Source: Bacillota bacterium (GTDB lineage: Bacteria > Bacillota > Dethiobacteria > DTU022). From it: a stretch of DNA of 44,702 nucleotides. Below the pieces are notes generated by a model that saw only the letters and a program-made list of their open reading frames with translations, was not told the DNA's origin and did no database searches. This document shows, in pieces, positions 1 through 44,702 of this stretch. Every line of letters begins with the position of its first letter. Position 1 is the first letter of the stretch. Location of the stretch: the NCBI GenBank assembly GCA_012840855.1, contig DUVX01000009.1:1-44702 (forward strand). Direction: 5' to 3'. Position numbers and translations under genes: made by a program.

Positions 1-509
1 TGACGCCGCCGCCGTAGTTGACCACAAAGCTGCCCCGTGGCTCCGCTACCGGCAGGCCGCCCCCGATAGCGGCGGCGATGGGCTCCTCGATGAGGTAGGT
101 CGCTTTCACCCCGGCGCGTTTGCCCGCTGCCAGAACGGCGCGCCTCTCCACCTGTGTCGTCCCGTAGGGCACGGTGATAACCATGCGCAGGCGTAAAAAG
201 GGGAACCGGCGCAAAACCTGGCCGATAAAGTAATCGAGCATCTTGCGAGTCATCTCGAAATTGGCGATGACCCCTCCGCGGAGCGGCTTCGTCGCGGTGA
301 TCCCCGGCGGGGTCCGCCCGAGCATCTGGTAGGCTTTTTCCCCCGCCGCCGTGATCGTGCCGTTGCGCATCGCCACCACTGAGGGCTCCTCCAGGACGAT
401 CCCCCGCCGGGGCATATAGATTAGTGTATTTGTTGTCCCCAGGTCGATGGCCAGGTCGCGCTGCCAGAAACGGAGCCCCCAACCGCGTCTCTTTTTTTCC
501 GCCAATCAC
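1..509 (-). CDS. mreB: MreB/Mbl-family rod-shape actin homolog, partial (C-terminal part lies outside the window)
   Basis: Minus-strand translation reads ...RDLAIDLGTTNTLIYMPRRGIVLEEPSVVAMRNGTITAAGEKAYQMLGRTPPGITATKPLRGGVIANFEMTRKMLDYF...MVITVPYGTTQVERRAVLAAGKRAGVKATYLIEEPIAAAIGGGLPV, typical MreB. Likely GTG start at 509 after a GGGGGG-type RBS. Mbl versus MreB not resolved. Confidence 0.85.
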   Translation of the reverse strand, partial: MIGGKKETRLGAPFLAARPGHRPGDNKYTNLYAPAGDRPGGALSGGDAQRHDHGGGGKSLPDARADPAGDHRDEAAPRRGHRQFRDDSQDARLLYRPGFAPVPLFTPAHGYHRALRDDTGGEARRSGSGQTRRGESDLPHRGAHRRRYRGRPAGSGATGQLCGQLRRRR

Positions 510-648
510 CGCACCCCCCGCTGTTATATTTATCTACCAGAAGGGAGGAAGATATACTTTGATCATGAGGACGGGAAGCGGTTATCACCGTTAAAGGGGG
601 GACTCCCGGCAGGGAGCTTTCAAGGGGTTGCGTTGCGGGCAAAAGGCG

Positions 649-1659
649 CTAGTAAAAATTATAGACCGCAGGCGGTTCCAGGGGCACAGTGAGGTTGATC
701 TCTTCGGGCAGCTCCACCGGCTCGCCCTCCACCAGAATCTGCACCCTCTCTACATCCTCCAGCCGGCCCAGGGTGAGCAGGAGCTGGTTGACCATATTTT
801 CAGCACCGGTGCGGCCGCCCTCATAATCGAGAAGCTTCCCTGAGAGATCCACCACCGCCAGACCCTCCTCGATCTGCAGGCTGCGCAGCGCTGTGCCCGG
901 CACGATATCGCTGAAGAGAGGGCTTCCCCGCCGCGGCCCCGCCAGCAGCTCCTGCAGCGCTGCGGCGGCGCGCTCTTCCACCGGCGGCAGCGCCCGCGTC
1001 ACCGGCACATAAAGGATCCGCCCCGGGGGTGTGGGGAAGCAGAAGTAGACCGTCACAGCGGTATACTTCTGGTAGTCCTCCAGGGCATCGTCCACTTCCA
1101 GGTTGACGAAGCATTCCGGGCCCAGCGGTAACCCCCCGGGGGTCTCGCCGGGAAAGCGCTCGGGGATGTTCCCCTCGACCATGATCTCCAGGCGCTCTAC
1201 TTCCGGAAACTGGCGAAGGGTGCAGAGAAGGCCGCCCAGGACCAGGCGCTCGCAGTGGGGATCGTACTCCAAAAAAGAGCTGCTAAAATCGACCCGGGCC
1301 GGCCCGAGCCTGTCGATATGGATCCCCAGGATCTCTGTCCCCGCGGGCAGGAGGGGCGTCAGCCCCAGCGATGCGAGTTCCTTTTGCCGCTGCGGTGCGG
1401 CGGTCAACTGCTCCAGGGTGCTGCGGACGGCGGTACCCGTTTCGGCGAGCTCGCGCTGAAGGGGAATCAGGATTCGCCACTCCTCGTCGGGATAGTAGAG
1501 CGTGGTGATATAGCCGTCGCCAGGCTGCGGCAGCGGCGGCGGCGCTTCGGGCAGCGTAAATTTCTCCCTCTGCCTCGCCTCGCAGCCGGAGCAGAGGGCC
1601 AGCAACAGCAGCAAAGGCATAAGCAGCAACACCGGGAGAAAGGCGGCAGATCTTTTCAT
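649..1659 (-). CDS. gerM: GerMN-domain lipoprotein (spore germination GerM-like), two repeated GerMN domains
   Basis: Signal peptide with lipobox (LLLLLALCSGC), two repeats with 'L..GP......F.D..P.GT....I..GLA.VDLS..L' pattern; adjacent to murI as in other Bacillota. Confidence 0.8.
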   Translation of the reverse strand: MKRSAAFLPVLLLMPLLLLLALCSGCEARQREKFTLPEAPPPLPQPGDGYITTLYYPDEEWRILIPLQRELAETGTAVRSTLEQLTAAPQRQKELASLGLTPLLPAGTEILGIHIDRLGPARVDFSSSFLEYDPHCERLVLGGLLCTLRQFPEVERLEIMVEGNIPERFPGETPGGLPLGPECFVNLEVDDALEDYQKYTAVTVYFCFPTPPGRILYVPVTRALPPVEERAAAALQELLAGPRRGSPLFSDIVPGTALRSLQIEEGLAVVDLSGKLLDYEGGRTGAENMVNQLLLTLGRLEDVERVQILVEGEPVELPEEINLTVPLEPPAVYNFY

Positions 1660-1764
1660 CTATTTCCCTCGCTTACCCGGGTTGTACCAGGTTCGTCAGA
1701 TATACTATCTATATCGCCGAGGGGTGAAAAATATGTCTCCAGCGGTGGAGGAGGCGGCACCTGC

Positions 1765-2571
1765 TTAAAGGAGGACCTGGTAGGCCCGGATCCGGCGGCG
1801 CAGCATCTTCGAGGCCACCTCTTCGAAGGTATGGGGGCTGCCGCTGACAAAAAAGCGGTAACCCGGGTTGACACACTGCAGGGGGTTGTGTAGCTGCTGT
1901 TCGGTCAGGATCCCCTCCACCTCGCGGGCGATCTCCGCGGCGGAATTGACCAGCGTCACCGCCGGCCCCACTGTTTTCTGGATCAGCCCCGCCATGAGGG
2001 GGTAGTGCGTGCAGCCGAGGATAAGGGTATCGATACCGGCTCGCTTAAAAGGCGCCAAGTATTCCAGGGCCACCTTTTCGGCTTCGGGGCTCTCCACAAG
2101 ATCGTTTTCCACCAGCAGGACAAAGAGCGGGCAGGCCCGGGTGATGATCTGCAGATCGGGGCGCGCTCTTCGCAGCGCTTTCTCATAAGAAGAGCTGCGG
2201 ATCGTCCCGGCGGTTCCGATGACCCCGATGCGACCCCGCGCGGTCTGCTCCAGGGCGGCGCGCACTCCCGGTTCGATCACCCCCAGCACGGGGATGTCGC
2301 TGCTCTGCCGGTAGCAGGAGAGCCCCGCCGCCGTAGCGGTATTGCAGGCGACGACGACAATCTTGACCTCCTGACTCTGCAGGAATTCGATAATCTGTAG
2401 CGCAAAACGGCGCACCTCTTCATCAGGCCGCGGGCCGTAAGGCATTCGGGCGGTGTCGCCGAAGTAGATAATTTTTTCGTGGGGCAGAAGCCGGCTCAGC
2501 TCTTTGAAAACGGTAAGGCCACCGACACCGGAATCGAGAATTCCGATAGCTTTATACGCAGAGGGAGGCAA
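1765..2571 (-). CDS. murI: Glutamate racemase
   Basis: IGILDSGVGGLTVFKEL, YFGDTARMPYG, VVACNTATAA, LGCTHYPL motifs (both catalytic Cys). Confidence 0.95.
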   Translation of the reverse strand: MPPSAYKAIGILDSGVGGLTVFKELSRLLPHEKIIYFGDTARMPYGPRPDEEVRRFALQIIEFLQSQEVKIVVVACNTATAAGLSCYRQSSDIPVLGVIEPGVRAALEQTARGRIGVIGTAGTIRSSSYEKALRRARPDLQIITRACPLFVLLVENDLVESPEAEKVALEYLAPFKRAGIDTLILGCTHYPLMAGLIQKTVGPAVTLVNSAAEIAREVEGILTEQQLHNPLQCVNPGYRFFVSGSPHTFEEVASKMLRRRIRAYQVLL

Positions 2572-2591
2572 TCGCAGGTCCCCTTTAACGG

Positions 2592-3122
2592 CTATTTTGC
2601 CTTTAGCCGGTTAAAATAACCGCCCATTATTTTTCGGGTATCCATGATCGAGATAAAAGCATCCTTGTCGATCTCTTTAACCTTCTGCAAAAACAGCGGC
2701 AGGTCGCGCCTCTTCATGAGGACATAGTGAATGCTGTGCGGCCCTTCCTTGCCGAAGCAATCCACCGTGGTCACCCCGAAGCCCATCTCGCGCAGGGAGT
2801 CCTCGAAACCGTAGCAGAGCTGCTTCAGGACAACCTGGACATTGACAAAGCCGACGGCCACTCTCTCTTCCACCCAGCTGCCCACATAGTTGCCGGCGGC
2901 AAAACCGAGGGCGTAGATAAAGACGCTGAGCGGGCGGTCCATGAGATGTTCCATCACCGTGGCCAGCGCCACGATATAGATGAGCACCTCGACGAAGCCC
3001 ACGGAGGCGGCCAGTTTGCTCCGTCCCCGGGTGAGATAGATGATCCGCAGCGTCCCCAGGCTCACATCGGCCACCCGGGAAACGAAGATAAGAATATAGC
3101 TGAGATAGAGTGGTATCTGCAC
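2592..3122 (-). CDS. UPF0316/DUF2179-type membrane protein (YebE-like)
   Basis: SYILIFVSRVADVSLGTLRIIYLTRGRSKLAASVGFVEVLIYIVAL followed by DUF2179-like C-terminal domain; GTG start at 3122 preferred over the longer track ORF (2592..3329). Confidence 0.75.
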   Translation of the reverse strand: MQIPLYLSYILIFVSRVADVSLGTLRIIYLTRGRSKLAASVGFVEVLIYIVALATVMEHLMDRPLSVFIYALGFAAGNYVGSWVEERVAVGFVNVQVVLKQLCYGFEDSLREMGFGVTTVDCFGKEGPHSIHYVLMKRRDLPLFLQKVKEIDKDAFISIMDTRKIMGGYFNRLKAK

Positions 3123-3250
3123 TGCGGCCCCCTGCTGCTCCTGGCCGAAGCGATCCGGCAGCTCCGGCTGTCGATATAATCGGCGCGCACGCCCGCCCGA
3201 TATTTTCACGGCGGCAGGATCAACCTGCAACGATGGTGAATCTACCGGGT

Positions 3251-3937
3251 ATGACCCGAAAAAAAGATCGCAGACGATGCTCACTATTACTTCTTGCAAC
3301 AGGGGTGCTAATCCTTTTACTTGTTGCAATTTGGTACGGCTCCCCGGCCCATTGCCGGTGGCGGCTGCACAGCCCTTCTGCAGTGGAGCAGATTCCGCCG
3401 GATGAGCGCACCGTCCCCGATTTGATCCTGCTGGGAGCCAGGGAGGAGGTGAGAAAAAGAACCCGCTACGATGCCTCCTACCAGGCCGTCTGTTATCCCG
3501 GCGGCGATGTCGACCCCGGGCGGGGCGCCTGCAGCGATGTGATCATCCGAGCTCTGCGCGCTGCCGGCTACGATCTGCAGCTGTTGATCCACGAAGATAT
3601 GGCTGAGAACTTCAACCTCTACCCCCAGCTGTGGAATCTAAGCAGCCCAGACCCGAATATCGACCACCGGAGAACCCAGAATCAGATGATCTTTTTTGGA
3701 CGTTTTGGGGAAGAGCTCACCTTAGGAACTGCAGAGGAGGATCTGCCCCAGTGGAAGCATGGCGATTTTGTCTACTGGCGTTTCGCCGGCGGCCAACAGC
3801 ACACCGGGGTGATCTCCGACCGGACCAATAGCCGGGGCATCCCCCTGGTGATTCACAACGGCTCCGTCGCCCGTGAGGAAGATTGCCTGTTGCGATGGGA
3901 GATTATCGGGCACTACCGTTTTCCGGCGCAGCCCTGA
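3251..3937 (+). CDS. DUF1287 domain-containing secreted protein (YijF-like)
   Basis: N-terminal TM/signal, then GAREEVRKRTRYDASYQAVCYPGGDVDPGRGACSDVIIRALRAAGYDLQ..., characteristic of DUF1287. Alternative ATG at 3233. Confidence 0.75.
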   Translation: MTRKKDRRRCSLLLLATGVLILLLVAIWYGSPAHCRWRLHSPSAVEQIPPDERTVPDLILLGAREEVRKRTRYDASYQAVCYPGGDVDPGRGACSDVIIRALRAAGYDLQLLIHEDMAENFNLYPQLWNLSSPDPNIDHRRTQNQMIFFGRFGEELTLGTAEEDLPQWKHGDFVYWRFAGGQQHTGVISDRTNSRGIPLVIHNGSVAREEDCLLRWEIIGHYRFPAQP

Positions 3938-3956
3938 ATTACCGTCGGCCCCCCGC

Positions 3957-4775
3957 TCAGTCGAAGGAGGCCCTCAGCCGGGCCGAACGCTCGCTGATCT
4001 CTTCGAGGGCGTGGGGATTTTTTAGCCGGATATAGGTCCCTTTCATCCCCAGCGATCTCGACTCGATGATCCCGGCGCTCTCGAATTTGCGCAGCGCATT
4101 GACGATAACGGAGCGGGTGATCCCGAGGCTGTCGGCGATCTTGCTGGCAACGATGATATTTTCGCTCTCGGTAAGGTTCTTGAAGATCTCCTCGATGGCC
4201 TCCACCTCCGAGAAGGAGAGGCTCTCGAAGGCCACCCCGGCCATATCGCGGTACCATCTCTCCTCATCCTGCCGCTCCGCCTTCAAGCGCATCAGGATCA
4301 TGCCGATGATGGCCGAACCGATCTCGGCGAGGATCAGATCGTTGTGCTCAAAGGGTTTTTTGTGGCGATGCAGGATCACCGCCCCCATCGATTCTGTACC
4401 GCTGAGGATAGGCACGGCGATGATATAGATATCGCCGTGGGGGCAATTAGACTTTTGCTCCGGATCGAGGGGGCAGATCGCCAGCCGGTAGATCTCATTT
4501 ATGCGGGATTCCTCGCTTTTCAATAGCGATGGCAGATTGTAATAGTCGGGCAGCGATGATTTGGCGGCAAGATAATCGCTGAGCCGGCGGCAGCTCAGCT
4601 GCCGGCTCAAAACGTTGCCCAGCAGCTTCCCCCGGCGGTTGATCACGAGAACGCTGGCATCGATAATCCCGGAGAGGGCGCCGGAGGCCGAATCGATATC
4701 GAGATCATTATCCATGGACTGCAAGATGATCTGGTTAACTTTCCGCACCCTTTCCAGCAGAGATTTTTCTAACAT
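3957..4775 (-). CDS. codY: CodY, GTP/BCAA-responsive global transcriptional repressor
   Basis: N-terminal GAF region (SLLERVRKVNQIILQ...IDASVLVINRRGKLLG) plus C-terminal winged HTH (SLGITRSVIVNALRKFESAGIIESRSLGMKGTYIRLKN). Confidence 0.93.
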   Translation of the reverse strand: MLEKSLLERVRKVNQIILQSMDNDLDIDSASGALSGIIDASVLVINRRGKLLGNVLSRQLSCRRLSDYLAAKSSLPDYYNLPSLLKSEESRINEIYRLAICPLDPEQKSNCPHGDIYIIAVPILSGTESMGAVILHRHKKPFEHNDLILAEIGSAIIGMILMRLKAERQDEERWYRDMAGVAFESLSFSEVEAIEEIFKNLTESENIIVASKIADSLGITRSVIVNALRKFESAGIIESRSLGMKGTYIRLKNPHALEEISERSARLRASFD

Positions 4776-4941
4776 CTTCTAATCACCTCTTCTATTACTT
4801 TATATTACAAAATATTAAGTATGTCAATAATATTCCCACATAATCAGTACGCACTTTCCCTACGTACCGCTGGCGCTACATTAAGATGGTGCGGCGGCAG
4901 GCAGTTTATCTTTGGATTTCAGCGCGGGAGATGGATGTGGG

Positions 4942-6180
4942 CTATTTCCCCGGGGGCGGCTCCGCCTCGGCCTGCTCCAGCTGCCGGGCAAAGGATCTTT
5001 CCGCAGAGCGGAAGACTTTTTTTAGAGGAACCCCCGTCTGCCGGGCAATCTTTGCGCAGTCCTCGTATTCAGCGGCAAAATGGCGCGGCTCTGCGCCGGC
5101 GCCGCCGGGGGCAAGCTTGATCCGCACGGGGCCCCATTCCGTGGTCACGGTTACTGTCTCGCGGGGTTGGACATATTTTTGCGCTTCCAGCACCCGCAGC
5201 CCCATCGTGGAGCTCTCCTGGAACACTATCTCCACCAGGTTGGAGAGATGTTGCGGCGGTGCCAGAACGGTCAACTTCACCGCGGGGCGGTTTTTTTTCA
5301 TCTGCACGGGAGTGAAGAAAACATCCCAGGCGCCCCCGGCAAACAGCTGCTCCATCAGATAGCCCGATATCTCCGGGTTGAGATCGTCGATATTCGCTTC
5401 GATTATCTGCATCGATTCCTGCTGAAGAGCGTGGGGGGTGCGGGGGGTACCGACAAAGATACGCAGGTAGTTGGCGTATCCGGGATCGAGCTTACCGGAG
5501 CCGTAGCCGACCTGTTCCAGGTGGAAGGGCGGCGGCGCTCCGAAACCGGCCGCCAGGGCGGTCACTATCGCCGCCCCCGTGGGGGTGACCAGCTCATGAT
5601 CCGTCTCCCTCCCGTAGACGGGAGCGCGCCGCTGCTGCAGGAGCCTTAGCGTTGCCGGCGCCGGCAGCGGCAGGAGCCCATGGGCGGCGGTGACGCTGCC
5701 TCCGCCCAGAGGCAGCGGTGAGCAGTAGAGCCGCTCGATCCCTAAGAGATGCATCGCCGCCACGCTGCCGACAATATCGACGATGGCGTCGACAGCACCG
5801 ACCTCGTGGAAATGAACCTCGTCGATGGTGGTGCCGTGGACCGCAGCCTCGGCCTCGGCCAGGCGGGTAAATACGGCGCGGCTTTTTTCTTTTACAGCGC
5901 CGGGAAGGGTGCTATTATCGATGAGCGCTTCAATATCGGACAGATGGCGGTGCGGGGGCGGGCCCTCCTCTTCCAAAATGACTTGCAGGTCGGTGCCGGC
6001 AAGGCTGTAGCGGGAGACGCGGGCGGCCTCGAGGCGGTAACCGCCCAGGGGCAGGCGGGCGAGCATCTCCTGTAACTGTGCCAGCTCCAGGCCGCAGTCG
6101 AGGAGAGCACCCAGGGTCATATCGCCGCTGATCCCGCTGAAACAGTCGAAATATGCTATTTTACTGCCCTTCGTGCTCAT
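4942..6180 (-). CDS. larC: Nickel-pincer cofactor (NPN) biosynthesis protein LarC, single ORF
   Basis: KIAYFDCFSGISGDMTLGALLDCGL; EVHFHEVGAVDAIVDIVG; ELVTPTGAAIV; DLNPEISGYLMEQLF. Confidence 0.92.
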   Translation of the reverse strand: MSTKGSKIAYFDCFSGISGDMTLGALLDCGLELAQLQEMLARLPLGGYRLEAARVSRYSLAGTDLQVILEEEGPPPHRHLSDIEALIDNSTLPGAVKEKSRAVFTRLAEAEAAVHGTTIDEVHFHEVGAVDAIVDIVGSVAAMHLLGIERLYCSPLPLGGGSVTAAHGLLPLPAPATLRLLQQRRAPVYGRETDHELVTPTGAAIVTALAAGFGAPPPFHLEQVGYGSGKLDPGYANYLRIFVGTPRTPHALQQESMQIIEANIDDLNPEISGYLMEQLFAGGAWDVFFTPVQMKKNRPAVKLTVLAPPQHLSNLVEIVFQESSTMGLRVLEAQKYVQPRETVTVTTEWGPVRIKLAPGGAGAEPRHFAAEYEDCAKIARQTGVPLKKVFRSAERSFARQLEQAEAEPPPGK

Positions 6181-6946
6181 CTTCTCCAGCTCCTTCCCCG
6201 CCGGCGCCGTTGATCAGCGCTGCGATATAGCCCGCTCCGAAGCCGTTGTCGATATTGACCACGGCCACCCCCGGTGCACAGCTGTTCAGCATGGCCAGAA
6301 GAGCAGCGAGCCCGCCAAAATTTGCCCCGTAGCCTACGCTGGTGGGGACAGCGATGATGGGACGCGGGGTCAGCCCTCCGACGACGCTGGGCAGCGCCCC
6401 CTCCATCCCCGCCACCACGACAAGGGCGCGGGCCTGCAGCAGCAGATCGAGGTTGTCGAGCAGGCGGTGCAGCCCGGCCACGCCTACATCGTAAAGGCGG
6501 GTGACACGGGCGCCGATGAGCTCCGCAGTGAGCGCGGCCTCCTCGGCAACAGGAAGATCGGCGGTTCCGGCGGTGAGCACCCCCACATGGCCCACTGCAG
6601 CGGCCGCTTCCCCTGACCGGATCAGCGCCAGGCGGGCCTCGCGATGATATTCCGCCCCGGGCAGCGCTTCGCTGAGAGCGCGGTAAACTTCGGGCTCGGC
6701 GCGAGTCGCAAGCACCGGCAGGCCCGTTTTGGCCAGGCGCCGGGCGATCTCGACAATTTGCACTACGGTTTTCCCGGGACAGTAGATCACTTCAGGAAAG
6801 CCTTTCTGCAGCGAGCGGTGGTGATCAACCCTGGCAAAAGAGAGGTTTTCGTAGGGCATTGTGCGCATCTTATTCAGCGCCTCGTCGACGCTAAGCCGGC
6901 CCTGCTGAACTCCTTCCAGCAGCGCCCGGTAATGATCCTGTGACAT
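6161..6946 (-). CDS. larB: Nickel-pincer cofactor biosynthesis protein LarB
   Basis: AIR-carboxylase-like C-terminal half (TAGTADLPVAEEAALTAELIG, VVAGMEGALPSVVGGL, PTSVGYGANFGGLAALL); overlaps larC by 20 nt. Start ATG at 6946 (MSQDHYRALLEGV). Confidence 0.9.
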   Translation of the reverse strand: MSQDHYRALLEGVQQGRLSVDEALNKMRTMPYENLSFARVDHHRSLQKGFPEVIYCPGKTVVQIVEIARRLAKTGLPVLATRAEPEVYRALSEALPGAEYHREARLALIRSGEAAAAVGHVGVLTAGTADLPVAEEAALTAELIGARVTRLYDVGVAGLHRLLDNLDLLLQARALVVVAGMEGALPSVVGGLTPRPIIAVPTSVGYGANFGGLAALLAMLNSCAPGVAVVNIDNGFGAGYIAALINGAGGEGAGEDEHEGQ

Positions 6947-7202
6947 TGTTGTGTGCTCCTTCCTGCTGTGGCCGATAATTCGTCCATTATTATAACATAC
7001 CCCGCGGTGCCACCCGTCACGACATCGCGTTGCGCCCGGAGCTCTATACAAAAGCAAAGACCCTTCGGGCTAAATGAGCGCAGCGACTGAAGAATCCCCG
7101 TAACGCCATCTTGTTGCCTTAATCTGGGTAGAGTAAGGGCATAGAGGGAAGGAGATAGGGCCGCGATGGGGGAAATAGAGGATAGGGAATGGAGGGAAGA
7201 GG

Positions 7203-7739
7203 ATGACTATTCTGGAGTTCAATGGCAAGAGGCCGCAGATCGGCAAAGGCGTCTTTATCGCCCCCGGTGCGGCGATCATCGGTGACGTCACCATCGGCGA
7301 TGGCGCCAGCATCTGGTTCGGGGCGGTCATCCGCGGCGATTTCGGGCGGATCCGCATCGGCGGCGGGAGCAGTGTGCAGGATAACACGGTGATCCATGTC
7401 ATGCCCGACTGCGAGACGATCGTCGGCGAAGATGTCACCGTAGCTCACGGCGCTGTTCTTCACGGCTGCACTGTGGGCAGGGGGGCGGTCATCGGGATGC
7501 GCTCCGTAGTGATGGATTTTAGCGAGATCGGCGAAGAGGCGATGATCGCCGCCGGCAGCGTCGTCAAAGAGCGCACCATCGTGCCGGCCCGCCATCTCGC
7601 CGCCGGTGTCCCGGCGGAGGTAAAAAAAGAGATCTCCGGCAGATCGCTGGCCTGGATCGCCACCAGCACCCGCGCTTACCGGGAGCTGGCCGGGAGCTAT
7701 CTGCAGCAGGGGATGGGCCTGATCAAAAATAATCCCTAG
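7203..7739 (+). CDS. Gamma-class carbonic anhydrase family protein (left-handed beta-helix hexapeptide protein)
   Basis: Hexapeptide repeats; VIHVMPD, TVAHGAVLHGCTVG metal-site histidines; C-terminal RAYRELAGSY. Confidence 0.88.
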   Translation: MTILEFNGKRPQIGKGVFIAPGAAIIGDVTIGDGASIWFGAVIRGDFGRIRIGGGSSVQDNTVIHVMPDCETIVGEDVTVAHGAVLHGCTVGRGAVIGMRSVVMDFSEIGEEAMIAAGSVVKERTIVPARHLAAGVPAEVKKEISGRSLAWIATSTRAYRELAGSYLQQGMGLIKNNP

Positions 7740-9853
7740 CGCAGGAGCAGTGCATCGACCGCCACAGCCCGCCCATCGGGGCAGATGACCAGCGGGTTGA
7801 TCTCCATCTCGCGGTATTGACCCTGCAGGGCGGCGGCCAGCTGGGAGAAGCGGGCGACAGCCTCCACCAGGGATGAGCTGTCCACCGGCGCGCTGCCGCG
7901 AAATCCCTTCAGCAAGGGTGCGCTTTTTAGCTCCTCAAGCATCTCCCGGATCTCTGCGGGATGGAGCGGCGCCGGGCGCAGGGAGAGATCCTCGAAGAGC
8001 TCCACGTAGATCCCGCCAAGGCCGAGCAGCAGAAACGGGCCGAGAACGGGATCATCTTTTGCGCCGGCGATAAGCTCGAGCTGGATGGGGAGCATCTCTT
8101 CTACCAGGTAGGCCTCAACAGTGAGTTGGGGCGCACGCTCGCTCAGATCGCGCTGCATCTGCTCCCAGCCCTGCCGCAGCGCCGCTGCATCCGCCAACCC
8201 CAGCCTGATCGCTCCGATCTCAGTTTTATGGGCGATCTCCGGCGAAAGAGCCTTGAGCACTACCGGATAGCCGATGCGCCCGGCGGCACAGAGAGCCTCC
8301 TCGGGCGCTCTGGCCACTTCGCCGCGGGGCACAGCGATCCCCCATCGGGAGAGCAGCCGTTTCATTTCCGCCTCGGTAAGACCCGACGGGCTGATCTCCG
8401 GCAGGGGCCCCGCCGGGGGAGGCGGCAGCGCGCTTCTTTTCGCTGCGCGCCGTTTTTCCTGGAAGGCGGCATAGCGCCAGAGGGCGGCGGCGGCGTAAAC
8501 CCCTTCTTTGAGCTCGCTAAAGAAGGGGAGCCCGCTTTTTAGAAGGACCTCTTTGATCTCGCTGCTGCAGCCGGGCCAGATCACGAGCAGCGGCTTTCCG
8601 GTCTCGCGGAACAGCTCCACAAAGATCTCGCCGGCTTCGACGCCGTAGCTGCGCCAGAGCGCAGTGGTGAAGATAAAGACATCCACAGCGGGATCGGCAA
8701 GGATAAGTTCGATCACCCTGCGCAGGTCGGCCAGCCTGGAGACCATCGCCGCAGTAGGATCGAGGGGGTTACCCACGGTGGCGATGGGGGGGAGCAGCAG
8801 CCGCAACTCGCGCTCTGTTTCCGGTGAGAAACGGGCCAGCTCGAGGCCGGCCCGGGCGCAGAGATCGGTGGCCAGAACGCCCATCCCGCCGGAGAGCGAC
8901 ATCACGGCGGTCCCTTTGCCCCGGGGCAGGCGCCCCGGGGCAAAGACTTTGAACAGCGAGAGCATCTCCGTAAGCGTCTCCACCGCAAAAACACCCTCCC
9001 GGCGGAAGAAAGCCCGGTAAGCCTCTTCCGAGCCGGCTAAGGCTCCGGTATGCGAGCGGATCGCCGCCGCCGCCTCGCGGGAGGCGCCCGCCTTCAGGAT
9101 CAACACCGGCTTGCCCGCCGCCGCCGCCGCGCGGCAGGAGCGGCGTAGCGCTACCCCGTCCCTGACCCCCTCCAGGTAGCCGCCGATTACCCCCACCCGG
9201 GGTTCAGAAGCCAGGAATTCGATGGCCGCGGCAAAATCGAGACCCACCTCGTTGCCGGTGCTGATCATATAAGAGAAACCGTATTTTTCAAGATCCGCCA
9301 GAAAGATGGCGAGTATGCCCAGCCCGCCGCTCTGCGCAACGAAAGCGGCCGGTCCGCTGCGCAGAACGCCGCTCTCCACGGTGAGCGAAAAAGAGGCTGC
9401 CGCCGGCTGCAGGCTGTTAACAAAGCCGATACAGTTGGGTCCAAGAAGGGTGAGCCCCTCTTTTTCGACTAGGGCGGCCAGCTGTTCCTGCAAGAGCTTT
9501 CCCTCGCCGCCGGTCTCGGCAAAGCCGGCGCTGACTACCACAATATTTTTCATCCCCAGGGCGGCGCATTGCTCCACGATCCCGGGCACTCCCGGCGCCT
9601 CCACTGCGATCACAACCAGGTCGGCCTTTCCTTTTACAGCGGCGAGATCGCTGCAGGCGGGCAGCCCCTGGATCTCCCGCCGGCGGGGATTGATCGGATA
9701 GATCCGCCCGGGGTAATGGTGCCCCTGAAGGAGCTGGATCATCCTGCCGCCGGGCTTGGCCGGATCGGCGGAGGCCCCGACGATAGCGATCCCCTGCGGC
9801 CAGAAGAATTTTTTCAGATCAGCAGCCCTGCTCTTGCGGAAATGCCACTTCAT
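7736..9853 (-). CDS. NDP-forming acetate/acyl-CoA synthetase-like protein (fused alpha-beta)
   Basis: CoA-binding domain (IAIVGASADPAKPGG), succinyl-CoA-ligase-like domain with SHTGALAGSEEAY, C-terminal ATP-grasp (GYPVVLKALSPEIAHKTEIGAIRLGL). Confidence 0.9.
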   Translation of the reverse strand: MKWHFRKSRAADLKKFFWPQGIAIVGASADPAKPGGRMIQLLQGHHYPGRIYPINPRRREIQGLPACSDLAAVKGKADLVVIAVEAPGVPGIVEQCAALGMKNIVVVSAGFAETGGEGKLLQEQLAALVEKEGLTLLGPNCIGFVNSLQPAAASFSLTVESGVLRSGPAAFVAQSGGLGILAIFLADLEKYGFSYMISTGNEVGLDFAAAIEFLASEPRVGVIGGYLEGVRDGVALRRSCRAAAAAGKPVLILKAGASREAAAAIRSHTGALAGSEEAYRAFFRREGVFAVETLTEMLSLFKVFAPGRLPRGKGTAVMSLSGGMGVLATDLCARAGLELARFSPETERELRLLLPPIATVGNPLDPTAAMVSRLADLRRVIELILADPAVDVFIFTTALWRSYGVEAGEIFVELFRETGKPLLVIWPGCSSEIKEVLLKSGLPFFSELKEGVYAAAALWRYAAFQEKRRAAKRSALPPPPAGPLPEISPSGLTEAEMKRLLSRWGIAVPRGEVARAPEEALCAAGRIGYPVVLKALSPEIAHKTEIGAIRLGLADAAALRQGWEQMQRDLSERAPQLTVEAYLVEEMLPIQLELIAGAKDDPVLGPFLLLGLGGIYVELFEDLSLRPAPLHPAEIREMLEELKSAPLLKGFRGSAPVDSSSLVEAVARFSQLAAALQGQYREMEINPLVICPDGRAVAVDALLLR

Positions 9854-9938
9854 AGCATATTATTCTCCCCACATTTCTTTGTGTTGAGAAAATTTCGCCA
9901 ACAGAGGCCGATTATCCTTTTTTTGAAGGGGCTATGGC

Positions 9939-10664
9939 TTACTCGTCCGGCGCAGGCCAGTAGGGGCTTTCCCGGAAGGCGCTGCTAAATTTTTGCCGCA
10001 GATCAGGATAGCGTGCGACGAGCTGATCGAGCAGGACGCCCATCTCGCGCCGCCTGGTCTGCTCGCTGACGGGGCAGGGATTTTCGATCACCGGGATCTT
10101 CTCCCGCCGGGCCAGGGCCGAGAGGGTCTGCCCGGGTAGCTGGATCAGCGGCCGGATCAGGTAAAGCCCGCTTCGATCGAGGTGGGTCTTCGGTTTAAAG
10201 GTGCCGAGCGTGCCGCTGAAGATGAGATTGAGCAAAAAGGTCTCGATGGCGTCGTCGAGATGATGCCCCACGGCGACCTTGTTGGCGCCCAGCCCCCGGG
10301 CGGCCTGATGAAGCGCCCCATGGCGCATCTTAGAACAGAGAGCGCAGGGATTTTTCTCTCGCCGTCGTTCAAAAACTATCGGGGCGATGGCGGTCTCTTC
10401 GATGGTGAAGGGGATCCCCAGCTCATCGGCATAGCGGGCTAGGGGCGCCGGCTCCATCGGCCAGCCCAGGTCTACAAAGATAGCCTGCAGATTGAACGAA
10501 AAAGGGGCGTGGCGCCGGAACAGCTCCAGGATATAGAGCAGGGCGCCGCTATCCTCCCCGCCGGAGACGGCCACGGCGACGCTGTCTCCCGCCTCGATCA
10601 TCCGGTAGCGGTAGATCGTCTGCTTGACCGCAGTTAGAAACCATTTGCCATCGCTTCTCTTCAT
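9939..10664 (-). CDS. TtcA-like PP-loop ATP pyrophosphatase (tRNA thiolation family)
   Basis: AVAVSGGEDSGALLYIL PP-loop, PCALCSKMRHGALHQAARGLGANKVAVGHHLDDAIETFLLNL; TtcA-type CxxC. Confidence 0.85.
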   Translation of the reverse strand: MKRSDGKWFLTAVKQTIYRYRMIEAGDSVAVAVSGGEDSGALLYILELFRRHAPFSFNLQAIFVDLGWPMEPAPLARYADELGIPFTIEETAIAPIVFERRREKNPCALCSKMRHGALHQAARGLGANKVAVGHHLDDAIETFLLNLIFSGTLGTFKPKTHLDRSGLYLIRPLIQLPGQTLSALARREKIPVIENPCPVSEQTRRREMGVLLDQLVARYPDLRQKFSSAFRESPYWPAPDE

Positions 10665-10748
10665 CTAAATCCACCTTTTCCCACGGCAGCCGGGATCCTG
10701 TTCGAACAAAGAAATTTTAACATATGATACAGTAAAAACAAATTTATT

Positions 10749-10768
10749 CTTAACAACTTTATGTTAAG
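10749..10768. promoter_or_regulatory. Perfect inverted repeat CTTAACA-N6-TGTTAAG, possible operator upstream of the deacetylase gene
   Basis: Read directly: cttaacaactttatgttaag, 18 nt upstream of the GTG start at 10786. Confidence 0.35.
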
Positions 10769-10785
10769 ATCTCTTCTACTAGGGG

Positions 10786-11943
10786 GTGTCGCTATTGGCA
10801 AACAAAAGAACCAGGAGACTCTGGCCCTTCATCGTGATCCCCGCTCTGGTGATCCTTTTACTGGGCGGGTATGCGCTCAGCGCGGGCGGCAGAGCCAAGC
10901 TTCAGCGGTGGTTGGGCGGCGAGGAGACGGCAGAACCGTTTGAGAAAGGGAAGGAACCGGAGCCGGAGAATCCCGAAGAAAGTGACGGTGAAGATCCCGC
11001 AGTTGAACCTTTTAACCCCGGAGGGGATAAAACAGAAGAAAAGGATATAAAGGAACAGCCCCCTGCCGATGAACCGGAGAAGACCCCGATCATCTATGTA
11101 GGGCAGCGCCTCACTATCCCCGGCAAGAGCGCCGGCAGCGCGCCCAGCACTGCCAGCTCCCAGGTGATCACCGGTGGGCAGCTCGCCTCAGCTTCAGGGA
11201 ACAAGGAGATCGCTCTGACCTTCGATTCAGGTTGGGAATATACCCATTGCCTGCCCCTGCTGAAGGTGCTCGATGATTACAATGTGAAGGCAACCTTCTT
11301 TCCCCGGGCCGACTGGCTGAAGGATCATCCCGACCTCGGGCGAGAGATTGTCCGGCGCGGTCATACCATGGGCAATCATTCCAAGACCCATCCGGAGATG
11401 ACCGAAAATAAGATGAGCGCCGCCGGGATCCGTGAGGAGATGCGCCAGTCCACCCGGATCATTGAGGAGATCTGCGGTGTACGGCCCTATCTCTTCCGCC
11501 CTCCTTATGGGGCATACGACAGCCGCCTTTTGAAAATACTGGCGGAAGAGGGCTACCCTTACACGATCATGTGGTCCATCGACACCATCGACTGGGACGC
11601 CGGGAATAAGAGGAAGGTGGACGGGAAGGAAACGCTCATCGACGAGGACTTCATCGTCAACCGGGTTCTGAAGAACAGCGAGGCGAAGAAGAACAACGGC
11701 ATCGTCCTGATGCATATCGGCGGCGACAGCGCCGGCCACCTTACGGTGAAGGCGCTGCCCCGGATCATCGAGGGGCTGAACAGCCAGGGCTACAGCTTCA
11801 CCACTGTCGACAAGATGCTGCCTGCACCCGATTCGGGCGGGCAGACCGTCTACACCGTGCAGAAGGGCGATACCCTCTACAGCATCAGCCGCCGCTACGG
11901 CGTCACCGTGCAGCAGCTCATCGAGGCCAATAATCTGCAGTAA
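10786..11943 (+). CDS. Polysaccharide deacetylase (NodB domain) with C-terminal LysM
   Basis: TM anchor, acidic linker, EIALTFDSGWEYTH...HTMGNHSKTHPEM...FRPPYGAYDSRLL, then YTVQKGDTLYSISRRYGVTVQQLIEANNLQ at the C-terminus. Confidence 0.92.
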   Translation: MSLLANKRTRRLWPFIVIPALVILLLGGYALSAGGRAKLQRWLGGEETAEPFEKGKEPEPENPEESDGEDPAVEPFNPGGDKTEEKDIKEQPPADEPEKTPIIYVGQRLTIPGKSAGSAPSTASSQVITGGQLASASGNKEIALTFDSGWEYTHCLPLLKVLDDYNVKATFFPRADWLKDHPDLGREIVRRGHTMGNHSKTHPEMTENKMSAAGIREEMRQSTRIIEEICGVRPYLFRPPYGAYDSRLLKILAEEGYPYTIMWSIDTIDWDAGNKRKVDGKETLIDEDFIVNRVLKNSEAKKNNGIVLMHIGGDSAGHLTVKALPRIIEGLNSQGYSFTTVDKMLPAPDSGGQTVYTVQKGDTLYSISRRYGVTVQQLIEANNLQ

Positions 11944-12010
11944 ACGACAATTAATTCCCTCAGCCGACAAGTTAACCTGGCGCCCGGCGCCAGGTTTCTT
12001 TATCAGTTTT

Positions 12011-12071
12011 GAGTTTAGGGGACGGTTCCTTTTACTCACCAATGAGTTTAGGGGACGGTTCCTTTTACTCA
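12011..12071. repeat. Two tandem copies of a 28-bp extragenic repeat (GAGTTTAGGGGACGGTTCCTTTTACTCA)
   Basis: 12011-12038 and 12044-12071 are identical by inspection; same family (reverse complement) at 13173-13235 and 21874-21904. Confidence 0.85.
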
Positions 12072-12191
12072 TCAAAAGATGATCTGCACCCGAATCTCTC
12101 GTGAATGTAGAATTGGCACAACGGCGGCATATATGCTCACTCGGCATTACCTGCTGCGCCTTTTCCCGCCGGAAGAGAACCCCCCTGCCCA

Positions 12192-12293
12192 TCAGTAGCC
12201 CGGCTTTTTGGTTATCGCCAGGTAAAGCGCTGAAATAAGGGGTGTAAGTAGTAATATTAAAAATCCAAAAATGTTGGTCACTGAACTCACCAT
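12192..12293 (-). CDS. Putative 33-aa single-TM small membrane protein
   Basis: MVSSVTNIFGFLILLLTPLISALYLAITKKPGY*, preceded by a good RBS (gaaagggggcgacATG); below the length cutoff of the ORF track. Confidence 0.5.
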   Translation of the reverse strand: MVSSVTNIFGFLILLLTPLISALYLAITKKPGY

Positions 12294-12333
12294 GTCGCCC
12301 CCTTTCTGTCCACCAAAGTTACGCCCGGGCTAT

Positions 12334-12771
12334 TTAACCGACCAAAAATTCTAAAAGAAGCCTTGCGGCCGCCAAAACAGCAGCTAAAAAGAACGGGATC
12401 AGCGTGGCAATGAGCTTGTCCCTGCTTTTCCAGGCCGGCGACAGCCAGGCTAGGATGATTCCCGCCGGCCAAAGGAAAATGGTCAGGACGATAACCAGCC
12501 AGGCAGGCGGAGGGGACGCTTCGCTGCGGGCGGGCTCGGTAGAGCGCTCTTCGAGATAGCCGGCGGCGATCGCTCCGGGCTCACCAAAGTTATTGATGAT
12601 GTTGAGCATATTTTCCTCAGTGGGCTTACTGCACCGTCGCCATTTTTCAACCAGATGGGAACGGATCTCAGCCGTAATCTCCCGGCGGACACTCCGGGGC
12701 AGCTGCTCCAGTTCGCTTTCAATTTCCCCCAGATAACGCTGCAGCACCCTTTCACTGCTGTTATCCATCAT
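12334..12771 (-). CDS. HAAS-domain (DUF1700-like) membrane protein partnered with PadR regulator
   Basis: RVLQRYLGEIESELEQLPRSVRREITAEIRSHLVEKWR (HAAS-type helical domain), C-terminal TM helices; overlaps the padR-like gene. Confidence 0.75.
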   Translation of the reverse strand: MMDNSSERVLQRYLGEIESELEQLPRSVRREITAEIRSHLVEKWRRCSKPTEENMLNIINNFGEPGAIAAGYLEERSTEPARSEASPPPAWLVIVLTIFLWPAGIILAWLSPAWKSRDKLIATLIPFFLAAVLAAARLLLEFLVG

Positions 12772-13123
12772 TTTGCGTACCTCCTTCTAGAATAAGATCC
12801 ACCGTGTTCACAAATTCTTTCCAGTGCTCCCTGAACAGAGCCAGCGCCGCTTCACCTTTCCGGGTAATCTGGTAGTATTTTCGGGGGTTTCCCTCTCCCA
12901 TTTGCCGCCAGGACGATGTCACCAGGGCCTCCTTTTGCAGCCGGGCCAGCAGGGGATAAACTGTCCCCTCCGGGGTAGTCAGCCCCTCCTCATCGAGAAC
13001 CTTTACAATTTCGTAGCCGTAGCTTTCGCCCCGGGCGATAAGCGCCAGCACACAGAATTCGAGGGCGCCCTTCTTGATCTGGATCAGCGGGTTTGTCAGT
13101 TCCATGAGTGCATTATATAGCAT
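12761..13123 (-). CDS. PadR-family transcriptional regulator
   Basis: KGALEFCVLALIARGESYGYEIVKVLDEEGLTTPEGTVYPLLARLQKEALVTSSWRQMGEGNPRKYYQITRKGEAAL. Confidence 0.93.
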   Translation of the reverse strand: MLYNALMELTNPLIQIKKGALEFCVLALIARGESYGYEIVKVLDEEGLTTPEGTVYPLLARLQKEALVTSSWRQMGEGNPRKYYQITRKGEAALALFREHWKEFVNTVDLILEGGTQNDG

Positions 13124-13172
13124 AATGCATTGCTATGCAAGGTAAATTTTCGAATGTCTGCAGCTGTAACCA

Positions 13173-13260
13173 GAGTGAGTAAAAGGCACCGTCCCCCCTA
13201 CTCAGAGTGAGTAAAAGGCACCGTCCCCCCTACTCGTCCCCCCTACTCACCCCCTACTCA
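13173..13260. repeat. Cluster of extragenic repeats (GAGTGAGTAAAAGGCACCGTCCCCCCTACTC), two full and further partial copies
   Basis: 13173-13204 and 13205-13235, followed by cctactcgtcccccctactcaccccctactca partials. Reverse-complement family of the 12011 and 21874 copies. Confidence 0.85.
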
Positions 13261-13755
13261 GCGGAGGAGGCGGCGCAGGTAGCGGGCGGGGGCGAGGGCG
13301 GCGATACCGCCGAGGAGCGCGTTGATCAGCTGAGGTAGCAGCAGCGCTCCCGCCGCCGGCGGCGGGAGGGTCAAAAAGTGACGGGCTGCCCCGGCGATGA
13401 CCACAAATTTTAGAGCGGACCCGAGGGCGATCCCGATCCAGGGGCCGCCCTTTGCTTTCCCAGCGAGCGACCCGTAGCTGAAACAGTAGAGGCCGTTCCC
13501 GAGCATGATGAAGGGGATCGCCGGGGCAAGCGGAGGGGGGATAATCCCCAGGAGCAGCGCCGCCCAGGGGGTGAACAGGCCGATGGATACCCCACCGGCG
13601 GTGCCGATGACGGCAGTGGAAAGGATCAGCATCAGGTTGACCAGCGGGCCGGTCACCGGGGTGGGCAGCCGCAGGGACTGCACGGAGAGGGTCAGCGCCA
13701 GCAGCAGGGCCAGCCTCGTGAGCTGCTGCACGGATATGCGTTCCTCCGAATGCAT
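13258..13755 (-). CDS. ECF-transporter S-component-like membrane protein
   Basis: Hydrophobic multi-TM protein (LALLLALTLSVQSLRLPTPVTGPLVNLMLILSTAVIGTAGGVSIGLFTPWAALLLGIIPPPLAPAIPFIMLGNGLY) resembling S-components often seen beside [FeFe]-hydrogenase genes. Confidence 0.6.
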   Translation of the reverse strand: MHSEERISVQQLTRLALLLALTLSVQSLRLPTPVTGPLVNLMLILSTAVIGTAGGVSIGLFTPWAALLLGIIPPPLAPAIPFIMLGNGLYCFSYGSLAGKAKGGPWIGIALGSALKFVVIAGAARHFLTLPPPAAGALLLPQLINALLGGIAALAPARYLRRLLR

Positions 13756-14024
13756 TTGCAAAAGACCTCCCATAGGTTACTGATAGCAGCGTTTTGCCAC
13801 CATCTGCTACTATTTTTATGAACAGGGCAAAAAATAATGTCACACCGGGGATAACACGGTTTGCCGGTATGTTTCCACCAGCTAGGCGCAAGCTAAGGGC
13901 AGGGTATGCCGCGGCATAACCCCCCTTTTTCCTGCCTTTCCGTTTGCGGAGAAGAGTGGCCTGCAAGAGGGGGGGATCAGCCCAACCGGGGGGACGGAGA
14001 AGCCCGATCGAAAGGATGGTTTTC

Positions 14025-14510
14025 ATGGCGGTCAAAACAGATCCGGAGGAAAAACTCTACGAACGGCTCGACAGAGCCCTGAAAAAATATAAGGGTAAGC
14101 CGGGCGTGCTCATCGCCGCCCTGCAGGAGGCGCAGGAAATCTTCGGCTATCTGCCGCGCAAGGTGATGATCCAGGTGGCCAACAGGCTCACCATCCCCCT
14201 CTCCGAGGTCTACAGCGTCGTCAGCTTCTACTCTCTATTTTCCACCGTTCCCACGGGCAAGCACCGCCTCGAAGTCTGCCTGGGCACGGCCTGCTATGTC
14301 CAGGGCGCCGAAGAGCTGCTGCGGGAGCTGCAGGATCTTTGCGGCACCGAACCGGGAAAATCGGCGCCGGAGAGCCCCTTCAGCATCTCCACAACCCGCT
14401 GCGTGGGGGCCTGCGGCGCCGCCCCCATCGTCAAGATCGGGGAGGAGCTGCACGGAGAGATGACGCCGGAGAAGCTGCCCTCTCTCCTCGAGGAGCTGGT
14501 AAAGGAATGA
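14025..14510 (+). CDS. hydC: [FeFe]-hydrogenase gamma subunit (NuoE-like, HydC)
   Basis: GVLIAALQEAQEIFGYLPRKVM...VYSVVSFYSLFSTVPTGKHRLEVCLGTACYVQGAEELL...TTRCVGACGAAPIVKI; four [2Fe-2S] Cys. Confidence 0.9.
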   Translation: MAVKTDPEEKLYERLDRALKKYKGKPGVLIAALQEAQEIFGYLPRKVMIQVANRLTIPLSEVYSVVSFYSLFSTVPTGKHRLEVCLGTACYVQGAEELLRELQDLCGTEPGKSAPESPFSISTTRCVGACGAAPIVKIGEELHGEMTPEKLPSLLEELVKE

Positions 14511-16222
14511 GCACCCTGCTTGGTGAGCTAACCCGGGAGAGGGTGAGGCCGGAGACGGAGCACCGCCTGCTCGTCTGCGGCGGGATCCCCTGCAGCTCGA
14601 AGGGCTGCCGTGAGGTGAAGGAGTCGCTCGACGACGAGCTGCGACGAAGGGGGATCGCCGCGGAGATCCCCGTGGAGATCGTGGGCTGCATTGGCGATTG
14701 CAGCCTCGGCCCCGCCATCATCGTCTACCCCGAAGGGATCCTCTACCAAAAGCTCACCCCCGATGATGCCCGCACCATCGTCCGGGAGCATCTCGTCGGC
14801 GGCAGGGTTGTCGAGGCGCTGCTGCACCGCGATCCGCGCAGCGACGAGATCCTGCGGCAGCGGGAGACGATGCCCTTTTATTGCGGGCAGACACGGCTGG
14901 TCCTGCGCAACTGCGGGGTGATCTCGGCCCATATCGACGACTACCTTAAATACCGCGGTTACGCCGCCCTAGCCCGGGCCCTGACGGAGATGAGCCCGCA
15001 AGAGGTGATCGGTGAAGTGAAAGCCTCAGGGCTGCGCGGGCGCGGCGGCGGCGGGTTCCCCACGGGGCGCAAATGGAAGCTGGTCCGGGAGACGCCCGCC
15101 GATGAAAAATTTGTCATCTGCAACGCCGATGAGGGCGACCCCGGCGCCTTCATGGATCGCAATATTTTGGAGGGTGATCCGCACAGCATCATCGAGGGGA
15201 TGCTCATCGCAGGCTACGCCACTGGCGCCCGCCGCGGCTATATCTATGTCCGCGCCGAGTACCCCATCGCCGTGCATCGCTGCCGGGAGGCGATCCGTCA
15301 GGCCCGGCGAAAAAAACTGCTGGGGGAAAACATTCTGGAGAAGGGTTTCTCCTTCGATCTGGAGATCCGCACCGGCGCCGGGGCCTTCGTCTGCGGCGAG
15401 GAGACGGCCCTGATCTCCTCCCTGCACGGCACCCGCGGCGATCCCGAGCCGCGGCCGCCCTTTCCGGCGCAGAAGGGGCTCTGGGGCAAACCCACGCTGA
15501 TCAACAATGTAGAGACGCTGGCGAACATCCCCCTGATCATCCTGCACGGCGCAGGGCGTTTTGTCGAGCTGGGCCCGGAGGGGAGTCCAGGGACGAAGGT
15601 CTTCGCCCTCGCCGGGAAGGTGAGGCATACCGGCCTCGTAGAGGTGCCCCTGGGGACGACGCTACGGCAGATCATCTACGACATCGGCGGCGGCATCCCC
15701 GGCGACAAAAGATTCAAGGCCGCCCAGACCGGCGGCCCCTCGGGGGGCTGCCTGGGCGAGGAATCGCTCGACCGGCCCATGGATTACGACAGCCTGCGCC
15801 GGGCCGGCTCGATCATCGGCTCCGGGGGGCTCATCGTGATGGACGAGGACAGCTGCATGGTCGACCTGGCCCGCTTCTATCTCGATTTCAACCAGGACGA
15901 ATCCTGCGGCAAATGCACCCCCTGCCGCATCGGCAGCAAGCGGATGCTGGAGCTGTTGCAGGGGATCACGGGGGGGAGGGGGGAGGAGGGAGATCTGGAG
16001 AGGCTGGAGCAGCTGGCCCTGCTGATGAAAAACAGCTCCCTCTGTGGCCTCGGCCGCACCGCTCCAAACCCCCTGCTGAGCACGCTGAGAATTTTCCGCG
16101 ATGAATATCTAGCCCATATCCGGGAGCGCCGCTGCCCCGCCGGAGCCTGCCGCGCCCTGAGCCGGCAGCAGGGCAGCACCGAGGAGGGAACCCGTGCCGA
16201 AGCTGAAACTGTGGATCGATGA
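14507..16222 (+). CDS. hydB: [FeFe]-hydrogenase beta subunit (NuoF-like, HydB) lacking the C-terminal 2x[4Fe-4S] domain
   Basis: N-terminal thioredoxin-like [2Fe-2S] domain, SGLRGRGGGGFPTGRKW, CNADEGDPGAFMDRNILEGDPH, ESCGKCTPCRIGSKRM; ends ...RRCPAGACRALSRQQGSTEEGTRAEAETVDR*. ATG at 14507 overlaps the hydC stop. Confidence 0.92.
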   Translation: MSTLLGELTRERVRPETEHRLLVCGGIPCSSKGCREVKESLDDELRRRGIAAEIPVEIVGCIGDCSLGPAIIVYPEGILYQKLTPDDARTIVREHLVGGRVVEALLHRDPRSDEILRQRETMPFYCGQTRLVLRNCGVISAHIDDYLKYRGYAALARALTEMSPQEVIGEVKASGLRGRGGGGFPTGRKWKLVRETPADEKFVICNADEGDPGAFMDRNILEGDPHSIIEGMLIAGYATGARRGYIYVRAEYPIAVHRCREAIRQARRKKLLGENILEKGFSFDLEIRTGAGAFVCGEETALISSLHGTRGDPEPRPPFPAQKGLWGKPTLINNVETLANIPLIILHGAGRFVELGPEGSPGTKVFALAGKVRHTGLVEVPLGTTLRQIIYDIGGGIPGDKRFKAAQTGGPSGGCLGEESLDRPMDYDSLRRAGSIIGSGGLIVMDEDSCMVDLARFYLDFNQDESCGKCTPCRIGSKRMLELLQGITGGRGEEGDLERLEQLALLMKNSSLCGLGRTAPNPLLSTLRIFRDEYLAHIRERRCPAGACRALSRQQGSTEEGTRAEAETVDR

Positions 16223-17987
16223 GCAGGAGATAGAGGTGGAGGAGGGGACCACCGTCCTCGAAGCCGCCCGCGGAATAGGCATCGATATCCCCACGCTCTG
16301 TTACCTGAAGGACCTGAACGCCCCCGCCGCCTGCCGCGTCTGCCTCGTTCAGGTGGAGGACAGGCCGACCATGGACTGCTCCTGTGTACTCCCCGTCAGC
16401 GAGGGAATGCGCGTCCTCACCCATACGCCGGCGGTGCTGGAGGCGCGCAAGGAGATGATCGAGCTTTTGCTGTCGGATCATCCCTTCGAGTGCCTCACCT
16501 GCGAACGCAACCTCAACTGCGAGCTGCAGCGCCTGGCAAAGCGCTACGGGATCAGGGATCTGCAGTTCTCCGGCAGCCGCAACCATTTTCCCATCGACGA
16601 CCTCTCCCCCTCGGTGGTGCGCGAGCCCGACAAATGCATCCGCTGCCGGCGCTGCCTCGCCGTCTGCGAATATTACCAGGCGGTGGGGATCTACCGCATG
16701 GTCGAGCGCTCCTTCAACGCCATCGTCGGGCCCGCCTACAACGGTTCCCTCATGGAGACGCCCTGCATCTACTGCGGCCAGTGCATCACCGTCTGCCCCA
16801 CGGGGGCGCTGCACGAGCAGGACTCGACGGCGCGGGTCTGGGAGGCGCTGCGCGATCCCGAACTGCACGTTGTCGTCCAGACCGCCCCATCCATCCGCTG
16901 CTCCATCGGCGAGGAATTCGGCTACCCCGTGGGCACCCCCGTGGCCGGCCAAATGATCGCGGCGCTGCGCCGGCTCGGCTTCGACCGCGTCTTCGACGAT
17001 TGTTTCGGCGCCGATGTCACCGTGATGGAGGAGGCCACCGAGCTCCTGGAAAGGTTCGAGCGGGGCGGCCCCTTTCCCCAGTTCACCTCCTGCTGCCCCA
17101 GCTGGGTCCGCTTCTGCGAGCTCTTCTACCCCGAGCTGAATGAAAACCTCTCCGAGGTGAAGTCGCCGCAGCAGGTCTTCGGCGTGCTGGCGAAGACCTA
17201 CTATGCCCAGGAAGCGGGGCTCGATCCGGAGCGCATCTTTGTCGTCTCGATCATGCCCTGCGTCTCCAAGAAATACGAGCTGCTGCGCCCGGAGATGAAC
17301 GACAGCGGCCGCCGCGATGTCGATGCCGAGCTGACGACCCGCGAATTTGCCCAGATGCTTTTCCAGGCCGGGATCGACCTGCGCAAGCTGCCGGAGGAGG
17401 ATTTTGACGCCCCCATGGGCCGGGCCAGCGGCGCCGGGATCATCTTCGGCTCCACCGGCGGGGTGATGGAGGCGGCCCTGCGCACCGCCTACGAATGGGT
17501 CACCGGGGAGGAGCTGAAAGATGTCGAATTTCCGCAGGTCCGCTCCGACAAGTACAAGGACGCCGAGATCCCCATGGGCGATCTGCGCCTGAAGGTGGCG
17601 GTGGCCCGGGGTACCGGGGAAGCCCGCCGTCTCATCGAAGCGCTCAAAAAAGGTCAAAAAGAATATCATTTTGTCGAGGTGATGGCCTGCCCCGCCGGCT
17701 GTGTGGGCGGGGGCGGTCAGCCGATCTATATCGAAACCAATGACTGGAACGAACAGGTGGCCCACCGCTCGCGGCGCAGCGGCGGGCTGTATCAGCTGGA
17801 CCGGCAGATGGAGCACCGCCAGTCGCATAAGAATCCCGCCGTGATCAGGCTCTACCGCGATTTTTTGGGCCACCCCGGCAGCGAGAAGGCACACCGGCTG
17901 CTGCACACCGGCTACCACTCACGCCGCCTCTACGCGCCGGAGCCGCTCCCCAAAAAAGAGCACAAACAGAGAGTCCCCCTGCGCTAA
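16194..17987 (+). CDS. hydA: [FeFe]-hydrogenase catalytic subunit (HydA)
   Basis: N-terminal [2Fe-2S] and ferredoxin domains; H-cluster motifs FTSCCPSW, IMPCVSKKYE, VEVMACPAGCVGGGGQP. GTG start. Confidence 0.95.
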   Translation: MPKLKLWIDEQEIEVEEGTTVLEAARGIGIDIPTLCYLKDLNAPAACRVCLVQVEDRPTMDCSCVLPVSEGMRVLTHTPAVLEARKEMIELLLSDHPFECLTCERNLNCELQRLAKRYGIRDLQFSGSRNHFPIDDLSPSVVREPDKCIRCRRCLAVCEYYQAVGIYRMVERSFNAIVGPAYNGSLMETPCIYCGQCITVCPTGALHEQDSTARVWEALRDPELHVVVQTAPSIRCSIGEEFGYPVGTPVAGQMIAALRRLGFDRVFDDCFGADVTVMEEATELLERFERGGPFPQFTSCCPSWVRFCELFYPELNENLSEVKSPQQVFGVLAKTYYAQEAGLDPERIFVVSIMPCVSKKYELLRPEMNDSGRRDVDAELTTREFAQMLFQAGIDLRKLPEEDFDAPMGRASGAGIIFGSTGGVMEAALRTAYEWVTGEELKDVEFPQVRSDKYKDAEIPMGDLRLKVAVARGTGEARRLIEALKKGQKEYHFVEVMACPAGCVGGGGQPIYIETNDWNEQVAHRSRRSGGLYQLDRQMEHRQSHKNPAVIRLYRDFLGHPGSEKAHRLLHTGYHSRRLYAPEPLPKKEHKQRVPLR

Positions 17988-18042
17988 TCCCCGGCCGGGT
18001 CCACTACAAAAAGGGGACGGCACGAAAACCCGCTCCTCCGGC

Positions 18043-18072
18043 TTGACTGATCGAGCCATGCGAGGCTATAAT
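18043..18072 (+). promoter_or_regulatory. Sigma-A-like promoter TTGACT-N18-TATAAT upstream of nadE
   Basis: Read directly: ttgactgatcgagccatgcgaggctataat. Confidence 0.6.
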
Positions 18073-18149
18073 ATTTCCAGAATAATCTATTTGGAGGATG
18101 CCTGCAGGCGCCTGTTATCCGGGCGACCTGCTCCTCGAGGAGGCTAATC

Positions 18150-19760
18150 GTGCTTTTTGCCCTGGCCCAGATCAACCCCGCCGCCGGCGCCCTACAGCGC
18201 AACGCCGCCGGGATCAGCCGCTCTTTCAAGGAGGCGCAGTCCCGGGGTGCCGGGCTGGTCATCTTTCCCGAAACGGCCCTGACGGGCCTGCCGCTGCAGG
18301 ATCTGCTGCGCTACGGAGATTTTATTGGTGAAACCGAAAGACTGATCCGGCGCGAGCTCGCCCCGCTGACGGCGGGCTCTCCCGCCGCCATGCTTCTGGG
18401 AACCCCCTTTCTGCGGGAGGGCCGCCTCTACAACGGCGCTCTTCTTCTCGAGGAGGGCACCATCTCCGGCAGCTACACAAAAAGTGCCCTCGAAGAGAGG
18501 GCCCCCTTCGCGGAAGAGCGCTATTTCACCCCTGGCGACGGAAATAAGCGAGAACAGTGGGGCGGCTACCGGACGGCTGTTGTAATCGGGGAGGCGGGGG
18601 AGGGCGAGCCGCCCTGGCCCGGGGGAAAAGCGCCGGCGGGAGAAAGACGGCTGCTGATCAACCTCGTCGCTTCGCCGTACAGCACTGGCTGCCGGGAGCA
18701 GCGGGAAGCACGCTGCGCCACCCTCGCCACAGAGCAAAGCTGCGCCCTGCTGATGGCGAACCTCGTCGGCGGCGGCGATGAGCTGGTTTTTGACGGGAGC
18801 TCGCTGGCCTTCAACAGCCGCGGAGAGCTACTTCGCCGGGCCGCTTCTTTTACAGAGGAGATCGTCTATCTTGACGAAGGGGAGCTCTTCGCCGCTGCTG
18901 CCGAAAAGCATCCTGATTACTCCGGGGATATCGCTGCCCTCTGCGAAGCGCTCCTGCTGGGCATCAGGGACTACTTTGCGAAGAACGGTTTTCAGAAAGC
19001 GCTGCTGGGGCTCAGCGGCGGGCTCGACTCGGCGGTTACCGCCGCCCTGGCCACAGAGGCGCTGGGGCCAGAAAATGTACTCGGCGTGCTCCTGCCCTCG
19101 GAATATTCACCGCAGCACAGCCTGGAAGACGCCCGCGCTCTGGCGAAAAACCTGGGTATGGAGCAGCGGACGATCCCGATTACGCCCATCTTCCACAGCT
19201 ACCTGAGAAACCTGAACCGCTCCGGCGAAGCGGAGATGGACCTGGCTGAGGAGAACCTGCAGGCCCGCATCCGTGGTGACATCCTCATGCTTATCGCCAA
19301 CCGCGAAAGGCGCCTGCTGCTCTCCACGGGAAACCGCTCCGAGCTGGCCGTGGGCTACTGCACCCTCTACGGCGATATGGCCGGTGCCCTGGCTGTGCTG
19401 GCCGATCTGCCCAAGCTCACCGTCTATGAGCTGGCTGAATTGATCAACCGCCGGCAGGGGCGTCCAATCATCCCGGAGCGCACCATCACCAAACCTCCCT
19501 CCGCCGAGCTGCGCCCCGATCAGCTCGATGAGGATTCGCTCCCGCCGTACAGCGTCCTCGATCCGATCCTCGATCTCTATATCGATGAGCTGCTCCCGCC
19601 CGCCGAGATCATCAGGCGAGGTTTTGACGAAGCGACGGTGCACCGGATCGTCGGCCTTGTCGACGGGGCCGAATACAAGCGCCGCCAGGCGGCACCGGCC
19701 CTGCGGGTGCGCAGCGGCCTGCGCTGGCGCAGCACCCCACCGGCCTACCGCCGCATTTAA
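18150..19760 (+). CDS. nadE: NAD+ synthetase with N-terminal nitrilase-fold domain; glutaminase Cys not conserved
   Basis: Nitrilase domain (LVIFPETALTG, YTKSALEERAPFAEERYF), synthetase PP-loop LGLSGGLDSAVTAALA, STGNRSELAVGYCTLYGDMAG, KPPSAELRPDQLDEDSLPPY. Confidence 0.92.
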   Translation: MLFALAQINPAAGALQRNAAGISRSFKEAQSRGAGLVIFPETALTGLPLQDLLRYGDFIGETERLIRRELAPLTAGSPAAMLLGTPFLREGRLYNGALLLEEGTISGSYTKSALEERAPFAEERYFTPGDGNKREQWGGYRTAVVIGEAGEGEPPWPGGKAPAGERRLLINLVASPYSTGCREQREARCATLATEQSCALLMANLVGGGDELVFDGSSLAFNSRGELLRRAASFTEEIVYLDEGELFAAAAEKHPDYSGDIAALCEALLLGIRDYFAKNGFQKALLGLSGGLDSAVTAALATEALGPENVLGVLLPSEYSPQHSLEDARALAKNLGMEQRTIPITPIFHSYLRNLNRSGEAEMDLAEENLQARIRGDILMLIANRERRLLLSTGNRSELAVGYCTLYGDMAGALAVLADLPKLTVYELAELINRRQGRPIIPERTITKPPSAELRPDQLDEDSLPPYSVLDPILDLYIDELLPPAEIIRRGFDEATVHRIVGLVDGAEYKRRQAAPALRVRSGLRWRSTPPAYRRI

Positions 19761-19843
19761 CGGCATCCCGGCCGAACTTGAAGCGCACCTCCCCCTGGGA
19801 TATAATTTTACAGATGAACTATTGAAACCGAGGAGACTGACCG

Positions 19844-21784
19844 ATGGGTAGGTATCGCACTCCGCAGAGCGAAGAAAAGTACGACGTGGTCGTCATCGGA
19901 GCAGGCCATGCCGGCTGTGAAGCGGCGCTGGCAGCGGCCCGGCTGGGCCGTCGCACGCTGCTCCTCACGCTCAACCTGGATCTGGTGGCGGTGCCGGCGT
20001 GCAACCCCTCGCTGGGCGGGCCGGGCAAGGGTCACCTGGTGCGCGAGATTGATGCCCTGGGCGGTGAGATGGCCCGCAACGCTGACCTGAATCTTTTGCA
20101 GCTGCGCCTGCTGAACACGGGCAAGGGCCCGGCGGTGCAGGCGGTGCGGGCCCAGATCGACAAGCTCGGTTACCAGATGACGATGCGCCGTACCCTGGAG
20201 CGCGAGCCCCACCTGTTTATGCGCGAGGATATGGCGGAGGAACTCGTTGTTAGGGAGGGGAGGGTCTGCGGCGTGCGCGGGCGCAGCGGAGCGTCATACG
20301 CTGCCCGCAGCGTCGTCCTTGCCGGCGGGGTCTTCCTGCGCTCAAAGATATATTACGGCACCCGCGGATACGGCTTTGCCCCCGGGGGGCTGCTTCCAGC
20401 GGTAAGCCTGGCCGAGAATTTGCAAAAGCTCGGCATTACCCTGCAGCGCTTCAAGACCGGCACGCCTCCCCGGGTGCACCGGCGCAGTATCGACTTCAGC
20501 AAGCTCAGGGAGGTGCCGGGCGATCCGGAGGCGCCGCCTTTCTCCTTTCTCACCGAATCGGTGCCGGAGAGTTATCTGCCCTGCTGGCTGACCCATACCA
20601 ATGCCCACACTCACCGGATCATCCGCGACAATCTCGCCGTGGCGCAGCCCTACAGCGGCGGCTCGATCAAGGGGCCCCGCTACTGCCCCTCCATCGAGGA
20701 TAAGATCGTTCGTTTTGCCCATCGCGAGCGCCATCCCGTCTTTATCGAACCTGAGGGGCCTGAGAGCGACGAGCTCTACCTGCAGGGGCTCTCCACCGGC
20801 CTGCCGCCCCATCTCCAGGAGCGCTTCCTGCAGACCATCCCCGGCCTGGAGCGGGTAGAGATCATCCGCCCCGCCTATGCTATCGAGTATGATTTTGCGC
20901 CGCCCTCCCAGCTGAAGCCCTCCCTGGAGAGCAGACACGTGGGCGGCCTTTTTCTCGCCGGGCAGGTGAACGGAACCACCGGCTACGAGGAGGCGGCGGC
21001 CCAGGGGCTCATCGCCGGGATCAACGCCGCCCGCTGCGTTCAAAATGAAGAGCCGCTGCTCTTAAAGCGCAGCGAGTCCTATATCGGGGTGATGATCGAC
21101 GATCTGATCACGCGAAGCGTGGAGGAACCGTACCGCGTCTTCACCTCGCGCAGCGAGTACCGCCTGCTGCTGAGACAGGACAACGCCGATCTCAGGCTCA
21201 CCAAAACCGGCTACCGCATCGGCCTCGTCGACGAAGAGCGCTACCGGCTTTACCGGCAAAAAAAGGACTTTATCGACGGCGAGAGGCGCCGCCTGCAGAA
21301 GACCCGCTACCTGCCGGGCGGCGAGCTCGACCGGCAGCTAACCGCCTGGGGCTCCGCGCCGCTGCAGCATCCCCTCTCCGCCGAGGAGCTGCTCCGCCGC
21401 CCCGAAATCGGCTACCGACGCCTCCTCGATTTCGAAGGAATCCGGCCGCCCCGCCTCGCTCCGGGTGCAATTGATGAGGTGGAAAATCAGGTCAAATACA
21501 GCGGTTACATCAAAAAGCAGCAGCGCGCAGTGGAAAGAGAGGCCCGCCACCACGAAAAGAAGATCCCCCCAAATTTTGATTACGAGCGGGCGCTCCACCT
21601 TTCCGCCGAGGCGAGACAGAAGCTGGCCCGGGCGCGGCCCGATACCGTGGGCCGGGCGGCGCGGCTGGAAGGGATCACCCCTGCAGATGTCTCCATGCTG
21701 CTGCTCTACCTGGAGCGCCCGGCGCTGCTGAACCAGCCACCCCCACCCCGGCCCTCCCCCTCGAGAGGGAGGGAGAATAAGTGA
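19844..21784 (+). CDS. mnmG: tRNA uridine-5-carboxymethylaminomethyl modification enzyme MnmG (GidA)
   Basis: YDVVVIGAGHAGCEAALAAARLG, CNPSLGGPGKGHLVREIDALGGEMARN, KTGTPPRVHRRSIDFSKL, GQVNGTTGYEEAAAQGLIAGINA; last ~15 residues are encoded by a DNA repeat. Confidence 0.97.
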   Translation: MGRYRTPQSEEKYDVVVIGAGHAGCEAALAAARLGRRTLLLTLNLDLVAVPACNPSLGGPGKGHLVREIDALGGEMARNADLNLLQLRLLNTGKGPAVQAVRAQIDKLGYQMTMRRTLEREPHLFMREDMAEELVVREGRVCGVRGRSGASYAARSVVLAGGVFLRSKIYYGTRGYGFAPGGLLPAVSLAENLQKLGITLQRFKTGTPPRVHRRSIDFSKLREVPGDPEAPPFSFLTESVPESYLPCWLTHTNAHTHRIIRDNLAVAQPYSGGSIKGPRYCPSIEDKIVRFAHRERHPVFIEPEGPESDELYLQGLSTGLPPHLQERFLQTIPGLERVEIIRPAYAIEYDFAPPSQLKPSLESRHVGGLFLAGQVNGTTGYEEAAAQGLIAGINAARCVQNEEPLLLKRSESYIGVMIDDLITRSVEEPYRVFTSRSEYRLLLRQDNADLRLTKTGYRIGLVDEERYRLYRQKKDFIDGERRRLQKTRYLPGGELDRQLTAWGSAPLQHPLSAEELLRRPEIGYRRLLDFEGIRPPRLAPGAIDEVENQVKYSGYIKKQQRAVEREARHHEKKIPPNFDYERALHLSAEARQKLARARPDTVGRAARLEGITPADVSMLLLYLERPALLNQPPPPRPSPSRGRENK

Positions 21785-21849
21785 GGGAGCCGGGGGAATT
21801 TACGCACCCCCACCCCGGCCCTCCCCCTCGAGAGGGAGGGAGAATAAGT
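21738..21849. repeat. Two identical 45-bp direct repeats containing the palindrome CCCTCCCCCTCGAGAGGGAGGG
   Basis: 21738-21782 and 21805-21849: cacccccaccccggccctccccctcgagagggagggagaataagt in both. Confidence 0.9.
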
Positions 21850-21873
21850 AGGAGACCAGCTAACTAAAGTCAG

Positions 21874-21904
21874 GTGAGTAGGGGGGACGGTTCCCTTTAC
21901 TCAC
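21874..21904. repeat. Extragenic repeat copy GTGAGTAGGGGGGACGGTTCCCTTTACTCAC
   Basis: Same family as the 12011 and 13173 copies; GTGAGTA...TTTACTCAC arms. Confidence 0.8.
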
Positions 21905-21915
21905 ATTTCCCCCTC

Positions 21916-21950
21916 ACCCTTTCCCTTTCCCGCAAGGGAAGAGGGAAAAA
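21916..21950. repeat. Hairpin-forming repeat (tttccctttcccGCAAgggaagagggaaa)
   Basis: Imperfect inverted repeat with GCAA loop; third distinct repeat type within ~215 bp downstream of mnmG. Confidence 0.6.
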
Positions 21951-22074
21951 GACAGAGGCAAAAAGATACCCCCTTCAGCACAGATAGCAGTTTTTACCAG
22001 GGCGTTCGGACCGCCAAAATGTAGGGTTTCTCCTTCCTGTAGCGAAATAGTAATGGATCAGGATACCGGAGGCG

Positions 22075-24354
22075 TTGAAGACGATGTCTGTTTTGGAAAA
22101 ACTGCTGTCACGGTGGCGCGACGACCTCTCCCTCAGGCGCAATGTGACCCGCTGGGAGACGATCCCGGCGCAGGAGGGGCTCTACAGCAACTTTCCTGAC
22201 AGCCTGAGGCCGCCCCTGCGCGAAGCGCTGCAGCAGCGGGGGATCGACCGCCTCTATTCCCACCAGGCCGCAGCGATCGAAGCGGCCGGGCGCGGGGATA
22301 ATGTAGTGGTGGTCACCCCGACAGCTTCGGGAAAGACGCTCTGCTACAATCTCCCGGTGATCAATGAATGCCTAGAGCATCACGAAAGCCGCGCTCTCTA
22401 CCTCTTTCCCACGAAAGCGCTCTCGCAGGATCAGGTCGCCGAGCTGAAAGCTCTGGCGGAAGGGGTGCCCATCGAACTGCGCACGCACACCTACGACGGG
22501 GATACGGCGCCGGGGCTGCGCCAGGCGATCAGGAAAAGCGGCCATATTGTGGTGACCAATCCCGATATGCTCCACACGGGGATTCTACCGCATCACACCA
22601 AATGGGTACGGCTCTTTCAGAACCTTAAATACATCGTTATCGATGAGATGCACCAGTACCGCGGTGTTTTCGGCAGCCATGTAGCCAATGTGATCCGCCG
22701 CCTGAAACGGATCTGCCGCTTCTATGGCGCCGACCCCAGGTTTATTCTCTGCTCGGCCACAATAGCCAATCCCCGGGAGCTGGCCGAAGCGCTTATCGAA
22801 GAGACGGTAACCGTGATCGATCAGAGCGGCGCCCCCAGGGCGGAGAAACACTTTATCTTCTACAATCCGCCCCTAGTCGATCGCGAGCTGGGGATCAGGC
22901 GCAGCTCCCTTCTGGAGACGCAACGCCTGGCGGGGGAACTTTACCGGCGGGGGGTGCAGACGATCATCTTTACCCGCAGCCGCCTGGGGGTAGAGCTCCT
23001 TTTGACTTACCTGAAGCAGGGTCAGAAAAGCATCCCCGGCCGCGATGACGGCATCCGCGGTTACCGCGGCGGCTACTTGCCGCGGGAGCGGCGCTCTATC
23101 GAAAGGGGGCTGCGCGAGGGTTCCGTCAGGGCGGTGGTGAGCACAAACGCCCTGGAGCTGGGGATCGATATCGGGGAGCTGGAAGCCTGCGTAATCAACG
23201 GCTACCCCGGGACCATCGCCAGCACCTGGCAGCAAGCGGGACGCGCCGGGAGACGCAGCGGCATCTCTTTGGGGGTGCTTGTGGCCAACAGCGCCCCGCT
23301 GAACCAGTATATCGTCAACAATCCCGACTACTTTTTCGCCCGCTCCCCGGAGCGGGCGCTCATCGACCCTGATAACCTGATTATCCTTACCAATCATCTG
23401 CGTTGCGCCGCCTTTGAGCTGCCTTTCAATGTGGGCGAACGCTTTGGAAAGAGCGAAGTGGGGGATATCCTCGACTTTCTTGCCGAAGAAGGGACCCTTT
23501 ACCATGCGGAAGGCCGCTATCACTGGATGGAGGATGCCTATCCGGCCGCAGAGATCTCGCTGCGCAGCGCCGCCCGTGAAAATATCGTCATCGTCGACAT
23601 AACGGACCCGCAACCGCAGGTGATCGGTGAGGTCGACCGCTTCAGTGCCCCTATGCTGGTTCACGAGGAGGCGATCTATATCCACGGCGGCCGGCAGTAC
23701 CAGGTGGAAAAGCTCGATTTCGCCGAGAAGAAGGCCTACGTGCGGCGGGTTGCAGTGAACTATTTTACCGATGCCGACCTCAATGTCGATCTGAAGGTTC
23801 TCGACACCTTTGCCAGCGAAAAGGGGCCGGTGGGGCGCTCCTGGGGTGAGGTGCGGATCAACGCCCTGGTCTCCATGTTCAAGAAGATACGGCTGCACAC
23901 ACATGAAAACCTGGGCACCGGCCCGGTGAATCTGCCGGAGACGGAGATGCATACCACTGCCTTCTGGCTTTCCTTCCCGCCGGAAGCGACAGCCGGCCTT
24001 GCCCCGGAGGCAATCGAAGCGGGGCTCACCGGCCTGGCCAACCTGCTTCCCCAGATCGCCGCCCTTTTCATCATGGGCGATCCCCGGGATCTGCGGGCGG
24101 TGAGCCAGGTGAAAGCGCCTTTTACCGGGAGGCCTACCCTCTACCTTTATGATAATTTCCCCGGAGGGGTAGGCTACAGCGAGCTGCTTTACCGGATCTA
24201 CCGCGACATTTTTCGAGCCGCCCATACGGCAATCCTCAGTTGCCGCTGCGAAAAGGGCTGCCCCTCCTGTGTAGGAGTCGGCGACGGCGCAGCCGGGATA
24301 GACAGCAAAAAGCATGCCCGGCAACTTCTGGAGGTTGTGCTGCATGAAGGATAA
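22075..24354 (+). CDS. mrfA: DEAD/DEAH helicase with C-terminal DUF1998-type Zn domain (MrfA/YprA family)
   Basis: VVVVTPTASGKTLCYNLPV, VIDEMHQYRGVFGSHVANVIRRL, FILCSATIANP, GRAGRRSGISLGVLV, C-terminal LSCRCEKGCPSCVGVGDGAAGIDSKK. Confidence 0.92.
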   Translation: MKTMSVLEKLLSRWRDDLSLRRNVTRWETIPAQEGLYSNFPDSLRPPLREALQQRGIDRLYSHQAAAIEAAGRGDNVVVVTPTASGKTLCYNLPVINECLEHHESRALYLFPTKALSQDQVAELKALAEGVPIELRTHTYDGDTAPGLRQAIRKSGHIVVTNPDMLHTGILPHHTKWVRLFQNLKYIVIDEMHQYRGVFGSHVANVIRRLKRICRFYGADPRFILCSATIANPRELAEALIEETVTVIDQSGAPRAEKHFIFYNPPLVDRELGIRRSSLLETQRLAGELYRRGVQTIIFTRSRLGVELLLTYLKQGQKSIPGRDDGIRGYRGGYLPRERRSIERGLREGSVRAVVSTNALELGIDIGELEACVINGYPGTIASTWQQAGRAGRRSGISLGVLVANSAPLNQYIVNNPDYFFARSPERALIDPDNLIILTNHLRCAAFELPFNVGERFGKSEVGDILDFLAEEGTLYHAEGRYHWMEDAYPAAEISLRSAARENIVIVDITDPQPQVIGEVDRFSAPMLVHEEAIYIHGGRQYQVEKLDFAEKKAYVRRVAVNYFTDADLNVDLKVLDTFASEKGPVGRSWGEVRINALVSMFKKIRLHTHENLGTGPVNLPETEMHTTAFWLSFPPEATAGLAPEAIEAGLTGLANLLPQIAALFIMGDPRDLRAVSQVKAPFTGRPTLYLYDNFPGGVGYSELLYRIYRDIFRAAHTAILSCRCEKGCPSCVGVGDGAAGIDSKKHARQLLEVVLHEG

Positions 24355-25597
24355 GCGCCGTTCCCGCCTGGCGAGGCTGCAGCGCTCCGGGGAGCTCGCC
24401 CCGGCGCGGCCGTCGAAGGGTCCCCCAAAAAAAAGCGTCCCGGGGGAGTGCTTTCTTTTTCCCGGTGAGGAAAGCGTGGCCCAAACCGCTGCGGGAAACT
24501 GTTACCTGCGCGAGGTGTCTGTGCCGCTGCAGCAGCGGCATGGCCGTTACACCCTCGCCGAGGGACTCAATTGTAGCGGCAGCGATCTTTCCCTGCCGGC
24601 GCGGGACCGCAGCCTTTCGCCCGTCGATCCGGAGCGCTGCCTTTTCCTCGACGTAGAGACCACGGGGCTTTCCGGCGGCACCGGCACCTGGGTCTTCCTC
24701 ATCGGCCTGGGCTGGCAGGAGGGCGATTTTTTCCGCATTCGACAGTATTTTTTACGCCATCCTGCCGAGGAGGCGGCGATGCTACACCATTTTGCCGAAC
24801 TTGCTGCTTCTTTCAGCCGCCTGGTTACATTTAACGGCAAGGCTTTCGATCTGCCCCTTATCCAGACCCGCCAGACGCTGCAGCGGGTGCCGCAAACAGC
24901 GCCGCGCGAGCATCTCGATCTGCTGACCTGCGCCCGCAGCCTCTGGAGAGAGCGCTTCCCTTCGCGCAGCCTCGATTTTCTGGAAGAGGCGCTGCTCGGC
25001 TTTCAGCGCTGTGACGATATCCCCGGCTGGGAGATCCCGGCAGTCTATTTTAACTATCTTCGCCGCAGCGATGTCGGTGCGCTGTTAAAAGTGTTTGAGC
25101 ACAATCTCTTCGATATCCTCTCCATGGCGGTGCTGCTCGGCCGGGTTGCTGCCACCGTCACTGCCGAAGAACCGGCCCATCCGGCGGAGTGCTACTCCCT
25201 GGGCAGGCTTTACCACGAAGCCGGAGAGACCAAGAAGGCCGAGCTTTATTACCGTCAGGTCGGCGACAGCGGGAAGCTGGCGCAGGCGGCGCTCTCCCGG
25301 CTGGCGATGCTCTACAAAAAACAGGGGGAATGGCCCAGGGCGCTACCCCTGTGGGAAAAACTGGCTGGAGACAACCCCGCTGCTGCGGTGGAGATGGCCA
25401 AATACTATGAGCACCAAGCCCGCGATTTTCAGGCGGCACTGCACTGGAGTAACCGGGCGCTACGAGAAGCGCAGCGCCGCAGCGGGATCCCCTTCAGCAA
25501 CCCCGACCATCCCGCAGCGCTGCGTCACCGGATCAACCGCCTGCAAAGAAAGATAGGGCGCTGTCAAAAGGCACCATCCTCAAACAGCGCCGAGTAG
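24344..25597 (+). CDS. mrfB: RNase H-like exonuclease with TPR-like C-terminus (MrfB/YprB family)
   Basis: LFLDVETTGLSGGTGTWVFLIGLGW, VTFNGKAFDLPLIQTR, HNLFDILSMAVLLGR; follows the mrfA homolog with overlap. Confidence 0.9.
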   Translation: MKDKRRSRLARLQRSGELAPARPSKGPPKKSVPGECFLFPGEESVAQTAAGNCYLREVSVPLQQRHGRYTLAEGLNCSGSDLSLPARDRSLSPVDPERCLFLDVETTGLSGGTGTWVFLIGLGWQEGDFFRIRQYFLRHPAEEAAMLHHFAELAASFSRLVTFNGKAFDLPLIQTRQTLQRVPQTAPREHLDLLTCARSLWRERFPSRSLDFLEEALLGFQRCDDIPGWEIPAVYFNYLRRSDVGALLKVFEHNLFDILSMAVLLGRVAATVTAEEPAHPAECYSLGRLYHEAGETKKAELYYRQVGDSGKLAQAALSRLAMLYKKQGEWPRALPLWEKLAGDNPAAAVEMAKYYEHQARDFQAALHWSNRALREAQRRSGIPFSNPDHPAALRHRINRLQRKIGRCQKAPSSNSAE

Positions 25598-25610
25598 CCC
25601 CCCGCTCCGG

Positions 25611-26318
25611 TTAACATAAACCTGATATTGTGATCCACCGGAATGCTTCATCTTCGTCGAACTCCTCCATGCCGCCTTCAAAAAGCAGATCGGCCAGGTG
25701 AAAGCTGGGATGCAGCGGTTTTTCAACAGTGCTCGGTATGGCGATGCAGAGCATGCCGCCGCTTTTGGCAGCCTCCACCCCCTGCGTGGAGTCTTCGATG
25801 ACCACACAGCTTTCCGGCGAAAGGGCCAGGCGGCGGGCGCTCTCCAGGAAAACCTGCGGATCGGGCTTGCCGCGCTTCACCTCTTCGGAGGAGATGATAT
25901 GGGAGAAGCAGCCCTTTAGCCCGGTAATGGTAAGCAGCTCGTCGATCACCGCCGGCGATGAACCGGATGCCAGGGCCAGGGGGTAGCCCTCCTCGCTCAA
26001 TCTTTTTAGCAGGCGGACAGTCTTAGGAAAGGTCTCGATTTCTCGCCTGGCCATCTCCAGGTAGTAGCTGTTTTTTTTCTTCAGCAGCCTGGCCGGCGTT
26101 TCGGGAAGATCATATTTATCCCGGATTATCTTCATCATGTCTAAATTCCCGCAGCCGATATATTCTTTCTTCATCTCCCGGGTAAATTCGATACCATATT
26201 CCTGCAACATCCTCTGATCGGCTCTGAAGTAAAATTTTTCACTGTCGATCAAAATCCCATCAAGATCGAAGATAACCCCTCGAATTTTAATGATCGCTGG
26301 CGCTCTATTTTTAGACAA
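25611..26318 (-). CDS. HAD-superfamily phosphatase / beta-phosphoglucomutase-like
   Basis: IRGVIFDLDGILIDSE, LALASGSSPAVIDELL, SSEEVKRGKPDPQVFLESARRLALSPESCVVIEDSTQGVEAAKSGGM. Confidence 0.9.
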   Translation of the reverse strand: MSKNRAPAIIKIRGVIFDLDGILIDSEKFYFRADQRMLQEYGIEFTREMKKEYIGCGNLDMMKIIRDKYDLPETPARLLKKKNSYYLEMARREIETFPKTVRLLKRLSEEGYPLALASGSSPAVIDELLTITGLKGCFSHIISSEEVKRGKPDPQVFLESARRLALSPESCVVIEDSTQGVEAAKSGGMLCIAIPSTVEKPLHPSFHLADLLFEGGMEEFDEDEAFRWITISGLC

Positions 26319-26345
26319 ACAACCCGCTCCTAACGATAAATAGTA

Positions 26346-28019
26346 CTACCCTATTTTTTCTTCTACCAGGTTTTCACATTCCCTGCAGCATAGCTGCCGC
26401 ACCTTTTCTTTTACCCTCGGGATCGAAGGGGCGCTCATGCTCAGTTCGCGAATGCCCAGGCCCAGCAGCAGCTCTGTCGCTGCAGGATCACCGGCCATTT
26501 CACCGCAGACCCCTACCGGTATTCCCGCCTTCGCCGCCCCCTCCACGGTCAGGCGAATCAGGCGGAGTACGGCTGGATGAAAGGGTTGGTAGTAGCGAGA
26601 TACTTTTTCGTTCATCCTGTCTACGGCAAGAGTATACTGAATCAGATCATTTGTACCGATGCTAAAAAAATCGACTTCCCGGGCAAGGCGATCGGCGATC
26701 AAGGCCGCTGAAGGGATCTCGATCATAATCCCCACCCCAGCAGTCTCATTAAAGGGGACCCCTTCTTCCCGTAGCTCTGTTTTGGCCCTGTCCAGAATAT
26801 CGTTGGCCGCCCGGAGATCCTCCAGCCCCGAGATCATGGGATACATGATCTTAACATTGCCGTAATTGGCCGCCCGGAGAATCGCTTTCAGCTGCGTGAT
26901 AAAAAGAGCATGGCGATCGAGGCAAAACCTGATTGCGCGCCACCCCAAAAAAGGGTTCAGCTCGGCAGGGAAGTCGAGGTAGGGTAGATTTTTATCGCCG
27001 CCGATATCGAGGGTCCTGATGATGACAGGCGCATCACCAAAGGAGGCGGCAACCTCCCTGTAGGCGGCGAACTGCTCTTCCTCGGAGGGTTTTTCTTTCC
27101 GCCCCATGAATAAGAATTCTGTCCTGAAGAGCCCCACGCCGCAGGCCCCGTACTTCCTGGCAGCGGCGATATCGAAGCTGGATCCGATATTGGCTTTGAG
27201 CAGCACCAGGCAGCCGTCTTTCGACTCCGCCGGTAGATCCCTGAGCAGCGCCAGTTTCTTCATTCTCTCTTGATAAATCGCCAACCTTTCCCGGAAAAGG
27301 GTCTCCTCTTGCTCCCCAGGGTTGACAATCACCTCGCCCTTCTCACCATCCACCAGGATCCGCTCCCGCGGGGATACCGCATCCGTGATCCCCGTTGCGC
27401 CGACCACGGCGGGTATCTCCATAGAGCATGCCATGATCGCGGTATGGGAAGTCCTTCCTCCAGCTTCAGTAACGAAACCGAGCACCTGCTCCCGATCCAG
27501 CAGGGCGGTGGCCGAGGGGGGAAGATCAGCAGCCACAACGATAACTTTTTCCTCCAGACTTTCCAAAGGGTTCAACTCTACGCCTAGAAGATTGGCCAGC
27601 AGCCTTTGCTGTACGTCGGCGATATCTGCGGAGCGTTCCTTCATGTAATCATCATCCAACGCTGCAAAAAGATTAATATATTCATGAAAGGTCTCGTCGA
27701 CGGCGGCAGGAGCAGACTTTTTCTCTTTTTCAATCTTCGTATTGATTTTTACTGCAAGATCGGGATCATCCAGGATCATGATGTGAGCCTCGAAGACCGC
27801 CGCTTCTTCCGATCCGATTGTCCGCGCCACCCGCTCTTTTATCTCCATCAGCTGGCGTCGGCTTTCCGTGAAAGCTTTCACCAGGCGGCGTTTTTCCCCC
27901 GCCACTTCTTCCAGAGAGAGCCGCTTGTCATCGTATTCCAGGCTTGCCTCTTTATAGACCAGGACTTTCCCCATTGCCAGCCCCGGCGAAACACCGATCC
28001 CTTTGATTGAACAACTCAT
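26346..28019 (-). CDS. ptsI: PTS Enzyme I (phosphoenolpyruvate-protein phosphotransferase)
   Basis: GIGVSPGLAMGKVLVY, GGRTSHTAIMACSMEIPAVVG (active-site His), VGLFRTEFLFMGR, IRTLDIGGDKNLPYL, FFSIGTNDLIQYTLAVDR, VCGEMAGDP. Confidence 0.96.
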   Translation of the reverse strand: MSCSIKGIGVSPGLAMGKVLVYKEASLEYDDKRLSLEEVAGEKRRLVKAFTESRRQLMEIKERVARTIGSEEAAVFEAHIMILDDPDLAVKINTKIEKEKKSAPAAVDETFHEYINLFAALDDDYMKERSADIADVQQRLLANLLGVELNPLESLEEKVIVVAADLPPSATALLDREQVLGFVTEAGGRTSHTAIMACSMEIPAVVGATGITDAVSPRERILVDGEKGEVIVNPGEQEETLFRERLAIYQERMKKLALLRDLPAESKDGCLVLLKANIGSSFDIAAARKYGACGVGLFRTEFLFMGRKEKPSEEEQFAAYREVAASFGDAPVIIRTLDIGGDKNLPYLDFPAELNPFLGWRAIRFCLDRHALFITQLKAILRAANYGNVKIMYPMISGLEDLRAANDILDRAKTELREEGVPFNETAGVGIMIEIPSAALIADRLAREVDFFSIGTNDLIQYTLAVDRMNEKVSRYYQPFHPAVLRLIRLTVEGAAKAGIPVGVCGEMAGDPAATELLLGLGIRELSMSAPSIPRVKEKVRQLCCRECENLVEEKIG

Positions 28020-28095
28020 TGCTTTCACCCCACGGCATGGACTCTTCTTCCAACGGCGCTCGATTTCCCGGCCGGGACGAACCGCAGCCCCGGCC

Positions 28096-29016
28096 CTAAA
28101 AAGCAAAAATATTGCTGGGATTCTCCACAGTGATCTGACGGATACTGTCTTCGGCTATCCCCTTTTTCCTCATCAGGGGGATAAATCCCTTTTGAAGATG
28201 TTCAAAGCCCGGGCAGCCGCCATATGATTTAAGGTACGATCGCCGGCCCTGGTCACCAGAGAGAAGTATTCTAGCCCCATAACCCTCTTCGATCAACTGC
28301 TTCACTATTTCAACCCTCAGCTCATCGGGGTAGTATTTTACCTTGCCGATATTATCCAGTTGAACGTAGACCCCAGTTTGGGCAATCATCAAGATATAAC
28401 CCAGATAGAGGGTGTTGTTGTCGAGATGGCCGATGACGACATTATTCAGGTTAACCCCTTCCGACTCTAAAAGCTCGATAATATTTAAAACCATGGTGCC
28501 ACCGGTTGTATGGGTGGTAATGGGAGCACCGGTCTCCAGATGGGCCTTGCAGGCAGCCCGCGCCGCTTTTTTCTCTGCTTCGCTGAACTTGTTTTGGCTG
28601 GCTCCAATCTTGATCACGCCGGCCCTGATCCCAGTATCTTCAATCCCCTCTTCAACATCACAGATAAATTTTTCGGTCAGCTCCGCTTCGGTGAGATTGA
28701 AAAATTCCCTGGGGAAATAGCTCTCTTTGATAAAACCGGTAGCGCAGATAATATGAACGCCCGTCGCCCGGGATATCTTTTTGATGCTGCGGACATCCCG
28801 ACCGTAGCCCGGCGTGCTCACCTCAGCGATGGCGCCGCCGCCGACCGCTTTAAAGCTCTCCACCTCTTGAAGGGCATTTTCATAGCTGTCCAGCCTGAGA
28901 TCGAGATCGGGACTGACCTCTACAGGGGGAAAGGTAAAAAGATGTTCGTGGGGCAGCGTGAGCCCCAGCTCCTCCGGGGGAATATCTCCCAAAACAGTGC
29001 GGACTCGCTTCGCCAA
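28096..29016 (-). CDS. Phosphotriesterase-family (COG1735) metal-dependent hydrolase / lactonase-like
   Basis: GLTLPHEHLF, AGVIKIGAS (carboxylated Lys), ITTHTTGG, VIGHLD, ILLSGDQGR: full set of binuclear-site ligands. Confidence 0.88.
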   Translation of the reverse strand: MAKRVRTVLGDIPPEELGLTLPHEHLFTFPPVEVSPDLDLRLDSYENALQEVESFKAVGGGAIAEVSTPGYGRDVRSIKKISRATGVHIICATGFIKESYFPREFFNLTEAELTEKFICDVEEGIEDTGIRAGVIKIGASQNKFSEAEKKAARAACKAHLETGAPITTHTTGGTMVLNIIELLESEGVNLNNVVIGHLDNNTLYLGYILMIAQTGVYVQLDNIGKVKYYPDELRVEIVKQLIEEGYGARILLSGDQGRRSYLKSYGGCPGFEHLQKGFIPLMRKKGIAEDSIRQITVENPSNIFAF

Positions 29017-29048
29017 CCAAACCAGCTCCTTAAATTTTCTACGCTTTG

Positions 29049-29079
29049 TGGGACAACAAGGACCGTCCCTCCTGTCCCA
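29049..29079. repeat. Palindromic element TGGGACA-N17-TGTCCCA within the operon
   Basis: tgggacaacaaggaccgtccctcctgtccca, in the gap between the PTE-family and HPr genes; contains the GACCGTCCC core seen in other repeats. Confidence 0.65.
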
Positions 29080-29097
29080 TGTTCCAGCGGATATCTT

Positions 29098-29373
29098 CTA
29101 GGTGTCTTCCTCTACCAGTTTTTTTTCGATGAATAGCGCAAGTTCCTCAACAGCAGCCGGCGCGTCGTCGCCGCGGGCCTTCAGTACGATGCTGCTCCCC
29201 TGTTTTGCCCCCAGGCTCATCACCCCGAGAATACTTTTCGCCTGGACCTCCTTGTCATCATAGAGAATCATGATCTCAGATTTAAATTTGCTGGCCTCTT
29301 TTACAAATAATGAGGCCGGGCGGGCATGAAGGCCGCTTTCGTTTTGAACTGTCACTTTTTTTTCGTAGACCAT
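29098..29373 (-). CDS. ptsH: HPr-family phosphocarrier protein
   Basis: NESGLHARPASLFVKEASKF (phospho-His), VQAKSILGVMSLGAKQGSSI (regulatory Ser region). Confidence 0.95.
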   Translation of the reverse strand: MVYEKKVTVQNESGLHARPASLFVKEASKFKSEIMILYDDKEVQAKSILGVMSLGAKQGSSIVLKARGDDAPAAVEELALFIEKKLVEEDT

Positions 29374-29394
29374 AACCCTTTTCTCCCCTTATTC

Positions 29395-30261
29395 TCAGCC
29401 TGCTTTTATCCTTTCAACACATTCCCGTAAAGCCTCCCGCCAGTGGCCGGGGCCTGCTTTAAAAGTTCTTTCATACGCCAGAGCATTAAACACTGTATAA
29501 TGCGATCTCCTGGCCTTTTTGATCACGGATTTCACGGGTATCAGCAGACGCGTATCGAGGCCGCAGAGCGTGGCCAGCTCCCAATAAAGATCATAGCGGG
29601 AGGCTTCACCGCTGCTGGAAACATTGTAGATACCGTAAAGTTCTGTCTCCATCATTCTTTCGATTACCCGGGCTACATCGAGGGTGTGAGTGGGCGAGCA
29701 GATCTGATCCGTCGTCGCCTCTACCTTTTCACCTTTTTGCAGCAGGCTCACCGTCTGCTGGAGGGGATTATTCTCTTTCCGCCCTCCGCGGCCGAAGAGA
29801 AAGGGCAGCCTTAAGATGAAAAATTCTCCAAGCAGGGCCGTGATCTCTCCTTCTGCCTTGAGCTTGCTGTAGCCGTAAAAATTCACCGGATCGGTAGGGC
29901 AAAACTCTGTAACCGCCCTTTTCCCCCCGCCGCTGTAAACATAATCTGTGCTGATATGAATCATCGCCGCATCGTAAAGCCTACAGGCTAAAGCCACATT
30001 TTTGGCCCCCAGTGTATTGATCAGCAGGGCCCTTTCTTGATTCTCTTCGCAGCCGTCCACATCCCGCCATCCCGCAGTGTGCACCACCATGTCTGGCCTC
30101 TCCGCCTTAAATAAACTCAAAACTGATTGGGGCACGGTGACATCGAGCTCTACCGCTGGAGACCCGGTGATATCAACGGGGATAAGCTCATGTTTTTTCT
30201 GCAAGACCTCGACAACATCCTCGCCCAGCATTCCGCGGGCTCCGGTGACTACAACCTTCAA
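29395..30261 (-). CDS. RmlD-like extended SDR (dTDP-4-dehydrorhamnose reductase family)
   Basis: VVVTGARGMLGEDVVEVL, HISTDYVYSGGG, NFYGYSKLKAEGE. Confidence 0.85.
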   Translation of the reverse strand: MKVVVTGARGMLGEDVVEVLQKKHELIPVDITGSPAVELDVTVPQSVLSLFKAERPDMVVHTAGWRDVDGCEENQERALLINTLGAKNVALACRLYDAAMIHISTDYVYSGGGKRAVTEFCPTDPVNFYGYSKLKAEGEITALLGEFFILRLPFLFGRGGRKENNPLQQTVSLLQKGEKVEATTDQICSPTHTLDVARVIERMMETELYGIYNVSSSGEASRYDLYWELATLCGLDTRLLIPVKSVIKKARRSHYTVFNALAYERTFKAGPGHWREALRECVERIKAG

Positions 30262-30263
30262 TT

Positions 30264-31511
30264 TTAACCCGCCTCCCTCCTGCGGTAACCCCCCAGCAAA
30301 CGGCAGTATTCTGGATTCTCCAACAAGCGCTCCGGGGAAGGCAGCCGATCCAGCGTGACTTCATTTCTGATCAAAGTGTGGAGCAGACCGATGCCCTGCA
30401 GGTTGCCAAGAAAGGCGGCACCGGTTATCCTATTGTCGCCCAGGTAAATTTTCTTCAAAGATCCTTCCGCTTTAAGACTCACCGCCTCTTCGGTGCGCAC
30501 CCCGATGACAGCAAGGGCCTCCCCGCCCACTTCGAGCACGTTCATCGGAACGGTACCGGCAAATGTTTTATTGCCCCCCCCCATATTCGATCCCGCCACT
30601 TTGCCCTGTGCAAAGGCCGCCGGCCAGATGGCGTTGACCAGGTTCTCCTTCCTGACCCGATCGTAAGCCTGGGCCACATCCCCGGCAGCATAAACCCCGG
30701 GGGAGCTGGTCTCCATCCTGTCGTCGGTCAAAATGCCCTTCCCGGCAGCTATCTCCGTGCCCTCCACAAGCTCTTTGTTGGCGATAACCCCTTTCCCCAC
30801 AACGATAAGCTGTGCCGGAATAGATTCTCCCGTGTTCAGCTCCACTCTCTCCACCCGCTCCTCGCCCCGGGCAGCAAGGAGATCACAGTTTTTGTAGATC
30901 CGGTAACCCCCCTCACGCAGTAGCGCCTCTTCGAGGAGCTGGGCGACTTCTTCGTCGACGAGACGCGACAGCAACCGACTGGAGCTGATGATCAGGGAGA
31001 CTCTCAGGCCGAGCTTTCGGAGGGCCCATGCCGAGCGCATGCTGATGGGCCCGCCGCCGAGAATGACGGCATCTTTTTTCCCCTGTGCATAGCGGCGGAT
31101 TTCGGCGGCGTCCCGCAGTGATCGCAATACTGATACACCCCTCAGTGCCGCTCCGGGAAAAACAGCAGGACGAGGGCGCCCTCCCGTGGCGATCAAAAGC
31201 CGGTCATATTCTAAAAGAGCACCGCTCTCGAGAAGAACTTCCTTCTTGTCGGTATATACCTTTACAGCAGCATCGTTGTAAATAACCTTTACCCCGCGGT
31301 CCCGGTAAAATGCCTTTTCCCTGAGGTAAAGCCTCTCCAGGGGCAGCTCGCCGGCGATATAATTGGGTGTGAGTACAGGAGAGTAGGCGGGCTCTCCTTC
31401 TTTGGTGACGATGGTGATGCTTCCGTTGGGATCGATTTTTCTGAGAGCTTCTACTGCACTAATTGCTGCTATACTATTGCCGATGATCAGATACAGCCCG
31501 CCCACCTCCAA
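30264..31511 (-). CDS. FAD/NAD(P)-dependent oxidoreductase (pyridine nucleotide-disulfide type; AorC-like candidate)
   Basis: LYLIIGNSIAAISAVEALRKID, YDRLLIATGGRPR, DAVILGGGPISMRSAWALRKLG, PGVYAAGDVAQAYD. Confidence 0.88.
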   Translation of the reverse strand: MEVGGLYLIIGNSIAAISAVEALRKIDPNGSITIVTKEGEPAYSPVLTPNYIAGELPLERLYLREKAFYRDRGVKVIYNDAAVKVYTDKKEVLLESGALLEYDRLLIATGGRPRPAVFPGAALRGVSVLRSLRDAAEIRRYAQGKKDAVILGGGPISMRSAWALRKLGLRVSLIISSSRLLSRLVDEEVAQLLEEALLREGGYRIYKNCDLLAARGEERVERVELNTGESIPAQLIVVGKGVIANKELVEGTEIAAGKGILTDDRMETSSPGVYAAGDVAQAYDRVRKENLVNAIWPAAFAQGKVAGSNMGGGNKTFAGTVPMNVLEVGGEALAVIGVRTEEAVSLKAEGSLKKIYLGDNRITGAAFLGNLQGIGLLHTLIRNEVTLDRLPSPERLLENPEYCRLLGGYRRREAG

Positions 31512-31521
31512 TTTTAGGTAG

Positions 31522-31546
31522 GGGTTGGCGCCTATGGCGCCAACCC
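31522..31546. other. Perfect 11-bp-stem, 3-nt-loop intercistronic hairpin
   Basis: gggttggcgcc-tat-ggcgccaaccc between the UlaA-like EIIC and FAD oxidoreductase genes. Confidence 0.85.
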
Positions 31547-31557
31547 TTTTCTACTGA

Positions 31558-32835
31558 TTAGCTGAACAGGTTCATGATCCAGCCGAGAATCAGGCTGATG
31601 AACCCTGTATCCGGGTAATCCATCGCCAGGGCATTGGCGGTGAGAAATCCTCCGGTATGGGGATAGGCCAGCGCCCAGATGAATTGCACCACTATTCCAA
31701 CCAGAAAGGGGACCAACAGGGCAGCCCTTCTGCCCCCGAATTTATCGGCAAAGACACCGAGCAGAGCGCCGTCCCAGAAGTCCATAAAGACGCTGGGCAG
31801 AACGATCACCGGCAAGCCGGCCAGAAGCTGTAGTAGCGTGCCCACGATAGCCCCGAAGAGCTTGGAGAAAAAGCCCACAAAAACCGCCGTGGGGGAAAAA
31901 TGGTAAACCGTAGGATAATCAAGGGCGAGAACGGCGCCCGGGATCACCCGTTTGGCGATACCCTGGAAGGCCGGCACTATCTCACCGAGGAGCATTCTCA
32001 CCCCGTACAGGACGACGGCAACACCGGCGGAGAATTTGACACCGTGTAGGATCAGGAAAATAATCCAGTTCTGCCCGCCAGTGGATTCGGCCACAACTGC
32101 AGGACCGGCCAGCAGCCCCAGAGCAAACCATAGCACCGAACCGAAGATAGCGATGCTGACGACGCTGTCACGAACCCAGTTCAGCCTGTCGGGAACCTCG
32201 ATATCCTGGAAATTTTTCCGAGGGTCCCCGATGAGCGGGCTGAGCCAGGAGGTCAGTGCAATACCGCTGACGTTGGGCATGCACAGCGAGTAATCAGCGG
32301 TGAGCTTATCCTTCATGAAGTGCCTGATGATCGAGGGTGTCAGCCAGTACTGGAGAGCACAGAATACCCCGGCCACGATAACCAGTGCCGTGCTGCCCAG
32401 ACCGAAGCCAGCGAGGAAAGTTGTGGCCCAGGCGGCGAAAAGCAGCATGATATGGCCGGTTATATTGACACCCTTCAGGGGGGTAATGCGGGCCAGCAGC
32501 AGGTTCAAAGCAAAACCGATCAGCAAAGCCGTACCGATGACGCTACCATATTCGGCCATGCCGGTACTCAGAACGGCCCACATGGTCGGCTGGACACCTT
32601 CCACACCGAGAATCGCATTGATCCAGGCAGCGATGGGGGTCACCACAGCCGTAAGCAATTCCGCTCCCGTTGTCAAAATGAGGAAACCGATCATGGTCTT
32701 GGCTACACCGACAACGACATCTTCGATGGGTTTTTTAAGCAAGATAAGGCCGATCAGAGCGACGATAGCAAAGAGTATTACCGGTTCACCGATTACTTGA
32801 GTAGCGATAATCTCCAATATTGACACAGTCTTCAC
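31558..32835 (-). CDS. PTS ascorbate-type EIIC (UlaA/SgaT family)
   Basis: ~10 TM segments; KKPIEDVVVGVAKTMIGFLILTTGAELL, ITPLKGVNITGHIMLLFA, MDFWDGALLGVFADKFGGRRAALLVPF. Confidence 0.88.
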   Translation of the reverse strand: MKTVSILEIIATQVIGEPVILFAIVALIGLILLKKPIEDVVVGVAKTMIGFLILTTGAELLTAVVTPIAAWINAILGVEGVQPTMWAVLSTGMAEYGSVIGTALLIGFALNLLLARITPLKGVNITGHIMLLFAAWATTFLAGFGLGSTALVIVAGVFCALQYWLTPSIIRHFMKDKLTADYSLCMPNVSGIALTSWLSPLIGDPRKNFQDIEVPDRLNWVRDSVVSIAIFGSVLWFALGLLAGPAVVAESTGGQNWIIFLILHGVKFSAGVAVVLYGVRMLLGEIVPAFQGIAKRVIPGAVLALDYPTVYHFSPTAVFVGFFSKLFGAIVGTLLQLLAGLPVIVLPSVFMDFWDGALLGVFADKFGGRRAALLVPFLVGIVVQFIWALAYPHTGGFLTANALAMDYPDTGFISLILGWIMNLFS

Positions 32836-32844
32836 TCCTTTTGG

Positions 32845-33141
32845 TTAACTTTCTGCTTTTTTAATCTCCGGGATCAACCTTTCTTCTATTTCCCCTTCAT
32901 CGAGGAAATTGTCAATGGGCACGATCGTTTTAAATTTGTCAGCGCCGCGCATGGATCGCAGCACCTCCGGCGAAGCGATAAGGATGTCGGCTTCGTGGGA
33001 AGCACCCGCGAGCATATCGGCGACGTCAAGATCGGCCTTGATCCCGTTCTTTGACAGAACATTGTAGACACCGGTTTTCAGCATCAGGCTGGATCCGGCA
33101 CCACAGCCGCACACGATCAGTATCTTTAGTCTGCGCTTCAT
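32845..33141 (-). CDS. PTS EIIB, lactose/ascorbate (SgaB) type
   Basis: LKILIVCGCGAGSSLMLKTGVYNVL phospho-Cys loop. Confidence 0.9.
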   Translation of the reverse strand: MKRRLKILIVCGCGAGSSLMLKTGVYNVLSKNGIKADLDVADMLAGASHEADILIASPEVLRSMRGADKFKTIVPIDNFLDEGEIEERLIPEIKKAES

Positions 33142-33186
33142 GGTTCCCCTCCCTTCCGATAATTTTTTAGCTTTCAGTGTCCGTTT

Positions 33187-33957
33187 TTAAGAGACTGATT
33201 GGGGACGCTGCACCACCAGACTGGCACCATCAACGGGGAGGATCGCTCCGCTGATATAGTCGGCGAGGTTAGAGGCCAGGAACGCTACCGCATAGGCGAC
33301 CTCTTCAGCCCGGCCAAAGCGACGCAGGGGAATTTGCTCTAGTTTTTGATCAGCCCTTTCTCTTCTCAGTTTTTCGGTCATCGGTGTGATGATCGTCCCG
33401 GGAGCATAGGCATTAACCTGGATATTATAAGGACCCAGCTCGGCGGCGAGAATCTTTGTTAAAGTATTTACCGAAGCTTTCGATATAGAATAAGCCGTTA
33501 ATCCCACATCGGGGTAACCGCCGAGGATGGAGGAGGCGTTAATTATTTTCCCCCTCCGTTGCCTTTTCATAAAGGGGATCACCGCCTGACAGAGGTTCAC
33601 CATAGCCACAAGATTTATATCCAGGATCCTTTCCCAATGGGCCGGCGTCATATCTTCAAGGAAAGCGCGCTCCAGTATGCCGGCATTGTTGACCAAAATA
33701 TCGATGGTGCCATGCGCTTTGCCAATCCCGGCTGTCAGCTCCCTTACAGCATCCCTGTCGCGGAGATCGACCTGCTTGAAGATAAATCTGCCCGTGTTGA
33801 TCTCTTCAGGAAAGCCGGTGGATCCATCGTTTTTATCCAGACCGACAACTGTAGCCCCCAGCGCAAAAAGCTGTTTGCCGATAGCCCTTCCCATACCCTG
33901 CGCTACCCCAGTGACGATGGCAACCTTGCCGTTCAACTCGATCTTGATTTCGCTCAC
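33187..33957 (-). CDS. SDR-family oxidoreductase
   Basis: KVAIVTGVAQGMGRAIGKQLF, VNNAGI, INASSILGGYPDVGLTAYSISKASV (S-Y-K), NAYAPGTIITPM. Confidence 0.92.
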   Translation of the reverse strand: MSEIKIELNGKVAIVTGVAQGMGRAIGKQLFALGATVVGLDKNDGSTGFPEEINTGRFIFKQVDLRDRDAVRELTAGIGKAHGTIDILVNNAGILERAFLEDMTPAHWERILDINLVAMVNLCQAVIPFMKRQRRGKIINASSILGGYPDVGLTAYSISKASVNTLTKILAAELGPYNIQVNAYAPGTIITPMTEKLRRERADQKLEQIPLRRFGRAEEVAYAVAFLASNLADYISGAILPVDGASLVVQRPQSVS

Positions 33958-34418
33958 CCCGTTTTACCTATCTCTTGCAGTTTCCTGGCTGTTCGGCTCA
34001 GTTTTTCATAACCGGCTTCGCCCTTCGTCACATAGGTGAGCGCCCTGTTGGAACAGCTCCGGACACAGCGGGGATCCCCATCGCAATGTTCACATTTAAA
34101 AGCCTTCTCCCCCACCACAATATTGCCGAAGGGGCAGGCCAGCAGGCACATCTTGCAGCCCACACAGCGCTGCTGATCGATTTCCACAACGCCGTCCTCA
34201 CCTTTGCTGATCGCTCCCGCCGGGCAGGCCTCGAGACAGTAAGGCTCTTCACACTGCAGGCAGGTCATGGGAACAAAACAAAGATCTTCTGCCAGAGTGA
34301 TCCTTTTGATGCGGGAAAGGCAGGGGTTGATCACGCCCGCATTACTGAAAGAACAGACCAACTCACAAGTCCGGCACCCGCTGCATTTATCCAAATCAAA
34401 GAGTAGTATCTTTTCCAT
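33954..34418 (-). CDS. Polyferredoxin-type 4x[4Fe-4S] electron-transfer subunit (AorA/HycB-like)
   Basis: CSGCRTCELVC, CLQCEEPYCLEAC, CVGCKMCLLAC, CEHCDGDPRCVRSC: 16 ligand Cys; adjacent to the AOR gene. Confidence 0.9.
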   Translation of the reverse strand: MEKILLFDLDKCSGCRTCELVCSFSNAGVINPCLSRIKRITLAEDLCFVPMTCLQCEEPYCLEACPAGAISKGEDGVVEIDQQRCVGCKMCLLACPFGNIVVGEKAFKCEHCDGDPRCVRSCSNRALTYVTKGEAGYEKLSRTARKLQEIGKTG

Positions 34419-34432
34419 ATTCCGCCCTCCCC

Positions 34433-36286
34433 TCACCTTTCGATGCCCAGTGCTTCGAGTTTTTTATCCGGGGGGACGCCTGTCTCTCTATCCCAGCCCC
34501 GCTCATCGTAGTAGTCGTCAAGGATTTTCTCGAAATCCGCTTCGGTAATAACCTTTTCCTTATAGTAGTCTTCTGTACGCAGTTCTCCCTCCGGTGAATG
34601 CATAGGCCTGAGCCAGAGACGGGGCGGCCGGTCGTCCTTTCTGCGAAACCCTTCCCGGACATTAGCCAGCTTCTTGAAATTGAAAGCCCTTTCGCCTGCT
34701 CTCATCAGATCACCCGAGCTCATCTCTATACCGGTCACGGCCGAAAAGATATTGGCCACCCAGTCCATATTTTCCAGGCCGAAAGCAGAGTACATGGAGC
34801 AGACGCCGAGGCTGTTGCGCACGGCCATGGCATCCTCCATCCATTTGGTGTACCGACCCACGTTAAGCCTGCCGCTGTGGGCAGTGGGAGCGAAGATCCT
34901 CTCCATGGCCTCCGGAGGCAGTCCCCAGGTATCCAACTGCTCCCTGATCTCGTCCACATCCTTACCCAGGCCCGTGGTAATAGTATGATTGCCGCCATGA
35001 TGCGGCCGGGGATTGGTGAAAAAAGTCATCATCAAGGGGTGCAGCTTCGCTGCCCGCGCATCATAGATAAAGTCGACGCCCTTGCAGATCCCCGCATACC
35101 AGTAGTCCTGCGGATCGAGGCCCAACTCCTCTCCGATAGGGTTCCAACCCTCAGCCAGAATATCTCCCACGCCCTCACGGTTCACGGTCTTAGACAGAAG
35201 CTGCAGATAGTGATCGTAGCTCCTCTGCAATTCATCGTTAAAGCGGTCGTCCGCTATCTTTCCTTGCTCGCTGCTGGCGGTAACCCAGTCCACGAGCCTG
35301 GTGAAGGAGTAGAAATCGATCCCCGCCCGGTTGGCCAGGGAGACGAGGTGAAGCATTTTGCGGTGATCTTCCACATCCAACAGCTGGCCCGAGGTAGCGC
35401 TTTTCCCGTAGGGCGAGCCCATTCCCACCTCTCCGGCATATTTACCGGTCCCGATCCGCCACTTGACCCGGCAGCTGATCCGGCACGAACTGCAGCCAAT
35501 GATCTTGTCAAGCGTCTCCAGCCTTTTTTTCTCGCCGTAGAGACTGTCCCATTTTTCCCGAGTCCATTTGCCGGGGTACTGGGTATAGCGAAAGATCGGC
35601 CAGCCGGCGCCCATGCCGAGCTTAAGCCAGTTGTCCAGGTTGTCCCATCCCTGGGCCTTCGCTTCGGCCAGCCGGACATACTTTTCATAACGCTGGGGAT
35701 CTTTTACACTGATCCCCCGTTCGCCCTTTACCACAATCGCTTTAAGATTCTTGGAACCGAAAAGAGCACCCAGGCCGCTGCGGCCCAGGGAATTGGTCAT
35801 ATCGACCACCGCAAAAGCATAGCGGACCAGATTCTCCCCGGCGGGACCGATGGCAGCACACCCGCATTCGCTGCCGTACTTTTGTTTAAGAAGGCCCGTC
35901 GTCTCTTCGGTGCTCTTGCCCCAGAGAGCAGCGGCGTCACAGATCTCCACCTCGCCGTTGTCGACCACCAGATATACTGGACTTTCAGATTTGCCGCTGA
36001 TAACGATATGCTCACAGCCGGCGTTCCGCATCATCAGGCCAAAGTCGCGTCCTCCACTCACCGAAGAGCCGACAAAATGTTTCTTCTCATCGGCAATAGC
36101 AGGAAATTTAGCCGTCCCCGCTATCTTCGAAGCGCCGGGTGCAGCTGTCCCCACCAGCGAGCCGACGCTGATAATAATCGGATTCTCTGGAGCAAAAGGG
36201 TCAACCCCCGGCGGAAGCAGCTTATAGATCAGCTCCCAGGCCACCGCTACCCCGCCGAGGGCGCTCCCTGGTAACATGTTTTCCAC
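34433..36286 (-). CDS. Aldehyde ferredoxin oxidoreductase (AOR) family tungsten-type enzyme; true N-terminus probably extends to ~36346
   Basis: GSLVGTAAPGASKIAGTAKFP, SGGRDFGLMMRNAGCEHIVISGKSESPVYLVV, GRSGLGALFGSKNLKAIVVKG, CSSCRISC cluster motif, NSLGVC. GTG start in the track; homology-like KILQIDLSNRTT lies in frame upstream. Confidence 0.9.
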   Translation of the reverse strand: MENMLPGSALGGVAVAWELIYKLLPPGVDPFAPENPIIISVGSLVGTAAPGASKIAGTAKFPAIADEKKHFVGSSVSGGRDFGLMMRNAGCEHIVISGKSESPVYLVVDNGEVEICDAAALWGKSTEETTGLLKQKYGSECGCAAIGPAGENLVRYAFAVVDMTNSLGRSGLGALFGSKNLKAIVVKGERGISVKDPQRYEKYVRLAEAKAQGWDNLDNWLKLGMGAGWPIFRYTQYPGKWTREKWDSLYGEKKRLETLDKIIGCSSCRISCRVKWRIGTGKYAGEVGMGSPYGKSATSGQLLDVEDHRKMLHLVSLANRAGIDFYSFTRLVDWVTASSEQGKIADDRFNDELQRSYDHYLQLLSKTVNREGVGDILAEGWNPIGEELGLDPQDYWYAGICKGVDFIYDARAAKLHPLMMTFFTNPRPHHGGNHTITTGLGKDVDEIREQLDTWGLPPEAMERIFAPTAHSGRLNVGRYTKWMEDAMAVRNSLGVCSMYSAFGLENMDWVANIFSAVTGIEMSSGDLMRAGERAFNFKKLANVREGFRRKDDRPPRLWLRPMHSPEGELRTEDYYKEKVITEADFEKILDDYYDERGWDRETGVPPDKKLEALGIER

Positions 36287-36348
36287 ATTATCAACCGCGG
36301 TAGTGCGGTTGCTCAGATCAATCTGCAGTATTTTCCTGGCGCTGATCG

Positions 36349-37029
36349 TTAACCCCTCCCTTCGTATGCCTCCGTGATCTTCGCTCCCGAGCTCGTTCCG
36401 ATGCGATCAGCCCCCGCGCTAATTACAGCAAGGGCATCCTCCGGCGTCCTGATACCGCCGGCCGCCTTAACCTTGACGTGGTCGGCGGCATAACGCCGCA
36501 TATGCCGCACATCTTCAGCGCTGGTGGGGCGAATGGGGAAACCTTTGAAGCCGGTGGAAGACTTGACATAATTGGCCCCCGCTTCGCTGGCAAGGATGCA
36601 GGCCATCTTCGCCTCTACCGGTGTCAGTAGCGAGATCTCAATAATCACTTTGACGGTCTTTCCTCCACTGGCGGCGATTACCGCTTCGATATCGCGCTTG
36701 ACCAGATCGACATGCCCGGCTTTCAGCGCCCCGATGTTCATCACCATATCGACTTCGTCGGCTCCGTTTTCAACGGCATCAGCGGCCTCCACCGCCTTCG
36801 CCTCCGGCGTAATACTGCCTAACGGAAAGCCTACGGCAGCACAGACCATGACCTCGCTACCCTTCAGGCAGGCGGCGGCATGGGCTATATTGCAGGGCAG
36901 GATGGCCACAGAAGCAAAGTTGTATTTTCTAGCTCTTGCACACAGCTCTTCGATATCTTTTTTAGTGGCCAGGGGGTCGAGCAAGGTCTCATCAAAAATC
37001 CTGGCCAGCTTCTCTTTGGTTAATTCCAT
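36349..37029 (-). CDS. deoC: Deoxyribose-phosphate aldolase, canonical active site
   Basis: ADEVDMVMNIGAL, ANYVKSSTGFKG (Schiff-base Lys), VKVKAAGGIRTPEDALAVISAGADRIGTSS (second Lys). Confidence 0.93.
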   Translation of the reverse strand: MELTKEKLARIFDETLLDPLATKKDIEELCARARKYNFASVAILPCNIAHAAACLKGSEVMVCAAVGFPLGSITPEAKAVEAADAVENGADEVDMVMNIGALKAGHVDLVKRDIEAVIAASGGKTVKVIIEISLLTPVEAKMACILASEAGANYVKSSTGFKGFPIRPTSAEDVRHMRRYAADHVKVKAAGGIRTPEDALAVISAGADRIGTSSGAKITEAYEGRG

Positions 37030-37053
37030 GATGGGAAGATCCTCCTTATTTTC

Positions 37054-37752
37054 TTATTCAGGAAGCATTACGCCGAGAACGTGATAGGGCGCGCTGGTGG
37101 CGACTCGTTGGGCACCAGCGACCAGGAAATCGAGAGTCTGCTGCCGGGTCCGCGCACCCCCCGCGACCATTATCTTGAGCTCCTCAGCTTTGAAATGTTC
37201 CCGGATCAACTGCACATCCCGCAGCTTCGTGTTAGCTCCAAAACCGGGGTTCGTCTTCACAAAATCTGCACCGCCGTCACGAGCCAGTTTGCAGGCTTGC
37301 AGGATCTCTTCGTCGGTGAGGCCGTCGCAATGGATAACCATCTTAACAATTTTCCCTCCGGCCAGTTTGACCAGGGCAGCGACCTCTTTTTCTATCGCTG
37401 CAAACTCCCCTGATCTCAGGGCGCCGATATCCATCCCTACGTCCATCTCGTCCGTCCCTTTCTCTAGCGCCATCTCCGCATGCTTAAGCTTGACCGCCGT
37501 GGTCAGGCCCCCCAGGGGATAGGCGATGGTGGTCACCACATCCACCCCCGTATCAGCCAGGACTTTGACGGCTAGATCGGTGAAAACGAGATCCACACCG
37601 ATGCCGGCAAAAGGATAACGGCTGGCCTTAATCAGAAATTCCTTCACCTCTTGAGCTGTGACATCGGGCTTGATAATCGAAGTATCAAGGTACCGGGCCA
37701 GCTCTTCCGGTGTCTGGGGCAAATCTTTTGTCAACAAACCAATCCCTCCCAT
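37054..37752 (-). CDS. DeoC-family aldolase paralog with altered active site
   Basis: TDEMDVGMDIGAL, ADFVKTNPGFG (Schiff-base Lys retained), LKIMVAGGARTRQQTLDFLVAGAQRVATSA (second Lys position is Met). Confidence 0.88.
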   Translation of the reverse strand: MGGIGLLTKDLPQTPEELARYLDTSIIKPDVTAQEVKEFLIKASRYPFAGIGVDLVFTDLAVKVLADTGVDVVTTIAYPLGGLTTAVKLKHAEMALEKGTDEMDVGMDIGALRSGEFAAIEKEVAALVKLAGGKIVKMVIHCDGLTDEEILQACKLARDGGADFVKTNPGFGANTKLRDVQLIREHFKAEELKIMVAGGARTRQQTLDFLVAGAQRVATSAPYHVLGVMLPE

Positions 37753-37833
37753 AGTTTTTATTACACTGTTTTAATGGCACCCACCGCTATCGGGTGCAAA
37801 ATTTATCCGGGAATCCCCCCGTCTTCAGGGGCA

Positions 37834-38154
37834 CTACCCGTCAAGTTTCTCCAGTATTTCCACCTTGATCCGCTCCTTTTCCCCGGAAAAAAGGCCGGTC
37901 ACAGTGACCACCGGAACATCGGTCAACCCCATATCACCGGGTAGGGTGATCGTTGTCAGCAGCAGATCGATCTGGTCAATCTTATCCTTGAGATCGCCAA
38001 GGCCGCCCTTGATCAGCTCGCAATTGTAGGGGCTTGCCCTCAATATTTCCTCCACGGTTGGAGCAACGAGCGTAGAGGAAGCGATGCCCGAGCCGCAGAC
38101 CAGCATTACCTTCTTTCGAATTTTTCTTTGTTTCTTCAACAAAACTACCCCCAT
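37834..38154 (-). CDS. PTS EIIB, galactitol (GatB) type
   Basis: KVMLVCGSGIASSTLVAPTVEEIL phospho-Cys loop. Start could be internal. Confidence 0.88.
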   Translation of the reverse strand: MGVVLLKKQRKIRKKVMLVCGSGIASSTLVAPTVEEILRASPYNCELIKGGLGDLKDKIDQIDLLLTTITLPGDMGLTDVPVVTVTGLFSGEKERIKVEILEKLDG

Positions 38155-38190
38155 AATCTTGAAGGGAGGGGAGGTAAATCCCCTCCCACT

Positions 38191-39606
38191 TTATTCTTGT
38201 CGCCTTAACTCGTCAGCATATTCGCGTGGCCTTTTCCGAACCACGTAGAAGACAATGATCCATACTGCCAGGAGTAAAAGCGCCCAGAAGAGCATGGTCG
38301 AAGAGCCCACGCCCTTAATGAAAGAGGCGATGGCCAGGAAAATAAAGATGAAAAAGTTGCTGCCCACCGTAATCGATGTTACCTGGGCCGCCGCCACCTC
38401 GAAACCGACATAATCCACTATGGCCATGCTGGCCGGGACAATCACGTTGGAAAGAATGAGCGCCAGCGGCAACCAGATCAGAGTGGCGTTAAGCAGTCCC
38501 CGGAAAAGGTTGCCCCGATTGGTATTCACTGCAAAGACGGAGAAAAATATCATATAAGCGGCTGCATCGGCCAGCGGCAGCACATTGTTGCCGGGTAACA
38601 GCAGCGACACCAGGTAGACGATCGGAGCCAGCAGAACACCCAAAGCGATATGCTCAGTTTTGCCTACTACCACAGCTACATCGAGGCCAACGTAGAACTC
38701 ACGGCCAGGCATCCGTTTCATGATAAATTCTCGGATGCTCTCCGAAAGCGGGGCCAACCCCATCACAATGAGCTCGGCTGCCCGGGGGAGCAGCACCATG
38801 AAAAAGCCCAGGGAAAGAGAGAGGGTGATCGTCTTCGCAGCCTGGTCACCAAACGTACCTACTTCCCCATAGCCCAAAAATGCCAGTCCGCCGAAGAGAA
38901 GGCCCACCGCAAAACCGATGATGATCGGCTCTCCCAGAAGGCCGTACCTTTCGCGCAGGGTGCTGGGATCAAGCTCAATATCCCTGATCCCCGGAATCCG
39001 ATCCCAGACCCTGTCCATAAAAAATCCGAAAGGGGCGTACTGCACGGAATGGGCATGGGGTATTGAGATATTGGGCATGCCGTAGTAAGGCTCGATCATG
39101 GGAGCTGTCCAGTCTGCCAGTTTTAAAGTCAAAAGCCAGAACAGAATTCCGCTGATAATGCCTAGAACCCAGCTCTCTGTGGTGACATAGACAGCTAATA
39201 TAGTAAAGACAAAAATCCAATGGTTAAAAAAGTCAACATTCAGGGTCTTGGTAAAACCGATGATCACCAGAAGGGCATTGACAAGAATGAACAGAGCGAT
39301 AGCACCCATGGCGAAGGGCGCGGCGAAAGTTATACCGGAGAATACTGGCCAACCTACATCGGGAATAGAGAGACCAACACCGTAGCGCATACCCATAATC
39401 TCACCGGCCTCCCCGATGAGACCGACCACTACATTGATCAGGGCCAGGAGGGCGGTGAATCCGACAGCCATGCGTAAAGCACAAAGCAGGGTTGTTCTGA
39501 GGGGTGCCCGGAAGATTAAGCCTAAAATAATGATAGCGATCGGCACCACTACCACTGCGCCCATATTGAGCAGCCATTCAAAAATGCCTAGAAGTGATTC
39601 AACCAA
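38191..39606 (-). CDS. PTS EIIC, galactitol (GatC) type
   Basis: Long multi-TM protein; SIPHAHSVQYAPFGFFMDRVWDRIPGIRDIELDPSTLRERYGLLGEPIIIGFAVGLLFG is characteristic of GatC. Confidence 0.9.
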   Translation of the reverse strand: MVESLLGIFEWLLNMGAVVVVPIAIIILGLIFRAPLRTTLLCALRMAVGFTALLALINVVVGLIGEAGEIMGMRYGVGLSIPDVGWPVFSGITFAAPFAMGAIALFILVNALLVIIGFTKTLNVDFFNHWIFVFTILAVYVTTESWVLGIISGILFWLLTLKLADWTAPMIEPYYGMPNISIPHAHSVQYAPFGFFMDRVWDRIPGIRDIELDPSTLRERYGLLGEPIIIGFAVGLLFGGLAFLGYGEVGTFGDQAAKTITLSLSLGFFMVLLPRAAELIVMGLAPLSESIREFIMKRMPGREFYVGLDVAVVVGKTEHIALGVLLAPIVYLVSLLLPGNNVLPLADAAAYMIFFSVFAVNTNRGNLFRGLLNATLIWLPLALILSNVIVPASMAIVDYVGFEVAAAQVTSITVGSNFFIFIFLAIASFIKGVGSSTMLFWALLLLAVWIIVFYVVRKRPREYADELRRQE

Positions 39607-39679
39607 TTCCTGATCCCCCCTTTTTAATGCAATTGTTACAATCCGCTGTTACCACACCCACACCTGCCCCATATGCACC

Positions 39680-40144
39680 TCAATCATCACCTCCAGCCAG
39701 ATGTTTGATCGCTTCTAAAATCTCTTCCAGCGTCCCGGAAAAGAGCAGCTCCCTGGAGCTGTCGTTTTTTAGTAAATAAGTAACCTCCTGTAGCAGAACC
39801 AGGTGCGAATCTTTGTCCCTGGTGGCAAAACCAAGCACTATTTTTACCGGATCATTTTTTTCGTGTCCGAAACAAAGGGGTTCTTTTAAGCGAACCAGGC
39901 TCAGCCCCAGATCGTTGACCTTGTTCTTATCGGGCCGGGCGTGGGCCAACGCTATCCCGGGAATAATAACGATATAAGGCCCCAGCTCCTCCACCATACC
40001 GATCATGTCATCGATATACTCCTCCGTGACTTTACCGCCCCGGCAAAGAAGTTCACCGCTTTTTCTGATCGCCTCACGCCACCCAGCGGCCGCCACATCC
40101 AGAGCGATCATCTCTTCTGTTAGTACCTGCTCCAGCAAAGGCAT
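39680..40144 (-). CDS. PTS EIIA, fructose/mannitol-type domain (GatA/UlaC-like)
   Basis: GIALAHARPDKNKVNDLGLSLVRLKEPLCFG phospho-His region; start ATG 40144 with RBS ggaggga (track start 40162). Confidence 0.88.
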   Translation of the reverse strand: MPLLEQVLTEEMIALDVAAAGWREAIRKSGELLCRGGKVTEEYIDDMIGMVEELGPYIVIIPGIALAHARPDKNKVNDLGLSLVRLKEPLCFGHEKNDPVKIVLGFATRDKDSHLVLLQEVTYLLKNDSSRELLFSGTLEEILEAIKHLAGGDD

Positions 40145-40237
40145 TCCCTCCCATTGCAGCAAATCGATCTTTGGTATGCCGCTTTATTCTATCCTGATAT
40201 TAAATAGATAAGGTTTTCAGACTCACCAGTCTATAGT

Positions 40238-40253
40238 TGCAATTTGCATGCCA
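40238..40253 (-). promoter_or_regulatory. Sigma-54 (-24/-12) promoter TGGCATGCAAATTGCA driving the PTS/AOR operon
   Basis: Minus-strand TGGCATG-N4-TTGCA fits TGGCACG-N4-TTGCW, with GG-N10-GC spacing; in the gap between the regulator stop and EIIA start; the adjacent gene encodes a sigma-54 activator. Confidence 0.82.
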
Positions 40254-40270
40254 GCCTCCGGCAGGAATAG

Positions 40271-43138
40271 TTAACTCCTGGTCAAGCAGTCCCGGATCAT
40301 CTCCCAGCGCCCGGCCTTTTTAATCAGGTCCACATTGTCCATGAGGTTGCGATGCAGCTTCTTAAAATGGCTCACGCCCAGCTCCTTCAGGGCCACCATG
40401 CAGACTATCTCCACCTCTTTTTCACTCCAGAGCAGCGGTTTTTCCAGGGCGGCAAGGGCCACCTGGGAATAATAGACATGCCGCGGGTCGGCGTGAGGGA
40501 TAACGACACCATTACCCACGTAGGTAGGCCCCCACTGTTCCCGCTCTAGCACCGCAGCCGGGTAACTTTTTTTGACCGCTCCCGACTGAAATAGCCGCCC
40601 GGCCATTTTTTCAATAATCTCTTCCGGGGAATGGGCTCGCAGTTGGGGAAAAAATATTTCATGAGAAAAAAGCCCCTCCAAATTCATCTCTTTCAGATCT
40701 TTATGGTCAAAAGAGATTGCTTTCATAAAGCGGGCTATCCCCTCATCGGAAAAAATCTCCGGTATGGGGAAAAACCTTTCCGGATCGCCCAGTTCAGGCC
40801 TTAAATTGCCCACGACACAGAGCAGCTCTCCACCGCGCTCCAGCCTCCGGATCAGTTTGTTAAGGTCCTCGCCGATAAGGCTGGCAACCTGAAATCGGTA
40901 CCGCTCCTCAATGCCCGGTAGCCGGTGAATCAAGTAATCCCTGATCCGCTGGGCCGCTCCTTCTCCCGTAGTACAGAAAAGCAGAATCGTATGACCGCTG
41001 CTTCTCTTTTTCTCCGTAAATTTCACCCCTTCGAGCTGCCTTACAATTGCCTCCACCGGCAGCTGCTTGAACTTTGAAAGGCGGATGGCGTCCATGAGCA
41101 TCACCGTATCCACCCGGGGGACTACTATTGTCTCCAGGCCTGTTTTCTCCCTGATAATGGGGCCAAAAGCAGCCAGAGAGCCCATATCCACGAGCAGGAG
41201 AACCTCACTGTTTCTATCGAAGTTTTTTACCCTTCCAACGATCTGCTTCTGGATCTCTGTGGGGCTTTCATCCATCTCCATATCGATGGCATGGGCATTC
41301 GAAGTACCCAAAAACCAGTTGGCTACCCTGAGCATATTCGAGGCTACCTTGCCATGGCAGGCTACAATGATCTCCACATTACCCGCCGGGAACTCCTCAA
41401 CCTGTTCCTGAACCAAGACGGCCTTCAGATAGACAGTGACGTAGCCCACCTCATCTTCCGGCAGCTCCAGCGAATAGTTGCGGGCAAAAAGCTCCGTTAT
41501 TTTGCGAGCGACCTCAAAAAGGTGGCTATCCTCCCTTTTTAGCCGGGCCAGATTGGGGCACACTATCCTTTTACCCGCCCGGATCCGCTGCAAAGCGGCA
41601 GTAAAATGAAGCCCCAGGGCATATTTCAGTTCCCTTTTAAAAACCAATTCAGGGATCTCTTTCTGCGCAAGGAGCTGAACCTCGTTGATCAGATCCACCA
41701 TCTCCTCCCCTACTATTTCTGAGAAATAGCGGTCGTCCTGGAAACCTGCCCGGGTTTGTTTCAACAGCAAGTTTAACTTCTGCTCGATCTTCCTGTTCAG
41801 CTCCTCGCTGATCGCCTCTAGAGAAGCCCCTTCCTTTTTCATCTCCCTGCTTTTCTTTTCCATATAGCGGTAGATATCTTCGGAAATTCCATAAACATCC
41901 TGCTGCTCCCGCCGATCGCGCCCTTTCCATGAAGAAGGCTCAATAATCAGATCGTCCTTAAGGGTGGCGCTGACCTCTTTTCTCCTTGCCGGCTGCTCCA
42001 GTATATTTCTCCTGATCATGCGGGGCAGGGTATCCGGGGATATCTCCACGTTTTCCTTTTCCCCGGTTACGTAAAGAAGGTAGGCTCTGGCGCAGGCAAC
42101 TTTTAGATCACCCTCGAGCTGGCCAACATTGCTGGCGGGGTTGTAATTGAGCAGGGACCGGCCGGCTTCATAGGACAGCGTAATGCTGTTGTTGATCTTG
42201 TTGCTTTCTGCCTGGATAAACAGTTTTATAAATTCCAGCTTCTCCCGTAGCGGCCTCTCCCCCAGCGGAGGCATCTCGATAATCATAGGGATACGCCTCC
42301 TAAAAGTAGCCAAAAGCTGGGATTCAATCTCTTCGGTGGTGGCCGCAATGATCATCACGTTCACCTTCTGAACTTCCTCCGTTTCGCCAAGCCTCCTGAA
42401 ACGGCCATGATCGATGATATTAAACAGCATCTCCTGACCCTCGGGCGGAAGGCGATGTACTTCATCCAGAAAGAAGATACCCCCATTGGCCCTATCGATC
42501 AGTCCCAATTTATCGCCAGTGGCTCCGGTAAAACTGCCCTTTTTATGCCCAAACAGGGTGGAATAGAGAAGCTGGGGATTATGAGCATAGTCGGCACAGT
42601 TAAAGACAACAAACTTTTCACCGGGTACTTTTCCAGATTTGACGGCAAAATCAAACATTTTTTGCGCCAGGTAGCTTTTACCGGTGCCTGTTTCCCCAAC
42701 AATTAGCGTATGCAGGCCCAGGGGCGGATAGAGCACTGCCGCCTTGGCTTGCTGAATTTGCGGCCTCAAGCTGCCCTCATGACCGATGATCGAGCTGAAC
42801 AGGCGCTCTTTCTCATTTTTAGCGTCTTTTGGACCCTTTCCCCGTAGCCGGTTGAACTCTTTGTTCACCAGATAGCGGGAGATCTGGTACCCTTTATCTT
42901 TCAGAAGCCTGGTGAGCTCCCTTGCCGAGATAGTAGGGTCTTTCCGAAAATATTCCTCCATATCGCGAAGCAAACTTTCCCGGCGCCGCTCCTGCGAGGA
43001 GCCTATGCACAGTTTTTTTCGGAAAACGACGACCTGTTCCCTGGAGATACCGAGTTTTTCTGCAATCTCCTGATCTGTTAACGGATTCTTGGGATCCTCT
43101 TTTTTGACAATATCCTTGAGAAATTTTTGCCTGCCCAT
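40271..43138 (-). CDS. LevR-like sigma-54-dependent activator with HTH, AAA+, PRD, EIIA-Man-like, EIIB-like and EIIA-Fru/Mtl-like domains
   Basis: Walker A VGETGTGKSYL, GSFTGA loop, FFLDEVHRLPPEGQEMLFNII; PRD LGLHFTAALQRI; EIIA-Man-like VACHGKVASNMLRVANWFLG; EIIB-like LLFCTTGEGAAQRIRDYL; EIIA-like YVGNGVVIPHADP. Confidence 0.92.
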   Translation of the reverse strand: MGRQKFLKDIVKKEDPKNPLTDQEIAEKLGISREQVVVFRKKLCIGSSQERRRESLLRDMEEYFRKDPTISARELTRLLKDKGYQISRYLVNKEFNRLRGKGPKDAKNEKERLFSSIIGHEGSLRPQIQQAKAAVLYPPLGLHTLIVGETGTGKSYLAQKMFDFAVKSGKVPGEKFVVFNCADYAHNPQLLYSTLFGHKKGSFTGATGDKLGLIDRANGGIFFLDEVHRLPPEGQEMLFNIIDHGRFRRLGETEEVQKVNVMIIAATTEEIESQLLATFRRRIPMIIEMPPLGERPLREKLEFIKLFIQAESNKINNSITLSYEAGRSLLNYNPASNVGQLEGDLKVACARAYLLYVTGEKENVEISPDTLPRMIRRNILEQPARRKEVSATLKDDLIIEPSSWKGRDRREQQDVYGISEDIYRYMEKKSREMKKEGASLEAISEELNRKIEQKLNLLLKQTRAGFQDDRYFSEIVGEEMVDLINEVQLLAQKEIPELVFKRELKYALGLHFTAALQRIRAGKRIVCPNLARLKREDSHLFEVARKITELFARNYSLELPEDEVGYVTVYLKAVLVQEQVEEFPAGNVEIIVACHGKVASNMLRVANWFLGTSNAHAIDMEMDESPTEIQKQIVGRVKNFDRNSEVLLLVDMGSLAAFGPIIREKTGLETIVVPRVDTVMLMDAIRLSKFKQLPVEAIVRQLEGVKFTEKKRSSGHTILLFCTTGEGAAQRIRDYLIHRLPGIEERYRFQVASLIGEDLNKLIRRLERGGELLCVVGNLRPELGDPERFFPIPEIFSDEGIARFMKAISFDHKDLKEMNLEGLFSHEIFFPQLRAHSPEEIIEKMAGRLFQSGAVKKSYPAAVLEREQWGPTYVGNGVVIPHADPRHVYYSQVALAALEKPLLWSEKEVEIVCMVALKELGVSHFKKLHRNLMDNVDLIKKAGRWEMIRDCLTRS

Positions 43139-43195
43139 TTTTCGGCTCCCTTCAACAGTTATAAGTACACCCAGATCGGATCCTTCTCCATCTGC

Positions 43196-43254
43196 TTAAC
43201 TATTCCTGCCGATATGCGGTGGCATGTTTTGTTAGTGCAACTAATTCTGCCACC
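43196..43254. promoter_or_regulatory. Putative regulatory region upstream of the sigma-54 regulator gene: 16-bp motif shared with the EIIA promoter region plus nested palindromes
   Basis: TTAACTATTCCTGCCG at 43196-43211 (reverse complement at 40259-40274); GGTGGCA (43218-43224)...TTAGTgcaACTAA (43232-43244)...TGCCACC (43248-43254). Confidence 0.55.
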
Positions 43255-43343
43255 GTCCTTCTGGAGAGCCTTGTATGAACGGAGTAAATGCACTTATGTG
43301 GGGATTAAAACCGCCCGGGCGGAGGGCCGCAGGCGCAATAAAA

Positions 43344-44498
43344 TCAGGGAAGAGGGGGGCAGAGTGCTTCGATAATCCAGCTGTTCTCGGGGGGGCAGCC
43401 GGCGATAAAGTTTTTGTTGGGACCGTGCTGCCGGGCGCAGTTGCCCACCAGGATTGCCTCGCCGGGCAGCTCATGCCCCGGCGGGGTGCCGGTGACGATG
43501 ATCTTATCCGACAGCGCATCGAGCCGCCCCCGTGCTTTCAGCTCCACGAGCACCGAGATAACCGTGTTCCGGCAGCCGCTGCAGGTATCATCGCCAATCT
43601 GCAGGGAGCAAGAGGGCACCTCTTTCAATATCTCCGATTCCGAGCAGCGCCTAAAACGGCGCCGAACCGACTGCCAGGGCAGGCCGGCGATCTCGATCTT
43701 CTCCAGATCGGCGGTCCCCAACCCCATCCCCGCCGCCAGCATCGTTGTGGGGACCTCTTCAGGCCGGTAGCCCATGATCGCGCCGGCGACGGTGTCCAGG
43801 GCCACCATATCGCGCCCGGCTAGGATCAGGTCCATCTCCACGGGATCCCCATAGACCGGGCCGACCCCCTCCTGGGTATAGATCGCATCGAGGATAGTCA
43901 AAGAGGGCCTGAAGAAAGCGGCTATCTCGGGGATGCCGCGAAAGAGGGCCCGCCGGTGCATCGCTTTTTTGGAGCAGTCGTCGAGAAGCCCCTTCAAATT
44001 TTTCAGGCTCAGGGTCACCTCGGTCTGGTCGTGTGTTTTCATCACCGGCAAATTGATCAGCAGATCCGCAGTGAGCGCCCACTCGTAAACGCGCAGCCGC
44101 GGCAGGACAGCGGCGGCGGGGTTCTCCACCCATACCGACCGCTCTTTTTTCAGATCGAGAACGGTATAGCCATCGCTGCGCAGCTGATCGTAACCCATAA
44201 AGGTGATCACCGCCTCGGTATCGGAGCCCATCCCCGCAGCATCGGCGATTATCGGGAGCGCGCCCCGCTCCCGGACCATCTCCGCCACCGCCAGGCAGAC
44301 CCCGGGATGGGTCACCGCACCGCTCTCCCTGGTATAGGGGATCTCCACAAGATTGGGCTTCAGCAGCACCACCGCTCCGGGCCGGACCGCCTCCGGCAAA
44401 CCGCCGGCCAGAGTTACCGCCCGCCGCACAGCGGCAGCGATAGCTTCTCTGCCGGGACGGGGGGGAGTGCGCGTGATGCTGATCAACGGCCGAACCAC
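43344..44498 (-). CDS. DUF362 domain-containing protein
   Basis: VVLLKPNLVEIPYTRESGAVTHPGV, DLLINLPVMKTHDQTEVTLSLKNLKGLLDDCSKKAMH, LTILDAIYTQEGVGPVYGDPVEMDLILAGRDMVALDTVAGAIMG. Confidence 0.9.
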   Translation of the reverse strand: MVRPLISITRTPPRPGREAIAAAVRRAVTLAGGLPEAVRPGAVVLLKPNLVEIPYTRESGAVTHPGVCLAVAEMVRERGALPIIADAAGMGSDTEAVITFMGYDQLRSDGYTVLDLKKERSVWVENPAAAVLPRLRVYEWALTADLLINLPVMKTHDQTEVTLSLKNLKGLLDDCSKKAMHRRALFRGIPEIAAFFRPSLTILDAIYTQEGVGPVYGDPVEMDLILAGRDMVALDTVAGAIMGYRPEEVPTTMLAAGMGLGTADLEKIEIAGLPWQSVRRRFRRCSESEILKEVPSCSLQIGDDTCSGCRNTVISVLVELKARGRLDALSDKIIVTGTPPGHELPGEAILVGNCARQHGPNKNFIAGCPPENSWIIEALCPPLP

Positions 44499-44607
44499 CG
44501 CTTCACCGCCTTTCAGGATCTGATTTACTCAATTATAGCAAATTCGGCATGCTGTGCGGCAATTGCCAGTCCTGTACACTGTGTCAATACCTAGCGGGTA
44601 AATTTCC

Positions 44608-44702
44608 TCATTCCAGAAAACATTTTTCAAATACCGCTGGGTCTTGCTTGCCAGTAGTCCTAAACCACATTCTAATTCCTTTTAATTGCAGATCGTCTAC
44701 CA
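44608..44702 (-). CDS. Possible 3' end of an unidentified CDS running off the window edge
   Basis: Minus frame open to the edge: ...VDDLQLKGIRMWFRTTGKQDPAVFEKCFLE*; too short to assign. Confidence 0.25.
   Translation of the reverse strand, partial: VDDLQLKGIRMWFRTTGKQDPAVFEKCFLE

Follow-up and report, generated by a model that had tools for sequence, protein, structure and literature searches.

A candidate catabolic island combining PTS, DeoC-family and AOR-family genes in a Dethiobacteria genome

The nearest described system to the locus analyzed here is the DeoC-containing sugar-phosphate-utilizing (SPU) microcompartment, known from the loci of Axen 2014 (PMC4207490) and from Atribacteria (PMC6281690). 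These loci place a DeoC aldolase with an aldehyde-handling enzyme, as does our island. They also encode shell proteins, RpiB and, in most cases, PduL, together with an aldehyde dehydrogenase whose proposed product is acetyl-CoA. The island instead has PTS import and a tungsten-family AOR; it has no shell, and neither shell proteins nor an aldehyde dehydrogenase occur among its 17 genes. A second point of comparison is AorABC of Aromatoleum aromaticum (PMC6365974, PMC10413684), which comprises catalytic, four-cluster polyferredoxin and FAD/NAD subunits. Its AorA and AorC are top or near-top structure matches for island proteins, but the catalytic Glu and Thr are replaced in the island enzyme, the genes lie inside a PTS operon and no aorD/aorE (MoaD-like) gene is seen in the island. 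Class I DeoC is represented by two adjacent copies, one a paralog that keeps the fold family, and in contrast to known class I systems the island route would run through the PTS with no kinase or nucleoside route. Finally, the island shares EIIC and EIIB families and PTS-linked regulation with the UlaABC (ascorbate) and GatABC (galactitol) operons, but its single operon carries an EIIC of each type as well as an Enzyme I and HPr of its own. The AOR, PTS and DeoC combination is apparently undescribed: as the earlier note on this DNA had supposed, we found no published equivalent in the searchable literature, whose coverage excludes subscription papers.

The window (the whole 44.7-kb stretch of DNA analyzed, contig DUVX01000009.1 of a Bacillota bacterium) contains a regulator and 16 collinear minus-strand genes at 25611-43138 (Table 1). 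That note had described 16 such genes beside a PTS-domain activator, and we confirm the arrangement: 17 of 17 genes occur in this order and strand, each with a family match above its Pfam cut-off, and are separated by gaps of 2-81 nt or overlap slightly. The cluster is more than chance, because the same genes, in a conserved local order, are found again in two distant genomes, Firmicutes bacterium UBA3570 (G370) and an uncultured Eubacteriales MAG (G526), both from another class than the window genome. Recurring members are EIIA, the UlaB/UlaA-type EII, DeoC-like, DeoC, AOR, the polyferredoxin, SDR, Enzyme I, HPr and, weakly, the FAD oxidoreductase. For DeoC-like, DeoC and AOR alike, the cluster sequences group in a clade of their own (support 0.98-1.0). 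The view that PTS import, DeoC-type aldolases and AOR constitute one unit thus held up, as these genes are co-inherited, conserved in both distant genomes and preceded by one clear sigma-54 promoter. The neighborhood search proposed in the same note gave a divided answer, in that the set is present in distant genomes but absent from close relatives. One further AOR, in G365 (41% identical), was rejected as a cluster member; its neighborhood consists of B12/radical SAM, symporter and hydantoinase genes.

Table 1 Features of the island and the evidence for each assignment
Feature	Position	Strand	Evidence
Whole island (acquired)	25598..43343	.	Sits between two genes adjacent in three same-genus genomes
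LevR/DagR-type sigma-54 activator	40271..43138	-	Pfam AAA+ (Sigma54_activat), PRD, EIIA-man and EIIA_2 domains
-24/-12 sigma-54 promoter, TGGCATGCAAATTGCA	40238..40253	-	Perfect consensus match
EIIA (PTS_EIIA_2)	39680..40144	-	PF00359, E 1e-28; conserved in G370 and G526
GatC-type EIIC	38191..39606	-	PF03611; conserved in G370 only
GatB-type EIIB	37834..38154	-	PF02302; conserved in G370 only
DeoC-like paralog	37054..37752	-	Conserved in G370 and G526; clade support 0.999
DeoC, deoxyribose-phosphate aldolase	36349..37029	-	TIGR00126, 236 bits (cut-off 117)
AOR-family catalytic subunit (AorB-like), distinct subfamily	34433..36346	-	PF01314/PF02730; clade support 1.0
AorA-like 4x[4Fe-4S] polyferredoxin subunit	33954..34436	-	Top structures 9mqx_E (E 4e-34) and 8c0z_C (AorA; E 1.5e-33)
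Classical SDR dehydrogenase	33187..33957	-	PF13561; YxxxK present; 43-44% identical in G370 and G526
UlaB-type EIIB	32845..33141	-	PF02302; conserved in G370 and G526
UlaA-type EIIC	31558..32835	-	Top structure 4rp8 (UlaA); conserved in G370 and G526
AorC-like FAD/NAD(P) oxidoreductase subunit	30264..31511	-	Top structure 8c0z_E (AorC), E 3e-44
RmlD-like SDR	29395..30261	-	PF04321; TIGR01214, 210 bits (cut-off 224)
HPr	29098..29373	-	PF00381; GLHARP phospho-site intact by inspection
Phosphotriesterase-family (COG1735) putative phospho-lactonase	28096..29016	-	PF02126; top structure 3pnz
Enzyme I	26346..28019	-	TIGR01417, 686 bits, above cut-off
HAD phosphatase, beta-phosphoglucomutase/hexitol-phosphatase-like	25611..26318	-	PF13419; TIGR02009, 150 bits (cut-off 153)

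The genes flanking the island are adjacent in three of three same-genus genomes (G001, G002 and G003), whereas here ~17.7 kb lies between them. GC3 is 0.56-0.67 inside the island versus 0.72-0.86 in nine measured flanking genes. To judge from the sequence, the 17-gene block was acquired horizontally as a unit. The GC shift and the division of the MAG into 177 contigs would also fit foreign sequence fused into the contig during assembly or binning. Such an artefact is extremely improbable, however, because the two flanks map to a single locus, unbroken in the three genus-mates, and a chimeric join would not bring the two sides of one site back together. A DUF362 gene (43344-44498) was rejected as a member; it is a genus-level neighbor at the empty site.

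The -24/-12 promoter reported previously is confirmed as the sole exact sigma-54 consensus match within the window, ~95 nt upstream of the EIIA ATG at 40144, and an rpoN gene is present elsewhere in the genome. The adjacent activator has the LevR/DagR architecture, a sigma-54 AAA+ module with PRD and EIIA domains, and scores 430 bits against the NCBIfam DagR model, under its equivalog cut-off of 1400. A sigma-70 consensus scan gave 16 promoter-like matches versus 11.9, near chance, there were 37 terminator-like matches against 21.8 expected, and folding of the leader RNA was unremarkable (z -1.1).

By inspection, EIIA retains its phospho-His within LAHARP, both EIIBs keep the active Cys, and Enzyme I, which probably starts at ATG 28019, has intact GGRTSHTAI and GVCGEM motifs. 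A genome search detected no HPr or Enzyme I other than those of the island, supporting a self-contained pathway. The presence of two EIIC types makes the imported compound ambiguous. The GatC-type EIIC (top structure 9u82, GatC) scores 300 bits against TIGR00827, under the cut-off of 542, and galactitol-phosphate dehydrogenase/tagatose aldolase genes were not found in the island. HAD-family genes also occur within the G370 and G526 clusters.

The two DeoC genes were previously read as tandem aldolases, a reading that can be taken at face value for only one of them. The downstream protein has Asp102, Lys167 and Lys201 all in place and, judged by these residues and its family score, is a full DERA. 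The upstream DeoC-like protein retains Asp102 and the Schiff-base Lys167 but has Met in place of Lys201 in all three clusters, so two ordinary aldolases cannot be assumed. It lacks the full residue set yet scores 151 bits against TIGR00126, above the cut-off, and carries KTNPGFG in the window, with KTN(P/T)G(F/Y)G as the broader pattern for this paralog. Searching plasmids with this protein returned only matches below 60% identity, annotated deoC where annotated.

For AOR, the earlier note envisaged a tungsten-enzyme step with a separate ferredoxin and FAD oxidoreductase. The family assignment stands, but the partners resemble AorA and AorC, and all three proteins look like one AorABC-type enzyme. 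The AOR frame runs upstream of GTG 36286 into homolog-matching sequence (ISARKILQIDLSNRT), so that translation probably starts at a non-standard ATC at 36346, 2 nt past the DeoC stop. Its FeS ligands are all kept (CxxCxxxC plus a distal Cys, equivalent to Pf Cys288, 291, 295 and 494), and four Cys motifs are evident in the polyferredoxin. The best NCBIfam match of the FAD oxidoreductase is PadH. Its counterparts adjoin AOR and the polyferredoxin in G370 and G526, which supports the pathway proposed below; their low identity (26-33%) and the three genes separating it from the polyferredoxin in the window weaken that proposal.

We lean, with modest confidence, toward a self-contained, horizontally acquired catabolic island in which PTS import is followed by SDR oxidation, DeoC cleavage and AorABC-type aldehyde oxidation; its substrate, reaction order, subunit assembly and regulation we infer as follows. 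The island Enzyme I and HPr, with EIIA, EIIB and EIIC, would take up a reduced or deoxy sugar as its phosphate, with the UlaA-type system as the core entry and the GatC-type as a second. The SDR probably oxidizes the phosphorylated polyol or sugar. DeoC would then split a 2-deoxyaldose phosphate into acetaldehyde (or a homolog) and glyceraldehyde-3-phosphate, the latter entering glycolysis; a GAPDH gene within the G370 cluster fits an aldolase with this product. DeoC-like could form a heteromer with DeoC or serve as a second enzyme for a related intermediate. The three-subunit tungsten-family enzyme would take the aldehyde electrons, yielding acetate, and pass them through four [4Fe-4S] clusters to the FAD/NAD subunit, and the PRD/EIIA activator would turn on the operon according to PTS phosphorylation state. 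An analogous set in the family member G019 supports a general scheme of import, oxidation, cleavage and aldehyde disposal: it combines an XdhC-type AOR maturation factor, a sigma-54 PTS activator, EIIA, HPr, Enzyme I and GatC with a Zn-dehydrogenase, a class II aldolase and a different AOR.

Two cluster enzymes, AOR and DeoC-like, lack residues normally considered necessary for catalysis. Thr243, Glu313, Tyr427 and His448 (AOR Pf numbering) are second-shell residues, and Glu313 and Thr243 have been proposed for aldehyde oxidation (PMC12096430). In all three clusters the corresponding residues are Met, Gly, Tyr and His, whereas 34 comparison rows outside the clusters keep Thr243 in 29 cases and Glu313 in 24. 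Next to the conserved His, the cluster AORs also share a PRPHHGG insertion, and at the usual site of the Glu they have an invariant GKSATSGQ motif. Ordinary aldehyde oxidation therefore cannot be assumed, and this subfamily might leave the aldolase's free aldehyde unoxidized and catalyze something else, such as the conversion of a phosphorylated or carboxylated aldehyde or the reduction of an acid at a step before DeoC. We view this as a serious though unlikely alternative: the FeS ligands, Tyr427 and His448 are retained, the presence of AorA- and AorC-like partners points to normal electron transfer to NAD, and loss of the Glu, which is missing from several other AOR branches too, is by itself no proof of new chemistry. 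A predicted AOR structure from three sequences (pLDDT 38.7) was set aside. A bolder and decidedly unlikely version would have DeoC-like and the altered AOR, with its extra PHHGG, jointly running a new reaction whose substrate is an aldol intermediate bearing a phosphate or some other modification; the island would then encode a PTS-fed sugar pathway with new tungsten-family chemistry.

The UlaA/UlaB-type EII and the phosphotriesterase homolog, which has its metal-ligand motifs, is nearest 3pnz and matches the phospho-furanose lactonase model, could instead point to a variant catabolic pathway for L-ascorbate or sugar lactones, with UlaA importing a lactone, the phosphotriesterase homolog opening the phospho-lactone and later enzymes degrading the sugar acid phosphate. 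This is improbable, as UlaD-, UlaE-, UlaF- and UlaG-type genes were not found in the island, UlaA falls below the ascorbate-equivalog cut-off (NF006919, 339 bits against 380) and the lactonase match is far below its own (NF045706, 174 bits against 630). Moreover, neither the phosphotriesterase-family gene nor the RmlD-like SDR has a counterpart in the G370 or G526 clusters. Both appear to be accessory, and the delactonization step suggested earlier has to be dropped from the core. Two EIIB/EIIC sets, a gene order that differs among the three clusters and the absence of GatB/GatC from G526 (two of three clusters have them) might also reflect a composite of at least two unrelated sugar operons sharing Enzyme I and HPr, in which AOR and DeoC serve different substrates. 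We find this reading quite improbable, because DeoC-like, DeoC, AOR and the polyferredoxin always occur together, co-inherited and in the same order in all three clusters, and one clear promoter stands at the head.

If the proposed import-cleavage-oxidation pathway is correct, it would directly connect sugar uptake by the PTS with the aldehyde metabolism of tungsten enzymes in anaerobes, in a portable form carrying its own Enzyme I, HPr and regulator. An AOR subfamily lacking the proposed catalytic glutamate would allow the proposed AOR mechanism to be tested directly, and a DeoC paralog lacking Lys201 would test which residues the aldolase family needs.

A gene set that combines PTS transport, aldolases and a tungsten-family aldehyde oxidoreductase (AOR) is a conserved unit. 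In the window, a regulator and 16 minus-strand genes were all found in the order claimed by the earlier note, each with a Pfam match over the cut-off, and by inspection the phosphorylation residues of the island's PTS proteins are intact. The claimed -24/-12 promoter was recovered as a perfect element, and the genome carries rpoN. Searching 399 genomes of the phylum for the AOR yielded a single close match (53%), in Firmicutes bacterium UBA3570 (G370), and a search among relatives of G370 added a second (58%), in an uncultured Eubacteriales MAG (G526). These two, which share one class that is not the window's, were the only close matches in an 84,980-species collection scanned with two short patterns that divergent members may escape. 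The G370 cluster encodes an EIIA-containing PRD regulator, GatC, GatB, UlaB, UlaA, EIIA, EI and HPr, together with DeoC-like, DeoC, AOR, polyferredoxin, FAD oxidoreductase, SDR, HAD-family and GAPDH proteins; class II aldolase, lactate-racemase-family and old-yellow-enzyme-family genes adjoin its HPr gene. The G526 cluster has EIIA, UlaB, UlaA, a PRD/EIIA regulator and divergent HPr and EI, with DeoC-like, DeoC, AOR, polyferredoxin, FAD oxidoreductase, SDR and a divergent HAD. The three clusters form clades for DeoC-like (support 0.999), DeoC (0.978) and AOR (1.0). PTE and RmlD are unmatched in both the G370 and G526 clusters and so are accessory. On neighbourhood co-occurrence, proposed earlier as a check, the set recurs in these two genomes and is absent at the site in three same-genus genomes.

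Features in the window and in related loci
Feature	Coordinates	Remark
Acyl-CoA synthetase	7736-9853	ATP-grasp and succinyl-CoA-ligase-like domains
NuoF-type flavoprotein and [FeFe] hydrogenase	14339-17987	adjacent genes, outside island
RNaseH/TPR gene	24314-25597	flank
Island	25598..43343	
EI start	28019	ATG, probable
AOR	34433..36346	minus strand
AOR start codon	36344-36346	non-standard ATC, probable, or consensus base error
DeoC	36349-37029	minus strand
DeoC-like	37054-37752	minus strand
-24/-12 element	40238-40253	
TTAACTATTCCTGCCG	40259-40274 (-)	at regulator stop, just upstream of -24/-12 site
TTAACTATTCCTGCCG	43196-43211 (+)	between regulator and DUF362 gene
DUF362 gene	43344-44498	flank
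Genes adjoining HPr, G370 cluster	3765-6733	locus L067
PTS island of family member G014	8791-20000	locus L086 (G014:C32)
Analogous set of family relative G019	3305-15621	locus L087 (G019:C114)

The AOR open frame extends upstream of GTG 36286 through ISARKILQIDLSNRT, and because this reading matches the amino ends of homologues, the gene probably starts at ATC 36346, directly behind the DeoC stop. The exact 16-nt inverted duplicate TTAACTATTCCTGCCG, both copies of which are followed by TGGCATG, may represent an activator site or be the remnant of a rearrangement.

Of the proposed tandem DeoC aldolases, DeoC is, by score and residues, an ordinary deoxyribose-phosphate aldolase. By contrast, DeoC-like retains Asp102 and Lys167, but Met replaces Lys201, a residue with a role in DeoC catalysis, and the protein carries KTN(P/T)G(F/Y)G where KTSTGF-type motifs would stand. 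Among the 30 best matches from the 399 genomes, this combination is confined to these clusters, whose members score 380-397 bits (next match, ≤203). The AORs differ too. According to a review, Thr243, Glu313, Tyr427 and His448 are second-shell residues conserved in AORs (PMC12096430). At these positions all three cluster AORs have Met, Gly, Tyr and His, and three extra residues are inserted next to the His (PRPHHGG); of 34 other AOR rows compared, 29 retain the Thr, 24 the Glu and 30 the His.

The best structure matches of the ferredoxin are 9mqx_E and AorA of 8c0z, and that of the FAD protein is AorC of 8c0z. Aromatoleum AorABC delivers electrons of the tungsten site to FAD and NAD by way of four clusters (PMC6365974, PMC10413684). 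In G370 and G526 the genes for AOR, polyferredoxin and FAD oxidoreductase lie next to one another, and we infer that the three proteins form a multi-subunit enzyme; as conservation of the FAD protein across the clusters is weak (26-33%), this reading draws on family match and position.

The simplest scheme for the island is that a substrate would be imported and phosphorylated by the PTS, oxidized, and cleaved by an aldolase to glyceraldehyde-3-phosphate and a short aldehyde, with the AOR complex removing electrons, because PTS import yields a phosphorylated substrate, an SDR is present and one related cluster encodes GAPDH. Its best support comes from family relative G019, where an XdhC-type AOR maturation factor, sigma-54 PTS activator, EIIA, HPr, EI, GatC, Zn-dehydrogenase, class II aldolase and AOR (just 29% identical) repeat the island's logic although the aldolase and the dehydrogenase are not orthologous to those of the island. 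The main doubt is the absent Glu313. Elsewhere in the window, the NuoF-type/[FeFe] hydrogenase pair could give reduced carriers a hydrogen outlet, and the acyl-CoA synthetase, probably ADP-forming, is a possible acetate/ATP link. SPU microcompartments couple DeoC to aldehyde dehydrogenase within a shell (PMC4207490, PMC6281690), whereas the island has no shell gene; it shares EII families with ascorbate and galactitol PTS operons but lacks their enzymes. No description of an AOR, PTS and DeoC cluster turned up in searches of the open literature, in keeping with the earlier note, which knew of no described pathway with this exact combination; new chemistry is the minority case.

The PTS-aldolase-AOR block is an acquired island. 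In all three same-genus genomes examined, the RNaseH/TPR and DUF362 genes lie tail to tail, ~30 to 60 bases apart; in the window 17.7 kb separates them. GC3 is 0.56-0.67 in all 17 island genes versus 0.72-0.86 in the nine flanking genes measured. The window is one entire contig of a draft genome (1.88 Mb, 177 contigs), and since the two flanks of the island come from a single locus, a chimeric contig is unlikely. The single copies of HPr and EI detected in this genome lie inside the island, and 37 of the 42 family members searched, all three genus-mates included, yielded no EI. Family member G014 carries a different PTS island, with a sigma-54 activator, GatB/GatC, dehydrogenases, a BtpA/SgcQ family protein, an epimerase, HPr and EI. 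Members of the window's family seem to acquire PTS islands that bring their own EI and HPr.
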